NCBI RefSeq assembly: GCF_016793825.1
Contig: NZ_JAEULM010000044.1
Span: 496,001-560,000, forward strand
Origin: Sphingopyxis sp.
GTDB taxonomy: Bacteria > Pseudomonadota > Alphaproteobacteria > Sphingomonadales > Sphingomonadaceae
Reading direction: 5' to 3'
Length of the DNA: 64,000 nt
Below are positions 1-64,000 of this stretch, piece after piece. Within the stretch, counting starts at the first letter, position 1. Each line of letters opens with the position of its first letter. Made by a program: the position numbers and the translations under genes. The notes beneath the pieces are model-generated. The model did not search any database, was not told the origin of the DNA, and worked only from the letters and a program-made list of their open reading frames with translations.

Positions 1-23
1 GCGGCGCTCCGGCGAACCGTCAT
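1..23 (-). CDS. 5' end of an unidentified gene downstream of ccoS (partial)
   Basis: An ATG at 23 overlaps the ccoS stop codon as ATGA and opens a frame reading M-T-V-R-R-S-A before leaving the window. The overlap is the same type as those joining the other cco genes, so it is probably the next gene of the operon. Seven codons are too few to name a product. Confidence 0.3.
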
Positions 24-175
24 GCCTCCCCCTCCTCTTCGTCCTCGACAAAAATGCGCAGCGCTGCACCGTCGAGGTCCTCAAGTTGTCCCGATCGCAG
101 CGACCAGAAGAAGGCGACGAGGCCCAACAGGCCGAGGCCGAGCGCAATCGGGATCAGGAAGACGAGGCCATTCAC
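20..175 (-). CDS. ccoS: cbb3-type cytochrome oxidase assembly protein CcoS
   Basis: A 51-residue protein starting at a GTG that overlaps the ccoI stop as GTGA. It begins M-N-G-L-V-F-L-I-P-I, has one hydrophobic membrane segment (about residues 4-24) followed by W-S-L-R-S-G-Q-L-E-D-L-D-G and ends in an acidic tail. The short single-span form with the G-Q-(F/Y/L)-D/E-D-L motif is the CcoS/FixS signature. CcoS is needed to mature the haem/copper centre of CcoN. Its position directly after ccoI is the usual one. Confidence 0.9.
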   Translation of the reverse strand: MNGLVFLIPIALGLGLLGLVAFFWSLRSGQLEDLDGAALRIFVEDEEEGEA

Positions 176-2286
176 CGGATTGCTCGTTTCAGTCGCAGGG
201 CGTTACCGACCACGATCAGCGACGAACCCGACATGGCGATTGCCGCCACAAGCGGCGTGACAAGACCCATGAAAGCCAGCGGAACCGCGACGACGTTATA
301 GCCGATGGCCGCCATGAAATTCTGCCGGACGATCGCCTGCGTCCGCCGCGCCATGCGTATCGTATCGACCACGGGCATCAGCCGGTCGCCAAGGAAGATG
401 CAGTCGGCGGCATTCTTTCCCACATCGCTTGCCGATCCCGGCGCCATCGAAGCATGGCCTGCGGCCAGAGCCGGTCCGTCGTTGAGACCGTCGCCGAGCA
501 TCAGGACCTTGTGCCCCAGGCCGGCCTGACGTTCGATTGCGGCCAGCTTGTCCTGCGGGCTCATCGCCGTCTGCGCCGTAAGGCCCAGCGCGCGCGCGAC
601 GGGCGCAACCGCTTCGGCCCGATCGCCCGACAGGATCATCGCATCGAGCCCCTCGCCGCGCAGAGCGTCAATCGCCGCGTGGGCGTCAGGACGCAGGCGA
701 TCGGCGAAGCGAACGACTGCGACCGACTTGCCATCGACGGCAAGTTCGGTCGCAAGCGCATCGCCGACATCGCCGCCTTGCGGGCGCCCCAGCGTCACGA
801 TGCTGCCGGCCCACCGCGCCTCGACCCCGAACCCGGGAGTTTCGCGAAGCGATGTGACCTCGACCGGCCGCGTATCGCCCGCCGATATCCCCCGCGTCAG
901 GGCTTCGCTGAGCGGGTGACGGCTCGCCTGCGCCAGAGCGAGGATCAGCGACTTGATCCCGATGTCGAACCGGTCAAGGTCCACCGCCTCCGGCCGGCCC
1001 AGCGTCAATGTGCCGGTCTTGTCAACCAGCGCAAGATCGACCTCGGCCAGCCGTTCGAGCGCCGAACCGTCCTTGATCAGTACCCCGCGTCGCATCAGGG
1101 CGCCCGCTGCGACGATTTGTGCCGCAGGTACGGCAAGGCCGAGCGCGCAGGGACACGTGATGATAAGGACTGCCGCGGCGATCAGCAGGCTGTGATGCCA
1201 GCCGGCGCCGGCGATCATCCACCCCGCGAACGCCATGATGGCGAGGCAGTGCACCGCTGGCGCGTAGAGCCGCGCCGCGCGGTCGGCGATGCGGACATAG
1301 CGCGATTTTCCCTGTGCGGCTTCGCCCATCAGGCGCGCGATGTCGGCGAGCGCGGTGTCGCCCCCCGCCGCGGTGACGCGAACATGGACGGGCGCATCGA
1401 GGTTGAGCGTACCCGCATGAACGCGGTCGTCGGGATGAACCGCCTGCGGCGCACTTTCGCCGGTCAGCAGCGAAAGGTCGAGCCGACTGGATCCACCGAC
1501 AACAACCCCGTCCGCGGCCAGTCTTTCCCCCGCGGCGACGAGCATCACCATGTCGGGTTCGATGACGGTCGCATCGACCCACCGGCTGCGGCCGCCGCCG
1601 TCGATCACCATCGCCCCGGTTCCCATGTTGCGAAGCAGCGCCGTGACGCCGCCCCGCGCGCGGTCGCGCATCACGCTGTCGAGCCATCGCCCGCAAAGAA
1701 GGAAGAAGAGCAGCATCGCGGCACCGTCGAAATAGGCGTGCGGGCCGCCTGTCGCGGTTTCATACAGACTGATCGCGCAGACAAGCAGGACGCCGATGCT
1801 GATCGGCACATCCATGTTGGTCCGTCCGTGCCGGACCGCGCGCCAGGCCGAACGAAAGAAGGTCCGTCCCGCGTACGCCACCGTCGGCAGGGCGATCAGC
1901 GCCGACAACCAGTGAAAAAGATCGCGCGTCGCACCCATCGCGCCCGACCAGACCGACACCGACAGCAACATGATATTCATCATCGCAAAGCCCGACACGG
2001 CAACGGCGCGCAGCAATTCGCGGCTGGTTTCCGCACCGGGATCGGCGTCGTCCGGCGTCTTGCCGATCGGGTGCGCCTCGAAGCCCAGCGTGGTGAATGC
2101 CCCGATCAGGTCGGGCATCTCGGCATCGGGAAGGCACGACAGATGGACGCGCTTTTCCGTGAAATTGACGCGCGCTGCCGCAATGCGCCGGTCGCGCAGC
2201 AATCCCTGCTCCAGCTTCGCGATACAGCCCGCGCAGCGGATGTCGGGGACGGCGAAGTCGCGTTCGATCAATACTGCGGCCGTCAT
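172..2286 (-). CDS. ccoI: Copper-transporting P1B-type ATPase CcoI (FixI)
   Basis: A 704-residue inner-membrane copper pump that supplies copper for cbb3 oxidase assembly. An N-terminal heavy-metal domain has C-A-G-C at residues 18-21. The translocation motif C-P-C lies at 378-380, the phosphatase loop T-G-E-S at 275-278, the phosphorylated Asp in D-K-T-G-T at 422, and a G-D-G-L-N-D hinge follows towards the C terminus. About eight membrane helices are visible. The ATG overlaps the end of ccoH by four bases (ATGA), so the two are translationally coupled. The HMA domain plus a cco context distinguishes it from general CopA detoxification pumps. Confidence 0.96.
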   Translation of the reverse strand: MTAAVLIERDFAVPDIRCAGCIAKLEQGLLRDRRIAAARVNFTEKRVHLSCLPDAEMPDLIGAFTTLGFEAHPIGKTPDDADPGAETSRELLRAVAVSGFAMMNIMLLSVSVWSGAMGATRDLFHWLSALIALPTVAYAGRTFFRSAWRAVRHGRTNMDVPISIGVLLVCAISLYETATGGPHAYFDGAAMLLFFLLCGRWLDSVMRDRARGGVTALLRNMGTGAMVIDGGGRSRWVDATVIEPDMVMLVAAGERLAADGVVVGGSSRLDLSLLTGESAPQAVHPDDRVHAGTLNLDAPVHVRVTAAGGDTALADIARLMGEAAQGKSRYVRIADRAARLYAPAVHCLAIMAFAGWMIAGAGWHHSLLIAAAVLIITCPCALGLAVPAAQIVAAGALMRRGVLIKDGSALERLAEVDLALVDKTGTLTLGRPEAVDLDRFDIGIKSLILALAQASRHPLSEALTRGISAGDTRPVEVTSLRETPGFGVEARWAGSIVTLGRPQGGDVGDALATELAVDGKSVAVVRFADRLRPDAHAAIDALRGEGLDAMILSGDRAEAVAPVARALGLTAQTAMSPQDKLAAIERQAGLGHKVLMLGDGLNDGPALAAGHASMAPGSASDVGKNAADCIFLGDRLMPVVDTIRMARRTQAIVRQNFMAAIGYNVVAVPLAFMGLVTPLVAAIAMSGSSLIVVGNALRLKRAIR

Positions 2287-2753
2287 TGCAGTTCCTCCCG
2301 ATAACGGGCCTCTTCATTGCCGTGGCGGATCGTCAGGTCGAGCCGCCAGCGCCCGGCGGGAATGGCGGTACGCGAGCGCAAACCGCCGTTCGGTTCCAGT
2401 TCGAAATGCATGGCGCGCGGCTGGACGCGGCCGAGCGGATGACTGAGCGTCGCGACGACCTGCAGCGGATGGAGCGGAACGCCATCCTTTACGATCAGCA
2501 GCTTGACGTGGCGGTCTGCATCCACACCCACCGACCGCTCCCAGCCGAGCCGATCCTGCGCCGCAGCCCGTGCAAGCCATTCGTTATAGTGCTGGCTCGC
2601 GACATAGCTGTTGTCGACCACCGTGCCGCCGAAGGTCGACAGCGCATAGCTTGCCATGATGATGTTGACCGTGATCACCACCCCGAAGAAGGCGACCAGA
2701 ATCGCGGCCATATGCCGACCGGTGAATATCCGTTGCGTGCGCTTGTCCGTCAT
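2283..2753 (-). CDS. ccoH: FixH/CcoH cbb3 oxidase assembly protein
   Basis: A 156-residue protein with one N-terminal membrane helix (about residues 15-40, containing F-F-G-V-V-I-T-V-N-I-I-M-A) and a periplasmic domain with the family motif V-V-D-N-S-Y-V-A-S-Q-H-Y-N. CcoH is thought to hold CcoI near the assembling oxidase. It overlaps ccoG upstream and ccoI downstream by four bases each. The length is normal for the family. Confidence 0.93.
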   Translation of the reverse strand: MTDKRTQRIFTGRHMAAILVAFFGVVITVNIIMASYALSTFGGTVVDNSYVASQHYNEWLARAAAQDRLGWERSVGVDADRHVKLLIVKDGVPLHPLQVVATLSHPLGRVQPRAMHFELEPNGGLRSRTAIPAGRWRLDLTIRHGNEEARYREELQ

Positions 2754-4201
2754 AGTCCCGTCTCCGGCCGGTCGAACTGGATGATGTCGTTATCGCCGCG
2801 CGGATCATCGTCGAGCCCGCGCACCGCGATGGTGAAGTCCTGCCGTTCCGGCCCGGTGGCCGGCGCGGCAACGAACAGCTTCACCGGCGTGACGCTGTCG
2901 GGCGCAAGCGAGAGGCGCAGGCTCTGCCGTGCGGTCTCGCGTGATCCGGCCGGAGTCCAGAGCTGCGCGCCGCGCAGCCCGCTGACGCGGATCTCGACGT
3001 CGCGCGGACGAAGCTCCATGTTGCGCAGTTTCAATGTATAATTGTTGCGGATCGATCCGTCGGAAAGCTGGATGTAAAGCGGGCTGCGCTCATGCTGGAC
3101 GGCAAGGTCCAGCCTTGTCCGCTGGCCGAGCGTGAACAGCATCGCGAGCCCGATCGCTCCCCAGATACCGAAATAGACGAGCGTGCGCGGGCGCAGCAAC
3201 GTCTTGCGGATCGGCGGAGCAACCCCGCCCGCCTTCTCGATCGCCGCATCATCGAGCGTGCAATAATCGATCAGCCCGCGCGGACGACCGACCTGCGCCA
3301 TCACGCTGTCGCAAGCGTCGATACAAAGCGCACAGGTGATGCAGCCGATCTGCGGTCCTTCGCGAATGTCGATCCCCGTCGGGCACACCGCGACGCACTG
3401 GTTGCAGTCGACGCAGTCGCCAAAACCGCCGGGCTTCTTCTCGGCCTTCTTGACGCTGCCGCGCGGCTCGCCGCGCCAGTCCTTGTAGGTCACGAGCAGC
3501 GATTTTTCATCCATCATGGCCGTCTGGATGCGCGGCCACGGGCACATATAGATGCACACCTGTTCGCGCAGGAAACCGCCGAGGACAAATGTCGTCGCGG
3601 TCAACACCGCCACGGTGACATAGGCGACCGGCGCAGCCTGCCCGGTCCAGAAATCCTGCGTCAGCGTTGGCGCGTCGGCGAAGTACATGATCCACGCGCC
3701 GCCGGTCCAGAAGGCCACGATCAGATAGATCGCATATTTGAGCACCCGCTTCGCGATCTTTTCGACCGTCCACGGCCCGTTCGCGAGGCGGATCTGCGCG
3801 TTTCGGTCGCCGTCGATCAAACGGTCGACATGCTGGAACAGGTCGGTCCACACCGTTTGCGGACAGGCATAGCCACACCACGCACGCCCGACCGCGCTGG
3901 TAACGAGGAACAGGCCGATCCCCGCCATGATGAGCAGGCCCGCGACGTAATAGAATTCATGCGGCCAGATCTCGATCTGGAACATGTAGAATCGGCGATT
4001 GGCCAGATCGACCAGCACCGCCTGATCCGGCGCATGCGGACCGCGATCCCAGCGGATCCACGGGGTCGCGTAATATATGGCCAGCGTGACCGCCATGATC
4101 GCCCATTTGAAGCGCCGGAAGGGACCGTCCACCTTCTTGGGGTAGACGCCCTTCCGTGCTTCATAGAGCGCGGCAGGCGGCGGGACCTCAGGGTTGGCCA
4201 T
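2750..4201 (-). CDS. ccoG: CcoG/FixG ferredoxin-like cbb3 oxidase accessory protein
   Basis: A 483-residue membrane protein with an N-terminal group of membrane segments carrying C-G-Y-A-C-P-Q-T-V-W and C-I-Y-M-C-P-W-P-R. A di-cluster 4Fe-4S ferredoxin region lies near residues 255-295 (C-x2-C-x2-C-x3-C-P, then C-x2-C-x2-C-x3-C) and a C-terminal immunoglobulin-like accessory domain follows. Members reduce copper for delivery to the oxidase. The start ATG lies inside the 3' end of ccoP (14-base overlap), consistent with coupled translation in one operon. Confidence 0.95.
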   Translation of the reverse strand: MANPEVPPPAALYEARKGVYPKKVDGPFRRFKWAIMAVTLAIYYATPWIRWDRGPHAPDQAVLVDLANRRFYMFQIEIWPHEFYYVAGLLIMAGIGLFLVTSAVGRAWCGYACPQTVWTDLFQHVDRLIDGDRNAQIRLANGPWTVEKIAKRVLKYAIYLIVAFWTGGAWIMYFADAPTLTQDFWTGQAAPVAYVTVAVLTATTFVLGGFLREQVCIYMCPWPRIQTAMMDEKSLLVTYKDWRGEPRGSVKKAEKKPGGFGDCVDCNQCVAVCPTGIDIREGPQIGCITCALCIDACDSVMAQVGRPRGLIDYCTLDDAAIEKAGGVAPPIRKTLLRPRTLVYFGIWGAIGLAMLFTLGQRTRLDLAVQHERSPLYIQLSDGSIRNNYTLKLRNMELRPRDVEIRVSGLRGAQLWTPAGSRETARQSLRLSLAPDSVTPVKLFVAAPATGPERQDFTIAVRGLDDDPRGDNDIIQFDRPETGL

Positions 4202-5138
4202 CGACCTTCTGCCCTTCAGGAGCCGGCACCGGCGTCTTTTCCCCGCCGCCTAGCGAATAGACATAGGCGGCGAGCATCTTGATCGTCACCGGATCGAGCC
4301 GTGCGCCCCAGCGCGGCATCACGCCGTTGCGGGGTTGCGTGATCGTCGCGGTCAGGCTGGCGCCGTCGCCGCCATAGAGCCAGATCGCGTCGGTCAGCTT
4401 CGGCGCGCCGACCTGACGTCCACCCTGCCCTGCCGGCCCGTGACAAACCGAACAATTGGCCTCGAAGATCGCGGCACCTCGCGCAGAGGACGCACCGGGC
4501 TTTTCCTGATGGCTGATCGTGCGGACGAAGCTGACGACGTCGGCGATCTGTGCGGGTTCCAGAATGCCGTCGCGGCCAAAGGCCGGCATCTGGCTGGTCC
4601 GGGTCGCCTTGTGATCGGGATTCCGGATGCCATGGGTGATCGTATATTCGATCGTGGCGAGATCGCCGCCCCACAGCCAGTCGTCATCGGTCAGGCTGGG
4701 ATAGAGCTTCCTGACCCCCGCGCCGCCGGCACCATGACACTGAACGCAATGCACGCGAAAGGCCGCGCCGCCACCCTGCACGGCAGCCTGCATGAGTTCA
4801 GGCTTCGCGGGCAGATCGGTGATCGCGGTCGCGGCAATCGCGTTCATCACCGGCGCGCGGCGCTTGGCATCGGCCTGCATCTCCTGCTCCAACTGGCCGC
4901 GGCTGCTCCAGCCGAGCACGCCCTCGGTCGCGCCATGGACCATCGGCCAGGCGGGGTAGAGAATGACATAGGCGATACCCCAGACGATGGTCGCGTACAG
5001 CGACCACAGCCACCAGCGCGGCATCGGCGTATCGAGTTCCTCGATCCCGTCCCATTCGTGCCCGACCGTGCTGGTGCCGGTCGCTTCGTCGATGCGCTTT
5101 CCTCCGGCGGATTTCAAAAGATCGTTGGTGTCAGCCAT
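4188..5138 (-). CDS. ccoP: cbb3 oxidase dihaem cytochrome c subunit CcoP
   Basis: A 316-residue subunit with an N-terminal cytoplasmic part, a membrane anchor at about residues 42-66, and two cytochrome c domains whose haem sites are C-V-Q-C-H at 131-135 and C-S-V-C-H at 229-233. Axial Met candidates lie in S-Q-M-P-A-F-G and G-V-M-P-R-W-G. It passes electrons to CcoO and CcoN. The ATG overlaps the last codons of ccoQ by eight bases. Confidence 0.96.
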   Translation of the reverse strand: MADTNDLLKSAGGKRIDEATGTSTVGHEWDGIEELDTPMPRWWLWSLYATIVWGIAYVILYPAWPMVHGATEGVLGWSSRGQLEQEMQADAKRRAPVMNAIAATAITDLPAKPELMQAAVQGGGAAFRVHCVQCHGAGGAGVRKLYPSLTDDDWLWGGDLATIEYTITHGIRNPDHKATRTSQMPAFGRDGILEPAQIADVVSFVRTISHQEKPGASSARGAAIFEANCSVCHGPAGQGGRQVGAPKLTDAIWLYGGDGASLTATITQPRNGVMPRWGARLDPVTIKMLAAYVYSLGGGEKTPVPAPEGQKVDGQP

Positions 5139-5289
5139 GGTCGTCGTCCTTGAAAATTATCATTGCGGCTTCGTCATGGTGACGACGGGCGCCCTTGCGG
5201 AAGGGCCAGGCGATGAAGACGACGAACATCAGGACCATGACGAGCAGGCCCCAACTGTCGGCGAAATGCCGGATTTCATCGTAGCTCAT
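5131..5289 (-). CDS. ccoQ: cbb3 oxidase small subunit CcoQ
   Basis: A 52-residue protein starting [13 protein letters not shown]. It has one membrane helix ([17 protein letters not shown], about residues 14-30) followed by a basic then acidic tail. The ATG overlaps the ccoO stop as ATGA, and the gene sits between ccoO and ccoP as in other operons. CcoQ stabilises the complex and helps CcoP join it. The coordinates come from reading the sequence between the two larger genes. Confidence 0.88.
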
Positions 5290-6062
5290 CGCGCGGCTCC
5301 CGATACGGCGTCGGGGGCGTGCGCCTGCTCTTGCGGCGCGGCCTTTTCGACATCGACAAGCGTGCCGAGCATCTGGAGATAGGCGATCAGCGCGTCCATC
5401 TCTGTCACCCGATCCGGATTGCCGTCGAAATCGCGCACCTGCGCCTTGGGATAACGTTTGACGAGATCGCCAGCGCCCGCCTCCGGATCGGCCTGCGCCC
5501 GGATATCCTCGTTCGCCTTCGCGATGTCCTGCTTCGAATAGGGAACGCCGACGCGGTACAGCGCGGTGAGGTCGCGCGCCATGTCTCCGGCCGCCAGATC
5601 GCGATCGGCGAGGAAGGCATAGCCGGGCATGATCGATTCCGGAACGACGCTGCGCGGATCGATCAGATGGGCCTTGTGCCATTCATCCGAATAGCGTCCG
5701 CCGACGCGGGCGAGGTCGGGACCGGTGCGTTTCGAGCCCCATTGAAACGGATGGTCGTACATGCTCTCGGCGGCGAGACTGTAGTGGCCATAGCGTTCGA
5801 CCTCGTCGCGAAACGGACGGATCATCTGGCTGTGGCAGGTGTAGCAGCCCTCGCGCATATAGATATTGCGGCCAGCGAGTTCGAGCGGCGTATAGGGCCG
5901 CATCCCGTCGACCTTCTCGATCGTGTTATCGATCCAGAACAGCGGCGCGATCTCGACGATGCCGCCGATCGCGACCGCAACGAGCGAGAAAAAGCCAAGC
6001 AGAGTGATGTTGCGTTCCAGCTTCTTGTGGCTGAAGCGTTTTTCGGCGGGTTCGGTCGCCAT
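5286..6062 (-). CDS. ccoO: cbb3 oxidase monohaem cytochrome c subunit CcoO
   Basis: A 258-residue protein with an N-terminal membrane anchor (about residues 18-40) and one covalent haem site, [10 protein letters not shown], near residue 75. The following [15 protein letters not shown] is the strongly conserved CcoO/FixO stretch. It lies 12 bases after ccoN and overlaps ccoQ by four. It relays electrons from CcoP to the catalytic subunit. Confidence 0.96.
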
Positions 6063-6074
6063 GTCTCCGGCTCC

Positions 6075-7733
6075 TTATTCAGCGGGAACGGGCGCCAGCG
6101 GACGGTCCGCGGCGGCGTTATAGGGTGTTTCGGTCATGGGCTTTTCGTCGCGGACCTTGCCTGCAAGCGTCGCCCAGACGTTGTAGACCAGGATCAGGAA
6201 GCCAGCGAGATACATGGCCCCGCCGGCGGCGCGGATCAGGTACATCGGGTGCATCGCCGCAACGCTTTCGGCGAAGCTGTAGACGAGATAGCCGTCGGCC
6301 CCATATTCGCGCCACATCAGCCCCTGCATGATGCCGGCGACCCACATCGACGCAGCGTAGAAGACGATCCCCAGCGTCGCGAGCCAGAAGTGCCAGTTGA
6401 CCATGCGCAGCGAATAGAGACGCGGGAGACCCCACAGGCGCGGGACGAGGTAATAGACCGCCGCGAAGGTGATCATGCCGTTCCAGCCGAGCGCGCCGGC
6501 GTGGACATGGGCAATCGTCCATTCGGTATAGTGGCTGAGGCTGTTGAACGCCTTCACCGACAGCATCGGCCCTTCGAAGGTCGCCATGCCATAGAAGGCG
6601 AGCGCGACGACCATCATGCGGATGATCGGGTCGGTCCGGATCTTGTCCCACGCGCCGTTCAGCGTCATCAGACCGTTGATCATGCCGCCCCAGCTCGGCA
6701 TCCAGAGGATGACCGAAAACACCATCCCCAGCGTCTGCGCCCAGTCGGGCAGCGCGGTATAGTGAAGATGGTGCGGCCCCGCCCAGATATATAGGAAGAT
6801 CAGCGACCAGAAGTGGATGATCGACAGGCGATAGCTGTAGACCGGCCGCTCCGCCTGTTTCGGGACGAAATAATACATCATCGCTAGGAAGGGCGTCGTA
6901 AGGAAGAAGGCGACGGCATTGTGGCCGTACCACCACTGGGTCAGCGCGTCCTGCACCCCGGCGAAGGCCGAATAGCTCTTCGACCCGAAGATGGTCACCG
7001 GCACCGACAGGTTGTTCACGATGTGCAGCATCGCGATGGTGATGATGAAGCTCAGGTAGAACCAGTTCGCGACATAGATATGCGGTTCGCGGCGCTTGAC
7101 GATCGTGCCGACGAAAACCGTCAGATAGACCACCCAGACGACCGTCAGCCACAGGTCGACGTACCATTCGGGTTCGGCATATTCGCGCGCCTCGGTGACC
7201 CCCATCAGGTAGCCGGTCGCGGCGAGTACGATGAAGAGCTGATAACCCCAGAAAACGAAACGGGCAGCGGTCGGAAAGGCGAGCCGCGCGCGGCAGGTGC
7301 GCTGGACGACATAATAGCTTGTGGCGATCAGCGCATTGCCGCCAAAGGCGAAGATGACGGCCGAGGTGTGCAGCGGGCGCAGCCGACCGAAACTGGTATA
7401 TTCCAGCCCCAGGTTGAGGACGGGAAAGGCAAGCTGCAACGCGATATACAGGCCGACCGCCAGCCCCGCGACGCCCCAGAATATGGTCGCGATGACGCCC
7501 CAGCGCACCGGGTCGTCGTCGTAGGCTCCCTGGTCGGCAGGCATCTTCAGAAGCCCGCGCAAGAGCCCTGAATAGTCCGCGCGCGTCAGCGTAACGCACA
7601 GCATGATGAGCGCCGCCAGTGCGACGATCATCATATGAACCGCAAAGGGCGCATCGACGGCAAGTGCCGCCATGACCAGCGCCAGCAGGGTCAGGGCCAG
7701 CCATCCCCCCGCCTTCGTTACCAGACCGTCCAT
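6075..7733 (-). CDS. ccoN: cbb3 oxidase catalytic subunit CcoN
   Basis: The proton-pumping haem-copper oxidase subunit I of class C, here 552 residues with about 14 hydrophobic segments. Conserved stretches include [29 protein letters not shown] and [12 protein letters not shown] chose the ATG at 7733 (M-D-G-L-V-T-K), which has a purine-rich CAGGGG about ten bases upstream; the frame stays open to 7826 without a better site. It is the first gene of the cco operon, and the FNR box at 7810-7823 is about 80 bases before the start. Confidence 0.96.
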
Positions 7734-7809
7734 ATCGCATGCCCCTGTTTGGCGCGGCCGTTTACCGCGCGGTTCGGGATCGCCATGGACGCGCGCCGAC
7801 GACGAAACA

Positions 7810-7823
7810 TTGATCGGGATCAA
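7810..7823. promoter_or_regulatory. FNR/FnrL box TTGATCGGGATCAA
   Basis: A perfect palindrome TTGAT-N4-ATCAA, the consensus for FNR, FnrL and FixK. It lies almost midway between the divergent ccoN start (7733) and OmpW-like start (7902), so a single dimer could serve both genes under low oxygen. The matching regulator gene is at 8596-9285. Confidence 0.9.
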
Positions 7824-7901
7824 CAAAAACCTTGTGCCGCATCAATGCCCGCCCGGCGCCGTCGGCGCAGGGATGGCTCCGCAAAAAAAGGAGCCAAAAC
7901 C

Positions 7902-8570
7902 ATGACCAAGCATCTCTCCCTCGCCGCACTCGTGATTGCCCTCGCGCTTCCGGGACAAGCCCTTGCAAAGGCCGGCGACGTCCAGTTCAAGATATTCGCC
8001 ACCTATGTGGCGCCCGATGGCAAGATATCGAAGGTCAAGACCGACAGGATCGGGTTGCCGGCGGGAACCCAGGCCGGCGCGGACGACAATGTCACGCCGA
8101 CCGTCGCGATCGAGTCTTTCGTCAGCGACGCCGTCTCCCTGGAAACCATCGCCGGGGTGACACAGCATGACGTCAATGGTCGCGGCGCTATCGACGGCGC
8201 GACGCTGGTTTCCGACGCCAAGATCGTTCCCGCGACGCTGACGATCAAATATCATTTCGGAAAGGACGGCGGCGTCCGTCCCTATATCGGTGCCGGTCCC
8301 AGCTATTTCATCTTCATCGATGAAAAGCCGGGTGCGACGACGCGCGCGCTGGGGGCAACGCGGCAAAAGATGGGCGACAAGCTCGGGGCGGCGCTGCAGG
8401 CCGGGATCGTCATCCCGGTCAATGACAGCGGGCTCGCCCTATCGCTCGACGCCAAGCGCTATTTCCTGAGCCCGACCGCGACATGGTATGCCGGCACGAC
8501 CGAAGTGCTGAAGACGCGGCACAGGCTCGACCCCTGGGTGATCAGCGCGGGAGTCGCCTTCCGCTTCTAG
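7902..8570 (+). CDS. OmpW-family outer-membrane beta-barrel protein
   Basis: A 222-residue protein with a cleavable signal peptide (M-T-K-H-L-S-L-A-A-L-V-I... G-Q-A-L-A|K) and alternating amphipathic strands. T-L-T-I-K-Y-H-F and the ending W-V-I-S-A-G-V-A-F-R-F are typical of OmpW/OprG barrels (usual length 200-230). The start is supported by AAAAGGAG ten bases upstream. It shares the FNR box with the cbb3 operon, matching the known oxygen-responsive control of ompW genes. The solute carried is unknown. Confidence 0.85.
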   Translation: MTKHLSLAALVIALALPGQALAKAGDVQFKIFATYVAPDGKISKVKTDRIGLPAGTQAGADDNVTPTVAIESFVSDAVSLETIAGVTQHDVNGRGAIDGATLVSDAKIVPATLTIKYHFGKDGGVRPYIGAGPSYFIFIDEKPGATTRALGATRQKMGDKLGAALQAGIVIPVNDSGLALSLDAKRYFLSPTATWYAGTTEVLKTRHRLDPWVISAGVAFRF

Positions 8571-8595
8571 TTCCCCAACTGGCGCCGACGGCCTG

Positions 8596-9285
8596 TCAGC
8601 CTGCCATATCTTCCATCGCGGCACGATCGTTGATCACGATTTCGCGACGGGACGGCAGGTCGAGCACGCCGTCGGCGCGCATTTTGGTAAGCTGGCGGCT
8701 TGTCGTTTCGATCGTCAGACCCAGGATATCGGCGATCTGCTGCCGTCCGAAAGGCAGCTCGAAGCCCCTTTGCACGCCCGCATCGCAGCCCTGCCCCGAA
8801 AGTCTTTCGGACATTTCGAGGAGGAAGGAGGCCACCTTCTCCGACGCAGACTTGCGTCCCAGCAGCATCATCCAATGCCGCGCCCGATCGAGTTCGTCGA
8901 GCGTGCGGCGTAGCAGCTTCTGCTGGAGATCGGGATGGCTGCTCGCGAAATCGTCGAAGCTGTTGCGATTGAAGATGCACACTTCGGCGTCCGTCATCGC
9001 GGTGGCGCTGTACGGGCTTTCCTTACCGAAGGGCCGACCGATGAAATCGGACGGAAAAACGAGTCCGACGATCTGCTCGCGCCCCTCCGTCGCCGCCACG
9101 ACAAGCTTCAGCACACCTTCAAGAACGTTGGCGACAACCGGCGCGTCGTCCCCTTCCCACAACAGCGTATGGCCGGCCTTGACGCGCTGCCGACGCCCCA
9201 TTCTGCCGAGAATCGCCAGTTCCTCCGCGTCAAGGCTGGCGCAGATCGCACGGTTGCGGACAATACAGGAGGCGCAGTCAGTCAC
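8596..9285 (-). CDS. fnrL: Oxygen-sensing Crp/Fnr regulator FnrL
   Basis: A 229-residue Crp/Fnr protein with a GTG start; a stop four codons upstream rules out an earlier start. Cysteines at 4, 7 and 15 (C-x2-C-x7-C) plus Cys103 give the four ligands and spacing of FnrL-type [4Fe-4S] sensors. The recognition helix contains E-T-T-S-R near residues 193-197, the E-xx-S-R pattern that reads TTGAT half-sites. It should activate cco and ompW when the cluster is intact (low oxygen). It is convergent with the OmpW gene, 25 bases apart. Confidence 0.92.
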   Translation of the reverse strand: MTDCASCIVRNRAICASLDAEELAILGRMGRRQRVKAGHTLLWEGDDAPVVANVLEGVLKLVVAATEGREQIVGLVFPSDFIGRPFGKESPYSATAMTDAEVCIFNRNSFDDFASSHPDLQQKLLRRTLDELDRARHWMMLLGRKSASEKVASFLLEMSERLSGQGCDAGVQRGFELPFGRQQIADILGLTIETTSRQLTKMRADGVLDLPSRREIVINDRAAMEDMAG

Positions 9286-10047
9286 CTGTCCCGTCTAATC
9301 GACTAAACCGCGAGTGGGAATAGATAAGGCCTTTAGGGCCACGATTCTCTTTCCGTCCGCGCCGGCGTTGGCATCAGGATGAACCGTCCCGCATTTTTCT
9401 TTTCGGGCGGGGACGCCGTCCTTTCGAGACCTGGTGAATGTTTGCACGGTGCGCGGGGCCAGATCGGGCAATCGCGAGCTCTGCTCCCCACAGCGCACGG
9501 GCGGCGCTGCGCAAGGAGGCGGGATAGCGGGCCAGATCCGACAGGTCGGATTGGGTCAGTAAGGGCATAAGTCACCTATCGTCAGCGCATTGGGCGCCGG
9601 ACGCGAAGCCGAGGGCATCTCGTGGGAGATGCGCGGCCGAGGAAAGAAATGACCGAAGGAACGGCGCCCGGGGGCCGATCTGTCCGGCCCCAGGCGCACG
9701 ATATCGTCGGCGTCCGTTTATGAACTGGTGCTACACATATGCATCGCAATACCCCTGCTGGGGGAACGCAATGCCTGGCGATGTCGCCCGAGCATCACGC
9801 GCTTTAGCCGTTGGTAACGCGGAGCAAGCTGCTTCCCGGTCAAAAGCCGCGGGTCGAAGGAGGAGAGCCTGTCATTCGTTTCGACCAACTCCGAACGACA
9901 ATCTCAACTTAAAAGATTGATATTGGATTCGTCAATGGAGATCGATCGATTTTGCGATGAAGAAAATCTATCAGACGGCAAGCGGGCCGTTGCATCGGCG
10001 CCGGACGCCCGATCGCAGGAAATCGGTGCGGGGCCGGATAATGCCGC
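9286..10047. other. 760-base intergenic region with a possible small ORF and a GC hairpin
   Basis: No recognisable gene. A leftward ATG frame at 9568-9374 (64 codons, beginning M-P-L-L-T-Q-S-D-L-S-D-L-A-R-Y) has AGGTGA just upstream and a plausible first half, but its C terminus is Arg/Lys-rich and I know no family for it. At 9665-9696 a GC-rich dyad (CGCC and GGGG arms around an ATCTGTC loop) could form a strong hairpin, but no T-run follows in either direction. Between about 9900 and 9990 the base composition is noticeably more AT-rich than the surroundings. Confidence 0.4.
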
Positions 10048-10662
10048 TCAGGCCATCGCCGTGTCGCGCGGGGAGGCATATCCCGCCTTCATCCGCGCGA
10101 ACATCATCACCTGCCCGGTCATGATGTCGAGTTGCATGGCGATGCCATCGTCGGTCAGCAGCCCGTCGGGATCGAACAGCGGCTGACTGCTGTTGGCGGT
10201 GACCGCCATCGGGGTCGGCCATCCACGCAGCGCATGCGTGATCGAACGCAGAGTCGCGAGCGTGCTACCGGCCGCCTGCCAGCCGCCGGCAACGGCAACG
10301 AGTCCGACAGCGCGGCCGTCGAAATAGGGCTGCGTATCCGAAACCAGGTCCTGCGCATAATCGAGTGCGTTCTTGACCACGCCTGACACGGTACCGTGAT
10401 AGGCGGGTGAAGCGACGATGACCCCGTCGGCCTCCCGCAGCGCCGATATCAGCGCCCTCGCCTTTGCGCAGCGATTGCCGTGGTGGGGGGCATAAAGCGG
10501 CAGGTCGATCGCGTCGCCAGCGAAGAGCTGCGTATCGGCACCCTGCGCTTCGCAGCGCGCAAGCGCATGGCGGAGCAGACGTTCGGCCGAACCGCCAGCG
10601 GTAGCATTACCGCCAAGTGCGACGATGCGCGGTCGACCGGACGTTGCACGATGATCGATCAT
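10048..10662 (-). CDS. NADPH-dependent FMN reductase (SsuE/MsuE-like fold)
   Basis: A 204-residue flavodoxin-like protein of the FMN_red family. It has an early phosphate loop (G-G-N-A-T-A-G-G-S-A-E-R, about 17-28) and the conserved S-P-A-Y-H-G-T-V-S-G-V-V-K-N-A-L-D near residues 83-99. The ATG follows GGGAG at a good distance. Such enzymes supply FMNH2 to two-component monooxygenases. No other flavin reductase is seen in the window, so it is a candidate partner for the SsuD-like enzyme at 26317-27384, but it is 16 kb away and might instead serve general NAD(P)H:quinone chemistry. Confidence 0.8.
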   Translation of the reverse strand: MIDHRATSGRPRIVALGGNATAGGSAERLLRHALARCEAQGADTQLFAGDAIDLPLYAPHHGNRCAKARALISALREADGVIVASPAYHGTVSGVVKNALDYAQDLVSDTQPYFDGRAVGLVAVAGGWQAAGSTLATLRSITHALRGWPTPMAVTANSSQPLFDPDGLLTDDGIAMQLDIMTGQVMMFARMKAGYASPRDTAMA

Positions 10663-10686
10663 GGCGCTCTCCCTCGGTGTTGTGGC

Positions 10687-11451
10687 TCAGTTGAAAGTCA
10701 CCTGGCTACCGCCGCGCAAAAAGGCGATCGCGTTGCGACGGAGGTGATTCGTGCCGGGATTCAGGATCGGCTCGGGCGAATATTGCGCAAGATAGACCCG
10801 GCGCATGTTCGGCGTCGAATTCGATCCGGTTGCGTGGAGCGCGAGGCTGGAAAAGGCGACGATGCTCCCCGCCGGCACCTCGAGCGTCACGCCCTCGCTG
10901 TCGCCGGTATAGCCAACAAGGTCGTTGCTGCCCGGCTGGCGCGTATGCGGAACGATGCCGTCGCGCGTGTCGGGTGCCTGCGAAAATGGCAGGATACGCA
11001 CCGTGCCATTGGCAACCGTCGTATCGTCCAGCGTGCACCAGCAGGTCAGGTACGGTTTATGGTCGACAGGCCCTCCGTTACCGACGACATAACCCGAATC
11101 CTGATGCCAGCTGAACGGCATCCCCTCGCTCGCGCCTTTCACGACGTATTGGTCGTAGAAGAAATAGGCATCGTCGCCGATCGTGGCGCGGCAGACGTCG
11201 GCCATCGTCTCGCTGAACAGCATGTTGCGCAGGTCGGGCTGCTTCCGCTGGCATTCGCCGGCGAAATAACGCTTGCCCTTGTGGCTGATGCCGTCGACTT
11301 CGACGCCAAGGCTGTCGAGACGGGCATCTTCGCGTTCGATCACGCGGCCGCATTCTTCACGAAGCAAGTCGAGCAGCGGGCCTTCGAGGATGCGTTCGAA
11401 TACCGCATAGCCTTCCGTCGCAAATTGTTCGCGCTGCGCCGAATAATCCAT
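10687..11451 (-). CDS. Phytanoyl-CoA-dioxygenase-family Fe(II)/2-oxoglutarate oxygenase
   Basis: A 254-residue PhyH-family protein. The metal triad is visible as W-H-Q-D-S-G (H-x-D) and a distal His in A-L-H-A-T-G-S-N, followed by the R-R-V-Y that binds 2-oxoglutarate. I start it at M-D-Y-S-A-Q, where GGGAGA lies eight bases upstream, rather than at an ATG 24 codons earlier. It diverges from the LysR gene at 11553, its likely regulator. PhyH proteins hydroxylate many small substrates, so the target is unknown. Confidence 0.82.
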   Translation of the reverse strand: MDYSAQREQFATEGYAVFERILEGPLLDLLREECGRVIEREDARLDSLGVEVDGISHKGKRYFAGECQRKQPDLRNMLFSETMADVCRATIGDDAYFFYDQYVVKGASEGMPFSWHQDSGYVVGNGGPVDHKPYLTCWCTLDDTTVANGTVRILPFSQAPDTRDGIVPHTRQPGSNDLVGYTGDSEGVTLEVPAGSIVAFSSLALHATGSNSTPNMRRVYLAQYSPEPILNPGTNHLRRNAIAFLRGGSQVTFN

Positions 11452-11521
11452 GTTGCGTCTCCCGGATTGGTCAATGACGACTCGATACCTCCAAAACATC
11501 CATCGCATCCAATCGAATTGC

Positions 11522-11537
11522 ATCGTACGATCATACG
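11522..11537. promoter_or_regulatory. Candidate LysR operator between the PhyH and LysR genes
   Basis: The divergent 101-base gap contains a perfect 10-base palindrome ATCGTACGAT (11522-11531) that overlaps a second dyad CGTA-N6-TACG (11524-11537). Its position 16-31 bases before the LysR start fits an autoregulatory binding site. This is seen only as symmetry; no regulon comparison was possible. Confidence 0.4.
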
Positions 11538-11552
11538 TCTATACTATGACCT

Positions 11553-12473
11553 ATGCGAATGAGACAGGTCGAGGCGTTTCGCGCCGTCATGATGAGTGGT
11601 GGGATTACCGCTGCCGCAACGATGCTCAACATCAGCCAGCCGTCGGTAAGCCGGCTGATCGCCGACATGGAGCGTGCGGTCGGCTTTCGCCTGTTCGACC
11701 GGCGCGGGGCGCGCGTACATCCGACCGCGCAGGCGCAGGCCCTCTATGAAGCGGTACGGCGAAGCTACGCAGGCCTCGACCTGCTCGATCAGGCCGCGCG
11801 TCGGATTCGCGCGCATCCGGTAGGCACGGTGCGGATCGCAGCGCTGGCTGCGATTGCGATGACCATCCTCCCCGCCGTGATCGCGCGCTTTCGTATCCTC
11901 TATCCCGACATCAAGATCACGGTGGAATCGCTCGGACAACGGGCGATCGAGGAGCGCGTCTTTCTGGGTCAGGCGGACCTTGGAATCGGGGTCGAAGCGC
12001 AAGGGCGCGAGGGCATCCGATCGACCTTGCTCGCGCGCGCCGACTATATCTGCATCCTGCCCGCCAACCACCCCCTGGCGCACCGTCCGCAATTGTCAGT
12101 GGAGGATCTCGCGGGCGAGGAATTCATCGGCCCGATGCACGAAGCCGACGCGCTGTGGAACGGGATCGACGCGGTATTGGAAACTTCCGGCATCCCGGTG
12201 TCCCGACGGCTGGAGACGCAGCATTCGCAGATCCTGTATGCCTTTGTCGAAGCCGGCCTCGGGGTATCGATCGCCGAGCCGTTCAGCGCGCCGCTGTTTC
12301 ACCGGCTCGGTGTCGCGATCCGACCGATTGCCCCGCCCGTCTATCTGGACTTCGCGCTGCTCGAACCGGACATCGGTCCGACGCCGGAGATCGTTGCCTG
12401 GCTGAACGACGATGTGCGACGCGAAACCGAAGCATGCCTCGCGCATGTGAAGCGTGTCGTCGCGTCGAAGTAG
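11553..12473 (+). CDS. LysR-family transcriptional regulator
   Basis: A 306-residue LysR protein. The winged-helix motif is at residues 3-60 (R-Q-V-E-A-F-R-A-V-M..., A-A-T-M-L-N-I-S-Q-P-S-V-S-R-L-I) and a periplasmic-binding-like effector domain follows. A second in-frame ATG two codons later is possible. It diverges from the PhyH dioxygenase and probably controls it. The helix sequence I-S-Q-P-S-V-S-R and the residue 60-95 linker resemble regulators of amino-acid or opine metabolism, but the inducer cannot be named. Confidence 0.88.
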   Translation: MRMRQVEAFRAVMMSGGITAAATMLNISQPSVSRLIADMERAVGFRLFDRRGARVHPTAQAQALYEAVRRSYAGLDLLDQAARRIRAHPVGTVRIAALAAIAMTILPAVIARFRILYPDIKITVESLGQRAIEERVFLGQADLGIGVEAQGREGIRSTLLARADYICILPANHPLAHRPQLSVEDLAGEEFIGPMHEADALWNGIDAVLETSGIPVSRRLETQHSQILYAFVEAGLGVSIAEPFSAPLFHRLGVAIRPIAPPVYLDFALLEPDIGPTPEIVAWLNDDVRRETEACLAHVKRVVASK

Positions 12474-12783
12474 GACCGCTCGCTTTTCCATTCAGCCCGG
12501 AGGCAGGTCGGGGTCCGCCCCGCGAGGTTGGCAGGCATCTTTAAGGCTTGCGCATACGCCGGAGCCATCCCCCGCCTTGTCGCCATCGAGCAAGTCATAG
12601 CATTTGGACATACTATCACGACATTTCTCGATTGGACTGCGATGATTTTGCCGCGCATCCCTATGCATGGCGGGTTAGCCCTCGGGCCGACCGGATGATT
12701 CTCGGCCGATATCCGCGGCCGCGCCACGGTTCCAGGATCCAGGCGGACAGATGATCCGCCGGACGCGAGTGGGGAGGTTTTCG
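12474..12783. other. 310-base intergenic region before the TonB receptor
   Basis: No gene seen. The region carries the promoter and leader of the receptor at 12784, ending in GGGGAGG as its ribosome-binding site. I found no copy of the TGACA-N4-TGTCA operator that marks other genes of the locus here. Confidence 0.5.
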
Positions 12784-15096
12784 ATGACGACGACATACAA
12801 GCTGGCTTTGGCGCTTTCGACGACGATGGCCGCGGCTCTGATCGCAGCAGCCCCCGCCCGCGCGCAAGAAGCCGCCGCCGACGCGCCCTTCGCGACCACC
12901 GACATCATCGTCACCGCGCAGAAGCGCGAACAGAATCTGCAGGATGTCCCGGTGGCGATCTCGGTCGTTTCGGGTGGCCAACTCGAGCGAGCGAACATCA
13001 ATTCGGCCGAACAACTTTTCCAGCGCGTCCCCACGCTGACGTTCCGCAAGGGCAACACCAACAAGGATTCGGCGCTGTCGATCCGCGGCGTCGGCACGAT
13101 CAGCTTTTCCGCCGGCGTCGAACCGTCGGTATCGACCGTGATCGACGGCGTCGTCTATGCCCGTACCGGCCAGCAGACCTCGGATTTCCTTGATGTCGAG
13201 CGCATCGAGGTGCTGCGCGGCCCGCAGGGCAGCCTTTTCGGCAAGAATGCCAGTGCCGGGGTGATCAACATCGTGTCGCGCGAACCGGGCAATGAACTGG
13301 GCGGCTACGTCGACGCCGCCTGGTACGAGGGCAATGAATATCGCATCCGCGGCAGTGTCGGCGGCCCGCTCAGCGACAGCGTCCGCGCTTCGCTCACGGG
13401 CTTCTGGTCGCAGTATGACGGCAATGGCCGCAACGTGTTCAACAACCACAAGGTCAACGGCTATGAACATTGGGGCGTGCGCGGCAAACTGATCGCGGAG
13501 CCCAGCGATGCGCTGAAGATCACGCTGATCGCCGATTATTCGAAGGGAAGCGATAATGGCTATGCCGACAGCATCGGCACCGTCTTCTCCTCCGCTTTCA
13601 ACAATGCGGTGTTCATCCCGAGCCTCGCGCCGCTGACGCTGGACGGCAAGAACAAGGACATCGACAACGACCTCGATCCCTATACCAAGGACAAGAACAG
13701 CGGCGTGTCGGGGCAGTTCGACCTCGACCTCGGCGGCGTCACACTGACGTCGATCACCGCCTATCGTCATTGGTACAACTTCCAGCAGCGCGACGGCGAC
13801 TTCCGGTCGGACGCGCCGAAATATGTCAATACCGGGACCGCTTCGGGCGATGTCCGGTCGCATGATCGTGGCGATCTGACGTTCGACCAGTTCACCCAGG
13901 AATTGCGGATCGCATCATCAAATCCACAGTTTTTCGAATATGTTGCGGGCCTTTATTACTATCACACGAAAGAAGTCGACTTCTTCAACCGCACGGTCAC
14001 GAGCTGCACCGCCTCGACGCTGCCGACGGTAGGCGGCCTGACGCCCTGCGCCGCGGGATCGTCGACTTACCTCACCAACGAAGGCAACGCCGACTTCACG
14101 ACCACGCTGACCAGCTATTCGGCTTTCGGTCAGGGGACGTTGAACTTCACCGATGCGTTCCGCGGCATAGTCGGCTTGCGCCATACGAACGACAAGGTCG
14201 CCTATGACTTCGTCCGTCGTTCGACTTCGCTCGCGGCCTTCTCCGGCGTCAATCCGGCTTTTGCGTCGACGGGGTCGATCAAGGACAATGGCTGGTCGGG
14301 CAATGCCGGCCTGCAATATGACGTGACCGACGATGTCATCGCCTATGCAACCTATACGCGCGGTTACAAGGGCCCGGCGCTCAACATCTTCTTCAATATG
14401 CTGGCACGCGATACCGGCCGGATCGACCCCGAAAAGTCGAACGCCTATGAGGCCGGCCTGAAGATGCGGCTGTTCGACCGCCGCCTGACGCTGAACCTGG
14501 CAACATTCTATGCCAAGTACGACAATTATCAGGCGAACTTCCTCGACATCGTCGCGGGCCAGGTCGTCACCCGCCTGACCAACGCGGGCAGCGTTTCGAC
14601 GCGCGGCATCGAAATGGACTTCAACGCGGCGATCACGGACGATTTTTCGCTGTCGGGCGGCTTCAACTATACCGATGCCCACATCAACAAGTTCATTTGT
14701 CCCACGGGGGCTGCGGTAACCTGCGCCGATGCGATCAATGGCAAGCCACTGCCCTTTGCCCCCAAGTACAAGGGTACGGTGACGATGGACTGGCGCTTGC
14801 CGCTGAACATCGAGGGCTTCAACGTCGATCTGAACAGTTCGCTTGTCTATCAGAGCAAGACCAACTTCGACATCAACCAGAATCCGAATGCGTTCCAGAG
14901 CGCCTATGCGATCTGGGATGCCGGCGTCCGCGTCAGCACATCGGACGACAAGTACAGCCTGTCCTTCATCGTCAAGAACCTGACCGACAAGCAGTTCGTG
15001 ACGCAGCGTATTCCGAACGGCACCTCTTTCATGCGCCAGATCACGCCGCGCGACGCAGAGCGTTATTTCGGGATAACGGGCCGCGTGAACTTCTGA
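12784..15096 (+). CDS. TonB-dependent outer-membrane receptor (candidate SQ-glycoside importer)
   Basis: A 770-residue receptor. It has a signal peptide ending A-P-A-R-A-Q|E, a TonB-box-like stretch T-D-I-I-V-T-A-Q-K-R-E-Q, a plug domain (about residues 45-160, with V-E-R-I-E-V-L-R-G-P-Q-G and the N-A-S-A-G-V-I-N-I turn) and a 22-strand barrel ending I-T-G-R-V-N-F. The ATG at 12784 follows GGGGAGG. No STN signalling domain is present, so it is not a FecA-type transducer. It is immediately upstream of and co-directional with the sulfoquinovosidase, which suggests that its ligand is a sulfoquinovosyl glycoside; this is inference. Confidence 0.9.
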   Translation: MTTTYKLALALSTTMAAALIAAAPARAQEAAADAPFATTDIIVTAQKREQNLQDVPVAISVVSGGQLERANINSAEQLFQRVPTLTFRKGNTNKDSALSIRGVGTISFSAGVEPSVSTVIDGVVYARTGQQTSDFLDVERIEVLRGPQGSLFGKNASAGVINIVSREPGNELGGYVDAAWYEGNEYRIRGSVGGPLSDSVRASLTGFWSQYDGNGRNVFNNHKVNGYEHWGVRGKLIAEPSDALKITLIADYSKGSDNGYADSIGTVFSSAFNNAVFIPSLAPLTLDGKNKDIDNDLDPYTKDKNSGVSGQFDLDLGGVTLTSITAYRHWYNFQQRDGDFRSDAPKYVNTGTASGDVRSHDRGDLTFDQFTQELRIASSNPQFFEYVAGLYYYHTKEVDFFNRTVTSCTASTLPTVGGLTPCAAGSSTYLTNEGNADFTTTLTSYSAFGQGTLNFTDAFRGIVGLRHTNDKVAYDFVRRSTSLAAFSGVNPAFASTGSIKDNGWSGNAGLQYDVTDDVIAYATYTRGYKGPALNIFFNMLARDTGRIDPEKSNAYEAGLKMRLFDRRLTLNLATFYAKYDNYQANFLDIVAGQVVTRLTNAGSVSTRGIEMDFNAAITDDFSLSGGFNYTDAHINKFICPTGAAVTCADAINGKPLPFAPKYKGTVTMDWRLPLNIEGFNVDLNSSLVYQSKTNFDINQNPNAFQSAYAIWDAGVRVSTSDDKYSLSFIVKNLTDKQFVTQRIPNGTSFMRQITPRDAERYFGITGRVNF

Positions 15097-15105
15097 GGCT
15101 GAAAA

Positions 15106-15236
15106 GCCCTCCCCGAGGATTTCGATGGGGAGAGCGCAGCGCGAAGCGTTGACGGAGGGGCCGTGACGGGCCGCCGCCGCCCCTCCATCACGCCCCGCGC
15201 GCGCCCTCCCCATCGCCTCGCGGCAGGGAAGATTGT
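15106..15236. repeat. Intergenic palindromic repeat (REP-like)
   Basis: Between the receptor and the sulfoquinovosidase lie nested dyads: CTCCCC...GGGGAG (15109-15132) and GGAGGGGC...GCCCCTCC (15154-15185), followed by a further CCCTCCCC arm at 15204. The unit reading GCCCCTCCGTCAACGCTTCG on the minus strand looks like the dispersed palindrome often seen in sphingomonad genomes. It could act as a transcript stabiliser or attenuator between the two genes. Confidence 0.6.
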
Positions 15237-15261
15237 ATGAGGAAAGCGAAAGGATCCCCGC

Positions 15262-17271
15262 ATGGCGCTTGACGCGCTCGATACCGGCTTTGCCCTCCGC
15301 CTCGACGGGCGAACGATCCTGACGCACGGCAAGGATGCACCCTGTTTCTCGGTCGGGCGCGGCGTGCCGCATGTCCGTTCAAAGTTGGGCCACTTCGATG
15401 TGGCAGAAGAGGTGATCGAACGGATCGCGCTGACGCATGCCGAAGTCGACGGCGATGCCGTTCGCTTTGCCGAAGCGCCCGGCGCGGCATGGCTGCTCGA
15501 GGCGGAGGTATCGGGCGACGGTGACGATGCGGTGATCGCGCTGACGGCACTTGATGCGACACTCAATCGATTGTGGCTGCGTGTACCGGCGCAAGCGAGC
15601 GAGCATGTGTGGGGCGGAGGCGAGCAATTCTCGTACTTCGATCTGCGCGGCCGGCATTTCCCCCTGTGGTCGAGCGAACCCGGCGTTGGGCGCGATCCGG
15701 CATCACCGCTGTTCCAGCAGGTCGAGGCGCACCGCAAGGGCGGTGGCGGCAGTTATGCGCACACCAATTATCCCCAACCGACCTATGTGAGCTCGCGGCG
15801 CTATGCGCTCCATGTCGACAGCTTTGCCTATGCGGCGTTCGATTTCAGGAATGACGATCATCACGAAATCGAGGTCTGGGAGATTCCCGCGAAGATCGAG
15901 CTTTGGGCGCGGCCGCGTTTTGCCGCGCTGGTGTCGGCCCTGTCGGACCGCTTCGGACGTCAGCCGCCGCTGCCCGAATGGCTGCTCAAAGGTGCGGTCA
16001 TCGGGCTTAAGGATGGCGACAACAGCTTTGCACGATTGAAGGCGTACGAGGAGGCCGGGGTCGCAGTGTCGGGGCTGTGGTGCGAGGATTGGGTCGGCCT
16101 GCGCATCACCAGCTTCGGCAATCGCCTGTTCTGGGACTGGCAATGGAATGAAGAGCGTTATCCCGAATTGCCGGCGCGCATCGCCGAGTTGCGCGAGCGC
16201 GGCGTCCGGTTTCTTGGCTATGTGAACCCGTATCTGGCGGTCGACGGGCCACTCTATGCTGAGGCGGCGGGACAGGGTTTCATGGTGATGCATCCCGACA
16301 GGGACGAGCCTTATATCATCGATTTCGGCGAGTTCGATTGCGGGCATGTCGATTTCACCAATCCGGCGGCGGCGGCGTGGTTTGCGGACACGATCATCGG
16401 CGAGAAGATGATCGATTTCGGCCTGTCGGGCTGGATGGCGGACTTCGGCGAATATCTGCCGGTCGATGTTCGGCTGGCGAATGGCGAGAGCGGGATGACC
16501 GCGCACAACCGCTGGCCGGCGCTGTGGGGCGAGGTCAACGCCAAGGGCATCGCGGGGCGCGGGCAGACCGGCGAGATGATGGTCTTCATGCGATCGGGAG
16601 CGGCCGGTGTGCAGGGGCATTGCCCGATGCTGTGGGCGGGCGACCAGTCGGTCGATTTCTCGCGCCACGACGGCATCGGCACGGTGATCTGCGCCGCGCT
16701 GTCGGCGGGTATGCTCGGCAACGCGCATCATCACAGCGATTGCGGCGGTTATACGAGCCTGTTCGATACGACGCGCGACGCAGAGCTGGCGATGCGCTGG
16801 GCCGAGATGTCGGCGTTCACGTCGATGATCCGCACGCATGAGGGCAATCGGCCGCGGCAGAATGTGCAATATGACGACGATCCGGATTTGCTCGCGCATT
16901 TTGCGAAGATGACGCGGATTTATGCGCATCTGGCGCCGTACATCCGGCGACTGTCGCATGAGGCGTCAGAGATTGGGTTGCCCGTGCAGCGGCCGCTGTT
17001 CCTGCATTTCGACGACGATGCGGAAACCTATGCGATCCAGACCTCCTATCTGCTTGGTCCGGACCTGCTCGTCGCCCCGGTCATGGCGGCGGGGAAGCGC
17101 GAGTGGACGACCTATTTGCCTGCTGGAGCGGATTGGGTTCATGTCTGGTCGGGGCAGAGCCATACCGGGGGCGCGGACGTGACCGTTGCAGCGCCACTTG
17201 GGCAGCCGCCGCTATTCTACCGGGCCGGGTCGGCCGACGCGGCGCTGTTCGACGGGATCGTCTCGGCCTGA
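15262..17271 (+). CDS. yihQ: Sulfoquinovosidase (GH31, YihQ/SmoI type)
   Basis: A 669-residue GH31 alpha-glycosidase that hydrolyses sulfoquinovosyl glycerol to SQ and glycerol. The catalytic nucleophile is Asp394 in W-M-A-D-F-G-E-Y-L-P and the acid/base is Asp461 in W-A-G-D-Q. Residues that recognise the sulfonate in E. coli YihQ are all present: R288 and W291 (N-R-L-F-W) correspond to R301 and W304, and Y497 (C-G-G-Y) to Y508. The offsets are a constant 11 or 13 residues, so the alignment is close to collinear. Ordinary GH31 glucosidases lack this set. AAAGGA precedes the ATG. There is no signal peptide, so it should act in the cytoplasm. Its end overlaps the convergent LysR gene by 55 bases. 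Confidence 0.93.
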   Translation: MALDALDTGFALRLDGRTILTHGKDAPCFSVGRGVPHVRSKLGHFDVAEEVIERIALTHAEVDGDAVRFAEAPGAAWLLEAEVSGDGDDAVIALTALDATLNRLWLRVPAQASEHVWGGGEQFSYFDLRGRHFPLWSSEPGVGRDPASPLFQQVEAHRKGGGGSYAHTNYPQPTYVSSRRYALHVDSFAYAAFDFRNDDHHEIEVWEIPAKIELWARPRFAALVSALSDRFGRQPPLPEWLLKGAVIGLKDGDNSFARLKAYEEAGVAVSGLWCEDWVGLRITSFGNRLFWDWQWNEERYPELPARIAELRERGVRFLGYVNPYLAVDGPLYAEAAGQGFMVMHPDRDEPYIIDFGEFDCGHVDFTNPAAAAWFADTIIGEKMIDFGLSGWMADFGEYLPVDVRLANGESGMTAHNRWPALWGEVNAKGIAGRGQTGEMMVFMRSGAAGVQGHCPMLWAGDQSVDFSRHDGIGTVICAALSAGMLGNAHHHSDCGGYTSLFDTTRDAELAMRWAEMSAFTSMIRTHEGNRPRQNVQYDDDPDLLAHFAKMTRIYAHLAPYIRRLSHEASEIGLPVQRPLFLHFDDDAETYAIQTSYLLGPDLLVAPVMAAGKREWTTYLPAGADWVHVWSGQSHTGGADVTVAAPLGQPPLFYRAGSADAALFDGIVSA

Positions 17272-18134
17272 GCGACTTCACGCAGCACCGTGACGAACGC
17301 GGCGACAAGCGCGCTGCGGCTGCGGTTGCGGAGGAGATGGATGGCGTCGCGCGTGACTTCCGACGACGGGAGCGCGATCATGGCGAGGCCCGATCGCATC
17401 GCCAGGCGCAGGGGCACGACGGTGATCGCACGGCCGCTTCGCGCCATGTCGAGGCAGGCGGCGGTCGAGTCCAGCTCATAATCGGGAAACTGTCCCGCCG
17501 CGAAGCGAGCGCGGAGAGTACGCGGAAGGTTGCTGCCCGGTGCCGGGCGTGGAAGCGCCCAGGGAAAATCGGCACTATCGCCGCCACCTCTCGCCAGCGG
17601 ATGGTCGAGCGCACAAACGAGTATCAGCGGTTCGGTCGGCAGCGGGATACAGAGGACTTCGTCGGCGTGGCCCGACGCGGCAAACTTCGCACGGTTGCAG
17701 ACCACCAGGTCGAGCCGCCGGTCGATGAGAGTTTCGAGCAATTGCTGCGACGGACCGCCGGTAACAGTCACCCGCACGCCGGGATGCAATTCGGCAAAGC
17801 GCGCGATCGCGTCGGTGAGCAAGGGCTGCAACGGATAGGGTCCGCTGCCGACCGCGACGGTGCCGCTGCTCGGCTGATCGAGCCCGCGCGCCTCCTGTTC
17901 GAGATTCGCCGACGCGGCGATAACGTCGCGGGCGGATCGGATAAGCCGGTCGGCGTCGCTCGTCGGACGCACATAATGGGTGGTGCGGTCGAAGAGGGTG
18001 GCGCCCAGTTCCTCCTCGAGCTTCTGGATCGAGCGCGTGAGCGCCGATTGGGTAAGACCAAGTTCGTCAGCCGCGCGCGCGTAGCTGCCGAGGCGGTAAA
18101 GCGTGTCGAAATGTCGGAGGCGGCGGAGGTTCAT
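17217..18134 (-). CDS. LysR-family transcriptional regulator
   Basis: A 305-residue LysR protein started at M-N-L-R-R-L-R-H-F-D, the canonical LysR N terminus, although the frame is open 12 codons further. The helix-turn-helix contains A-A-D-E-L-G-L-T-Q-S-A-L-T-R-S-I-Q-K-L-E. The effector domain follows from about residue 90. It diverges from glpD (65-base gap) and probably controls the glpD/oxidase/kinase run. Its 3' end overlaps the convergent sulfoquinovosidase gene. Confidence 0.88.
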   Translation of the reverse strand: MNLRRLRHFDTLYRLGSYARAADELGLTQSALTRSIQKLEEELGATLFDRTTHYVRPTSDADRLIRSARDVIAASANLEQEARGLDQPSSGTVAVGSGPYPLQPLLTDAIARFAELHPGVRVTVTGGPSQQLLETLIDRRLDLVVCNRAKFAASGHADEVLCIPLPTEPLILVCALDHPLARGGGDSADFPWALPRPAPGSNLPRTLRARFAAGQFPDYELDSTAACLDMARSGRAITVVPLRLAMRSGLAMIALPSSEVTRDAIHLLRNRSRSALVAAFVTVLREVAQAETIPSNSAASADPAR

Positions 18135-18199
18135 GGCGCGCACCATATCATTCCCATAATGCAATACCAATGCCGCTGTGATGCGCTTAGCGTGAACAT

Positions 18200-19759
18200 A
18201 TGAGCAGCACCCAACTCGATGCGCGGCGGCGCGCGCAGGTCTTTGCCGAGCTGGAATCCCGGACGTTCGACCTTGCGGTGATCGGCGGCGGGATCACCGG
18301 CGCGGGGATCGCGCGCGACGCGGCGATGCGCGGGCTGTCGGTCGCGCTGGTCGAGGCGCGCGACTATGCCAGCGGGACGAGCAGCCGCAGCTCGAAGATG
18401 ATCCACGGCGGACTGCGATACCTCAGCCAGGGCGATATCGCGCTGGTCAAGGAAGCGGCGTCGGAGCGACAGGTGGTACGGCGGATCGCACCGCATCTCA
18501 CGACGCTCTCGCCCTTCCTGATCCCGACCACGAACATGGCAATGACCGCGAAATTACGGACGGGCCTCTGGACGTTCGAGAAACTCGGCGGCGTGCCCGA
18601 TGCCGAGAAGCATGAGGTTATCGGGCTGGCCGAGTTGCAACGGCGCGAGCCATTGATGCGCACCGACAAGCTGAATGGCGCGGTACTCTACCCCGAATTC
18701 CTGACCGACGACGCGCGGCTCGTTCTCGCCAATATCCGCAGCGCGCAGGGCGCGGGGGCGGTGGCGATCAATCATGCGGCGGCGTCGGAGCTTACGGAGG
18801 ATGGCCTTGTCGCGACCTCGACACTGAATGACGGGCTGGGTACGCGGATCAAGGCAAGGCTGGTGGTGAATGCCGCGGGAGCATGGGTCGACAAGGTGCG
18901 CGGATTGGAAGCCGGCGAAGGCGACGTGCGACTGTCGCTGAGCCGCGGCATCCACCTTGTCCTGCCGCGAGAGCGACTGCCGATCAACGCGACGCTCATC
19001 ATTCGCGCGCCCGACAAGCGTAGCATTTTTGCGGTACCGCGTGGCGCCTTCACCTATATCGGCACGACCGACGTGTTCCATGACGGCGCCGATTACTGGC
19101 CCGCGCCGACACGCGACGACATCGACTATCTGCTGCGCGCGACCGAAGCGGCGCTGCGCATCGATCCGATCCGGGATGGCGAAATCGTCGCGCTCTGGTC
19201 GGGGGTGCGGCCGCTGATCGCGCAGCCAGGCAAGAAGGCGAACGAGGTGTCGCGCAAGGACGAGATATGGACCTCGCCGAGCGGACTGGTGTCAATCGCG
19301 GGGGGCAAGCTCAGCGCCTATCGCGCGATGGCCGAGCGGGTTGTCGATCTGGTCGTCGAGCGGCTGGGCGCTACCGCCCTCCCCTGTTCGACCGCCGATG
19401 CGCCGCTGCCCGGAGGATCGCGCGGCGTCGGCGATAGCCTGAGCCGCCTAGATCCGCGCGCCGCCGAGCGGCTGGCACGCCTTTATGGCGACGAAGCAAA
19501 CGAGATCGTGATTGCGGGCGGCGATGTCGCCGCGGAGGCTACGCGCGCGGTGACGCATGAGGGCGCCGCCAGCCTTGAGGATTATTGGGTCCGCCGGAGC
19601 GCGCGCGCCTGGTTCGACGAGGGGGCCGGTCTGGCCGCGCTCGCTCCTGCCGCCGAGGCGATGGGCGCGCTGCTCGGCTGGGATGACGCCAAGACGGCAG
19701 CTGAGATCGCGCATTGCCGCAAGATCAACGAGGAAAGCCGCAGGCTTTTGGGAGAGTGA
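18200..19759 (+). CDS. glpD: FAD-dependent glycerol-3-phosphate dehydrogenase family protein (GlpD)
   Basis: A 519-residue flavoprotein with the GlpD fingerprint: the dinucleotide fold V-I-G-G-G-I-T-G-A-G-I-A-R-D near residues 27-40 and S-S-R-S-S-K-M-I-H-G-G-L-R-Y-L near 61-75. The C-terminal DAO_C cap is present. GlpD oxidises sn-glycerol 3-phosphate to dihydroxyacetone phosphate and feeds electrons to quinone. The next gene starts one base after its stop codon (a TGAG-ATG junction). With a downstream FGGY kinase it could use the glycerol released from SQ-glycerol, though a different polyol phosphate is possible. Confidence 0.85.
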   Translation: MSSTQLDARRRAQVFAELESRTFDLAVIGGGITGAGIARDAAMRGLSVALVEARDYASGTSSRSSKMIHGGLRYLSQGDIALVKEAASERQVVRRIAPHLTTLSPFLIPTTNMAMTAKLRTGLWTFEKLGGVPDAEKHEVIGLAELQRREPLMRTDKLNGAVLYPEFLTDDARLVLANIRSAQGAGAVAINHAAASELTEDGLVATSTLNDGLGTRIKARLVVNAAGAWVDKVRGLEAGEGDVRLSLSRGIHLVLPRERLPINATLIIRAPDKRSIFAVPRGAFTYIGTTDVFHDGADYWPAPTRDDIDYLLRATEAALRIDPIRDGEIVALWSGVRPLIAQPGKKANEVSRKDEIWTSPSGLVSIAGGKLSAYRAMAERVVDLVVERLGATALPCSTADAPLPGGSRGVGDSLSRLDPRAAERLARLYGDEANEIVIAGGDVAAEATRAVTHEGAASLEDYWVRRSARAWFDEGAGLAALAPAAEAMGALLGWDDAKTAAEIAHCRKINEESRRLLGE

Positions 19760-19760
19760 G

Positions 19761-21164
19761 ATGAGTTCGATTGCCGAAGCCCTTGCCAGCGCCGTGGGCG
19801 CCGACCGTGTTGCGAGCGATACAGATGCGCTGAACGCCCGCCGCTACGACCAGTGGGCGGTCAAGCATCTGCGCGACTGGCGCGGCGAAGCCGTGTCCGC
19901 GCCGAGATGCGTCGTACGGCCGCAGTCGGTCGAAGATGTGCAGAAGGTTGTACGCCTTGCCGCCGAGAAGCGCATACCGCTGATCCCCTATGGTCTTGGC
20001 AGCGGGGTGTGCGGGGGGATCGAGCCGACGCCGGATGCGATCCTGCTCGACATGAGCGGCATGAACCGCGTGCGCTACATCGACAGCGACGATCTGCTCG
20101 CGAGCTTCGATGCGGGACTCAACGGCATGGAGGCCGAAGAGGCGGTTGCGGCGCACGGTCTGACGATCGGTCACTGGCCGCAATCGATTGCGATCAGCAG
20201 CGTCGGCGGCTGGGTGTCGACGCGCGCCTCGGGGCAGTTCTCGACCGCATATGGCAATATCGAGGACATCATCCATTCGATCGAGGCGGTGCTGTCGAAC
20301 GGCGAGCTGGTCACGCTGGGCAAGGCGGTGCGCGCCGCCGCCGGCCCGGACCTGCGGCATTTGCTGATGGGTGCCGAAGGCGTGATGGGCGTGATCACCG
20401 GCGTGACCTTCTCGCTGCGGGCGAAAGCCCCGCACCGCGACTACAGCATCTTCTACGCCGACGACATGCGCGCGGGCTTCGAGGCGCAGCGGCAGATCGT
20501 ACGCGCCGACTGGCGCCCGCCGGTGATGCGCCAGTATGACGGGCGCGAGGTACGGCGCTTGTTCCGCGACTATGAACGCGATGGCAAGGCGATGCTGTTG
20601 ATGGTCCATGAAGGGCCCAAGGCGCGAGTCGACGCCGAGCTGGCGGCGATGCACGAGATTTGCGGCGCCTCGGGGCTCGAAGCGGGCGATCCGATGGCGG
20701 CAAAGCAGTGGATCGAAAAACGCAACCATGTGCCAAGCTGGCGCGACATGTTCGAGCGCGGCTATGTCGCCGACACGGTCGAGATTTCGGGGCGCTGGAG
20801 CGAGATCGGCGCGATCTATGACGACAGCATCGCCGCGCTCAACGAAATCCCCGGCGTGATCAACGCATCGGCGCACAGCAGCCATGTCTACCGGTCGGGA
20901 ATCAACCTCTATTTCAGCTTTGCCGCCAGTTTCGAAGACAGTGCGAAGATGGAGCCCGCCTATTTCGCCGGCTGGCGCGCGATCATGGAAGCGACTGCAA
21001 AGCATGGCGGCGGAGTTGCGCACCATCATGGCGCGGGGCGGCTTCGCAAGCCCTATCTTCAACATGATCTGGGCGAAAACGGGGTCGCTCTGCTTCGCCG
21101 GATCAAGCAATGTCTCGATCCGGAGGGAATCATGAACCCGGGCAATCTGATACCCGATGCCTGA
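19761..21164 (+). CDS. FAD-binding oxidase of the alkyl-DHAP synthase (AGPS)-like group
   Basis: A 467-residue PCMH-type flavoprotein. The FAD domain has P-L-I-P-Y-G-L-G-S-G-V-C-G-G near residues 74-87 and I-S-S-V-G-G-W-V-S-T-R-A-S-G-Q. Near the C terminus V-A-H-H-H-G-A-G-R-L-R-K-P reproduces the catalytic HHH motif of AGPS, and D-P-E-G-I-M-N-P-G-N is the usual terminus of FAD-linked oxidases. The ATG follows GGGAGAGTGAG. It sits between glpD and a kinase with which it overlaps by eight bases. Whether it makes or breaks a glycerol-ether bond or oxidises a hydroxy acid cannot be told; 2-hydroxyacid oxidase is the main alternative. Confidence 0.8.
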   Translation: MSSIAEALASAVGADRVASDTDALNARRYDQWAVKHLRDWRGEAVSAPRCVVRPQSVEDVQKVVRLAAEKRIPLIPYGLGSGVCGGIEPTPDAILLDMSGMNRVRYIDSDDLLASFDAGLNGMEAEEAVAAHGLTIGHWPQSIAISSVGGWVSTRASGQFSTAYGNIEDIIHSIEAVLSNGELVTLGKAVRAAAGPDLRHLLMGAEGVMGVITGVTFSLRAKAPHRDYSIFYADDMRAGFEAQRQIVRADWRPPVMRQYDGREVRRLFRDYERDGKAMLLMVHEGPKARVDAELAAMHEICGASGLEAGDPMAAKQWIEKRNHVPSWRDMFERGYVADTVEISGRWSEIGAIYDDSIAALNEIPGVINASAHSSHVYRSGINLYFSFAASFEDSAKMEPAYFAGWRAIMEATAKHGGGVAHHHGAGRLRKPYLQHDLGENGVALLRRIKQCLDPEGIMNPGNLIPDA

Positions 21165-22575
21165 GCTTCTGCTCGCGCTGGATGCGGGTACGACCGGTGC
21201 CCGCGCCATGCTGGTTGATCCGGCGGGCGCGGTGCTGGGTATCGACAAGCGACCGATCGCGAGCCGTTATCCGGGCCCGGGTCTCGTCGAGCAGGATGCC
21301 TCCACGGTGTGGGATATCTGCCGCGCCGTGATCGCCGGCGCGCTGGCCGCCGGGCGGCGTACCATCGCAGACGTAGCCGCGATCGGCGTGACGACGCAGC
21401 GCGCAAGCGTCGTCCTTTGGAACCGAGCCACCGGCGATCCCGTCGCACCGATGCTGGTGTGGAGCGATTTGCGCGGGATGGACGAATATAAGAAGCTGCG
21501 CGCGGCAGGCTTTTCGGGCTGGCCGCAGGTACCATCGGCGAAGCTTCCCGCCGCCATCGCGCTGTCGGGACGTCAGCCGGCGGACCTGCAATGGGGAACG
21601 CTGGATAGCTGGCTGACCTTCAAGCTGAGCGGCGCGCATGTCACCGATGCCTCGGCAGCGTGGATGACCGGTTATTATGATTATATGCAGGGCGTCGGAT
21701 GGGACAGCGCCCTGCTCGGCCATCAGCATCTTTCGCCTGACCTGTTTCCCGCGCAGGTCGAAAGCTGGGGCGCGATCGCCGAGAGCAATCCGGCGGTTCT
21801 CGGCGGAAGGGTGCCGATCACGGCCCTGATCGCCGACCAGCAGGCCGCTATGGTGGCCCATGGCGCGCTCGGCCGCGGGGCCTGGAAGGCGACTTATGGC
21901 ACCTCGGGCGTGCTGATGGCCGGAACCGGCGAAGCGCCCGAATCGATTCACGGCAGCATGCCGGCCGAGGCGCTGGTCTTCGTCGGCGGAAAACCTCGTT
22001 TCTGCATCGAGGGCATGGTGATCACCACCGGATCGATGATCGAGTGGCTGTGCGACGGACTAGGACTCTTCGCCTCGCCAGCGGCCCTGGAGATCGCCGC
22101 GGCGTCGGTGGCCGACGCTGGCAATGTCTTCGTCCGTCCGTCGCTTGCCGGCATGGGCGCGCCGCACGGACAATTCGAAGCGCGTGGATTGATCGGCGGG
22201 CTGAGCTTTGCCGACGGACCGCAGCAGATTGCGCGCGCCGCGTTGCAGAGCATCGCGTTCCGCTTTCGCGAAATCGCCGAAGTGATTGCCGACGCGCTGC
22301 CGGTGCCTGACGCGCTGCCGGTCGCCGGCGGATTATCGACGAGCGACACGCTGATGCAGTTGCAGGCCAACGCCTTGCAGCGCCCGGTACGCCGTCATGC
22401 TGTGCGCGAGGCGAGCGCCTATGGCGCCGCGCTGGCCGCCGGCATGGGCGTGGGGCTGTTCGCTGAGGACGATCTGAAGCGGCTGGCGCGATACGATGCC
22501 GAATTCTTGCCCCAAGTGTCGCGCGACGAAGCCGATACGACGTTTGCCCACTGGCGGGATGCGGTGGCGGTGTGA
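21157..22575 (+). CDS. FGGY-family carbohydrate/polyol kinase (glycerol-kinase-like)
   Basis: A 472-residue FGGY kinase. The N-terminal phosphate loop is L-D-A-G-T-T-G-A-R-A, and G-T-L-D-S-W-L and A-D-Q-Q-A-A carry the expected structural and catalytic Asp residues. Compared with E. coli GlpK, the glycerol-contact stretch N-Q-R-E-T reads T-Q-R-A-S here: Arg83 is kept but Glu84 is replaced by Ala, while Trp103 and Asp245 equivalents remain. Substrate specificity may therefore differ from plain glycerol. The start overlaps the oxidase stop by eight bases, so the three genes at 18200-22575 are an operon. Confidence 0.85.
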   Translation: MPELLLALDAGTTGARAMLVDPAGAVLGIDKRPIASRYPGPGLVEQDASTVWDICRAVIAGALAAGRRTIADVAAIGVTTQRASVVLWNRATGDPVAPMLVWSDLRGMDEYKKLRAAGFSGWPQVPSAKLPAAIALSGRQPADLQWGTLDSWLTFKLSGAHVTDASAAWMTGYYDYMQGVGWDSALLGHQHLSPDLFPAQVESWGAIAESNPAVLGGRVPITALIADQQAAMVAHGALGRGAWKATYGTSGVLMAGTGEAPESIHGSMPAEALVFVGGKPRFCIEGMVITTGSMIEWLCDGLGLFASPAALEIAAASVADAGNVFVRPSLAGMGAPHGQFEARGLIGGLSFADGPQQIARAALQSIAFRFREIAEVIADALPVPDALPVAGGLSTSDTLMQLQANALQRPVRRHAVREASAYGAALAAGMGVGLFAEDDLKRLARYDAEFLPQVSRDEADTTFAHWRDAVAV

Positions 22576-22607
22576 TCCACCACCATAGCCGTGGCAGGGG
22601 CACGGAG

Positions 22608-23474
22608 TCAGATGCCGGCGACTTCCACCCACAGTCCCCGCACGATATCGCGCATTCGCTGCGCCTCGTCCCAGCGGTCTGTCAGTTCGCGACCATCAGG
22701 CGCCGTAATCGCGTAGGGAGGAGGTCCGAGTTCGCACATGAACGTCAGCGCGTCATCGTCCCGCGCCTGTTCGAGCCACAGTTCGAATCCGCGCCGCCAC
22801 CAGGCGACATGCTGATCGAGCCAGCCCTGATGCTGTGGAGCGTCCAGCGCGACCTGCACCTGATGCGTCGTCGAAACGCGGCCATGGAAATTGTGGCTGC
22901 CCTGCAGGATCGTCTCGATCGCCGCGAGTTGATCGCCCCGAAGCGGCAACTCCATTTCGCCCGCGACGGGATAATGCGACAGGTCGGCCGTGAGCGGCAG
23001 GCCGGGACGTTCATCAAGCAACTGCAATGTAAACAGCAGATCGTTGGTGAGCCGCCCGCGGTGGGTTTCGAACCAGACAGGCAGCGGCGCATCTTTCGTC
23101 GCGGCGACAAGGCTATCGATCAAGCGCAGCGCGGCACGAAAGTCGGCGGTTGGGCCGGCGATCTGGACATTGAGGTGATGCGCGCCGAGGCGATGCGCCT
23201 CGCCGATCCAGTGGGTGAGCTGAGCCGCGTCCTGGACGAGCACTTGCCCCTCCCACGCAAGGCCGAGCGGGTTCATAACGCGCGCGACACCGTCGGTGCG
23301 GGCGGTGCGCGCAAGATTGACCCCCACGCCGTCGAAGCCCGCGACGACGACCTGTTCCAGCGCCTCGTCGAGGCGATTTTCGATGTCAAAACCGGGGCAT
23401 TTGTCGAGACCCCAGACCGATTGAAGAACGAGCAATTCAGGCAATCGCTTTTCCTTTTCAGACAACGCTGTCAT
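22608..23474 (-). CDS. Sugar phosphate isomerase/epimerase-like TIM-barrel protein
   Basis: A 288-residue protein of the xylose-isomerase-like TIM-barrel family (AP_endonuc_2). Candidate metal ligands are Glu in W-F-E-T-H-R-G, Asp and His in T-A-D-L-S-H-Y, His in H-G-R-V-S and Glu in M-C-E-L-G-P. The ATG at 23474 lies inside a LacI-type operator and has no ribosome-binding site. A TTG at 23444 follows AAAAGGA at seven bases and may be the true start. No step of the known SQ monooxygenase pathway needs this enzyme, so its substrate is open; an SQ or dehydroglucose isomerase or mutarotase are possibilities. Confidence 0.78.
   Translation of the reverse strand: MTALSEKEKRLPELLVLQSVWGLDKCPGFDIENRLDEALEQVVVAGFDGVGVNLARTARTDGVARVMNPLGLAWEGQVLVQDAAQLTHWIGEAHRLGAHHLNVQIAGPTADFRAALRLIDSLVAATKDAPLPVWFETHRGRLTNDLLFTLQLLDERPGLPLTADLSHYPVAGEMELPLRGDQLAAIETILQGSHNFHGRVSTTHQVQVALDAPQHQGWLDQHVAWWRRGFELWLEQARDDDALTFMCELGPPPYAITAPDGRELTDRWDEAQRMRDIVRGLWVEVAGI
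23460..23473. promoter_or_regulatory. LacI-type operator upstream of the isomerase
   Basis: AGACAACGCTGTCA, which reads TGACAGCGTTGTCT on the gene strand, matches the TGACA-nCGn-TGTCA form with one arm mismatch. It shares the 10-mer TATGACAGCG with three other sites of this locus. It is also about 140 bases before the divergent MFS gene at 23611. Confidence 0.75.
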
Positions 23475-23507
23475 ATCGTGTCGAGGGACGGAGTCAACGC
23501 TCCGTCG

Positions 23508-23578
23508 TCATGCCGGTATTGATCCGTCATCCATGACTTCCGGCGCCGTGAGAATGACGCCCGGATCACGTCTGGGGT
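23508..23578. repeat. Intergenic palindromic repeat, degenerate
   Basis: The stretch around GTCATGCCGG...ATCCGTCATCCATGAC...CCGGCG and ATGACGCCCGGATCACGTC resembles the dispersed GTCATnCCGG/CCGGnATGAC units of alphaproteobacteria. The arms are imperfect here. It lies in the divergent gap between the isomerase and MFS genes. Confidence 0.4.
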
Positions 23579-23610
23579 GACGAGCAAAGAGAAAATAGTG
23601 AGAGGATCAA

Positions 23611-24945
23611 ATGACCGCCGAAACCCCCACTTCGCCCCTCATCCAGCCGGTGTCGCCGGCGTACCGCCGCTATGCGCTGACGGTGTTGTTGATCATCTAT
23701 ATTCTGAACTTCCTGGACCGGCAGATCGTCGCGATCCTGGCCGAGCCGATCAAACACGACCTGCATCTCGCCGACTGGCAGCTTGGCGTGATGACGGGGC
23801 TGGCTTTCGCACTCTTCTACACCGTGCTCGGCATTCCGATCGCGCGCTATGCCGAGACCGGGCATCGGCCGCGGATCATCGCGGCCGCAGCGGGCTTGTG
23901 GAGCCTCTTCACGCTGGCCTGCGGCTTCGCGCAGAACTTCTTTCAGCTCGTGGCATGCCGGGTCGGCGTGGGCATCGGCGAAGCAGGTTGCACCCCACCG
24001 GCCCATTCGCTGATCACCGACTATACGCCGCGCGAACGGCGCGCCTCGGCGCTTGCCTTTTATGCGCTCGGAACGCCGCTCGGTGGACTGCTAGGTCTCG
24101 CGCTCGGAGGTTTGATCGCCGATGCCTATGGCTGGCGCACGGCCTTTCTGTTCGCCGGCCTGCCGGGGCTGCTGATGGCGCTCGTTGCATGGACGACGCT
24201 GCGCGAACCACGCCGCCAGCTCAACATCGACATGGCAGCGCTGAAAGCGTCGCGCCCCGATTTCAAGACTGCGATGGCCGAGATCCGCGGCAAGCGGACC
24301 TTCTGGCTGATCGCTTTCGCGGCGGCGATCAAGGCATTCATCGGCTACGGCGCCGCAGCCTTCCTTGCCCCCTTCTTCTTTCGCAACCATGCGGCAGAGC
24401 TGACTGTGCTGGCCGGTAACGTCGGCCTCGGCCTCACCGGATTTCTGGGCGTCGCACTCGGCATCGTCCTCGGGTTGACGGGCGCGGTCGGGACCTGGCT
24501 GGGGGGCTATCTCGCCGATAAATATGGTGCACGCGACTTACGGGCCTATGTCGCGATCCCGGCGATTTCGACGCTGATGGGCATCCCCTTCTACATCGCA
24601 GGATTGATGACAGATTCAGCTGTCTTCGCGCTGATCATGTTCGCGTTTCCACCCGTGCTCAACACGCTGTGGTACGGTCCGGGCTATGCCGCGGTGCAAG
24701 GGCTGGTCCGGCCGCAGACGCGCGCGACGGCGTCGGCGGTGCTGTTGTTCATCATCAACCTGATCGGCCTTGGACTCGGTCCGCTGGGTGTCGGTGCGGT
24801 CAGCGATTTTCTAAGCGGCCCGATGGGGCTAGGATCGGCCGAAGGGGTGCGCTGGTCGCTGATGATCTTCATCCTGTTCGGCGCGGTCGCGTCGGGCCTG
24901 TTCTGGCTGGCACGGAGTTCGATCCGCGAGGAGATGGTAAGTTGA
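23611..24945 (+). CDS. Major facilitator superfamily transporter (Spinster-like)
   Basis: A 444-residue permease with twelve hydrophobic segments. It has the loop 2-3 region L-G-I-P-I-A-R-Y-A-E and the signature N-F-L-D-R-Q-I-V-A-I-L in helix 1, which is typical of the Spinster-type group that is abundant in sphingomonads. GAGAGGA stands five bases before the ATG. The next gene overlaps its stop codon, so carrier and iron dehydrogenase are co-translated. The substrate is unknown; SQ-glycerol, glycerol or a related polyol is suggested only by context. Confidence 0.85.
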   Translation: MTAETPTSPLIQPVSPAYRRYALTVLLIIYILNFLDRQIVAILAEPIKHDLHLADWQLGVMTGLAFALFYTVLGIPIARYAETGHRPRIIAAAAGLWSLFTLACGFAQNFFQLVACRVGVGIGEAGCTPPAHSLITDYTPRERRASALAFYALGTPLGGLLGLALGGLIADAYGWRTAFLFAGLPGLLMALVAWTTLREPRRQLNIDMAALKASRPDFKTAMAEIRGKRTFWLIAFAAAIKAFIGYGAAAFLAPFFFRNHAAELTVLAGNVGLGLTGFLGVALGIVLGLTGAVGTWLGGYLADKYGARDLRAYVAIPAISTLMGIPFYIAGLMTDSAVFALIMFAFPPVLNTLWYGPGYAAVQGLVRPQTRATASAVLLFIINLIGLGLGPLGVGAVSDFLSGPMGLGSAEGVRWSLMIFILFGAVASGLFWLARSSIREEMVS

Positions 24946-26108
24946 GCATTGCAAGCATCGCCCTGCCCCGCATCCTGCGCATCGGCGCCGGCGCGTCGAA
25001 GGAGCTGCCCGACGTGCTGGGCACGCTGGGGCTGGGGCGGCCGCTGATCGTGACCGACGGCTGGCTGGTGAGCAGCGGCCGTGTGACCGAGTTGGTCGAC
25101 GGACTGGCGGCGGCCGGGATCGCGGCGCGGGTGTTTGCGGATACGGTCCCCGACCCGACGGTGGCGTCGGTCGACGCAGGGGTCGCCTTCCTGAAGGACG
25201 GCGAGCATGACTGCGTCGTCGGTTTCGGGGGCGGCAGCCCGCTCGACAGCGCGAAGGCAATTGCCTTGCTCGGAAAATTCGGCGGGGCAATGGCAGACTA
25301 CAAAGCCCCCCATGTGCAGGATGCGCCGGGGCTGCCGATAATCGCAATCCCCACGACAGCGGGCACCGGGTCGGAGGCGACGCGCTTCACGATCATCACC
25401 GACGAAACAACCGACGAGAAGATGCTGTGCCCCGGGCTCGCCTACCTGCCCGTCGCCGCGCTCGTCGATTACGAGCTGACCTTCACCAAACCCAAAAGGC
25501 TGACTGCCGACACCGGCATCGATTCGCTCGTTCACGCGATCGAGGCCTATGTGTCGAAGCGCGCGAACCCGTTCAGCGACGGCATGGCCTTGCTCGCGAT
25601 GCGTGCGATCGCGCCAAACTTGCGTCGCGTGTGCAGCGACCCGATGGACGCGGCGGCGCGCGAGGCGATGATGCTGGGCGCGACGCAGGCGGGGATCGCC
25701 TTCTCGAACAGCTCGGTCGCGCTGGTTCACGGGATGAGCCGGCCGATCGGCGCGCATTTCCATGTCCCGCACGGGCTGTCGAACGCGATGCTGCTGCCCG
25801 CGGTGACCGCTTGGTCGGCGCCCGCGGCGCTGCACCGCTATGGCGATTGCGCAAGGGCGATGGGGGTGGCGGACGAGGCCGAGGGCGATCAGGCGGCGGT
25901 AGCGCGGCTGCTCGACGAGCTGGCGGCGCTCAACCGCGAGCTCGAAGTGCCGGGGCCCGCCGCATGGGGCATCGACGCGGCACGCTGGGACGCGCTGGTC
26001 CCGACGATGTGCGCGCAGGCAGCGGCATCGGGGTCGCCCGCGAACAATCCGCGCGTGCCGGATAGCGAGGAGATGGCGATGCTGTATGCGCAGGTTTGGG
26101 CCGGATAA
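24942..26108 (+). CDS. Iron-containing alcohol dehydrogenase
   Basis: A 388-residue group III (iron-dependent) alcohol dehydrogenase. The NAD(P) loop is G-F-G-G-G-S-P-L-D-S-A-K near residues 93-104. Metal ligands are visible in T-G-I-D-S-L-V-H-A-I-E (Asp, His) and H-G-M-S-R-P-I-G-A-H-F-H-V-P-H-G (two His). I place the start at a TTG that overlaps the MFS stop as TTGA, since the frame contains no ATG or better site nearby and the protein begins M-S-I-A-S-I-A-L-P-R. It probably reduces or oxidises an aldehyde/alcohol intermediate of the locus. A 3-carbon sulfoaldehyde reductase role is conceivable but not shown. Confidence 0.88.
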   Translation: MSIASIALPRILRIGAGASKELPDVLGTLGLGRPLIVTDGWLVSSGRVTELVDGLAAAGIAARVFADTVPDPTVASVDAGVAFLKDGEHDCVVGFGGGSPLDSAKAIALLGKFGGAMADYKAPHVQDAPGLPIIAIPTTAGTGSEATRFTIITDETTDEKMLCPGLAYLPVAALVDYELTFTKPKRLTADTGIDSLVHAIEAYVSKRANPFSDGMALLAMRAIAPNLRRVCSDPMDAAAREAMMLGATQAGIAFSNSSVALVHGMSRPIGAHFHVPHGLSNAMLLPAVTAWSAPAALHRYGDCARAMGVADEAEGDQAAVARLLDELAALNRELEVPGPAAWGIDAARWDALVPTMCAQAAASGSPANNPRVPDSEEMAMLYAQVWAG

Positions 26109-26213
26109 GATTTTTTGTTCATCGACAGGCAATCCGCCTCCTGCTTAAGCGCGCTCGCCCCGTCTCCCTCTCTCCTACGTCTCACCGAGGAGGCGGGGCA
26201 TCCCATTCAAAAT

Positions 26214-26309
26214 CGTCATTGCGAGCGAAGCGAAGCAATCTCCAGCTATCGAACCCGCGCGAGGCTGATAGCGAGAGATTGCCGCGTCGCTTCGCTCCTC
26301 GCAATGACG
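26214..26309. repeat. Large inverted repeat of the CGTCATTGCGAGCGAAGCG type
   Basis: The left arm (26214-26242, CGTCATTGCGAGCGAAG... CAATCTC) and right arm (26275-26309, GAGATTG... CTCGCAATGACG) are nearly complementary. An inner GCTATC...GATAGC pair (26245-26250 and 26267-26272) extends the cruciform. This is a widely dispersed alphaproteobacterial repeat. It separates the convergent dehydrogenase and monooxygenase genes and might serve as a bidirectional transcript end. Confidence 0.85.
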
Positions 26310-26316
26310 GGAGGCG

Positions 26317-27384
26317 TCAGAGCCCCAGCGGCCCGTGCGTCATCTTCGGCAGCACATGGCGCGCAAAAAGGTCGGCTTCGGCGGCATGGGGGTAACCCGA
26401 CAGGATGAATGCCTCGATCCCCATGTCCTGATAGCGGTTCAGCTTCGCCAGCACCTGATCGGGGTCGCCGACGATCGCGGCGCCGCAGCCCGAGCGGGCG
26501 CGGCCGACGCCGGTCCAGAGATTATCCTCGACATAGCCGTCGTCGGAAGCGGCCTCGCGGAGCGCGACCTGCGCGTTGACACCAAAGCTCTGCGAATCGA
26601 GCGATTTGGCCTTGATCGCCGCGCCCTTCTCCGCATCGAGCTTCGAGAGCAGGCGGTAGGCGGCGGTGCGCGCCTCGGCCTCGGTATCGCGAACGATCAT
26701 ATGCGCGCGGTAGCCGAACTTCAGCGTGCGACCGTAAGCGGCGGCACGCGCGGTCATGTCGGCGATGATCTCCTTCACCACCTCCTCGCGGTCGGGCCAC
26801 ATCAGGAAAACGTCGCAGCCCTTTGCGGCGGCGTCGCGTGCGGCGGGGGAAAGTCCGCCGAAATAGAGCGGCGGTGCCTTCCCGGACACCATGCCGATGC
26901 GCGCAGGTTCAAGCTTCAGCTTCCAGAACTCGCCATCATGGTCGAGCGCCTCACCGTTCAGCAGCGTCTTCAGGATATGCATCGCCTCGACCGTACGGCG
27001 ATAGCGCGGTTCGGACTCCATGGTCTCGCCGGGCATGTCCGACGAGATGATATTGACCGTCAGCCTGCCGCCCAGAATGCGATCGATCGTCGCGATCTGG
27101 CGCGCGAGCTGCGGCGGCCATGTTTCGCCGACGCGCACCGCCATCAGCAGGCGGATGCGTTTCACCATCGTCGCGATCGCCGCGGCGAAGGCGGTCGTGT
27201 CGATGCCGAGCGCATAGCCCGACGGCAGCAGGATATTGTCGAAGCCAAGGGTATCGGCCTGCACCACGATGTCGCGGCAATGCTCCCAGCTCGATTTGAG
27301 CATCGGGTCGGGGATGCCCAGAAATTCATAGTCGTCGTCGCAGAGCGCCGAAAACCAGCTCACTTCGCACGTACGATCGGTCAC
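26317..27384 (-). CDS. smoC: FMNH2-dependent sulfoquinovose monooxygenase (SmoC/SquD-like, SsuD family)
   Basis: A 355-residue bacterial luciferase-like flavin monooxygenase closest in pattern to alkanesulfonate monooxygenase SsuD. The stretch N-L-W-T-G-V-G-R-A-R-S-G-C-G and L-S-G-Y-P-H match SsuD Arg297 and Tyr331, and Y-R-A-H-M-I-V-R matches Arg226/His228. SsuD Cys54 is not conserved: S-G-Y-A-L-G stands in its place. The GTG start overlaps the aldo-keto reductase stop as GTGA with GGGGGAG eight bases upstream. An ATG 14 codons earlier lies inside the reductase gene and is less likely. The pairing with an AKR and a sulfoquinovosidase points to SQ desulfonation to 6-dehydroglucose plus sulfite. 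Confidence 0.85.
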   Translation of the reverse strand: MTDRTCEVSWFSALCDDDYEFLGIPDPMLKSSWEHCRDIVVQADTLGFDNILLPSGYALGIDTTAFAAAIATMVKRIRLLMAVRVGETWPPQLARQIATIDRILGGRLTVNIISSDMPGETMESEPRYRRTVEAMHILKTLLNGEALDHDGEFWKLKLEPARIGMVSGKAPPLYFGGLSPAARDAAAKGCDVFLMWPDREEVVKEIIADMTARAAAYGRTLKFGYRAHMIVRDTEAEARTAAYRLLSKLDAEKGAAIKAKSLDSQSFGVNAQVALREAASDDGYVEDNLWTGVGRARSGCGAAIVGDPDQVLAKLNRYQDMGIEAFILSGYPHAAEADLFARHVLPKMTHGPLGL

Positions 27385-28283
27385 GGTAAATTCTCCCCCA
27401 TCGATGTTTGCAGCACCGCGTACCATTCGGCGCGCGTCCAGCGCGGCGCGAAGGCTTGCGGGATTTCCTTGATCCGGTCGGGATTTTGGGTGCCGACGAT
27501 CGGGATCGGGCGCGCGGGATGCGCCATCACCCAGCTATAAGTCGCCGCGGCGCGCGAGACGCCGTACTCCGCCGCCTTCGCATCGAGCAGTCCAGCGACT
27601 GCGCGCGTGCGCTCGTCCGCCGGATCGCCGAGCCGGCCGCCGCCGAGCGGCGACCAGGCGAGGAGGCTCATCCCCTCCGCCATCGACTGATCGAAGATGC
27701 CATCGAAGAGCGGGTTCAGGTGAAGCGGGGAAAATTCGCTCTGATGGCTGACCACAGGAACCGGCAGGAATTTGGCGAGCGCCGCGGCCTGCGCGGTCGT
27801 GAAGTTCGACACGCCGATCGCACCGATCTTGCCCGCGCGGTGCGCGTCTTCGAGCGTGCGTGCAATTTCCTGCGGATGCGTGAGCAGGTCGGGACGATGA
27901 ATCTGCCACAATTCGACATGGTCGGTACGCAGGCGTTTCAGCGAGATATCGATCGCAGAGGTCAAATAGGAGGCACTGCTGTCATAAGGCACGCCAAGGA
28001 TGATCCCGCCCTTGGTCGCAAGGACCATCTTGTCACGCAGCGCAGGCGCTTCGGCGAAGACCTCACCCAGCAACGCTTCGGCCGAACCAAAACCCGCCGG
28101 CGTATCGCAGCCGTAAATGTCGGCGGTGTCGAACAGGGTCACGCCCGCTTCGAAAGCTGCATCGACGCGCGCCCGCGCCGTGGGGACATCGACACCGGCA
28201 AAGCGCCACATGCCCCAGGCAATGGGTGCGACTTTATGACCGGCAAGAGTCAAAGGGGTGGTGGCGGGAAGATAATCTGACAT
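27381..28283 (-). CDS. smoB: Aldo-keto reductase (6-dehydroglucose reductase, SmoB/SquF-like)
   Basis: An aldo-keto reductase of about 300 residues. The catalytic tetrad is visible: Asp and Tyr in F-D-T-A-D-I-Y-G, Lys in L-A-T-K-G-G, His in W-Q-I-H-R-P-D. The NADPH site contributes P-I-V-G-T-Q-N. In the SQ monooxygenase pathway this enzyme reduces 6-dehydroglucose to glucose. Three in-frame ATGs compete (28301, 28292, 28283). The two downstream ones fall within the LacI operator, and the only purine box, GGAG, lies between the first and second. I chose M-S-D-Y-L-P by resemblance to family N termini. The monooxygenase overlaps its stop by four bases. Confidence 0.85.
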   Translation of the reverse strand: MSDYLPATTPLTLAGHKVAPIAWGMWRFAGVDVPTARARVDAAFEAGVTLFDTADIYGCDTPAGFGSAEALLGEVFAEAPALRDKMVLATKGGIILGVPYDSSASYLTSAIDISLKRLRTDHVELWQIHRPDLLTHPQEIARTLEDAHRAGKIGAIGVSNFTTAQAAALAKFLPVPVVSHQSEFSPLHLNPLFDGIFDQSMAEGMSLLAWSPLGGGRLGDPADERTRAVAGLLDAKAAEYGVSRAAATYSWVMAHPARPIPIVGTQNPDRIKEIPQAFAPRWTRAEWYAVLQTSMGENLP

Positions 28284-28291
28284 CGCTGTCA
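28278..28291. promoter_or_regulatory. LacI-type operator at the aldo-keto reductase start
   Basis: TGACATCGCTGTCA has perfect TGACA/TGTCA arms around a central CG and is the best site of the set. It covers the candidate start codons of the reductase, so a bound repressor would block either initiation of transcription nearby or elongation. Confidence 0.85.
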
Positions 28292-28340
28292 TATACTCCA
28301 TAAGAGAGGTCGAGTGAAGCGGGTTTCTTATATGATCCCG

Positions 28341-29588
28341 TCAGTGGGCGAAAATCGGGGTATCGTCGATGCCATCCTCGTCGATCGCGACGATCCGGGG
28401 CAGGATGAGATGAATTACCGCGAGCGCTACGAGGTAGGTGAAGGCGCAGATGAGCATCATCGGCAGATAGCCCCTGCCTGTGTCGAGCGACCAGCCCGCG
28501 AACTCGATCATCGCCATGCCCGACAGATTGCCCGCGAAAGCGCCGATGCCGATTGCCGATCCCACGATGCGCGCCGGGAAAACGTCGGTCGTAAGGCCGA
28601 AGAGATTGGTCGAAAATCCCTGGTGCGCGAACAGCGCCAGCCCCAGGATCATCGCGGCGATCCATGCGCTGTCCACACCGACCAGCGACGGCACGGGGAG
28701 GATCAGCAGCGCATAGAGGAGCATCGTCGTCTTGCGCGCGGCATTCACAGTCCACCCGCGCGCCATCAGCCAGGACGGCAGGACGCCACCGGTAATTCCG
28801 CCCAGTGCCGCCATGAAATAGACAAAGGCGACAGGCAACCCCAACGTCCCCTGCGTCAGACCAAAGACGCGGTGGAACAGATCGGGCATGAAGAAAAGCA
28901 GGAACCACCAGACCTGATCGGTGAGCGCCTTGCCAAGTATGACGGCCCATTGCCGGCGATCGCGCAAGAGGCTGCTCCACGCGATCTTCGGTGCAGCCGC
29001 ATCCGCCGCGGCGTTAGGTTGCTCAGGAATGCGGACAGCAAGCCAGACGACGACCCAGACGAGGCCGAGCCCCCCGGCGATCAGAAAGGTCGCCTGCCAA
29101 CCCCACATCATCGCCATCAAGGGAATGAGCAAGGGCGTGAGGATCGCGCCGACATTGGGCGCGATCCCCCCAAGGCCAAGAACGAAGCTTCGCTCCTTCG
29201 CGTTGAAATAGGTCGCGGCCGTCTTGACCGCAGCGGGGGTGCCGATCGATTCGGCGGCGCCGAGCACGGCGCGCGATGTCACGAAGCCTGCCACGGTCGA
29301 TGCGAAGGCGTGAGCCATCCCGGCCAGGCTCCAGATCCCTACCCCGATAGCGAAACCCCAGCGCAGGCCTACCTTGTCGATGAACCAGCCGGTACCGAGA
29401 AAGGCGAGCGCCGCGGCGAACTGGAAGGCCGAGGCCATGTGACTGTAATCGCGGTCGGACCAGTCGAACTCCACCTGCAACGTGGGCTTGAGGAGCGCGA
29501 GAATCTGGCGATCGACATAATTGAGAACGATGGCAACGAAGACGAGCCCCACCACCAGCCAGCGGCGCCGATCGGCGTGCGTCGTCAC
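28341..29588 (-). CDS. MFS transporter, anion:cation symporter (ExuT-like), candidate SQ importer
   Basis: A 415-residue permease with twelve helices. N-Y-V-D-R-Q-I-L-A-L-L-K in helix 1 and R-A-V-L-G-A-A-E-S in helix 4 are typical of the hexuronate/ACS family that carries organic anions. The GTG at 29588 (M-T-T-H-A-D-R-R-R-W) has GGGGGAGAG just before it. The frame is open to an ATG at 29642, but that one lies in the operator and lacks a ribosome-binding site. The gene is followed by the reductase and monooxygenase on the same strand. SQ, a sugar sulfonate anion, is a reasonable substrate. Confidence 0.86.
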   Translation of the reverse strand: MTTHADRRRWLVVGLVFVAIVLNYVDRQILALLKPTLQVEFDWSDRDYSHMASAFQFAAALAFLGTGWFIDKVGLRWGFAIGVGIWSLAGMAHAFASTVAGFVTSRAVLGAAESIGTPAAVKTAATYFNAKERSFVLGLGGIAPNVGAILTPLLIPLMAMMWGWQATFLIAGGLGLVWVVVWLAVRIPEQPNAAADAAAPKIAWSSLLRDRRQWAVILGKALTDQVWWFLLFFMPDLFHRVFGLTQGTLGLPVAFVYFMAALGGITGGVLPSWLMARGWTVNAARKTTMLLYALLILPVPSLVGVDSAWIAAMILGLALFAHQGFSTNLFGLTTDVFPARIVGSAIGIGAFAGNLSGMAMIEFAGWSLDTGRGYLPMMLICAFTYLVALAVIHLILPRIVAIDEDGIDDTPIFAH

Positions 29589-29627
29589 GTTGCTCTCCCC
29601 CGAGTCTCTATCTCTGTCCTTGAAATA

Positions 29628-29641
29628 AGATAACGCTGTCA
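29628..29641. promoter_or_regulatory. LacI-type operator upstream of the MFS transporter
   Basis: AGATAACGCTGTCA (gene strand TGACAGCGTTATCT) keeps one perfect TGACA arm and the shared TATGACAGCG 10-mer, with two mismatches in the other arm. It lies 40 bases before the GTG start and 48 bases after the lacI-type gene. Confidence 0.7.
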
Positions 29642-29688
29642 TACGCGAAAAGACAGCCCTTTTTCTTGTCGCTCGGGCAAAAAAGGAG

Positions 29689-30693
29689 TTATGCCTGCGG
29701 CGGCGCTGTCGAGCCGCGCACGATCAGTTCGTGCGGCAGTTGCCGCCGCTCGATCGTCTCGCCGAATTCAAGCAGCAGGTCCGCCGCGGCATAGCCTAGG
29801 TCGCGGATCGGTTGGCGGATCGTCGTCAGCGATGGCCAGACGACCTGCGCGAGATCGGTGTCGTCAAAGCCCGCGACCGACAGACGATCCGGAACCCGAA
29901 TGCCCATGCGGTGCGCCGCGGCGAGGACGCCCGCCGCCATTTCGTCGCTGCTCGCGAAGATCGCGGTCGGCGGATCGTCCAGCGCCAGCAGCGCGTCCGC
30001 CGCGGCCGCGCCCGACTGAAAATCGAACTGGCCCGGAAACACAAGCGTCGCATCGAATCCGATCCCCGCGCGCTGCAACGCCTGACGATAGCCCGTCAAT
30101 CGCTGCCCGCTTGCGAAATAATTGGCGTGCCCGGTGACCAGCCCGATGCGGCGGTGGCCGAGCGAGATCAGATAGGCGGTCATGTCGTCTGCCGCCTGGA
30201 CGTTGTCGATGTAAACCGCTGACGTCGCTGTCAAATCGGTCCCCGGCTGGACGCGCACGACCGGGATCTTGCGGCGGAACAGTTCGGCGAGCGCGGTGCC
30301 GACGTCGGTCACCGGCGGGGTCATGATGATGCCATCGAGCTGCGCCTGATCGATCAGCGCACCGATGTCGTCGATCAACCCCGGCGAGTTCACGTCGCAC
30401 GGCTGGATGATCATGCGAAAATTCGCCTCGCGGCAGCGTTGCCCGACCCCGGCCTGCATGTTGAAGATATAATAGGGGCTGGGATTGTCGTGGATCAGCC
30501 CAATCTGGAATGAGCGTTTGCCGGCGAGCGTGCGCGCGGCGAGACTGGGGTGGTAATTGAGGCGCGCGACTGCTTCCTCGACCTTTTGCCGCATGTCGTC
30601 GCTGACATAGCGTTCCTTGTTGAGAACGCGCGACACGGTCTTGATCGACACGCCGGCGACGCGCGAGACATCCTTGATCGTCGCCCGGGTCAT
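29689..30693 (-). CDS. LacI-family transcriptional repressor of the SQ locus
   Basis: A 334-residue LacI/GalR protein. The DNA-binding helix reads T-I-K-D-V-S-R-V-A-G-V-S-I-K-T-V-S-R-V-L (residues 5-24) and a hinge helix contains L-A-A-R-T-L-A-G-K-R. A sugar-binding-protein-like effector domain follows. The ATG at 30693 and a TTG two codons earlier are both possible; GGAG sits five bases before the TTG. Four nearby sites with the same half-site make this protein their likely ligand, with SQ or a derivative as inducer. It lies 5' of the MFS-reductase-monooxygenase run on the same strand. Confidence 0.9.
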   Translation of the reverse strand: MTRATIKDVSRVAGVSIKTVSRVLNKERYVSDDMRQKVEEAVARLNYHPSLAARTLAGKRSFQIGLIHDNPSPYYIFNMQAGVGQRCREANFRMIIQPCDVNSPGLIDDIGALIDQAQLDGIIMTPPVTDVGTALAELFRRKIPVVRVQPGTDLTATSAVYIDNVQAADDMTAYLISLGHRRIGLVTGHANYFASGQRLTGYRQALQRAGIGFDATLVFPGQFDFQSGAAAADALLALDDPPTAIFASSDEMAAGVLAAAHRMGIRVPDRLSVAGFDDTDLAQVVWPSLTTIRQPIRDLGYAAADLLLEFGETIERRQLPHELIVRGSTAPPQA

Positions 30694-30841
30694 GCGCAAT
30701 TGCGCTCCGCCCCGGCAAGAGCAATCGACTTCACGGCTCCGTTCCCCTGCTGGCCATCGTTGGCTTGCTTAGGCGCGCCGACAGCCATTCCGCAAGAGAA
30801 GCCTTGCGCGCTTCCCCTGCTCCGGATTATGGCACATTGAT

Positions 30842-31942
30842 ATGACAGCGTTAGACAGAAATGCCGAAACATCGATGCGCCACGCGCATTGGAACAATCT
30901 GCCAAGCGGCGGCGACCTGTTCGGCGAACTGCATCTGGCACAGGTCAAGGCCGGAGCGGCGCCGAAGGGTAGCCTCTTTCCCGGGCTTGCCGCCTGCGCG
31001 GCAGGATCCGCTGCCGCAGCATGGCTGTCCGACCATTATGGCTTTCCGATCATCCTGCTTGGCTTGCTTGTCGGCTTGTCGCTCAATTTCATCTCGACCA
31101 ACGAGGCGACGCATCGCGGCCTCGATTTCGCGTCGCGAACCTTCCTGCGCATCGGCATCGTCGTACTGGGGCTGCAGGTGACGTTCGCACAGATCGCCGT
31201 GCTGGGGCCGGTTCCGTTCGGCGCGCTGCTGGTCGTGATGGCGCTGACGATGGGCGCGGGGCTCCTCGGCGCGCGGATTGCGGGTCAGTCTTCGTACGCC
31301 GGGCTACTTGCAGGCGGAGCGACGGCGATCTGCGGCGCGAGCGCAGCGCTCGCTCTCTATGGCGTGATCGGCAAACAGCGGCTGTCGCAGGCGCAATTCG
31401 CGCTGACACTGGTCGGCATCTCGCTCGCAAGCGCGCTCGCGATGACGATCTATCCCCTGCTCGCCGGCCAATTTGGGCTCAGTGACAAACAGGCCGGTTT
31501 CCTGATCGGCGCGTCGATCCACGACGTCGCGCAGGCGATCGGCGGGGGTTACGCCTTTTCCGACGCAGCCGGCGCAAGTGCGACCATCGTCAAGCTCGCG
31601 CGCGTCGCACTGCTTGCGCCTGTGGTCGCGCTCGTCAGCCTGTTGCTCAAGCCCGAGAGGAGCGGCGACACGCACTTTTGGCGCCGCCTTGCCCTTCCTT
31701 GGTTCATTCTGGCCTTTCTGGCTGTCGTGACGCTGAATAGCGTCATTTCCGTTCCCGATACGGCGCGCGACTGGGCGCTGACGGGATCGAAGGCGTTGCT
31801 GCTGCTCGCGGTCACCGCAACGGCGATGCGCACACGGCTCGACCTGCTGCTCGAAATGGGCTGGCGTGCGGCGATTCCGGTGGCGCTGGCGACGTTGACC
31901 AGCTTTGGGGTCGCACTGTTCTTTGCCTTTACCCTTGGATAG
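30842..31942 (+). CDS. YeiH/UPF0324-family sulfate (sulfite) exporter
   Basis: A 366-residue membrane protein of the YeiH family (Cons_hypoth698), which includes the TauZ/SuyZ carriers co-encoded with sulfonate degradation. It has about ten hydrophobic helices. Conserved stretches are G-G-A-T-A-I-C-G-A-S-A-A near residue 155 and G-A-S-I-H-D-V-A-Q-A-I-G-G-G near 230. Oxidative cleavage of SQ releases sulfite, so an exporter fits. The ATG at 30842 lies in the operator with no ribosome-binding site; M-R-H-A-H-W at 30875 is an alternative start. It diverges from the lacI-type gene. Confidence 0.87.
   Translation: MTALDRNAETSMRHAHWNNLPSGGDLFGELHLAQVKAGAAPKGSLFPGLAACAAGSAAAAWLSDHYGFPIILLGLLVGLSLNFISTNEATHRGLDFASRTFLRIGIVVLGLQVTFAQIAVLGPVPFGALLVVMALTMGAGLLGARIAGQSSYAGLLAGGATAICGASAALALYGVIGKQRLSQAQFALTLVGISLASALAMTIYPLLAGQFGLSDKQAGFLIGASIHDVAQAIGGGYAFSDAAGASATIVKLARVALLAPVVALVSLLLKPERSGDTHFWRRLALPWFILAFLAVVTLNSVISVPDTARDWALTGSKALLLLAVTATAMRTRLDLLLEMGWRAAIPVALATLTSFGVALFFAFTLG
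30843..30856. promoter_or_regulatory. LacI-type half operator before the exporter
   Basis: TGACAGCGTTAGAC shares TATGACAGCG with the other sites and has the same orientation relative to its gene, but the second arm is degenerate. It may be a weak site. Confidence 0.55.
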
Positions 31943-31975
31943 CGGCGAGCCCAGCACGCCAGACCACGCCGCCGA

Positions 31976-32470
31976 TTACAGGATTTCGAAGATGCTATAG
32001 ATCGGGCCCGCAGGCCGCCGGTGGCCGATACCGACCGCGACAATCCGGTTGAGCCATTCGTAACGGGGATCGACGGTTGCGAAACGAGGCGACGTACGAA
32101 AATAATAGTCGGACGGTTCGACAGGCTCGCCGCGTGCGAGCCGCGCCATGACCGTTGGCGGGCCGACGCGGATGCCGGTATAATCCATTGCGATCACCGC
32201 GTCGTCGTCGGTGCGCAGCACGACCCGCGCGTCAAGCAAAAGAGCGCCATCCGCGCGCAATATCTGCCAGTCGGTCCCGCCTGAAAACACCTCGCCCGAC
32301 AGACGCTCGCCCCTGAAGTGCCCAGCACCAATATCGCCGACCCGCCGGTCGATGCCCGCAGGGCCGCCGATCAAGTGCGTCCGATCGACCCCGATCTCCA
32401 TCACGAACAGCGGGCGCGTCCTCGGCGGGCCAAGCGCGGTAAAGGCCGTGTCCAGATCACCCAAGACCAT
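31976..32470 (-). CDS. DUF3237 family protein
   Basis: A 164-residue cytoplasmic protein of the DUF3237 (UPF0311) family. Recognisable parts are P-L-F-V-M-E-I-G-V-D, the G-G-T-D-W-Q-I-L-R-A-D-G centre and the ending Y-E-W-L-N-R-I-V-A-V-G-I-G. The family is a small beta-barrel of unknown function that often sits beside catabolic oxidoreductases. Its ATG lies within the last codons of the nitronate monooxygenase gene (14-base overlap), so the two form a pair. Confidence 0.85.
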   Translation of the reverse strand: MVLGDLDTAFTALGPPRTRPLFVMEIGVDRTHLIGGPAGIDRRVGDIGAGHFRGERLSGEVFSGGTDWQILRADGALLLDARVVLRTDDDAVIAMDYTGIRVGPPTVMARLARGEPVEPSDYYFRTSPRFATVDPRYEWLNRIVAVGIGHRRPAGPIYSIFEIL

Positions 32471-33542
32471 TCTCCGCTGCCATCGCCTGCGCTATCTCCG
32501 CCGCGAGTACAGCGACCAGATCGGCAGTGGACATCGCACGCGCCATCGGCGCACCCTGCCCTGCCCATTGCGCTCCGAACCCATAATCGCCACGCGCCTT
32601 AGCTGCCGCATGCAGCGATTTCCCCAGGTCATAGGCGATCGGATAGGCGGGAATGTCGCCCGACGGGGTTTCGGCATCGAGCGCCGCAAAGCGGTTGCCG
32701 AGGATGCGTGCCGGCCGGCCCGACACCGCGCGGACCATCGAGGTAATCCGCGCTGCGTCGCTGGCGAGTGCGGTACGATAACCCGCGTCGGCGAGGCTTT
32801 CATCGCTCACGACAAACGCCGTTCCAAGTTGGGCCGCCGATGCACCGCTCTTCAGCGCCGCGACGATCGCTGCGCCATCCATGAGCCCGCCCGCGGCGAT
32901 AATGGGCAGATCGATCGCGCCGACAAGGCGGCGCGTCAGTTCCAGCGTACCAAGCCGATCGTCGGGGCCATCGGGATCGAATATCCCGCGGTGCCCTCCC
33001 GCCTCCCATCCCTGCGCGACGATCGCATCGATCCCTGCGGCGACGATCCGCTCGGCTTCTGCGAGGCTGGTCGCCGAAGCGAGGAGGACAATTCCGGCCG
33101 CGCGCAGGGCGCTGATCGCATCGGCATCCGGCAGGCCGAAATGGAAACTGACAACCGCCGGCCGCGCGTCGATCAGCATCCGCAACATGGCGTCATCGGT
33201 CACAAAGCTATGGTAGATTTCGCGCAGCGACTCGGGAGGCAACGCGCCGAATTCGACAAACAGCGGACGAAAGGTTTCGATCCAGCGGCGTTCGACTACC
33301 TCGTCGGCGACGGCCGGGCGGTGGCAAAAAAGATTGACGTTGAACGGTGCGCTCGTCCGCGCCCGCACGTCGGCAATCATGCCACGGGCGCCAGTCGCAT
33401 CCGTAGCGCCGACGCCGATCGATCCCAACGCCCCCGCTTCGCTCGCCGCCGCCGCCATGGCGGGCGACGACACCCCTGCCATTGGCGCCTGGATGATCGG
33501 CAAACGAATGCCGAGCAACGAGAGCAGGTCGCGGGCAGGCAT
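32457..33542 (-). CDS. Nitronate monooxygenase family flavoprotein
   Basis: A 361-residue TIM-barrel FMN protein of the NMO/2-nitropropane dioxygenase family. The N terminus carries L-P-I-I-Q-A-P-M-A-G-V-S, the flavin region Q-G-W-E-A-G-G-H-R-G, and I-A-A-G-G-L-M-D-G-A-A-I and Q-L-G-T-A-F complete the pattern. The His of G-G-H-R-G is the usual catalytic base. I start it at M-P-A-R-D-L-L, seven bases after AAGGGG. It would oxidise alkyl nitronates or a related substrate and is probably not part of SQ metabolism. Confidence 0.88.
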   Translation of the reverse strand: MPARDLLSLLGIRLPIIQAPMAGVSSPAMAAAASEAGALGSIGVGATDATGARGMIADVRARTSAPFNVNLFCHRPAVADEVVERRWIETFRPLFVEFGALPPESLREIYHSFVTDDAMLRMLIDARPAVVSFHFGLPDADAISALRAAGIVLLASATSLAEAERIVAAGIDAIVAQGWEAGGHRGIFDPDGPDDRLGTLELTRRLVGAIDLPIIAAGGLMDGAAIVAALKSGASAAQLGTAFVVSDESLADAGYRTALASDAARITSMVRAVSGRPARILGNRFAALDAETPSGDIPAYPIAYDLGKSLHAAAKARGDYGFGAQWAGQGAPMARAMSTADLVAVLAAEIAQAMAAENGLG

Positions 33543-33804
33543 CGTCATTCCCCTTGTTCGCAATGCCGACCGGACAGCAGGCCCCGATCCTATATGATAG
33601 CCGCGACGGCGGAAGAACAGGTTTCCTCAGGGTGCGGCGGAGACAGGATTTGAATCATTCTTCAGAAAAATGGATTGCTCTTCGTTTCCATCGGTTATCT
33701 TCCATCAGCGCTCCCGAAAGGCCTTAATAATGCCGGCCGGAACAGTCCCTGAAATCAGGCGTGGAATGCGCGACCTCTGCTCATACTGTCATCAACGGGT
33801 CTTC

Positions 33805-34692
33805 TTACAGGCTGATATGACCTTGCAAGACAGGAACACATGACCCGCTCAAAGTCGCCATTATTCCATCTGCGGTGCGATAGGCCTCAACGCGCAATTG
33901 GCTTGGCCGCCCCATTTCGACACCCTGATGAATAGCGAAATTGGCCCTCTCGGTTTCCGGCTCCAGTGAAAGAAGAAAACAGGCAAGGGGCACATTTGCG
34001 CTACCGGTTGCCGGGTCTTCCCATGTCCCCGCCAGTGGTGCGAACATGCGTGCGCTTAACGTTCGCCCCTCTCTTGAATAGACATGAACCGGGAAACACC
34101 CTGCCATCTCGGGATGAGCCGCCGCGGCAGCGCGAAAGGCCTCAAGGTTGGGCATGCAGCGCCGCAGGGCATCATGTGAGAGTTCGGCTATGGCATATGG
34201 AGTGCCGCTTGAAACGAAGATCGGCGGATGGCTTGCCATCATCACATCTTGCGGTTTCAGACTCAATAGGCGGCCGATCAGTTCGGGCTCAAATGTATCA
34301 CCAATCTTGAGCGGCTGGGGAGCCGCGATCGTGACCGACGTCAGCTGTCCATCGCTTTGCCGGTCGATCCTTACGTCGATGATGCCCGCCGGTATTTCGA
34401 ATTTCGCATGGCTCAGTTCGGGCTGTTGACTGGCAAGTGCGAAAGCTGTCCCCACCATCGGATGACCTGCAAAAGCCATCTCGGCAGTGCAGTTGAAAAT
34501 GCGGATACGCGCGGTGTTCGCTGGATTGGCTGGTGGCAGCACGAACGTGGTTTCACTCAGATTGAATTCCGATGCGACGGCCTGCATCGTCGCGGTGTCC
34601 AGATTTTCGCCGCCCATGACGACGGCTAGCGGATTTCCGCCAAAGCGCTCGTCGGTAAACACATCAACTGTGGTGAATGGATATGTCATCAT
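33805..34692 (-). CDS. PhzF-family isomerase/epimerase
   Basis: A 295-residue PhzF protein with the diaminopimelate-epimerase-like fold. V-D-V-F-T-D-E-R-F-G-G-N-P-L-A-V and E-M-A-F-A-G-H-P-M-V-G-T-A are the two family signatures. The acid Glu in L-S-E-T-T-F is the equivalent of the PhzF catalytic residue. D-P-A-T-G-S-A-N closes the domain. GGAGG precedes the ATG. It diverges from the ArsR gene, 59 bases apart. The physiological reaction is unknown. Confidence 0.88.
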   Translation of the reverse strand: MMTYPFTTVDVFTDERFGGNPLAVVMGGENLDTATMQAVASEFNLSETTFVLPPANPANTARIRIFNCTAEMAFAGHPMVGTAFALASQQPELSHAKFEIPAGIIDVRIDRQSDGQLTSVTIAAPQPLKIGDTFEPELIGRLLSLKPQDVMMASHPPIFVSSGTPYAIAELSHDALRRCMPNLEAFRAAAAAHPEMAGCFPVHVYSREGRTLSARMFAPLAGTWEDPATGSANVPLACFLLSLEPETERANFAIHQGVEMGRPSQLRVEAYRTADGIMATLSGSCVPVLQGHISL

Positions 34693-34723
34693 TCTTCGCC
34701 TCCGATTCCCCCGTGATTGACAT

Positions 34724-34753
34724 ATATTTCGTTGATTGGCAAACTAACGATAT
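34724..34753. promoter_or_regulatory. Promoter and dyad between PhzF and ArsR genes
   Basis: A TTGACA hexamer (34718-34723) is followed by an imperfect inverted repeat ATATTTCGTT...AACGATAT spanning 34724-34753. The dyad ends at the ArsR start codon, the usual place for an ArsR autoregulatory site. Confidence 0.5.
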
Positions 34754-35051
34754 GACTGACGCCGAACTGTTCCGCGCACTGGGCAATGATCGCCGACTGC
34801 AAATCCTGACCTGGCTCAAGGAGCCTACGGCGCACTTTCCGCCGCAGCGGGACGGCGATCTCGTTGAGGATGGCGTCTGCGGTCAACTGATCGCGGAAAA
34901 GCTGGGCATCAACGCATCGACACTGAGTGAGCATATGCGGGTGCTGCAAGGCAGCGACTTGGTGACGGCCAAGAAAATCAAGCAGTGGACCTTCTATCGC
35001 CGCAATTCCGAGCGGTTGCGCGCAATAGCGTCGATCGTCGATGGCCTCTGA
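34752..35051 (+). CDS. ArsR-family winged-helix regulator
   Basis: A 99-residue ArsR protein. It begins M-T-D-A-E-L-F-R-A-L-G-N-D-R-R-L-Q-I-L and its recognition helix is in I-N-A-S-T-L-S-E-H-M-R-V-L. The ending D-L-V-T-A-K-K-I-K-Q-W-T-F-Y-R-R is the wing. A single Cys (G-V-C-G) is present, with no metal-binding Cys pair, so it is probably not a metal sensor. It most likely regulates the divergent phzF gene and itself. Confidence 0.82.
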   Translation: MTDAELFRALGNDRRLQILTWLKEPTAHFPPQRDGDLVEDGVCGQLIAEKLGINASTLSEHMRVLQGSDLVTAKKIKQWTFYRRNSERLRAIASIVDGL

Positions 35052-35305
35052 CAAGGCGGAAAACGGGATCGTCGTTCAGGGCAAGACAAGGCCAAGAACT
35101 GGCCGATTGCTTCTCCACTTACCGGAAATGCATGATCTCTGGCCGCGCGGATTGCGCACGATGGCATCTCCCCGACCTCCGCGAATTCAAAAACCGATAG
35201 CGGCTTTCGCGGGCGGACCGCGGGTTCGCTTGCCTCACGGCACCGTTTTCACCATCATTCTCGCCGCAACCATCGTCTGCTGGCTGCGATCCATGAGTCT
35301 TGACC

Positions 35306-36286
35306 CTATTGACGATATCCGTGTTCGGCGAGGATAGCGCGAACGCGCTCGATCGGCAGCGCCGGTACGTAGAAACGATTGGCGCCTTCCATCGCCTCGG
35401 CGGCGACCATGGCGTTAACGATGGCTTCCTCGGTGGCGTCGATCACGGCTTCGAACATCGGCGTCAGGTTGAGATTCGGAAAATGATCGATGGCTTGAGG
35501 AGCGCCCACCTCGCTCACATTGCCATTTGCCGTCGACAACGCCAGGAAAATATCGCCCGACAAGGACGCGCCCACACCGCCAAGATGACCGATGCCGAGC
35601 GCCGGGCGCTTGGCAATACGTTTGAGCTGGTGTGGCAAGAGGGGGGCGTCGGTCACCACGATGACGATGATCGACCCGTCCCCAGCTTCGTTCGGCGCCT
35701 GTTGTAGCGTATCATTGTAGGTGCCGAGCCAACGTGCGTACAGGCCGGCATGTTCCGGCGGGATCAGATCGGGGTCGAGTGGGCGGGGCATTTCGTCCTG
35801 CAGGCGCTCGCCGACCTTGATCCCTCCAATCCGCAACGAATGTCGGGTGCCGAAATTGCTCTGAACCAGCACGCCGACGGTATAGCCCCCTTGTTCGGCG
35901 GGCAGCACGCGCGAAGCGGTGCCCGTGCCCGCCTTATATTCGAACGTCATCATGCCGGTACCGCCGCCGACGCTGCCTTCGGCAATCGGGCCGCCCCGCG
36001 CGCCGTCGAGCGCCGCAAAGACATGGTCCGGCCGGATATGACCGCCGTCGATGTCATTGAGCAGCCCGTCGAACGTCTCCGCGACAATCGGCGTCAGGAA
36101 AACCGCATCGTTGCCACGCCGGCGGTTCTCCAAGGCGCCGCGAGTTTCGATCGTGCACAAAGCTGCAAGCACATCGCGCGGCGTGATGCTGCGAATAGGG
36201 CTGCCGCCCAGTAAGGGCATGTCAGGCACGCGATCAAGCGTGCGGCGTGCGCCGGACTGAGCGTATGTTTCGGGTTCTCGCGCCAA
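35306..36286 (-). pseudogene. Truncated DmpA/P1-family aminopeptidase fused to an integrase remnant
   Basis: The open frame encodes 326 residues of mixed origin. Residues about 60-326 are the C-terminal two thirds of a DmpA-type L-aminopeptidase: P-I-V-A-E-T-F-D-G-L-L-N-D-I-D, E-G-S-V-G-G-G-T-G-M, and the autocleavage site G|S-I-I-V-I-V-V-T-D-A-P-L whose Ser is the N-terminal nucleophile. The first ~110 residues of a normal DmpA are missing. Instead residues 23-57 (P-L-L-G-G-S-P-I-R-S-I-T-P-R-D-V-L-A-A-L and E-T-R-G-A-L-E) look like the core-binding domain of a P4-type tyrosine integrase. The junction is near 36105-36120. The frame starts at a TTG without a ribosome-binding site. I judge it non-functional. 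Confidence 0.72.
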
Positions 36287-36842
36287 ACCAACATCACTAC
36301 CTCGAACGCCCGCCTCACCGCCTGGTGGCTTAGTTCGACCCGCGGATCCTTGTAACAGGTACCGTGCGCGCCGCCTTTCCTCGCGCGTCCGCTATCGACA
36401 CGCGGGGATCAGAGCCAAACGATGATGTATTTTCATTGCCTTCATGTCGATATTGGAACCGCTACAACTTGGATCCGCCGGGCTGGATCGAGAGGTAGAG
36501 CCCGCCGCCGTAAGATATTTTATAGAGCTTCAGGCAGGGTTCGGCTTGTCGAATAGTTGCTTCACTCAATAGCACCTGGTCACACTCCTTTGTTGGAGAG
36601 TCCGGGTGCGCCAAAGAGATCGAGATCGTTTCGCAAGCAGAGGTGCGAATGATGAATAGCCAAATCTGCCGTTAGCCACCCTCTCGGTGTAAACGAGATG
36701 CTCTACGATAGCGTCAATGGCCGAAAGCAGTACGGCCGTTCTCAGCACTTCGCGCGTCGAAAGCGGCCATGAACGATATTGGCTGCGACCGGCCAGCGGA
36801 CGATCTCGATATGCGTCGTCACGCGCCTGCGTCCGTGTCGAT
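36287..36842. other. Degenerate region with further integrase remnant
   Basis: On the minus strand at 36190-36350, another frame reads W-R-E-N-P-K-H-T-L-S-P-A-H-A-A-R-L, which resembles the integrase segment just upstream of the part fused to DmpA, one frameshift apart. From about 36360 to 36842 I recognise nothing. A leftward frame at 36877-36566 is open for 103 codons but matches no family I know. Patches near 36420-36580 are AT-richer than the surroundings. No attachment-site repeat or tRNA was found. Confidence 0.5.
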
Positions 36843-37190
36843 CTATCTGGGTGAGCACGCCCTGAGAAATCGCGCAAGTCGTCGATAGAAGCCGGTTATC
36901 GGGCGAAGGAGAACGGCCCGATAGCTGAGGCTCATCGCGACGAGGAAAGCGGACAGGGCGAAGAGGAGCGGCCAGGCCAGCGCGGCGAAACCTGGACCAT
37001 CACGGATCGCGCACGGCAGCAGGGCCGCGAACAGCGCCAACCATCCAGCGCGCCGCGTTATGGCCATATCGGTCGCGCCGAGCGGCTCGCCGACGACCGC
37101 GAGCCAGTTGCGCGGCAAACTGAGGGCAAGCGATGCACAACCGAGAAATGCAAGAAACGCCGCGGCAACGAGCAGGAGCCATTCGCTCAT
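36843..37190 (-). CDS. DUF3325 small membrane protein of iron-uptake operons
   Basis: A 115-residue protein starting M-S-E-W-L-L-L-V with three hydrophobic helices. It contains R-N-W-L-A-V-V-G-E-P and R-R-A-G-W-L-A-L-F-A, which are typical of DUF3325. The ATG overlaps the PepSY gene stop as ATGA. The trio DUF3649-PepSY-DUF3325 is a recurring appendix to siderophore receptor genes and is presumed to help reduce or release iron in the periplasm. Its exact role is unknown. Confidence 0.8.
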   Translation of the reverse strand: MSEWLLLVAAAFLAFLGCASLALSLPRNWLAVVGEPLGATDMAITRRAGWLALFAALLPCAIRDGPGFAALAWPLLFALSAFLVAMSLSYRAVLLRPITGFYRRLARFLRACSPR

Positions 37191-38785
37191 ACAGCTTGCC
37201 CGGCGGCAATGTCCGACTCCTCTCGCGGGCGAGCCGGATCTGTGACGGCACCCTGCCCGCTCCGGCCTAATCGCCGGGCGGCAAGGACTGCGAAAGCCGC
37301 TCCTCCAAGTAGCAGCGCGTCCATCGCGGCAACGGGCCAGATTGCGCCGTCGATGGCCGCGACCGGATGCATGCCCGTCGTCAGCCAGTTGAGCAGAACC
37401 GCAGCGCCCGCACCGACTGCGATGAAGATACTCTGGTCCCGCCAGGCCTTTTTGCGCCTCAGTGCGGCATGCGCGAAGGTCATGAACCAAGTGCCAAAGA
37501 ATATTCCGATCTCGATCTCATGCCTCGGCACATCTGTGAAGCCGATAACCTTTGGAAGCAGCCGGTTTGCGATCAGGAACGCGCATGTTGCAACAATGAT
37601 ACCGGTAATCGAGCCGATGCTGATCGCGCGCACGACCCGCACACTGGCCGGATCCATGCGCCCCTTCGAAAGGCGCGCCTCGATCCAGAAGAGCAGGCCC
37701 GAGCCGATCATGGCGCATCCCGAAAGTCCCGCAAGGAAATAAAGCCAGCGGAGCGGCCAATGGTCGAACTGGATCCAGTGCAGTCCTTCGATCCAGTTAT
37801 TGACATAGTTGACAGGCTGCGGCGCAAAACGGCCGATGATATCGCCCGACCGCAGATCGAACGTCAGCTGGTCCGGGCCGATTGCGACGCGCCGATCTGG
37901 GAAATAGCGCTCGATCATAACATAGGCGTTGGCGTCTTTCGGGTTGAAGATAGCGATCCACTCGGCCGAACTCGACGCTCTCCCTTCCTCCGATCGCCAG
38001 ATGGCCTCGGCGCGGTCGCGGTACCGATCGATCGCGGCGATTGCTCCTCCCGGAACGCCAGCCGGCTCGATCTTACGCTCCTCATAGCCGAGCTGGTCGG
38101 TGCGGAGCTGCTTAAGATCGCCCTGATAGGGGACCCCCATCGACCAGGGCAGATAAGTGGTCGCGAGGATGAGCAGGCCGCTGAACGGAATGAGGAAATG
38201 AAAGGGCAGCGCGATCACCCCAGTCAGATTATGGAAATCGAGGACCGCCCGCCGCGCCCTCTTCTTTGGTCGAAAGGTGAAAAATTCCTGGAAGATCTTG
38301 CGGTGGATGAAGATGCCCGAGATGATCAGGATCATCATGCCGAGCGCCGCGAGCCCAACGACATAATAGCCGATGCCGTCCGGCAGGTGCAGCATGAAGT
38401 GGAAACGGAAAAAGAATTCGCCCGCATCGCTATCGGTCGGCTTGATTAGCTTACCGTTGTGCGGATCGATCAGTTCCTCATGCGACTCCCCCGCTGCATC
38501 GTCGTAGAAAAGGCGAATGACGCTCTGCCGGTCTCGCGGCGGGCCGATCCAGATCACCGAATCCGGACCGGTATCGAACGTCGCAACGCGCTGTAGTACC
38601 AGACTGTCGAGCGAGACATTGTCCGCCGACGCGATCCGCAGTTCGGGCTTCATCCACTGGTCGATTTCCTTGTCGAACACGGTCAGCGTCCCGGTCCAGA
38701 AGACCGCGAAGAGCACCGCCGACAGGGCGATGCCGAGCCAGGTGTGGAGCCAGCCCATCGACTGCCGGAAGCGCTCGGAGATCAT
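37187..38785 (-). CDS. PepSY-associated membrane protein (PiuB/FegB-like), iron release
   Basis: A 532-residue inner-membrane protein. It starts with the helix R-Q-S-M-G-W-L-H-T-W-L-G and carries paired His motifs in R-F-H-F-M-L-H-L, D-F-H-N-L-T-G and G-L-H-W-I-Q-F-D-H-W-P-L-R-W, typical of PepSY_TM (iron-regulated flavin/haem reductase-like) proteins. PepSY-like periplasmic loops lie between the helices. Such proteins are thought to reduce ferric siderophores at the inner membrane. It is the fourth gene of the leftward run that starts with the receptor at 43060. Confidence 0.88.
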   Translation of the reverse strand: MISERFRQSMGWLHTWLGIALSAVLFAVFWTGTLTVFDKEIDQWMKPELRIASADNVSLDSLVLQRVATFDTGPDSVIWIGPPRDRQSVIRLFYDDAAGESHEELIDPHNGKLIKPTDSDAGEFFFRFHFMLHLPDGIGYYVVGLAALGMMILIISGIFIHRKIFQEFFTFRPKKRARRAVLDFHNLTGVIALPFHFLIPFSGLLILATTYLPWSMGVPYQGDLKQLRTDQLGYEERKIEPAGVPGGAIAAIDRYRDRAEAIWRSEEGRASSSAEWIAIFNPKDANAYVMIERYFPDRRVAIGPDQLTFDLRSGDIIGRFAPQPVNYVNNWIEGLHWIQFDHWPLRWLYFLAGLSGCAMIGSGLLFWIEARLSKGRMDPASVRVVRAISIGSITGIIVATCAFLIANRLLPKVIGFTDVPRHEIEIGIFFGTWFMTFAHAALRRKKAWRDQSIFIAVGAGAAVLLNWLTTGMHPVAAIDGAIWPVAAMDALLLGGAAFAVLAARRLGRSGQGAVTDPARPREESDIAAGQAV

Positions 38786-38789
38786 CGAC

Positions 38790-39077
38790 TCACGCCCCTC
38801 CCGCCAGCATCGGAGCGAGCAGGATCATCGTGAGCGCTGCAACGACAATGACCAGTGCCGTCCGCAATGGCCGCACGCTCGACGCGACCCATATTATGAT
38901 GACGAGATAGGCCGGCAAACCCAGTATCGCGCCGAGCGTTGCGGCTTCGACGCGCTCCATCCCCCAATGCGGAAGGCCCGCACCGATCATCGCGACCAGA
39001 CCGGCGGTGAAGGCGTATCCGCCGATGAGGGCAACCGCCAACCGACCGGATCGCGCAAGGGTAGTCTCGCCGCTCAA
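38790..39077 (-). CDS. DUF3649 small membrane protein
   Basis: A 95-residue protein with three hydrophobic helices, including G-G-Y-A-F-T-A-G-L-V-A-M-I-G. It starts at a TTG that overlaps the sulfotransferase stop as TTGA, seven bases after GGAGG. DUF3649 proteins accompany PepSY proteins in siderophore operons. The function is not known. Confidence 0.75.
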   Translation of the reverse strand: MSGETTLARSGRLAVALIGGYAFTAGLVAMIGAGLPHWGMERVEAATLGAILGLPAYLVIIIWVASSVRPLRTALVIVVAALTMILLAPMLAGGA

Positions 39078-40558
39078 ATCCCCGCCTCCGCGGCCTCGAT
39101 CAACGGAGCGAGGTGGCGCTCATACTGCCGCCAGCGCGCCTTCGAACTCTGGTAGATCGGCTGGCGTACCTGCCAGCGGCTGGGAGTCTGCACCGCGCGG
39201 TCGTTCTCGTGAAACTGCAGGACGCGCTCGTCCCATGGTAGCTCGACGAAGGCGAGAAGCTGCCGCGCCCGTCCCTCCAGATCTGCGACTGTGTCCTCAT
39301 AGGAAACGTCCAGAATCTGAAGCCCGCTCACCCGCCGCCAATGCTCCATCAGCCGCCGATAGCCGCGCCAGTAATATGCAATATCGCCAAGGTCGGTCGA
39401 CCAGCTCTGCTGCGCGTTGAAATTCTGGGTGAAGATCGAAAAGCCGCAGTCCCTGATATCGCGTGTGCAGTGGATGATCCGCGCATGCGGAAGCGCCACC
39501 GCGACCAGCCCGAGGTGCCAGAAGTTCAGCGGTTGCTTGTCGACGATCCGCAGCGCAGTGCCGGGCGCCCGTTTGCCAACCTCGGCACCATAGTCGCGGC
39601 CCACCGCATCGAAATGCTCGCGCGTCAGCAAGGGCGCGCAGTGTGGCCACGGTGGGTCGTCCGTCCCGCGACGGTCGGGCGTGCCCGTGGCGAGATCAGT
39701 CAGGACGCTTAGTTCGCCCGCGCCAAAACATTGCGGATGCGAGGCGATAATCTGCTCGGTGAGCGTCGTCCCCGAACGCGGCAGGCCGACAATGAACACC
39801 GGACGGTCCGAAGGGTCGCCCCACCCCTTTCGCTCTTCGAAAAATCTTTCGGAGAAGATATCGATCATCGCATCGACGCGGCGGTCGAATGCGGCCCGAT
39901 CGAACGCCCCGGCCTGCACGCGCCGTGCCTCGTTGGCGACTTGATAGGCCGCAAAGGCGGCATCGTAGGACTTTCGCTGATCGAGCGCCTTGCCGAATCC
40001 ATAGCCCAGCAAGGCCCGCGCCCGCTGATCGTCACCGTTCAACTCGGTCGTCGCCCTTTCAATTTCGGCGGACACATCGACATGCCGTCCAAGGCCCAAG
40101 AGATTGGCTAGCGCCTCATGCGTGCCGGGATCGCTCTCTAGCGCCACACGATAGGATTGTGCGGCGGATTCCGGTTCGCCGATATCCTCGAACAATTGCC
40201 CCAGTCCGAAATGGGCCGCGGCCGAACCCGGATCCTGCGCCAGCACCGTGCGATATTCGCTCAGCGCATCGTCGACATAGCCCAGGCTCTTGTGCGCGTT
40301 CGCCAAGTGCAGCCGCGCGACAAGATTATCGGGGCTGGCGACCACCGCCTGCCGAAGACATTCGCGCGCATCCTCGAACTGGCTGTTCGCTTCGAGTAGC
40401 TGCGCGAGGCCCATCCAGGGCGCCGCATTCCTGGGATTGAGCCGGATCGATTGACGATAGGCTCCGAGCGCACCGGCAAAATCGCCGGCGCGCCGTAGTT
40501 CATTGCCCTTGTCGAACCAATCCCTGGCCGACGGCACCGAAGAGGCCTCGATCGTCAT
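39074..40558 (-). CDS. TPR-containing sulfotransferase family protein
   Basis: A 494-residue protein in two parts. Residues 1-170 are about four tetratricopeptide repeats (for example A-G-A-Y-R-Q-S-I-R-L-N-P-R-N). Residues 255-490 are a sulfotransferase domain with the PAPS 5'-phosphosulfate loop G-L-P-R-S-G-T-T-L-T-E-Q-I-I and the 3'-phosphate region C-T-R-D-I-R-D-C-G-F-S. The gene begins 18 bases after the receptor stop codon. In sphingomonads such proteins commonly follow TonB receptor genes. The target, perhaps a tyrosine or a siderophore hydroxyl, is unknown. Confidence 0.86.
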   Translation of the reverse strand: MTIEASSVPSARDWFDKGNELRRAGDFAGALGAYRQSIRLNPRNAAPWMGLAQLLEANSQFEDARECLRQAVVASPDNLVARLHLANAHKSLGYVDDALSEYRTVLAQDPGSAAAHFGLGQLFEDIGEPESAAQSYRVALESDPGTHEALANLLGLGRHVDVSAEIERATTELNGDDQRARALLGYGFGKALDQRKSYDAAFAAYQVANEARRVQAGAFDRAAFDRRVDAMIDIFSERFFEERKGWGDPSDRPVFIVGLPRSGTTLTEQIIASHPQCFGAGELSVLTDLATGTPDRRGTDDPPWPHCAPLLTREHFDAVGRDYGAEVGKRAPGTALRIVDKQPLNFWHLGLVAVALPHARIIHCTRDIRDCGFSIFTQNFNAQQSWSTDLGDIAYYWRGYRRLMEHWRRVSGLQILDVSYEDTVADLEGRARQLLAFVELPWDERVLQFHENDRAVQTPSRWQVRQPIYQSSKARWRQYERHLAPLIEAAEAGI

Positions 40559-40576
40559 GCGTCCTGCCTAGGCCAT

Positions 40577-43060
40577 CTAGAAACGTCCGCGAAGCGTGAA
40601 CACGAAGGTCCGCGGCGCACCGAAGGTGTGCGAACCGGTCAGGCGCCCGACGAAGGCGCCCGAGCTTTCCTGATAGAGCTTGTCCGTGACATTCTGGACG
40701 TTGAGCGAGGCCGTCAGCTTTTCGCTGAACGGATAGGAGACGACGAGGTCGGCAACCGTGTAATCGGCGAAGGAAATGCCGGGCACATTCGAGTTGCGCT
40801 TGCCGACATAGCGCGCGCCGCCGCCGAACTTCAGCCCGGCGAGCACGCCGTCCTGGACCGTATAGGTCATGAAGCTGCTGGCCGTATCCTTCGGGAAGGT
40901 GTTCGTCGTGACTTCGTCCTGCCCGGCTTCGAGAATGTCGATGTCGGTGTGGCCATAGTTGAGGTTGATGTTGAGGCCGGCGACGGGAGACCAGTCGCCG
41001 CTGAACTCGAGACCGCGGGCACGCAGCTTCCCGATCGTCACGCTGAAGAACTCGTCGACCGTGTTCGTCGGGTCGCTGACCGCAACGCCCTGCCGCATGG
41101 TCTGGAAGAAGGCAGTCGCGAACTTCAGACGATTGCCGAACAGATCGCCCTTGGCGCCGATCTCATAGCCCTTCGACAACTCCGGCCCGACCACCGAATT
41201 GTCGCGCCGCGTGCCGGCCTGCGGCGTGAAGGCCTCCGCATAGCTCGCATAGAGATTGAACCCTTCGGACAATTTGAAGGTCGAACCGAAACGGAAGGTC
41301 GTCTTGGTTCCCTTGAGGCCCGACGCAAAGGCGGTGCCGCGGCGATAAGTGATGAAGGACTGGTCGAGATCGTCGTAGCGCACCCCGCCGACCAGCGTGA
41401 GCCACTCGGTCGGCCGGATCGCCGCTTCGGCGAAGACCGAATAGAGCTTGCCGTTGGATTCCATCTGCGGCGACAGCGGCCCGAAATTGGTGAGACCGAG
41501 CCGCGGCGTGTCGATGTCGTCTAGATCGAAAGGCCCGATCATCGGCGTCGGCGAGAACTGCCGCTCGAAACTGTCCTTGTTGTAGGCCGCGCCGACGACG
41601 ATGTCCTGCCGCTGGCCGCCCATCTCGAAATCATAGGCAAGCTGGGCGTCAAGGAAGGTACTGCGGGTCTTGGTCGCGCCTGCGTAGGAGTAGGAATAGA
41701 CGATCGGATTGTTGAGGCCGATCCCCGGCCCACCGTCGTCATAGTTGTAATTATAGAGGCCGCTGGTGTTCTGATAGTCGAAGTCGGTCGACTGATGGCT
41801 GCCGCGCAGCGTCAGCTTCAGATTGTCGAGAAATTCGTGGCGGAACTCGCCGTCGACATAGACGTCCTCGGCAATCCCCTCGCCGTTCGCGAGCCCAGTG
41901 AAGGTGCTGGTATCGAAATTGTCGGGAATCGATCCATCCGAGAAGAGCGGGAAGCCCTTGTTGGGATTGATCTTGTGCCGGACGTAGGAGGCACTCGTCT
42001 TGAGCGCTGTCGCCTCACCCAGCTGGAAGACGAGAACGGGCCGGATCGCGATGGTCTGGCGCTTGGTTTCCTTGGCGTCATACTGGAAATCGCGCGCCGC
42101 CCCGCTGATCCGGAGCTGCACGGCATCGGTCCCGAGTATCGAGCCGGCATTGAGGTCGAATTCCGCCCCGATAGAGCCGAAATGATCGACGCGCAGCTCG
42201 AACGCCGCGAAGGGATCGCTTTCCGGAAGCTTGGTAACCGTATTGATGATGCCGCCGCTCGACACCGGGCCGAGCGAGATCGAGGCCGGTCCACGCAGAA
42301 CTTCGTATCGATCGACGAAGCTGTCGTCGCGCGCGCCCGAACCGCGGAACGCATTCTCCTTGCGGTTGTCGACGAGAACCGGCGCCTCGAAGCCGCGTGC
42401 CAGAAACACAGGCGAGCCGACATTCTGAAGGTCGGACACGATCGTGATGTTCGGCAAGGTGGTTAGAATGTCGATCGGACGCGCGAAGTTGCGCTCGTCC
42501 ATCAGCTCGCGATCGGTGACATTCAGCGTGAACGGTAATTCGATCGGCGCGATCGGAATGCGATCGATCAGCGACTGCTGGAACTGTGCGGTGACGATGA
42601 TCGTGTCCACCTCACCCGCCCGCTGGCGACGTTCCAGATCCTCGCGCTCTGCCGCGCTCACCTGCCCGTCCGTTCCCGCGACGGCACCGCGCACATCGAC
42701 CTGCGAAAGCGTCATCGTGCCCGTGGTAGCCGGCGCGATCGTCACGAGGTTCGATCCGGCATTCCGCGCGACAAGGCCCGTCCCGGACAATAGCCGCGAC
42801 AGCACCTCCGATTGCGTCATGCGGCCGCGCACGGCTTCGCTGCGAAGGTCGCCGGCAAGAGAGGCCTCATAAGAAAGCTGGACGCCGCTCTGTGCGGCAA
42901 AGCGGTTCAGCGCTTCGGCCAGCGAACCCGCCGGAATGTCATAGGGCCGCTCGATCTCGGCCGACTGGGCGAATACCGGTGCGGCAAGGCCGCCCGCCCC
43001 CAGGATCGTGGTTCCCAAAAGCGACGCCGAAAGCAGCGCGCGAGCCGAAACTTGAAGCAT
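40577..43060 (-). CDS. TonB-dependent siderophore receptor with STN signalling domain (FecA-like)
   Basis: An 827-residue receptor. After the signal peptide (A-A-P-V-F-A-Q|S) comes a secretin/TonB N-terminal domain, about residues 38-112: I-P-A-G-S-L-A-E-A-L-N-R-F-A-A-Q-S-G and G-L-V-A-R-N. This domain contacts FecR. A linker, then D-T-I-I-V-T-A-Q as TonB box, the plug with V-D-R-Y-E-V-L-R-G-P-A-S and G-I-I-N-T-V-T-K, and a barrel ending V-F-T-L-R-G-R-F follow. It is preceded by a FecI-type promoter and a Fur-like box. The ligand is probably a ferric siderophore. Confidence 0.93.
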   Translation of the reverse strand: MLQVSARALLSASLLGTTILGAGGLAAPVFAQSAEIERPYDIPAGSLAEALNRFAAQSGVQLSYEASLAGDLRSEAVRGRMTQSEVLSRLLSGTGLVARNAGSNLVTIAPATTGTMTLSQVDVRGAVAGTDGQVSAAEREDLERRQRAGEVDTIIVTAQFQQSLIDRIPIAPIELPFTLNVTDRELMDERNFARPIDILTTLPNITIVSDLQNVGSPVFLARGFEAPVLVDNRKENAFRGSGARDDSFVDRYEVLRGPASISLGPVSSGGIINTVTKLPESDPFAAFELRVDHFGSIGAEFDLNAGSILGTDAVQLRISGAARDFQYDAKETKRQTIAIRPVLVFQLGEATALKTSASYVRHKINPNKGFPLFSDGSIPDNFDTSTFTGLANGEGIAEDVYVDGEFRHEFLDNLKLTLRGSHQSTDFDYQNTSGLYNYNYDDGGPGIGLNNPIVYSYSYAGATKTRSTFLDAQLAYDFEMGGQRQDIVVGAAYNKDSFERQFSPTPMIGPFDLDDIDTPRLGLTNFGPLSPQMESNGKLYSVFAEAAIRPTEWLTLVGGVRYDDLDQSFITYRRGTAFASGLKGTKTTFRFGSTFKLSEGFNLYASYAEAFTPQAGTRRDNSVVGPELSKGYEIGAKGDLFGNRLKFATAFFQTMRQGVAVSDPTNTVDEFFSVTIGKLRARGLEFSGDWSPVAGLNINLNYGHTDIDILEAGQDEVTTNTFPKDTASSFMTYTVQDGVLAGLKFGGGARYVGKRNSNVPGISFADYTVADLVVSYPFSEKLTASLNVQNVTDKLYQESSGAFVGRLTGSHTFGAPRTFVFTLRGRF

Positions 43061-43107
43061 GAACAGGTCCCCCAGACATAAGCATAAAGGGAGCGCAATC
43101 GCGCTTG

Positions 43108-43124
43108 TTGCGACGCACTCTCAA
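43108..43124. promoter_or_regulatory. Fur-like box before the siderophore receptor
   Basis: TTGCGACGCACTCTCAA keeps the TTGCGA-N5-TCGCAA dyad with one mismatch, the same form as the perfect site at 45572. It lies just downstream of the FecI-type -10 element, where a repressor would block transcription of the receptor under iron-replete conditions. Confidence 0.6.
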
Positions 43125-43127
43125 TAA

Positions 43128-43178
43128 CTAAGTCGGAGGAAGGTCCGATATGACGCCTACCCTCGCGAAAAAATTTCG
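43128..43178 (-). promoter_or_regulatory. FecI-type ECF promoter of the receptor gene
   Basis: On the minus strand an AATTTTTT tract, TAGGCGTCA (43151-43159) and CTCCGACTTAG (43128-43138) occur in order. The same three blocks recur at 44222-44267 with an identical 12-base spacing between the last two. The FecI-family sigma factor is encoded at 44269-44772. Confidence 0.65.
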
Positions 43179-43197
43179 CGGAAGCGCCCGGCGCCGA

Positions 43198-44166
43198 TCA
43201 GCGACTGAGGACGATCACCCGGTCGGAGAGCCGCAATGATCTCAAATTCAATGTCTTTTCGAGCGCGTCGATAGCCTCAAGCGGATGATCGAGATCGTAG
43301 ACGCCGCTAACGCGGATAGCAGCGGCATCACCACGAACCGTCCAATAGCCTCGCCGCTGGCGCCCGATCTCAGCCACGACCTCGCCGAGCGGACGATCCA
43401 CGACGATGAGCCGCCCTTGCCTCCAGGCGGTCGCCGCGGCGACATCGGCGCGGGCCGGGACGCTCACGCGGTCAGCACCGAAGCTCGCGGCCTCTCCCTC
43501 CTTCACGACGGCTGTGCGCCCCGCTTCGGTCCGCACGCGAACATCATGCTCGGTCACCGCCAATTCAGCCGCATCGTCCCGCTCGCGTATCCCGAACGCG
43601 GTGCCGAGCGCGGTTACCGAACCGACGCCGGTCTCGACCGTAAAAGGTCGGGATTGATCAGGCGCTATGTCGAAATAGGCTGAGCCTTCGAGAAGACGAA
43701 GTATCCGCCGCCGCCCGCTGTCGTCGTATGCAATTGCCGAGCGACCATCGAGCGTCACGACCGAGCCATCGGAAAGATTAACCAACAGCCTTTCCCCGGC
43801 ACCTGTCGCATAGTCTGCGCGCAGCCAGATAGAAAACGCCCCGACTTGGGTGAGCGCCAGCACCGCGAGGCTTGCAGCGATCGCGACCGCGGTGCGTCGG
43901 CGCCGCATGATCGGCCAAGGTCGGCCATTGCTCGCGGGATGGCACCGGGCGTGGGGCGCTGGCAGCGCGGGCATCCGAGCACCAGTTTGCTGGTACCGGA
44001 GCCAGACCGAACGATGGCGCCGATAGGCGGCCTCGTGGACGGGATCAGCGATCCATCTATCGAATGCGGCCTGTTCGGCCGTGCTCAGCCCGTGCCCGTC
44101 GTGCTTGACCACCCAAACCGCTGCCTGAGCATCCATACCGCCAACAAGATCATCCTCACTCGACAT
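43198..44166 (-). CDS. FecR-type anti-sigma/sigma regulator
   Basis: A 322-residue protein. An N-terminal cytoplasmic DUF4880-type region has A-A-F-D-R-W-I-A-D-P-V-H-E-A-A-Y. A single membrane segment (A-V-A-I-A-A-S-L-A-V-L-A-L, about residues 95-108) and a periplasmic FecR domain (L-L-V-N-L-S-D-G-S-V-V-T-L-D, V-T-A-L-G-T-A-F-G-I) follow, with a C-terminal STN-like part. I start at M-S-S-E-D-D-L, six bases after GAGG, not at the upstream ATG. It receives the signal from the receptor's STN domain and controls the sigma factor. Confidence 0.92.
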   Translation of the reverse strand: MSSEDDLVGGMDAQAAVWVVKHDGHGLSTAEQAAFDRWIADPVHEAAYRRHRSVWLRYQQTGARMPALPAPHARCHPASNGRPWPIMRRRRTAVAIAASLAVLALTQVGAFSIWLRADYATGAGERLLVNLSDGSVVTLDGRSAIAYDDSGRRRILRLLEGSAYFDIAPDQSRPFTVETGVGSVTALGTAFGIRERDDAAELAVTEHDVRVRTEAGRTAVVKEGEAASFGADRVSVPARADVAAATAWRQGRLIVVDRPLGEVVAEIGRQRRGYWTVRGDAAAIRVSGVYDLDHPLEAIDALEKTLNLRSLRLSDRVIVLSR

Positions 44167-44221
44167 CGCGCGCCTCGTCGCTCCGCCCCGATGGGCGAGC
44201 ATCCTTCCACCCTCTCATTCC

Positions 44222-44267
44222 CTTAGTCGGAGTGGAATTGGAATTGACGCCTAGCGGCAAAAAAATT
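44222..44267 (-). promoter_or_regulatory. FecI-type ECF promoter of the fecR-like gene
   Basis: Minus-strand blocks AATTTTTTT, TAGGCGTCA (44245-44253) and CTCCGACTAAG (44222-44232) repeat those before the receptor. The element lies in the 102-base gap between the sigma gene and fecR, giving fecR its own inducible promoter. Confidence 0.65.
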
Positions 44268-44268
44268 C

Positions 44269-44772
44269 TCAGGGATGATCGTCGGCGAGGAAGCGCGCGC
44301 ACAGCATCAGCGCGTGCGCAAGTTGCTTGTCGATCTGCTTCTGCCCGATCCCCAGACGCTCGGCAATCTCCGCTTTCTCGAGCATTTCGACATGACGCAT
44401 CGCAAAGACTTCGCGGCAGCGTGGCGGAAGCGTCTGGGTCGCGGCATGAAGCCGCGCGAGCTCATCGCGTCCCACGACATACGCCTCGGCGGAAGGCGCG
44501 TCGTCAGCAATTCGCTCAGCGTCAGCATCATGAACGAGCCAGCTCGACCATCGGTACTGCTGCCGCATGGCATCGGCAGCGAGGTTTCGGGCAATACCGA
44601 AGAGATAGCGCGGAACATTCTCGACACGCCCTGCCTTGATCGCGGGCATGGCCTGCGCCCATGTTTCCTGGACGATATCGGCAGGCTCGATCGGCGGACG
44701 CACTCGTCGCTCGACGCTGGCCAGCAGGCCGGCGCGGTGCTGCGCGAACAGCGAAAGGGCATCAACGGTCAT
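44269..44772 (-). CDS. FecI-like ECF RNA polymerase sigma factor
   Basis: A 167-residue ECF sigma factor. Region 2 has A-D-I-V-Q-E-T-W-A-Q-A and Y-L-F-G-I-A-R-N-L-A-A-D, and region 4 has L-P-P-R-C-R-E-V-F-A-M-R-H-V-E and A-E-I-A-E-R-L-G-I. I start at M-T-V-D-A-L-S-L-F; the frame is open upstream but that part is the 3' end of the TonB-like gene in another frame. Signal flow would be receptor, FecR, sigma, then the promoters at 43128 and 44222. Confidence 0.92.
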   Translation of the reverse strand: MTVDALSLFAQHRAGLLASVERRVRPPIEPADIVQETWAQAMPAIKAGRVENVPRYLFGIARNLAADAMRQQYRWSSWLVHDADAERIADDAPSAEAYVVGRDELARLHAATQTLPPRCREVFAMRHVEMLEKAEIAERLGIGQKQIDKQLAHALMLCARFLADDHP

Positions 44773-45565
44773 TGCTCGAACACCGGCGGCATGATCAGGA
44801 ACCGGATCGGCATCGTCACTTCGAGCTGATCCGGAAGCTCGGGGGGATCGGCGGGAACGGCGCGGAGCGGTGCACCATATCGAGGGTCGCGCGGTCGAGA
44901 GCCTTGCTGCCCGTGCTGGCGATGATCGACACCTCCGCCAGGCGGCCAATGCGTTCGATCGTGAAACGGATGGTGCCATTGCCTTCGAAGCCGGCGAGCA
45001 AGGCGCCGCGCGGGTAACGGCGCTGGGCACTGATCCGGGCAAGGACCGCGCGCTGATAGCTGTGTGTCACAGCGCCTAGCGGATCCGGCTCGGCGCTGTC
45101 CGGAGGAAGCACTTGTACCCGAAGCGGTTCGGAGACTTCGATCGGGCGCTGCGCCTGCGGTTCGGCGGCTGGGAGCGAAATTTCGACCGTTTTCGGCAAT
45201 GGCGTTGCAACGACTGACATCTCGCGGTCGGGCCGCGCCGTCGATCGATCGACCGAATTGGGCAGCAAGGTAACAACGATGGTGTCGTCAGGTGGGTAGG
45301 ATGTCGTCGGCCCAGTCCAACTGTGGATCGCGATCGCGACGATCCCGAGGAGGATCGCCACCGAGACCGCTGTCGCAATCAGGCGCCCCGGCCAGAGCAC
45401 CGGACGATAGTGAGATGGCAGCCTGTCTTCGAGAGCAACGATCGAACCTGCGATCTTTTGACTTCGCCTTTCGACACGATCAACGCCCGCCGCCGCTCTT
45501 CCGTCGAGGCAGACTACCGTCGGTTCAGCGAAGGCGAGCGCAGTAGAACGCATGATCTCTGCCAT
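44769..45565 (-). CDS. TonB-family energy transducer, frameshifted near its 3' end
   Basis: The protein has an N-terminal cytoplasmic part, one membrane helix (about residues 62-84), a Pro-rich spacer and a TonB C-terminal domain (R-Y-P-R-G-A-L-L-A-G-F-E-G-N-G-T, A-L-D-R-A-T-L-D-M-V). As written, the frame ends at 44816 after F-P-P-I-P-P-S-F-R. One extra base in the six-C run at 44841-44846 would restore the typical ending P-P-E-L-P-D-Q-L-E-V-T-M-P-I-R-F, with a stop that overlaps the sigma start as ATGA at 44769-44772. I therefore give the restored extent. A Fur-like box is just upstream. Confidence 0.8.
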
Positions 45566-45571
45566 AACAGT

Positions 45572-45588
45572 TTGCGAACGACTCGCAA
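45572..45588. promoter_or_regulatory. Fur-like box TTGCGA-N5-TCGCAA
   Basis: TTGCGAACGACTCGCAA is a perfect 17-base dyad seven bases before the TonB-like start, flanked by A/T. It resembles Fur sites reported for alphaproteobacterial iron genes and would make the whole TonB-sigma-FecR-receptor run iron-repressed. Confidence 0.65.
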
Positions 45589-45703
45589 TAAAGTTCTCAT
45601 TGTCAACACTTGAGGCTCACCGAAACGGCAGAGCCGTCCGCCAGCCGGACCTTTCAGTGCAAACCTCATGACGGAGTAACGGTGCTCGGCCGCTTGCGGC
45701 CTG

Positions 45704-46870
45704 TCAGCTTTGCGGTGAATTCGGAGAAATGCTGATCGACGTGGCGCCTCGACGGCGCCGCCTGTCCGCTCCGAATCGAACGGAGGAACCGAGCGCTGCA
45801 TTGAGGCGGGCAAGACGGTCGAGAACCTCGTCCGCCGAGGAACCGGTTGCGAGCCGCGGACTCCCTCTCACACGACGCCCCTTATATTCGATCCCGCCGG
45901 CGTCGAGCTGAACCGGGATCAAAGACGTGTTCGTGACGCGGCCGCCGACGACGTCGAGTTGTGCAATCACCGACTGCCATGCCTCCGGTCCATAGGCACC
46001 ATCGGCTTTTTCCGACTGGAAGATGAAGGACGAGAGACCGTGGAAGAGCGGTGCGCCACGATAATATTCAATGCCCTGCAGTTCGGGAACGCCGTGCGCG
46101 ACAAAGGTCGCGGCGCCGGCATCGATCGCGCGGCGCGCCAGGTCGCGTTGCCATGCCGGCGTATCCGACTTGCGCGCTTCCCAATAATGGCTGTGCAGAT
46201 AGGCAATGACTGTCGCCCCGCTGCCCGCTGCAAGGCGGATAGCGGCGAGATAGCGCTCGACGTCGACCGCGACAAGCGCGCCGTCCGGTCCGCGCCGCAG
46301 TTCGTTGACCCCCGGCCTTGTGTCGGTGGCTGCTGCTCCGTCACGGATCGCCCCCGCAGCCGCCGAGACGAGCGCAATGCGTTCGCGAGCCTGTAGAAAT
46401 CCGGGGCTGCTCGCGGCGGCGAGGTCGCGGCCGGTGCCGGCATAAGCGAGCTTGCGGGTCTCGAGAGCGTCGATCGTCGACAGGATACCGCCGCTGTCCA
46501 GATCCCAGGCATGATTGTTCGAGGTCGCGACAATATTGACCCCGATCGCCTGCAAGCAGTCGATGACCTCCGGATGGCCGACGTGCAGCACCTCGCTGTC
46601 CGAAGGCCGCGTCGACTTCCCGGCCAGCGGGCCCGCGATCACCGTTTCCAGGTCGGTGAAGACCGCATCGCGCCCTTTCAGCAAACGCTGAAACCCGCTG
46701 AGCCCGTCCCAGCCGAGCGCACGCAGATCGGTCTTGATCAGCGATTGGCCAAGCAGGCTGATCCGCAGAGGCCGGCTGCCGGCCCCAACCAGAACCGGCA
46801 GAAAAACGACCGAAATTCCAGCACCGATCAGGTGTCTTCGGGTCGGCGCGGGCAAGCAGGCTGATGTCAT
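45704..46870 (-). CDS. CapA-family metallophosphatase-like protein
   Basis: A 388-residue protein of the CapA (PGA_cap) family. A twin-Arg-like leader T-R-R-H-L-I-G-A-G-I is followed by a hydrophobic stretch. F-T-D-L-E-T-V-I, A-T-S-N-N-H-A-W-D and Y-L-H-S-H-Y-W-E carry the metal-binding positions, and V-A-H-G-V-P-E-L-Q-G closes the domain. GGGGGGA precedes the ATG. Members range from poly-gamma-glutamate capsule proteins to amide-bond enzymes. It diverges from the receptor at 47026, so it may act in the same uptake system; that link is inference. Confidence 0.85.
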   Translation of the reverse strand: MTSACLPAPTRRHLIGAGISVVFLPVLVGAGSRPLRISLLGQSLIKTDLRALGWDGLSGFQRLLKGRDAVFTDLETVIAGPLAGKSTRPSDSEVLHVGHPEVIDCLQAIGVNIVATSNNHAWDLDSGGILSTIDALETRKLAYAGTGRDLAAASSPGFLQARERIALVSAAAGAIRDGAAATDTRPGVNELRRGPDGALVAVDVERYLAAIRLAAGSGATVIAYLHSHYWEARKSDTPAWQRDLARRAIDAGAATFVAHGVPELQGIEYYRGAPLFHGLSSFIFQSEKADGAYGPEAWQSVIAQLDVVGGRVTNTSLIPVQLDAGGIEYKGRRVRGSPRLATGSSADEVLDRLARLNAALGSSVRFGADRRRRRGATSISISPNSPQS

Positions 46871-46938
46871 AATCCCCCCTTCCTCTTGCCCCTTCCATAC
46901 AGACTGCGCCGAAAGACGGGCAACATCATGCACTTTCG

Positions 46939-46965
46939 TTATGAGACTATCCACGACTGTCATAA
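46939..46965. promoter_or_regulatory. Dyad in the divergent CapA/receptor promoter region
   Basis: TTATGA-N15-TCATAA forms an interrupted inverted repeat near the middle of the 155-base divergent gap. It is a candidate site for the LysR regulator at 53344. Confidence 0.4.
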
Positions 46966-47025
46966 TGTTTTTCGATGGCACGCATCGCCCTAAGCCGGTG
47001 AGCGAATCACAATTTGGGGGGCAAT

Positions 47026-49923
47026 ATGACCATCGAATCCGCTCGTTTCGTCCGGCGCCGGCAGGGCGCCAAACTGGCCGCCGCGGCCGGCATCAGCCTT
47101 GCCGCGCTGGCATGGCCTTCTCTGGTTCAGGCGCAGGATGCGGAAGAAACGGCCGCCTCGGATGCCGACACCGGCGGCGACATCATCGTCACGGGCTCGC
47201 GCATCGGACGCAAGGATGCCGATTCGGTCGGACCGATTCTGACGGTCACCTCGGACGACATAACCAAGTCGGGCACCTCGTCGATCGGTGACCTGCTCCA
47301 GAAGCTCCCGTCCGCCGGTGTCAGCCTCAACTCGAACGGAACCCAAGGCACCTCCTACGGAGCGAGTTCGATCAACCTGCGCTACCTCGGCGGCGCCGAA
47401 GGCAGCGGAAACCGCGTCCTCGTCCTCGTCGACGGGCACCGCTGGGTCGACGGGGTCGGCCAGCGCGGCTTCCGCGACTTCGTCGATCTCAACACGATGC
47501 CGCAGGGCATGATCGACGGCATCGAGATCCTGAAGGACGGCGCCTCTGCCATCTATGGCGCCGACGCGATCGCCGGCGTCGTCAACATCAAGACCGTCCA
47601 GCCCTTCGACGGGCTACGCGGATCGGTACGCGCCGGGATCACCAGCCATGGCGATGGTGCCGAACTCGGCGGCAAGCTGACCGTCGGCAAGACCTGGGAT
47701 CGCGCCTCGGTCATCCTGTCGGGCAGCTATTTCAAGTCTCGCCCGATCCGCACCGACGCGCGCGACCTGACGACGCTGACGCTCGTCCCGCAGACTGCGG
47801 TCGGCAACAATCCCAACGGGCTGTTCATCCTGCCGGGACTTGCGAACAACGCCTATTTCGGTACGCCCGCTGGCTTCGCCAGTTCGGCGAACCCGATCGT
47901 GCTCAACAATGGCGCGACGATCGGCACCGGCAATACCGCGGACAACGCCTTCCACGTCGGCGCGCTGCCAGGCGATTTCTACAACACGCAGGCTCAGGGC
48001 ATCTACTCGGCGGGCCCGTCGGAGCGTTACGGCTTCTACGGCCGCTTCGATTATGAACTGACCGACGATGCGCGGATCAAGGTCGAGGGCGTCTATAACC
48101 GGCGCAAGTCGAACCAGCTCTTCTCGCCCGTCCTGCTCGACATCGGCGGTACGGCCGGAACGGTGCGCGGCTTTGCGATCCCGAACAATCAGATGTTCAA
48201 CCCCTTCGGAACCGCGAACGGCGTGCCGGTCGCGAACGCGCTCGGCTTCGCCGCAAACAGCGCGTGGCGCATCCGCACGGTGATGGACGACGTCGGCAAC
48301 CGCAACAATATTCAGGATGTCGAGACGCTCCGCTTTTCGGTCGGCGTCGACGGCAGCTTCATGATCGGCGGCGGCGAATGGCGCTGGGACGTCTTTGGAT
48401 CCTATTCGAAGAACAGCATCCACACCGTTGCCGAGAACGGGATCAACTATGACAACCTGTTTCTCGGACTCGGGTCACCCGCGACCTGCGCCGCGACGGC
48501 TGGCTGCGTGCCGATCAACCTCTTCGCGCCGATGACCGAGGCACAGGCGGCCTACATCCGCTTCACCACGCGCGAGTACAACCGTACCGAACTCTACAAC
48601 GCTGCGTTCAACGTCACCGGCAACCTGTTCGACCTGCCCGCGGGCCCGGTCGCGCTCGCGGTCGGCTATGAGTATCGCCAGAACCGCGGCTTCGATGCGC
48701 CCGATCCGATCGTGAACGCGCCGCCGACCTATCTCAATCCGGCACTTTATGCCAAGACGACCGGGCAGACGCGCACGCCGACGGTGGGCCAATATGATCT
48801 CCACGAGGCCTATGCCGAACTCAATGTCCCGATCTTCCGCGACCAGCCGTTCGCCGAGAGCCTCGAACTCAGCCTGGCGGGCCGCTATTCGGACTATTCG
48901 ACCGTCGGCAACAAGGTCACGTTGAAGGCGGGCCTCGGCTATCGTCCGATCGAAGACATCCTGTTCCGCGGCACCTATTCGCAGGGCTTCCGCGCGCCAT
49001 CGATCAACGAACTCTATCAGGGAGCTCGCCAGACGAGCTTCCAGGGCGTCGACCCATGCAACGGCGGCGCTTCGGCAAATCAGGGTCTGCCGGGCTGCGC
49101 CGGCGTGCCGACCGGCTACAATCAGGCCAATTTCAATCTCAACGGCCTGATCCCCGGCGTTATCAGCGGCAACGCAGGCCTCAAGCCCGAAACAGCCGAC
49201 ACCTACAGCGCCGGCGTCGCCATCTCGCCGAGCGGGATCCGCGGGCTGTCGCTGACGGTCGATTATTACAAGATCAAGATCAAGAACGCGATCGCTTCGC
49301 AGACGCCGACCCAGATCATGCAGCTTTGCGCCGTGCGCGGCGGCGTGTTCTGCGACCTTGTCAGCCGTGACGCCGGCACCGGCGCGATCCTGGAATTGCT
49401 GCAGGGCGCGCAGAATCTCAACTCGATCACCACCGATGGTGTCGACGCGACGCTGCGCTACGACTTCAATACCGGTATCGGCCGCATCTCTGCGGTGGTC
49501 GACGCCTCCTACCTCCACTCGTTCAAGACGACCGCGCCAAACCCCGCGGGCGGCGATCCGATCGTCGACGAACGGGCCGGCAAGGGCGATACGCCGCGCG
49601 CGACCTATCCGCACTGGAAGGGACAGACATCGCTCGGCTGGACCGGCGATACCGTCGATGCGACGCTGCGCGCCCGTTACATCGGCCCAACCACCGACGT
49701 CGTGAACACGGTGAAAAACGCCCGGACGCGTTCGATCATTTATACCGACTTCGAACTCGGCTTCAGCATCAACGACGACGCGGCGCGCTTCAGCCTCGGC
49801 ATCAACAATCTGTTCGACAAGGCCCCGCCCGCTTCCTACGCCAATGCCCCGATCAACTATGACATCTACACCTATGACGCGCGTGGACGCTTCGTTTACG
49901 CCAGCTTCTCGGTAAAGATGTGA
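47026..49923 (+). CDS. TonB-dependent outer-membrane receptor (large, iron-independent type)
   Basis: A 965-residue receptor. Signal peptide ends W-P-S-L-V-Q-A|Q, then G-G-D-I-I-V-T-G-S-R-I as TonB box, a plug with I-D-G-I-E-I-L-K-D-G-A-S-A-I-Y-G-A-D-A-I and A-G-V-V-N-I-K-T, and a barrel ending F-V-Y-A-S-F-S-V-K-M. The G-S-R-I and K-D-G-A-S-A-I-Y-G style belongs to the group that imports peptides, sugars and other organic nutrients. GGGGGG precedes the ATG at 47026; a TTG four codons earlier was discarded. The transporter and hydrolase genes that follow suggest an amide or ester substrate. Confidence 0.92.
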   Translation: MTIESARFVRRRQGAKLAAAAGISLAALAWPSLVQAQDAEETAASDADTGGDIIVTGSRIGRKDADSVGPILTVTSDDITKSGTSSIGDLLQKLPSAGVSLNSNGTQGTSYGASSINLRYLGGAEGSGNRVLVLVDGHRWVDGVGQRGFRDFVDLNTMPQGMIDGIEILKDGASAIYGADAIAGVVNIKTVQPFDGLRGSVRAGITSHGDGAELGGKLTVGKTWDRASVILSGSYFKSRPIRTDARDLTTLTLVPQTAVGNNPNGLFILPGLANNAYFGTPAGFASSANPIVLNNGATIGTGNTADNAFHVGALPGDFYNTQAQGIYSAGPSERYGFYGRFDYELTDDARIKVEGVYNRRKSNQLFSPVLLDIGGTAGTVRGFAIPNNQMFNPFGTANGVPVANALGFAANSAWRIRTVMDDVGNRNNIQDVETLRFSVGVDGSFMIGGGEWRWDVFGSYSKNSIHTVAENGINYDNLFLGLGSPATCAATAGCVPINLFAPMTEAQAAYIRFTTREYNRTELYNAAFNVTGNLFDLPAGPVALAVGYEYRQNRGFDAPDPIVNAPPTYLNPALYAKTTGQTRTPTVGQYDLHEAYAELNVPIFRDQPFAESLELSLAGRYSDYSTVGNKVTLKAGLGYRPIEDILFRGTYSQGFRAPSINELYQGARQTSFQGVDPCNGGASANQGLPGCAGVPTGYNQANFNLNGLIPGVISGNAGLKPETADTYSAGVAISPSGIRGLSLTVDYYKIKIKNAIASQTPTQIMQLCAVRGGVFCDLVSRDAGTGAILELLQGAQNLNSITTDGVDATLRYDFNTGIGRISAVVDASYLHSFKTTAPNPAGGDPIVDERAGKGDTPRATYPHWKGQTSLGWTGDTVDATLRARYIGPTTDVVNTVKNARTRSIIYTDFELGFSINDDAARFSLGINNLFDKAPPASYANAPINYDIYTYDARGRFVYASFSVKM

Positions 49924-49976
49924 TCGGATCGGCCGCGCCGGGGACGGTGCGGCCTTTGAGACGCGGGGCGGCGAAT

Positions 49977-51509
49977 ATGCCAGGCAAGACGCAGAAATGG
50001 CTCGACCGGGTCGAGCGCTGGGGCAATGCCCTGCCCGATCCGGTATTCATCTTCCTCGGCCTGATCGCGCTGCTGGTCGCGGCGTCGGTCGCCGCAGCGC
50101 TGTTCGGGTGGAGCGCGGTCAATCCGGTCAGCGGCGAGATGCTGACCGCGAAGAGCCTGCTCTCGGCCGAAAATGTCGGCAAGCTGTTGACCGAGATGCC
50201 CGATACGATGGCGAATTTCCCGCCGTTGGGGCTGATCCTCGTCGTGATGCTCGGCGCCGCGGTCGCCGAGCGGTCGGGGTTGTTCACCACGCTCATGAAC
50301 CGCGCGATGCGCGGCGTCCCGAACCGTTTCCTCAGCCCCGCGATCTTCCTGATCGGGCTTCTGTCGCATCAGGCGGCCGACGCCGCCTATGTGGTGCTTA
50401 TACCCTTGTCGGCTATCATCTTCGCGGCGGCCGGGCGTCACCCGTTGTCGGGCATCGCGATTGCCTATGCCGGGATCTCCGGGGCTTTCGCCGCCAACCT
50501 GCTGCCCGGCCAGTTCGACGTGCTGATGCTCGGCATCACCAAGTCGGCGACCGCGCTGCTGGTCCCCGACCATATGCTCAACCCGCTCGGTAACTGGTAT
50601 TTCACCGCCGCGCTGGGACTGATCCTGATCCCGGTGACCTGGTTCGTGAACGACCGTATCGTCGAGCCGCGCCTCGGCACCTGGACAGGTTCGCCGCCCG
50701 AGGGCGAAATAGAGGATGAGGCTGATCCCGCTGCCCATCGGAAAGGTCTCCGTCGCGCAGGGCTGGCCGCGATCGCGATTGCGTTCATCTTCGCGGCCTT
50801 CACGCTGTGGCCTGGCTACACTCCGCTCGTCGATGGCACCGCAGCCGGGCCAGCGCGGCTCGAGCCTTTCTACGCCTCGCTCGTCGCGGGCTTCATGTTC
50901 CTCTTCCTCGTCTGTGGCTGGGTCTACGGCGCAGCGGTCGGTACGATCAGCTCGCACCGCGACGTCGTGAAAATGATGACCGAGGGACTCGCGACGATGA
51001 CGCCCTTCCTCGTCATTTCCTTCTTCGCCGCGCACTTCATCGCGATGTTCGCCTGGTCGAACCTGGGTCCGGTCATGGCGATCAACGGCGCCGACTGGCT
51101 GCGCGCGCAGCAGCTCGCAACACCGGTAATGCTGATCTTGCTGCTGCTCATGTCGTCTGTCTTCGACCTCGTCATCGGATCGGCCTCGGCAAAGTGGAGC
51201 GCGATGGCACCGATCGTCGTGCCGATGCTTATGCTGCTCGGCGTGTCGCCCGAAATGACGACTGCGGCTTACCGGATGGGCGACTCTATTTTCAACATCG
51301 TGACCCCGGTTGCGTCGAACTTCGTCCTCGTCCTCGTGCTGGCGCAGCGCTGGCGGCAGGATTTCGGCGTGGGATCGCTGATCGCGCTGATGCTGCCCTT
51401 CTCGATCGCGATCGGGCTGACCGGACTCTGCCTCGTCAGCCTGTGGACAGGGTTCGAGTTGCCCGTCGGTCCGGGTGCGCCCGCGACCTATGCGATGCCC
51501 GCGCGATGA
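49977..51509 (+). CDS. abgT: AbgT-family p-aminobenzoyl-glutamate-type transporter
   Basis: A 510-residue permease with about eleven hydrophobic segments. It begins M-P-G-K-T-Q-K-W-L-D-R-V-E-R-W-G-N-A-L-P-D-P and contains S-H-Q-A-A-D-A-A-Y-V-V-L-I-P-L, G-A-F-A-A-N-L-L-P-G and S-A-S-A-K-W-S-A-M-A-P, hallmark AbgT stretches. The length equals that of E. coli AbgT (508). A GTG 19 codons upstream overlapping the receptor stop is possible but has no ribosome-binding site. Members import p-aminobenzoyl-glutamate or export sulfa drugs. The hydrolase gene overlaps its stop. Confidence 0.9.
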   Translation: MPGKTQKWLDRVERWGNALPDPVFIFLGLIALLVAASVAAALFGWSAVNPVSGEMLTAKSLLSAENVGKLLTEMPDTMANFPPLGLILVVMLGAAVAERSGLFTTLMNRAMRGVPNRFLSPAIFLIGLLSHQAADAAYVVLIPLSAIIFAAAGRHPLSGIAIAYAGISGAFAANLLPGQFDVLMLGITKSATALLVPDHMLNPLGNWYFTAALGLILIPVTWFVNDRIVEPRLGTWTGSPPEGEIEDEADPAAHRKGLRRAGLAAIAIAFIFAAFTLWPGYTPLVDGTAAGPARLEPFYASLVAGFMFLFLVCGWVYGAAVGTISSHRDVVKMMTEGLATMTPFLVISFFAAHFIAMFAWSNLGPVMAINGADWLRAQQLATPVMLILLLLMSSVFDLVIGSASAKWSAMAPIVVPMLMLLGVSPEMTTAAYRMGDSIFNIVTPVASNFVLVLVLAQRWRQDFGVGSLIALMLPFSIAIGLTGLCLVSLWTGFELPVGPGAPATYAMPAR

Positions 51510-53344
51510 TCGAAACCACGGATATCCGGTTCATCCGCAACGCGATGGTCCCGATGCGCGACGGCGTGCATCTGGCGACCGATATCTATCTTCCCGCCGA
51601 CGGCGCAGCGCTTCCGGTACTGCTCGAGCGTACACCTTACGACAAGGACGGCACCAACCACGCCGATTTTTCAGCGGCCGATCCGACACCGCGATCAAAG
51701 CCGGAGATCGCGCGCCTGTTCGCGGCGCACGGCTATGCCTTTGTGTCGCAGGATTGCCGTGGCCGTTACGGCTCCGAAGGCACGTTTCGCAAATATATGT
51801 CGGAGGCCGAGGACGGCGCCGACACCATCGCGTGGATCATGGAACAGCCATGGTGTAACGGCCGCATTGGTACGCTCGGTCTTTCCTATGGCGCGCATGT
51901 GCAAGCGGCGCTCGCGACGCTCGATCCGCATGGCCTCGCGGCGATGTTCCTTGATTCGGGCGGCTTTTCCAGCGCCTATCACAGCGGCATCCGCCAAGGT
52001 GGGGCCTATGAGCTGAAGCAGCTCACCTGGGCGCTGAAGCATGCGTTGCTGGCACGCGAAACCGCCTCCGATCCCGCGCGTCGCGCAGCGCTCGAGGCGG
52101 TCGACATCCGCGAATGGATCGGGGTCGAAAAATGGCGCCCCGGCCATTCGCCCATCAGCGCGGCGCCCGAATATGAGGATTTCATTCTCGAACAATGGAG
52201 CGAGGACCGCTTCACCGACTTTTGGAAACAGCGCGGCCTCTATGCACGCGGCTGGTACGACGCTTTCGCCGATGTGCCGATGGTCCACATGTCGAGCTGG
52301 TACGACCCCTATGCGCTGACGGCGATCGAGAATTTTACCGGGCTTTCGGCACGCAAGCAGAGCCCGGTGAAGCTTATCATGGGCCCCTGGACGCACGGCA
52401 AGCGTTCGCTGACATATTCGGGCGACGCCGACTTCGGACCGCAATCGACACTCGACCATTTATTCGGCGACTATGTCGCGCTCCGCCAACGCTGGTTCGA
52501 TCATCATCTGAAAGGCGCCGGGCCCGACCCGCTACCCGAACCCGTCTATCTGTTCACCATGGGCGGGGGCTCGGGCCGACGGCTACCGAGCGGGCGGCTT
52601 GATCACGGCGGACGGTGGCGGAGCGCCGCGGGCTGGCCGCTTGCGGCGATGCGAATGACGCCCTTCCACCTGCACATGGACGGGGGTCTTGGCGAAAATC
52701 CCGTCAGTGGTGCCGGTGCCCGCAGCTTCGTCCATGATCCCCATCATCCGGTACCGACGATCGGCGGCGCGATCGCCTCGGGCGCGCCGGTGATGGAGGC
52801 CGGGGGGTTCGACCAGCGCGAAGGCCCCGACTTCTTCGGATCGCGCGAAGCCGGACGCGCGCTGGCCGACCGGCCCGATGTCCTGATCTTCGAAACGCCG
52901 CCGCTCGATACCGATGTCGAGTTGACCGGTCAGGCTATTGCCGACCTGTTCGTCAGTTCGACCGCCGCCGACACCGACGTGATGATCAAAGTCGTTGATG
53001 TTTATCCGCCCAGCGCCGACTATCCGGATGGCTATGCGCTCAATATCGCGCATGGTCTGCTCAGAATGCGGTTCCGCAACGCGTTCGAGGAACCCGAAAT
53101 CATGGAACCTGGAAAGGTCTATCGCGTGCAGATCGTCTCCTTTCCCATGAGCAACCGCTTCGCGATGGGGCACCGCATCCGAGTCGAGATCGCCGGCAGC
53201 AATTTCCCCCATTTCGACATCAATCCCAACACCGACTGGCAGGTCGAGGGCCTTGCGCCAGCGACGGCGGAGACGAGCATCCACCTCGGGCCCGACCGGC
53301 CTTCGTACATCCTGTTGCCGGTCGTGCCGATCGAAATCGCCTGA
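51506..53344 (+). CDS. CocE/NonD-family alpha/beta hydrolase
   Basis: A 612-residue serine hydrolase of the X-Pro dipeptidyl peptidase S15/CocE group. The nucleophile is the Ser of G-L-S-Y-G-A; S-S-W-Y-D-P-Y and G-P-W-T-H-G supply the Asp and His regions. The N-terminal M-R-D-G-V-H-L-A-T-D-I-Y and the C-terminal jelly-roll with G-H-R-I-R-V-E-I-A-G-S-N-F are also family marks. The family includes cocaine esterase, glutaryl-7-ACA acylase and alpha-amino-acid ester hydrolase. There is no signal peptide, so it would act on the imported compound. The start overlaps abgT as ATGA. Confidence 0.9.
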   Translation: MIETTDIRFIRNAMVPMRDGVHLATDIYLPADGAALPVLLERTPYDKDGTNHADFSAADPTPRSKPEIARLFAAHGYAFVSQDCRGRYGSEGTFRKYMSEAEDGADTIAWIMEQPWCNGRIGTLGLSYGAHVQAALATLDPHGLAAMFLDSGGFSSAYHSGIRQGGAYELKQLTWALKHALLARETASDPARRAALEAVDIREWIGVEKWRPGHSPISAAPEYEDFILEQWSEDRFTDFWKQRGLYARGWYDAFADVPMVHMSSWYDPYALTAIENFTGLSARKQSPVKLIMGPWTHGKRSLTYSGDADFGPQSTLDHLFGDYVALRQRWFDHHLKGAGPDPLPEPVYLFTMGGGSGRRLPSGRLDHGGRWRSAAGWPLAAMRMTPFHLHMDGGLGENPVSGAGARSFVHDPHHPVPTIGGAIASGAPVMEAGGFDQREGPDFFGSREAGRALADRPDVLIFETPPLDTDVELTGQAIADLFVSSTAADTDVMIKVVDVYPPSADYPDGYALNIAHGLLRMRFRNAFEEPEIMEPGKVYRVQIVSFPMSNRFAMGHRIRVEIAGSNFPHFDINPNTDWQVEGLAPATAETSIHLGPDRPSYILLPVVPIEIA

Positions 53345-54282
53345 TGGTGCATAAACCGCTCGCACCGGCCGGCGTCGAACCCGACAAGGACGTCAGCTTC
53401 CGCGCGCTCCGCGTCTTCGCCGAGATCATGCGCACCGGATCGGCGACTGCGGCAGGCAAGCAATTGTCGCTCTCGCAGCCTGCGGTCAGCCGCCTCATCG
53501 CGCAGCTCGAGGCACAGGTCGGCTTCGACCTCTTCTACCGAGATCGCGGCAAGCTGGTACCCACGGCCGATGGCACCAAACTGATCCAGGAGGTCGAACT
53601 GACGCTCGCCAGCATCGACCGGTTCAACAGTCTGGTCCGCGATATTGCGGGCTATTCCGCAGGCACGGTGCGGATCGTAGCGCCGCCGAGCTTTGCCGAG
53701 GGAATCCTGCCCGAGATCGTCTCGCGCTTTCGCGAGCGCTTTCCAGGGGTCGAATTCAATATCGATTCCCGCAGCGTCGAAACCGCCCGGTCGATGATCG
53801 CGATGCGCTATGTCGACTGCGGCTTCGTCAAGCTACCAACGGACGAGAGCGACCTTGCGATCGAACAGATCGTGTTGAGCGGGTCGGTTTGCGTGATGCG
53901 TGAAGATCACCCGCTTGCCGGCCTCGCGACAATCACCCCGACCGACATCGGACAATATCCGCTGATCCTGCTCGGCGCCGGGCGGCATTGGCGGACGCAG
54001 GTCGACACGGCCTTTGCAGCCTTCGGCCTTCGACCCGCGGTGGCGATAGAAACCCATACCCATGGTTCGGCCTGCGCGCTCGCGGCACGCGGCAACGGCA
54101 TGGCCATTTTGAATGAGCTGCTTGTAAAGCCTTACCTGCATGCGCCATTGGTGACCCGGCCCTTCCAGCCGCCGATCGCGCACGAATACGCCTTTGCCGT
54201 GTCGAACGTATCGCGCCCCTCACGCCTCACGCTCGAATTTAGGAACGAGGTACTGGCCTATTTCGCAACGAGAATCGCATAA
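53344..54282 (+). CDS. LysR-family regulator of the abgT/hydrolase operon
   Basis: A 312-residue LysR protein. The ATG shares one base with the hydrolase stop (TGATG). The helix-turn-helix contains A-A-G-K-Q-L-S-L-S-Q-P-A-V-S-R-L-I-A-Q-L. Unusually for LysR it is the last gene of the operon that it probably controls. A dyad at 46939-46965 is a candidate binding site. The effector domain resembles those of N-acetyl or amino-acid sensing members, with no specific call possible. Confidence 0.88.
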   Translation: MVHKPLAPAGVEPDKDVSFRALRVFAEIMRTGSATAAGKQLSLSQPAVSRLIAQLEAQVGFDLFYRDRGKLVPTADGTKLIQEVELTLASIDRFNSLVRDIAGYSAGTVRIVAPPSFAEGILPEIVSRFRERFPGVEFNIDSRSVETARSMIAMRYVDCGFVKLPTDESDLAIEQIVLSGSVCVMREDHPLAGLATITPTDIGQYPLILLGAGRHWRTQVDTAFAAFGLRPAVAIETHTHGSACALAARGNGMAILNELLVKPYLHAPLVTRPFQPPIAHEYAFAVSNVSRPSRLTLEFRNEVLAYFATRIA

Positions 54283-54428
54283 GCCCATGGGCCGATGGCG
54301 GACAGTCAACCTCCCGGCCCGTTTGTGTGGTCGACCTTTCGCTTCACAATGTCTGGGCGATGCAGGGTATCGGACGAGCCGCAAACCATATCTGCACTTG
54401 ACCGATGGAGCAGCCTGTAACTCCGGAG

Positions 54429-55352
54429 CTATGAAGTGCCCATCCCGGCAGACGCCTGCCGGCGCTGCCGAGCGCATTCTTCGGCGAGAAAATCCAGCAT
54501 CGCCCGCACCGACGGCAAAAGTCCGCGCCGGGACGGGAAAACGGCGTGAACAATTCCCGCCTTGGGCCGCCAGTCGGGCAGCACATGAATCAATCGCCCT
54601 TCCGCGACATCTTTCCAGATCATCAGCGTCGGCAGCTGGACAATTCCCACGCCCGCAAACGCCGCGTCGCGCAGCGTGGCCATGTCGTCCGTCACGAGGC
54701 GCGGGCGATGCGGAAGGATGGCGGTCGTTCCATCGGCATGCCGGAGTTCCCAGCGATGGTCACGCCGCGGGGGGCCAAGGTCGAGCGTGGGAAAACCGCT
54801 CAGATCGGCGGGAGAAACAAGCGCTCCGCTGACAAGAGCCGGACAAGCGACGAGGCATTGGCTGCTTTCATCGAGCTGGCGCATGACAAGATCGCTTGCC
54901 TCCAGCGGGGGGAACCGCACGCGGATGGCCAGATCGAAGCCCTCCGCAACCACATCGACGCGGCGGTTGGTGCCTTCCAGGTGGATTTCGACTGCCGGAT
55001 GTTCGGCGATGAACCGGGCGACGAGCGAGCCGAACTGAAACGCCAGCAGCCCGGTCGGGCAGCTCATCCGAACGATGCCGTGCGGTTCCGAACGCGCGGT
55101 CGCGATCACCTGCTCGGCCGCCTCGGCCTCGACGAGCATGGCGACGCAGCGCTCATAATAGTCGCGGCCGATCTCGGTGACTGAAAAGCGCCTCGACGAG
55201 CGATTGAGCAAGCGAACGCCCAGCCCGTCCTCGAGCAGGCCGATCCGGCGGCTCAGCAATGATTTCTGTATGTCCAACGCGCGAGCGGCCGGCGCAAAGC
55301 CTCCATGATCGACCACTTGGACGAAATAGTAGAGGTCGTTGAGGTTTCGCAT
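54429..55352 (-). CDS. LysR-family regulator diverging from pirin
   Basis: A 307-residue LysR protein starting M-R-N-L-N-D-L-Y-Y-F-V-Q-V-V-D-H-G-G-F. The motif A-A-R-A-L-D-I-Q-K-S-L-L-S-R-R-I is the recognition helix. This N terminus is shared by the LysR group that flanks pirin and quinone/isochorismatase genes. A perfect 22-base palindrome overlaps its start codon, suggesting autorepression. It is 109 bases from the divergent pirin gene. Confidence 0.9.
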   Translation of the reverse strand: MRNLNDLYYFVQVVDHGGFAPAARALDIQKSLLSRRIGLLEDGLGVRLLNRSSRRFSVTEIGRDYYERCVAMLVEAEAAEQVIATARSEPHGIVRMSCPTGLLAFQFGSLVARFIAEHPAVEIHLEGTNRRVDVVAEGFDLAIRVRFPPLEASDLVMRQLDESSQCLVACPALVSGALVSPADLSGFPTLDLGPPRRDHRWELRHADGTTAILPHRPRLVTDDMATLRDAAFAGVGIVQLPTLMIWKDVAEGRLIHVLPDWRPKAGIVHAVFPSRRGLLPSVRAMLDFLAEECARQRRQASAGMGTS

Positions 55353-55372
55353 CGTCCTTCAGATAGGACGAT
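55351..55372. promoter_or_regulatory. LysR operator ATCGTCCT-N6-AGGACGAT
   Basis: Perfect 8-base arms separated by TCAGAT lie at 55351-55372, overlapping the LysR start codon. A further half-site ATCGTCCT recurs at 55401-55408 closer to pirin. The arrangement of a recognition site plus a second half-site is common for LysR activation. Confidence 0.7.
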
Positions 55373-55461
55373 GCGTCCATTTTCTCAATCTTTTCTAATT
55401 ATCGTCCTGAAGTTATCTCCACTTCAACAGCGCCTCCTCCCATCGAGACGCACGGAGACAG

Positions 55462-56334
55462 ATGATGACGAAAACTATCCTCGGTCGTTACGGCAATGAT
55501 CTCAGCCACTGGGTCGGCGACGGCTTTCCCGTTCGCTCGCTTTTTTCCTACAACAGCCTCGGCCAACATGTGAGCCCGTTCCTGCTGCTCGACTATGCGG
55601 GGCCGCATTATTTCGCCCCAACGACCGATCGGCGTGGGGTCGGCGAACATCCGCACCGTGGGTTCGAAACAGTGACGATCGTCTATGACGGCGAGGTCGA
55701 GCATCGCGATTCCACCGGGAACGGCGGGATCATCGGCCCCGGGGACGTGCAGTGGATGACCGCCGCAGGCGGCATCATTCACGAGGAATATCATTCCTCT
55801 GCGTTCGCCAAGACCGGCGGACCGTTCCGGATGGTGCAATTGTGGGTCAACCTTCCCGCAAAGGACAAGATGGCGCCCGCCGGCTATCAGGGGATCGTCG
55901 CGGCCGATATTCCGGTCGTCGACCTGCCCGAAGCCGCCGGCACCGCCCGCGTCATCGCCGGCACGCTCGGCGATACAACAGGACCGGCAAAGACCTTCAC
56001 GCCGATCAACATGTGGGACGTGCGACTGAACCACGATGCCGACATCACACTGCCCCTGCCCGACGGGCACACGGCGATACTCGTCGTGCTGACCGGCCAT
56101 GTCACGGTGAACGGGACACAGGAAGCAGGCGAGGCGGGGATGGTCCTGCTGAGCCGCGACGGCGGCGGCGTCGACATCCACGCCGACGGCGATGCGACGC
56201 TGCTCGTCCTGACCGGCGAACCGATCGACGAGCCGATCTTCGGCCATGGCCCGTTCGTGATGAACAACGAGAAGGAAATCCGTCAGGCGATCGACGACTA
56301 TAACAGCGGTCGCTTTGCACAGGCCGCGACCTGA
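55462..56334 (+). CDS. Pirin-family cupin protein
   Basis: A 290-residue two-cupin protein. The N-terminal metal site is intact: G-E-H-P-H-R-G-F-E-T-V (two His) and I-I-H-E-E-Y (His, Glu). P-F-R-M-V-Q-L-W-V-N-L-P is also conserved. Bacterial pirins are quercetinase-like dioxygenases or redox-sensing partners. GGAG precedes two adjacent ATGs. The gene is followed by a terminator and then an isochorismatase-like gene, and is probably under the divergent LysR. Confidence 0.9.
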   Translation: MMTKTILGRYGNDLSHWVGDGFPVRSLFSYNSLGQHVSPFLLLDYAGPHYFAPTTDRRGVGEHPHRGFETVTIVYDGEVEHRDSTGNGGIIGPGDVQWMTAAGGIIHEEYHSSAFAKTGGPFRMVQLWVNLPAKDKMAPAGYQGIVAADIPVVDLPEAAGTARVIAGTLGDTTGPAKTFTPINMWDVRLNHDADITLPLPDGHTAILVVLTGHVTVNGTQEAGEAGMVLLSRDGGGVDIHADGDATLLVLTGEPIDEPIFGHGPFVMNNEKEIRQAIDDYNSGRFAQAAT

Positions 56335-56341
56335 TCCCTCG

Positions 56342-56374
56342 ACCCGGCCCCTCACGGGGCCGGGTTCCCTTTTT
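56342..56374 (+). terminator. Rho-independent terminator after pirin
   Basis: A 10-base perfect stem ACCCGGCCCC/GGGGCCGGGT with a TCAC loop is followed by TCCCTTTTT. It starts eight bases after the pirin stop codon. Confidence 0.88.
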
Positions 56375-56479
56375 CCCGACGTCGAGCGGCGACGTGCTCG
56401 CGCCGCTTTTCCCTGCCTCCGGCGGCGCGCCGTGCCGCGCGGAACCTCTGCGAGCATCTGAAACAAATGGAGAAATACC

Positions 56480-57106
56480 ATGTCCAAGCCCTATGTCCGC
56501 CTCGACAAGAATGATGTCGCGGTATTGCTGGTCGATCACCAGACCGGCCTCTTGTCACTGGTACGAGACATCGATCCTGACAAGTTCAAGAACAACGTCC
56601 TGGCGCTCGGCGACATTGCTCAATATTTCGGCCTGCCAACGATCTTGACGACCAGTTTCGAAGAGGGCCCGAACGGCCCGCTCGTCCCCGAACTCGTCGA
56701 ACAGTTTCCCGACGCGCCGTACATCGCTCGGCCGGGCCAGATAAACGCATGGGACAACGAGGATTTCGTCGCCGCCGTAAAGGCGACAGGCAAGAAGCAA
56801 CTGCTGATCGCCGGCGTCGTGACTGAAGTCTGCGTTGCGTTCCCGACCTTGTCGGCTCTGGCGGAAGGTTTCGATGTGTTTGTCGTCACCGACGCCTCGG
56901 GCACCTTCAATCCGATCACGCGCGATGCGGCGTGGAACCGCATGTCGGCAGCCGGTGCCCAGCTGATGAGCTGGTTCGGCGTCGCGGCGGAACTCCACCG
57001 CGACTGGCGCAACGATATCGAAGGACTGGGCGCGCTGTTTTCAGCTCACATCCCCGACTATCGCAACCTCATCACCAGCCACTCCAAGCTGACACAGCGT
57101 CAGTAA
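56480..57106 (+). CDS. Isochorismatase-like cysteine hydrolase (YcaC type)
   Basis: A 208-residue hydrolase. The triad candidates are Asp in L-L-V-D-H-Q, Lys in A-T-G-K-K-Q-L and the nucleophile Cys in V-T-E-V-C-V-A-F. The N-terminal D-V-A-V-L-L-V-D-H-Q-T-G-L-L and the C-terminal W-F-G-V-A-A-E-L-H-R-D-W are typical of YcaC. GGAG stands seven bases before the ATG. Separation from pirin by a terminator implies its own promoter or partial read-through. The substrate is unknown. Confidence 0.9.
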   Translation: MSKPYVRLDKNDVAVLLVDHQTGLLSLVRDIDPDKFKNNVLALGDIAQYFGLPTILTTSFEEGPNGPLVPELVEQFPDAPYIARPGQINAWDNEDFVAAVKATGKKQLLIAGVVTEVCVAFPTLSALAEGFDVFVVTDASGTFNPITRDAAWNRMSAAGAQLMSWFGVAAELHRDWRNDIEGLGALFSAHIPDYRNLITSHSKLTQRQ

Positions 57107-57120
57107 CAATAAGGAAATGA

Positions 57121-57152
57121 CCGGCTGCCGTGAAACCGACGGCCGGCACTTT
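57121..57152 (+). terminator. Possible terminator after the isochorismatase-like gene
   Basis: An imperfect hairpin CCGGCTGCCGT...ACGGCCGG is followed by CACTTTCTT. The stem has a bulge and the T-run is interrupted, so it is a weaker case than the pirin terminator. Confidence 0.4.
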
Positions 57153-57350
57153 CTTCGAAAGACGCCCGACTGACCAGTTGCGAACCCTCGGCTTCCAGAT
57201 AAGAAAATGCAGCAAGATGACGTTCAAGTCGCAGATCTTGCAATCGCGAGCCACTTGCGCAGCCCGAAAAGTAAGTCGACGAACGTCTCCGCCGCGCCCT
57301 CTACAACGTCAAATCAATTAACGATAAACTGATGCAGGCACTTGTACCCG

Positions 57351-58241
57351 TCAACGGTTTCGCGCGGCGATGGTTGCCCGCATGACGGCGCTTTCGCTCG
57401 CTCTGCCGAGCTTTCCGTTGAGCCAACAACCCGTGTCCACCAATTGATCCACATCTATCCCGCCGGCGATCCGGTCACCAAAGGCATAAGCGATGTCCTC
57501 GCTCGCGACATTGCCCGCGGCACCGGGAGCGAAGGGACATCCGCCGGTGCCGCCGATCGCGGCGTCGATCGTCGCCGCGCCCGCGGCTGCAGCGGCGACG
57601 CTGTTGGCGACCCCCATGCCGTGCGTGTCATGGAAATGGACGCGGACGGGCAACGGCGCAACGGCGTCTCTGACGAGGGCAACGAGTCGCCCTGCCTCGT
57701 CGGGGCGAGCGATGCCGATAGTGTCGGCGAGCGAGATTTCGCGAATGGGGGAACCGGCAAGACGTCGCGCCATCGCCACAACCCGAAGGGGATCGACGGC
57801 TCCGTCGAACGGACAGCCGAAGGCCACCGCCAGCGTCACCTGTGCCGGCCGGCCGGCCTCCCGCGCCTCTGCCAGAACGCGTTCGGCCATGGCGGCGCAT
57901 CCCTCGGCCGACATGCCCTGATTTGCGATCGCGAAGCCGTCAGTCATCGGCACAACCAGGCCGATCTCCCCGATATTCGTAGCCAGCGCGCGCTTCGCGC
58001 CCCGCTCATTCAGGACGAGGCCGATCGTGCGAATGGCGGGATCGAGGCGCAAGGCCGCGATCACCGCTTCGGCATCCGCCATCTGCGGCACGCGCGACGG
58101 GTTCACGAAACTGGCCACCTCGATCCGCCGTATGCCGGATGCGACCGCGCGTTCGATCAGTGCGACCTTCGTTGCCGCGGACAGAATCGCGGTTTCGTTC
58201 TGCAGCCCGTCGCGGGGCGACACTTCAACCAGTTCGATCAT
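57351..58241 (-). CDS. Hydroxymethylglutaryl-CoA lyase family protein
   Basis: A 296-residue TIM-barrel lyase of the HMGL-like family. V-E-V-S-P-R-D-G-L-Q-N-E holds the catalytic Arg-Asp, H-F-H-D-T-H-G-M-G the metal-binding His pair, and G-G-C-P-F-A-P-G-A-A-G-N-V the active-site loop Cys. HMG-CoA lyase splits HMG-CoA into acetyl-CoA and acetoacetate in leucine and terpenoid breakdown. It lies nine bases after the SnoaL-like gene, in the same leftward unit. A related lyase for a branched acyl-CoA is possible. Confidence 0.9.
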   Translation of the reverse strand: MIELVEVSPRDGLQNETAILSAATKVALIERAVASGIRRIEVASFVNPSRVPQMADAEAVIAALRLDPAIRTIGLVLNERGAKRALATNIGEIGLVVPMTDGFAIANQGMSAEGCAAMAERVLAEAREAGRPAQVTLAVAFGCPFDGAVDPLRVVAMARRLAGSPIREISLADTIGIARPDEAGRLVALVRDAVAPLPVRVHFHDTHGMGVANSVAAAAAGAATIDAAIGGTGGCPFAPGAAGNVASEDIAYAFGDRIAGGIDVDQLVDTGCWLNGKLGRASESAVMRATIAARNR

Positions 58242-58250
58242 GCAACGGGG

Positions 58251-58637
58251 CTAGTCCGCAATCTGCCGCTCGTACATGCCCCAATCATAATATTCGCGCC
58301 ATGTACGTATCAGCCCGTCCTCGACCTCGAAAATCCCGACCGCGGGCAGGATGCCTGACTTACCGCGCGCCGTGAAATGATCGCGGCGCTCCAGCGTGAC
58401 GACATTGCCCTCGACGCGGCGGTTGAGCACCTCCATCCGCACCGCCGTCGCGATCGCGAAAAAGCCGTCGAGCATCGCCTTGATCTCGGCCTTCCCGCGA
58501 TACGGCTCCTTCATCATGCTCTGCATCACCGCGTCGTCATGGAACAACGACAGGATCAGATCGCCGTCGAGCTTCTGCCATCCCTCCTTCATCCGGTCGA
58601 CCACCGCCAGTGCAGCTTCTTCGTCGGGGCTACGCAT
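58251..58637 (-). CDS. SnoaL/NTF2-like protein
   Basis: A 128-residue protein with an NTF2-like alpha+beta barrel pattern: a long first helix, L-S-L-F-H-D-D-A-V-M, G-K-A-E-I-K-A-M-L-D-G-F, and F-E-V-E-D-G-L-I-R-T-W-R-E-Y-Y-D-W near the end. It resembles limonene-epoxide-hydrolase-like and ketosteroid-isomerase-like members. I start at M-R-S-P-D-E-E-A. It diverges from the TonB receptor, with a MarR-type operator 53 bases upstream. The reaction cannot be named. Confidence 0.82.
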   Translation of the reverse strand: MRSPDEEAALAVVDRMKEGWQKLDGDLILSLFHDDAVMQSMMKEPYRGKAEIKAMLDGFFAIATAVRMEVLNRRVEGNVVTLERRDHFTARGKSGILPAVGIFEVEDGLIRTWREYYDWGMYERQIAD

Positions 58638-58689
58638 GTGAATATCTCTCCCTCTGTCCATTCGATCCCGATGGCCGAAATGGGATTTC

Positions 58690-58704
58690 GTCAAATCTAT
58701 TGAC
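58690..58704. promoter_or_regulatory. Palindromic operator GTCAA-N5-TTGAC (site 1)
   Basis: GTCAAATCTATTGAC lies between the divergent SnoaL-like (start 58637) and receptor (start 58799) genes. The same 15-base pattern recurs at 62830-62844. The MarR regulator encoded between the two sites is the likely binder. Confidence 0.75.
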
Positions 58705-58798
58705 AATAATAACTCTCATGCGTCATCTTCAACATGTCAACCAGCTTTACAAAGCGGCAAACCGCGAGGGGCTGGCGAAGCGTGGAGGGAGAGCGAAA

Positions 58799-61006
58799 AT
58801 GGGCATTTCCGGCAAAGGAATATGGCTGGTCGGGGCAAGCTTGCTGGCGTCGCCGGCGTACGCGCAAGACGAAAGCGGCACGGCTCGGGATTCGACGGCC
58901 CAGATGAGCGGCCCAACCGACATTGTGGTCACTGCCCAGCGCCGCGAACAGCGGCTGCAGGATGTGCCGATCTCGATAGCCGTCGTATCTGGCAACACGC
59001 TCGAAGACCGCGCGATCCAGAATTTCGAGCAGCTCGCACCACTGGTTCCCAACCTCACCATCGCGAAAACGCCGGCCGCGAATCTGATCGTTCTTCGCGG
59101 CATCGGATCGAGTGCCGGCAGCCCGTCGCTCGATCAATCGGTCGTGATGTTCGTCGACGGCATCTATGCAGGCAATGCGCGCCAGTTCGCGGCACCCTTC
59201 CTCGACATCGAACGGCTCGAGGTGTTGCGCGGCCCGCAGGGGGCGCTCGTTGGCCGCAACACCAGTGCCGGCGCCATCAATATTCTGACGCGCCGGCCGG
59301 GAGATACTTTCGGCGGCTATGTCCTCGGCGACTATAATTTCACGTTCGACGGTCCCAGCGTCGAGGCCGGGCTCGATATCCCGGTCACGGGCAATTTCGC
59401 CATCCGCGCGGTTGGGCGTTATTCGGATACAGAAGGTTATATCTACAATGACCTCGTCGATCAGAATCAGCCCACGCGGCGCGAGCTAATCGGCCGTATT
59501 ACGGGCAGGCTGGAGAGCGGGCCGGTGACGTTGCTCGCCAAATATGAGCATGCCGACGTCGATATCGAGGGATCGCCGGTGCAGGTTTTCGCCCCTGCGA
59601 ACAACGAGTTTCGCGACTATCGCAAGAGCAGCCGCCTGCTGAACGGCCCGGAATACGACAACATCGTCACCGACAATGCGGTCGTGCAGTTCGATATCGA
59701 TCTCGGTGGCCCGACGCTGACATCGATCAGTGGCTTTTCTGCCTTCCGCAACCGCAACCTGATCGATGCCGACTTCTTCGCCGGCAATTTCGCGACAGCC
59801 GACTTCGATCAGGATTTTCAACAATTGTCGCAGGAGGTCCGCCTCACCTCTCCGTCGGGCGGCAAAATCGAATATTCGGTCGGGGCCTATTATTCGGTCG
59901 CCGACCTTGACGAAGAACGCACGACCGGCGTGCTCTTTGCGCCGGCGGCCAGCACCTTCCGCCAGTTCAATCAGGAAGACCGCGCCCTCTCGGTGTTCGG
60001 CCAATTGACGTGGATCGTATCCGAAAGCCTGCGGATCAACGGTAGCGGGCGCTGGACGCATCAGGAAAAGAGCGCGGACTACCTCCGTCTGGGCGGCACC
60101 CAGGCCGCAACCGACCGTGTCGGCGCCGTGCAGGCCGATTTCAGTGGCAAGACCAAGGACAGTCGCTTCGACCCTGCCGCATCGATCCAGTTTTACGCCA
60201 ATCGCAACTCGATGCTCTATCTGAGCTTCGGCAAGGGGTCCAAGAGTGCGGGCTTCCAGGGTGCGATCTCGAACGCATCTGCGGCGACCTTCGCCTACAA
60301 GCCCGAACGGTCGACCGCCTTCGAAGCGGGCGCGCGACTGAGCTTTCCCGGCACCGGATATCTGAACCTCGCGGCCTTCCATACGACCTACCGCGACCTG
60401 CAGGTTTCGGCAGGTATTTCGGTTCCGGGCTCGCTCGCCGCCATCTTTTTCACCGGCAACGCCCCCAAGGCACGCATCGCGGGGCTCGAAGCCGAATTCC
60501 TCGCGCGCAGCGGTCCTTTCCAGCTCGACGGCAGCCTTGCCTGGCTGCCCACCGCCAAATATGTCGATTTCACCGCCGGCCCCTGCTACGCATTGCAGCC
60601 GAGCAACGGCACCCTGCCCGGCACCTGCAACCAGACGGGCCAGCGACTGGGCTTCACTCCCAAATTTTCCGGCGCGGTGAACGGCACGGTGAGCGTGCCC
60701 GTGGGGGACAGCCTGCAGATCAAGGCGACGATTTCACCCAGCTTCCAGTCGGGGAACTTCCGCGACTTCACCAACGACCCGGTCGCGCGGCAGGACAGCT
60801 GGCTGAAACTCGATGCGAGACTTTCGTTCGGGATGATCGATGAAGGCTGGGAGGTCGCCCTGGTCGGGCGCAACCTGACGAACAAGCTGACCAACGCATA
60901 CAGCAATACCGCGGGACTCGCGAACACCTTCCTCAATCCGGCGGCGCGCGTCACGGTCGTCGATCCGCCGCGCAACGTCTCGATCCAGGCGCGCTACAAA
61001 TTCTGA
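58799..61006 (+). CDS. TonB-dependent outer-membrane receptor
   Basis: A 735-residue receptor. Signal peptide ends A-S-P-A-Y-A-Q|D, TonB-box-like T-D-I-V-V-T-A-Q-R-R-E-Q follows, then a plug with I-E-R-L-E-V-L-R-G-P-Q-G and N-T-S-A-G-A-I-N-I, and a barrel ending V-S-I-Q-A-R-Y-K-F. GGAGGGAGAG precedes the ATG at 58799. The frame is open about 190 bases upstream but that stretch holds the operator. Its location in a MarR-controlled degradation locus suggests a hydrophobic or aromatic substrate rather than iron. Confidence 0.91.
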   Translation: MGISGKGIWLVGASLLASPAYAQDESGTARDSTAQMSGPTDIVVTAQRREQRLQDVPISIAVVSGNTLEDRAIQNFEQLAPLVPNLTIAKTPAANLIVLRGIGSSAGSPSLDQSVVMFVDGIYAGNARQFAAPFLDIERLEVLRGPQGALVGRNTSAGAINILTRRPGDTFGGYVLGDYNFTFDGPSVEAGLDIPVTGNFAIRAVGRYSDTEGYIYNDLVDQNQPTRRELIGRITGRLESGPVTLLAKYEHADVDIEGSPVQVFAPANNEFRDYRKSSRLLNGPEYDNIVTDNAVVQFDIDLGGPTLTSISGFSAFRNRNLIDADFFAGNFATADFDQDFQQLSQEVRLTSPSGGKIEYSVGAYYSVADLDEERTTGVLFAPAASTFRQFNQEDRALSVFGQLTWIVSESLRINGSGRWTHQEKSADYLRLGGTQAATDRVGAVQADFSGKTKDSRFDPAASIQFYANRNSMLYLSFGKGSKSAGFQGAISNASAATFAYKPERSTAFEAGARLSFPGTGYLNLAAFHTTYRDLQVSAGISVPGSLAAIFFTGNAPKARIAGLEAEFLARSGPFQLDGSLAWLPTAKYVDFTAGPCYALQPSNGTLPGTCNQTGQRLGFTPKFSGAVNGTVSVPVGDSLQIKATISPSFQSGNFRDFTNDPVARQDSWLKLDARLSFGMIDEGWEVALVGRNLTNKLTNAYSNTAGLANTFLNPAARVTVVDPPRNVSIQARYKF

Positions 61007-61027
61007 TCGCGCTTGCGCGGCGGCGGA

Positions 61028-61489
61028 TCAGCCGCCGCGCAGCGTAATCGTTGCGGGCGATCCCCAGTCGGCGACAAAGGCCTCGCGTAGCGCCTGCACC
61101 GCGCGCTTGCCGATCCGCCGCGTCAGTTCATCGGTGAGCTGATCGACGATCTGCTTCGCGTCCGCGCGCATGGCATTTCCGAGCGCGGTCAGCACGACCT
61201 GCTTGATGCGGCCATCATCGGGATCGTCCTCGAGCGCGAAAATGCCACGTTCGACCAGGGAGGTAATCGTCGAATGCACCGCCTGCCGCGTGATACGCAG
61301 GCTGCGCGCAATGTCTGCGGGGCGCGTGATACCCAACTGGACATGCATCATGACCATCGATTCCGGCCGGGTCAACGCGGGCTGACCGTTCGCGACGAGG
61401 CTGCGCTGGAGGCTTTCGTCGAACCATTCGAAACCCTGCAGCAAGGGTACAATCAGATAATCCGAACGGTGAAGAGGTATATCGCCCAT
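61028..61489 (-). CDS. MarR-family transcriptional regulator
   Basis: A 153-residue winged-helix protein. The binding helices are in T-R-P-A-D-I-A-R-S-L-R-I-T-R-Q-A-V-H-S-T-I and the wing in D-D-P-D-D-G-R-I-K-Q-V-V-L-T. I start at M-G-D-I-P-L-H-R-S, five bases after AGGGG; a TTG 12 codons earlier is less likely. It is convergent with the receptor and lies 51 bases downstream of the flavin-monooxygenase gene. Two GTCAA-N5-TTGAC palindromes flank its gene set. Confidence 0.9.
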   Translation of the reverse strand: MGDIPLHRSDYLIVPLLQGFEWFDESLQRSLVANGQPALTRPESMVMMHVQLGITRPADIARSLRITRQAVHSTITSLVERGIFALEDDPDDGRIKQVVLTALGNAMRADAKQIVDQLTDELTRRIGKRAVQALREAFVADWGSPATITLRGG

Positions 61490-61540
61490 ATCGCCCCTAT
61501 GCCCGCCGGAGCCGTGCTTTGCCAAGCCTCTTTGCCCCGT

Positions 61541-62779
61541 TCACAACAGAGCCGAGTTGGGCGGCAATCCGACGAGCGCGCGGCCGTGCAGTTCGGTGGC
61601 GACGTCCTGATCATAGACGATGTGGCTCTGCATCACCTGAACGTCGCGAAGCATGCGCTGCAGCGGGTTCGACAAGGCATGGACACTCGACCCGACAGCT
61701 TCACAGCAGGTCCGTACCGCCTCGACGCATTGCTGGACCGCAAAGGCGACCTGCGCACGCAGACGGATGCGCTCGATCGTCTGCGCAGGCTCGTCGATAG
61801 CACCGATCGCAATATTCTCGCGCGCCACCGAACGGATTGCCAGTTCCGCCGACCGGGCAAGAATGTCGGCACGGGCAAGGCGCATTTGGGCGGCAGGCTT
61901 GTCGACCGACGTCGTCGCCATGCCCATCTTCACATGGCCGGCAAGCCGCGCGCGGCAAAGCGCGATCGCGCCACGGGCCGCGCCAAGCGCCGGAATCGAT
62001 GCCGTGACGCAAAGGTTCGGCAGCATCGGTGACCCATAAAGGCCATTGCCGTGGATCTCGCGCCCGTTTCCCCGACCCGACCGCACCGGCCCGACCGCAA
62101 AGCCGTACCCTTCGGGAACGAAATGATCGTCGACCGCAATGTCATTGCTGCCGGTCGCCGCCATGCCCGCCATCTGCCAGGTGTCGATGACGCGCGCGTC
62201 GCCCGCGGGCAGGATGAACATGCGAGCATCTGGCGGCGATCCCTCGGGAACCGGCACCATCGCATTCAGCATCACCCAGTCGGCATGCATCACGCCCGAT
62301 CCCCATTTCCATCGGCCGGTCAGCCTGAACCCGCCGTCGACCGGTTCGGCCCGTCCGGGCGGTGACGCGCAGCTGGGCGCGATGACATAGGGGAAGCGAG
62401 CCCAGATCTCGGCCTGCGTCGCCTCGGGCAACTGCGCGATCAGCCAGTTATGTTCGGCAGCAAAGCAGGCCGCCCAGGCCGTCGACGGGCAAGCCTCAGC
62501 AAGCGGCAGCGTAGCGCTGATATAGGTATCGGGATCGAATTCGAGTCCGCCGAAGCGCCGCGGCACATAGACATAGAAATAGCCCGTCGCGCGGATCGCG
62601 TTCCACACGGCATCGACCGGTCGGCGCAGCCGCTCGGCCTCGTTTGCGTGGTCCGCAGCGAGCGGCTTCAGCGTCGCCATACGGTCGATCAGTATCTCGG
62701 GCGTCAGTGCGGCCAGCTCCGCAGCGGAGAGATAGTCGCCACCCGTCGGGATCCGGCGATCAGCCAGCGCTTCGCTCAT
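61541..62779 (-). CDS. Acyl-CoA-dehydrogenase-fold flavin monooxygenase (HsaA/DszC-like)
   Basis: A 412-residue protein of the acyl-CoA dehydrogenase superfamily. F-R-L-T-G-R-W-K-W-G-S-G is the flavin region and S-N-D-I-A-V-D-D-H-F-V-P the mid-domain mark. The C-terminal L-S-N-P-L-Q-R-M-L-R-D-V and H-I-V-Y-D-Q-D are typical of group D two-component monooxygenases (HsaA, HpaH, DszC), which lack the catalytic Glu of dehydrogenases. An operator lies 51-65 bases upstream of the start. It would hydroxylate an imported aromatic or cyclic compound using reduced flavin from elsewhere. Confidence 0.82.
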   Translation of the reverse strand: MSEALADRRIPTGGDYLSAAELAALTPEILIDRMATLKPLAADHANEAERLRRPVDAVWNAIRATGYFYVYVPRRFGGLEFDPDTYISATLPLAEACPSTAWAACFAAEHNWLIAQLPEATQAEIWARFPYVIAPSCASPPGRAEPVDGGFRLTGRWKWGSGVMHADWVMLNAMVPVPEGSPPDARMFILPAGDARVIDTWQMAGMAATGSNDIAVDDHFVPEGYGFAVGPVRSGRGNGREIHGNGLYGSPMLPNLCVTASIPALGAARGAIALCRARLAGHVKMGMATTSVDKPAAQMRLARADILARSAELAIRSVARENIAIGAIDEPAQTIERIRLRAQVAFAVQQCVEAVRTCCEAVGSSVHALSNPLQRMLRDVQVMQSHIVYDQDVATELHGRALVGLPPNSALL

Positions 62780-62829
62780 CCTTGCCTCCCTTATCCGTTC
62801 GCCGCGATTGTCGCCGATCGAACAACAAT

Positions 62830-62844
62830 GTCAATATATTTGAC
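62830..62844. promoter_or_regulatory. Palindromic operator GTCAA-N5-TTGAC (site 2)
   Basis: GTCAATATATTTGAC sits in the 69-base gap between the CaiB stop (62849) and the flavin-monooxygenase start (62779). It matches site 1 at 58690 in both arms and spacing. Confidence 0.75.
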
Positions 62845-62848
62845 GTTA

Positions 62849-64000
62849 TCATTCTGTCGTGCGGTCAAGCCACCGGGCAAAAATCGCGTCATTATCCTCG
62901 CCCACGGCGACGGGTGCTGGTTTGCGGATGCTTCCGGGCGTCGCCGACAATTTCGGGAAGACGCCCTGCATGGGGGTCGGACCGCGGGCGGGATCGTCTA
63001 CCGTCACGATCGCATCGCGTGCCGCGAAATGGGGATCGGCAAGCATGGCTTCGGCGTCATATATCCGCCCCGCGGGTACGCCTGCGTCGATCATCCGTTC
63101 TTCAAGTTCGTCGACGGTGAGCGTCCGCGTCCACGCGGCAATCAATGCGTCGAGCTCTTCCTGTCGCTCCCCGCGCGCCAGATGCGTCGCATAGCGCGGA
63201 TCGCGCGCAAGGTCCGGGCGCCCCATGCTTTCGCACAGCCGCGCAAAGACGCCGTCCTGATTGGCGCCGATCAGATACTCGCCGTCGCGGCACGGATAGA
63301 CGTTCGACGGCGCAATGCCCGGCAAAGCCGAGCCGGAGCGTGCCCTCTTCGTTCCCGCCACTGCATATTCCGGCACGAGCGACTCCATGACCTGCAGCAC
63401 CGATTCATAGAGGGCCGCATCGACGACCTGCCCTTCACCGCTGACCGACCGGTGGTGAAGCGCCGCGAGCGCCCCCATGCAGCCATAGGTCGCCGCCAGT
63501 GTATCGCCGATCGACACTCCCATGCGCGCGGGCGGCAGATCGGGATAGCCGACGATGCCGCGCCATCCGCCCATCGCCTCCCCGATCCCGCCGAAGCCAG
63601 CGCGGCGGGAATAGGGTCCGGTCTGGCCATAACCAGAGACACGAACCACAATTAGCCGCGGATTGCCCGCGCGCAGTCCGGCAGGATCGAGGCCCCATTT
63701 CTCCAGCGTCCCGGGACGGAAATTCTCGATCAATATGTCCGCCTGTCCGATCAGGGCGCGGGCATCGGCCTGCCCTTCCGGACTTCGCAGGTCGAGCGCG
63801 ACCGAATATTTGTTGCGTGCAATCACCCGCCACCATGTCTTCGGCTCGCCCTGCCCCCAGTCGCGCATGGGGTCGCCACCGCCAGGAGGCTCGATCTTGA
63901 CCACCTCCGCCCCCATATCTCCCAGCAACTGGCCGCAGAAGGGGCCGGCGATAAGCTGTCCCATCTCGACCACGCGAATGCCCGTCAGGGGGCCGCCCGC
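62849..64000 (-). CDS. CaiB/BaiF family CoA-transferase (5' end outside the window)
   Basis: The frame runs uninterrupted to the window edge, giving at least 384 residues: ...G-P-L-T-G-I-R-V-V-E-M-G-Q-L-I-A-G-P-F is the family N terminus, so only a few residues are missing. G-D-M-G-A-E-V-V-K-I-E-P-P-G-G-G-D-P binds CoA, and the catalytic Asp is in G-Q-V-V-D-A-A-L-Y-E. Class III CoA-transferases activate carboxylic acids for degradation or racemisation. It is upstream of and co-directional with the flavin monooxygenase. Confidence 0.92.
   Translation of the reverse strand, partial: AGGPLTGIRVVEMGQLIAGPFCGQLLGDMGAEVVKIEPPGGGDPMRDWGQGEPKTWWRVIARNKYSVALDLRSPEGQADARALIGQADILIENFRPGTLEKWGLDPAGLRAGNPRLIVVRVSGYGQTGPYSRRAGFGGIGEAMGGWRGIVGYPDLPPARMGVSIGDTLAATYGCMGALAALHHRSVSGEGQVVDAALYESVLQVMESLVPEYAVAGTKRARSGSALPGIAPSNVYPCRDGEYLIGANQDGVFARLCESMGRPDLARDPRYATHLARGERQEELDALIAAWTRTLTVDELEERMIDAGVPAGRIYDAEAMLADPHFAARDAIVTVDDPARGPTPMQGVFPKLSATPGSIRKPAPVAVGEDNDAIFARWLDRTTE

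Follow-up and report, generated by a model that had tools for sequence, protein, structure and literature searches.

A putative locus for sulfoquinovose breakdown by the sulfolytic monooxygenase route, with two added gene sets, in a Sphingopyxis-like genome

Does a cluster of genes in a Sphingopyxis sp. contig (NZ_JAEULM010000044.1) encode the oxidative breakdown of sulfoquinovose (SQ), and what might the additional genes in it contribute? SQ is described as one of the most abundant organosulfur compounds (PMC12890257). The stretch of 64,000 nucleotides that was analyzed is referred to here as the window. Based on gene identity via homology, the active-site residues of the GH31 enzyme and the conserved neighbourhood, the window very probably carries a locus for SQ degradation by the sulfolytic monooxygenase pathway (sulfo-SMO, or sulfo-ASMO). 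The core pathway is already known; the locus is a variant with two added gene sets, a PhyH oxygenase unit and a GlpD/AGPS/FGGY cassette, both of which are also found next to SQ clusters of certain other bacteria.

Gene content and the core pathway

The genes for a GH31 sulfoquinovosidase, an SsuD-like monooxygenase, an aldo-keto reductase, an MFS carrier, a YeiH-type protein, a LacI regulator and a TonB receptor, named in a first-pass annotation, were all recovered as long open reading frames in or close to the places assigned to them (Table 1). The named genes had coding-type position-specific GC content, the iron-containing alcohol dehydrogenase only from an internal start; its start codon is uncertain, TTG at 24942 being likely. 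The limits originally drawn for the cluster (12784-31942) were too narrow. Three genes lie upstream, and the flavin reductase, the PhyH oxygenase (both previously overlooked) and LysR regulator 1 were assigned to the same cluster because the gene order is identical in L010 and G268. Since this anatomy is seen again in related genomes, it is not due to chance. Gene frequencies were determined in 80 SmoC loci, using identity thresholds of our own for each gene and a reach of no more than 10 kb to either side of SmoC; distant genes, such as PhyH in cassette-bearing loci, are therefore undercounted.

Table 1. Features of the SQ locus, with positions in the window and the basis of each assignment
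Feature	Position	Strand	Basis or remark
NADPH-dependent FMN reductase; candidate SmoA that would supply flavin to the monooxygenase	10048..10662	-	PF03358, 89 bits
PhyH-family Fe(II)/2-oxoglutarate oxygenase	10687..11523	-	PF05721; metal site; SQase neighbours
LysR regulator 1, divergent from PhyH	11553..12473	+	relative in PhyH neighbourhood, 10/12
TonB-dependent receptor; may import SQ glycosides or sulfolipids	12751..15096	+	PF00593, PF07715
GH31 sulfoquinovosidase (SmoI/YihQ type), predicted	15262..17271	+	family model, PDB relatives, active-site residues
LysR regulator 2, divergent from cassette	17217..18170	-	kept beside cassette in L127, L137
GlpD-like FAD dehydrogenase of cassette	18200..19759	+	NF008899, 288 bits; cut-off 360 missed
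Alkyl-DHAP-synthase-like flavoenzyme of cassette	19761..21164	+	best PDB match 2uuu, E 1e-55
FGGY kinase of cassette, GlpK-like, changed pocket	21157..22575	+	TIGR01311, 321 bits; cut-off 590 missed
TIM-barrel protein (xylose-isomerase-like fold)	22608..23474	-	structure model pLDDT 75; fold match 4ovx
MFS carrier 2	23611..24945	+	PF07690; same 9/80 loci as cassette
Iron-containing alcohol dehydrogenase (Fe-ADH)	24942..26108	+	PF00465/PF25137; 11/80 loci
SmoC/SquD-type FMNH2-dependent SQ monooxygenase, predicted	26317..27426	-	upstream start overlaps aldo-keto reductase gene; best PDB matches
SmoB/SquF-like aldo-keto reductase	27381..28301	-	best PDB 7bbz/7bby; 77/80 SmoC loci
MFS carrier 1; may import SQ or SQ glycosides	28341..29642	-	PF07690; 61/80 loci
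LacI-type regulator	29689..30699	-	PF00356, PF13377; 55/80 loci
YeiH-type membrane protein, candidate sulfite/sulfate exporter	30842..31942	+	PF03601; 40/80 loci

The GH31 product is a predicted sulfoquinovosidase acting on SQ glycosides. It matched the YihQ-type model NF007746 of NCBIfam with 870 bits (cut-off 553), and its best solved relatives were 5ohy/5ohs (E about 1e-280), which we take to be the SQase of A. tumefaciens. Residues R288, W291, D394, D461 and Y497 had been put forward as the SQase signature, at constant offsets to E. coli YihQ. All five are present and align with R301, W304, D405, D472 and Y508 of chain 5aed; R and W are shifted by 13 positions, the two D and Y by 11, so that there is no single constant offset. 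Presumably R, W and Y bind the sulfonate and the two aspartates are catalytic. In relatives these residues were checked by aligning matches of more than 40% identity and more than 500 residues.

The monooxygenase gave 391 bits with 7oh2 and 388 with 7olf, compared to 230 with 7jv3 and 208 with 1nqk/1m41, and it lacks a six-residue loop that SsuD/MsuD chains have near residue 135. Taking 7oh2/7olf to be SmoC and 7jv3 to be MsuD, these best-match scores place it on the SmoC side of the luciferase-like enzymes and, together with the gene identities, support the earlier call of an oxidative, monooxygenase-type pathway. In favour of a general sulfonate scavenger in the role of SsuD or MsuD, located by accident next to a GH31 gene, are the membership of the enzyme in the same luciferase family and its match to TIGR03565 (261 bits). 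Such a role is highly improbable here: the match is under the cut-off of that model (518), the scores with MsuD/SsuD chains are far below those with 7oh2/7olf, and 63 of the 80 SmoC loci contain an SQase gene of either family (20 GH31 and 43 GH188-like, both in none).

Three gene products count against the core pathway to some extent: the YeiH-type protein, through the missed NCBIfam cut-off given below, and two enzymes. The aldo-keto reductase is, by sequence, hardly closer to SmoB, as we assume 7bby/7bbz to be (E about 1e-41), than to YdhF-like chains (3e-40 and 5e-39, within a factor of about 25); its gene overlaps that of SmoC in the window and shares a locus with SmoC at the frequency given in Table 1. 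The flavin reductase, a candidate for the missing SmoA, matches PF03358 but is below every NCBIfam equivalog cut-off, has relatives in 18 of the 80 loci, and lies 15.7 kb from SmoC in a separate transcription unit.

Import by a TonB receptor plus MFS carrier had been regarded as a distinguishing feature, but it is common in related SmoC loci (TonB in 51/80, MFS carrier 1 in 61/80; 39 and 43, respectively, of the 51 loci of at least 19 kb, many of the 80 being cut by contig ends). None of the 20 proteins scanned between 10.0 and 34.7 kb was an ABC-transporter component. The putative exporter is named YeiH-type only, because it exceeds the cut-off of PF03601 (176 bits) and misses that of TIGR00698 in NCBIfam (112 bits, cut-off 232.6).

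From these homologies we infer each reaction, as well as transport and regulation, as follows. The TonB receptor would act with MFS carrier 1 to import an SQ glycoside, from which the GH31 enzyme would set SQ free. The flavin reductase would supply FMNH2 to the SmoC-type monooxygenase, which would release sulfite by cutting the C-S bond and leave 6-dehydroglucose for the aldo-keto reductase to convert to glucose. Sulfite would be exported by the YeiH-type protein and the sugar sensed by the LacI regulator.

An oxygenase linked to sulfoquinovosidases

The PhyH oxygenase is linked to SQ. Twelve relatives of at least 60% identity were found without selection for SmoC, excluding the 10 PhyH genes from SmoC-selected loci; 11 of them lie near an SQase and eight within 20 kb of SmoC. 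Two sequences fell below the threshold and were left out: G539, at 50%, whose neighbours on its 7.3 kb contig are ABC-type genes, and G350, at 39%. The three metal-site residues of HxD...H (H, D, H) are unchanged across 11 sequences. Translation probably starts near 11451, the point from which the sequence is conserved. In G748 the genome search showed two stops inside the match, and a 257-codon open frame is present there. The structure model was poor (mean pLDDT 60) and the fold search confirmed only the family (SnoN, proline hydroxylase H11, GriE, EvdO2, HygX). Among the open-licence PMC papers searched, none contained both sulfoquinovose and phytanoyl-CoA dioxygenase.

Oxidation of SQ or an SQ glycoside by PhyH, independent of SmoC, is possible. 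On this reading, PhyH would be a second oxidizing enzyme, an Fe/2-oxoglutarate dioxygenase perhaps cleaving C-S like SqoD, and the locus would therefore contain two oxidative routes. PhyH relatives follow SQases more tightly than SmoC, and two of the twelve occur in genomes in which no SmoC orthologue was found, namely G468 (complete, 5 contigs), with a GH31 enzyme bearing all five SQase residues, and G746. EvdO2, which is among the nearest solved sequences, is presumably an oxygenase with a sugar substrate. On the other hand, a second desulfonase would be redundant at the eight of twelve places where SmoC is nearby, no SQase was found near PhyH in the 19.9 kb examined of the 31.0 kb contig of G746 (PhyH being 3.8 kb from the contig end), and the model is of poor quality. 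The aldo-keto reductase expected beside PhyH in G468 and G746 sits in a non-SQ neighbourhood. We consider this reading unlikely.

A 55%-identity aldo-keto reductase of G468 had been considered as a SmoB serving a PhyH-based route. Its neighbourhood held none of the SQ genes searched and recurs in G743 and partly in G746, and G743 has a separate SMO-linked aldo-keto reductase; this support was withdrawn.

The GlpD/AGPS/FGGY cassette and its neighbours

Part of the extra genes form a cassette (18200-22575) with its own distribution, which the first-pass annotation had missed. In its alkyldihydroxyacetonephosphate synthase (AGPS)-like protein the Arg, Tyr and HHH that we take to be catalytic in AGPS are kept in 19 of 19 sequences. 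In all eight cassette copies the FGGY kinase, aligned with the GlpK of the same genome, has replaced the E and Y of the GlpK pocket, residues which presumably bind glycerol. An acyl-CoA ligase gene adjoins GH31 in five relatives and is absent from the window. The Fe-ADH also occurs in loci lacking the cassette. The TIM-barrel protein had no Pfam match and no meaningful PDB sequence match; its fold search returned many TIM barrels, and 4ovx ranked first by TM of the 50 matches listed.

The most likely role of the cassette, put forward tentatively, is the dismantling of a substituted glycerol, for example the backbone (aglycone) of a lyso-sulfolipid. The kinase would phosphorylate a 1-O-substituted glycerol, the dehydrogenase would oxidize C2 of the product, and the AGPS-type step would free the substituent, yielding DHAP and a fatty acid or alcohol. 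The intact AGPS residues, the changed kinase pocket and the acyl-CoA ligase of the five relatives are in favour of this; the lack of the ligase in the window, and cassette cores elsewhere whose examined surroundings hold no SQ gene, are against it. Among the open-licence PMC papers searched, none brought together alkyldihydroxyacetonephosphate synthase, glycerol-3-phosphate dehydrogenase and FGGY.

Those solitary cores (L134, L137, L138) suit a travelling module for another glycerol derivative, unrelated to SQ and present in the SQ cluster of Sphingopyxis by chance, which we regard as possible but far from established. Fe-ADH adjoins GH31 without the cassette in L005 and L010, SmoC and the cassette share a contig or plasmid but are about 261 kb (G179) and 185 kb (Novosphingobium sp. 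EMRT-2) apart, and three of seven genomes of the class with an AGPS-like gene have no detected SmoC orthologue. Yet MFS and LacI genes adjoin the distant cassette of G179 and share 79% (MFS) and 78% (LacI) identity with their counterparts in the SMO unit of the window, genes with MFS and LacI annotations neighbour the EMRT-2 cassette, GH31, PhyH and an acyl-CoA ligase accompany the cassette in G468 and G743, and in G647 (L138) SmoC is 30 kb off on the same contig. Glycerol being a product of SQ-glycerol hydrolysis, the kinase and dehydrogenase, homologous to GlpK and GlpD, might instead form a plain glycerol branch to DHAP, the AGPS-like protein being incidental. This we think rather unlikely: the genome has better matches to GlpK (TIGR01311, 554 bits, itself under the cut-off of 590) and GlpD (706 bits) elsewhere, the pocket is changed, and the AGPS-like gene is kept, with catalytic residues intact, between the other two in the triads. 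The glycerol-only role, weakened by the better matches and the pocket, was retained as an alternative.

Wider still is the notion of two systems joined in the window: besides the SMO pathway, a second one for SQ glycolipids that would also exist in the absence of SmoC. There the PhyH-family oxygenase would oxidize SQ or an SQ glycoside with no need of SmoC, and a lyso- or ether sulfolipid would have its glycerol backbone opened by alkyl-DHAP-synthase chemistry used catabolically. We find this combined proposal quite unlikely. The second system in it would consist of GH31, PhyH with LysR, the TIM barrel, GlpD-AGPS-FGGY and often an acyl-CoA ligase.

If the companion genes do act on the sulfolipid backbone or add an oxidation route, these bacteria would exploit more of the sulfolipid than the known pathway accounts for, and PhyH-LysR would mark SQ clusters lacking SmoC, such as that of G468. 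A survey whose criterion is given as SmoB plus SmoC (PMC13372026) would, as so described, not count such clusters as SMO-positive.

Comparison with known systems

As described in the literature, the SMO pathway has been published for this bacterial order (PMC9594981, PMC12890257, PMC13372026), with biochemical evidence reported for the sphingomonad Novosphingobium aromaticivorans (PMC9594981, PMC12890257), and therefore it is not new in sphingomonads. The host of the window is of the same order. With sulfo-SMO (smo of A. tumefaciens; SquD/SquF of N. aromaticivorans, compared by reported pathway and not by cluster gene content) the locus shares a GH31 SQase, a SmoC-type monooxygenase, a SmoB-like aldo-keto reductase and a flavin reductase. 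Whereas an SQ-glycerol ABC importer is described for A. tumefaciens (PMC9594981), the window has TonB and MFS genes, and adds the PhyH-LysR unit and the GlpD/AGPS/FGGY cassette.

In Sphingomonas and Roseobacter, SMO clusters with GH188 (SqgA) likewise combine SmoC with an SQase, but the SQase of the window is GH31 and no match resembling GH188 (SqgA chains 8qc2, 8qc3, 8qc5, 8qc6 and 8qc8) was found in it; of the 43 GH188-like SmoC loci, 8 contain a PhyH relative. SqoD of Marinobacterium cleaves C-S. The sulfo-SDO/sulfo-ASDO system (SqoD, Marinobacterium aestuarii) resembles the locus in tying an Fe/2-oxoglutarate-type oxygenase to SQ genes, a likeness of enzyme type, and differs in that the window has SmoC too. 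Finally, the cassette flavoenzyme shares the aligned Arg, Tyr and HHH motif with alkyl-dihydroxyacetonephosphate synthase of ether-lipid synthesis, but is shorter, and its operon, which also encodes a kinase and a GlpD-like dehydrogenase, looks catabolic.

Core genes of the sulfoquinovose locus

All ORFs named in the first-pass annotation were present, with the composition of coding DNA, and the expected families were recovered for the cluster proteins with Pfam and NCBIfam profiles. The GH31 protein scored 870 bits against the YihQ-type NCBIfam model (cut-off 553). A PDB sequence search gave 5ohy/5ohs as its top solved relatives, followed by 8r56, 6pnr and E. coli YihQ (5aed), with further GH31 enzymes, YicI among them, scoring far lower. 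Residues R288, W291, D394, D461 and Y497, which had been proposed to define the enzyme as a sulfoquinovosidase (SQase), do align to R301, W304, D405, D472 and Y508 of YihQ, respectively; all five were also found in each of the 19 other GH31 proteins aligned, for which more than 40% identity and a length above 500 residues were required.

The monooxygenase scored 391 and 388 bits with the SmoC entries 7oh2 and 7olf, versus 230 with MsuD (7jv3) and 208 with the SsuD chains 1nqk and 1m41, and lacks a six-residue loop near query residue 135 which is present in the latter three. For the aldo-keto reductase (AKR) the SmoB entries 7bbz and 7bby ranked first in the PDB sequence search, with YdhF-like proteins close behind; its assignment as SmoB-like is based on co-location with SmoC in 77 of 80 loci (the best 80 of at least 594). 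The YeiH-type protein was above the Pfam cut-off and below that of NCBIfam. The flavin reductase, encoded 15.7 kb from SmoC, matched PF03358 and missed the NCBIfam cut-offs. It falls outside the locus limits first drawn, which are too narrow. The call of a sulfoquinovose (SQ) monooxygenase pathway stands.

Positions of features in the window and in compared loci
Sequence	Positions	Feature	Remark
Window	175-7733	cbb3-type cytochrome oxidase set	COX1, FixO, FixP, FixG, FixH-like, P-type ATPase; upstream of SQ cluster
Window	10048-10662	Flavin reductase	
Window	10687-11523	PhyH oxygenase	
Window	15096-15262	GH31-TonB gap	165 bases only, versus a ligase gene there in G268
Window	15262-17271	GH31	
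Window	18200-22575	GlpD-like/AGPS-like/FGGY	
Window	22608-23474	TIM barrel	
Window	24942-26108	Fe-ADH	
Window	26317-27426	SmoC-type monooxygenase	
Window	27381-28301	AKR	
Window	39077-44202	TPR-sulfotransferase fusion adjoining TonB-receptor-like protein	FecR gene alongside; no Plug match in the receptor-like protein at E 1e-10
G268 (L131)	2418-4135	Acyl-CoA ligase	Between GH31 and TonB; 81% to EMRT-2 protein
EMRT-2 plasmid (L148)	15073-19979	Annotated mannitol dehydrogenase family, glucuronate isomerase, D-mannonate dehydratase	Directly adjoin SmoC
Sphingobium yanoikuyae pKN1 (L150)	7376-8728, 14000-15562	Second luciferase-like monooxygenase and sulfatase gene	Within GH188-PhyH-SmoC cluster

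The PhyH oxygenase

Close relatives of the PhyH oxygenase were found in 4 of 296 genomes of the order (E 1e-40) and 4 of 385 of the class (E 1e-30), the window counted in both, and in 7 of 82 genomes in the family of genome G468, itself counted (E 1e-60). A search of 72,556 plasmid records gave two more (E 1e-20). Neighbourhoods were counted at 12 places at least 60% identical, the window excluded. An SQase gene (GH31 or GH188 family) was present in the fetched neighbourhood at 11 of these, the exception being genome G746, where PhyH is near a contig end, and a relative of the regulator LysR1 shares the neighbourhood at 10. SmoC lies within 20 kb of PhyH in eight cases (G268, G179, G272, G748, G736, G737, the Novosphingobium sp. 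EMRT-2 plasmid and S. yanoikuyae), on a different contig in G743 and about 690 kb away in G738. Compared with the window, the EMRT-2 and G179 proteins are 88-90% identical for PhyH and 69-70% for SmoC, which indicates that the PhyH/LysR1/TonB/GH31 block has a history different from that of the AKR-SmoC pair. Genome G743 has two separate SQase loci (L163 and L190), one with GH31, PhyH and the cassette, the other with SmoC and AKR accompanied by a GH188-like gene, TonB and a set of ABC-type transporter genes.

The PhyH metal-site residues H, D and H are invariant across 11 sequences, and SQ oxidation by this enzyme independently of SmoC is a live possibility. In G468 and G746 the genome search returned luciferase-family proteins at 30-31% identity only, and therefore no SmoC orthologue was called. 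Against such an oxidation, the AKR of G468 sits in a non-SQ neighbourhood, by which one expected partner is lost. Were PhyH a second desulfonase, it would be redundant wherever SmoC is nearby.

The GlpD/AGPS/FGGY cassette

In 9 of 80 loci (again the best 80 of at least 594), the segment from GH31 to Fe-ADH contains the GlpD-like, AGPS-like and FGGY genes along with those for the TIM barrel and MFS2. These nine are Sphingopyxis-like loci together with L012 (Sphingobium boeckii) and L013 (Sphingomonas colocasiae); LysR2 is present in seven of them. Loci L005 and L010 have no cassette, and GH31 directly abuts Fe-ADH. The cassettes of G179 and EMRT-2 share a contig or plasmid with SmoC, at distances of about 261 and 185 kb, respectively, and have MFS and LacI genes beside them. 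In G468 and G743 the cassette occurs together with GH31, PhyH, acyl-CoA ligase and TIM barrel. The GlpD-AGPS(-FGGY) core of L134, L137 and L138, from other Alphaproteobacteria, had no SQ gene within the fetched 20 kb; in L138 a SmoC orthologue is 30 kb off. Seven genomes of the class, the window included, encode an AGPS-like protein; a SmoC orthologue was found anywhere in four (window, G417, G520, G647) and not found in G468, G410 and G535.

All 19 aligned AGPS-like sequences, window included, retain the alkyl-DHAP synthase residues Arg, Tyr and HHH, unlike lactate dehydrogenase LctD, which in the same comparison is without HHH. All eight cassette kinases aligned differ from the organism's own GlpK by a ten-column deletion and at two pocket positions, where E is replaced by A, S or T and Y by Q or P. 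Proteins that match GlpK and GlpD better are encoded elsewhere in the window's genome. We infer that the cassette is a route for substituted glycerols, in which the kinase would phosphorylate the substrate, C2 would be oxidized and an AGPS-type reaction would release the substituent to give DHAP. An acyl-CoA ligase gene adjoins GH31 in five relatives, including G268 of the same genus, which fits a lipid substrate; no match to it was found anywhere in the window, and in L005 and L010 it is likewise missing where GH31 adjoins TonB. The TIM-barrel gene travels with the cassette and is also found beside PhyH-LysR1 (L132, L163, L165), and may thus link these two companions.

Distribution and comparison with known systems

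A scan of species genomes confirmed at least 594 monooxygenase relatives, of which the best 80 were retained; most belong to Sphingomonadales and some to Caulobacterales or other groups. The monooxygenase is encoded in 54 of 296 genomes of the order at an E-value of 1e-130 or better. Of ten SmoC relatives that are 90-96% identical, eight come from Sphingopyxis and two from Sphingomonadales or Sphingomonadaceae. Among the best 80 of at least 594 loci, many of which end at contig ends, the partners besides AKR were MFS1 (61), LacI (55), TonB (51) and YeiH (40), the SQase genes were GH188-like in 43 and GH31 in 20, and flavin reductase, Fe-ADH, PhyH and the cassette were present in 18, 11, 10 and 9, respectively. 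Based on these counts, the combination of TonB receptor and MFS genes, taken at first as a distinguishing feature of the window, is common in the group and does not set this locus apart. The genes adjoining SmoC on the EMRT-2 plasmid possibly reflect oxidation of 6-dehydroglucose to glucuronate instead of its reduction, or else a chance neighbourhood.

According to two reviews (PMC12890257, PMC9594981), the sulfolytic monooxygenase (SMO) pathway of N. aromaticivorans was characterised by Liu et al. 2021. A stable-isotope probing study (PMC13372026) identified Novosphingobium as an SQ assimilator, with related genomes predicted to encode the SMO pathway. A Sphingomonas GH188 cluster is listed in PMC10755693, which identifies 8qc2 and 8qc3 as SqgA; these entries were the best PDB matches of the Gfo/Idh protein in the S. 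yanoikuyae cluster. The core of the window locus is of a known kind, the SMO pathway, and its gene anatomy is a variant.
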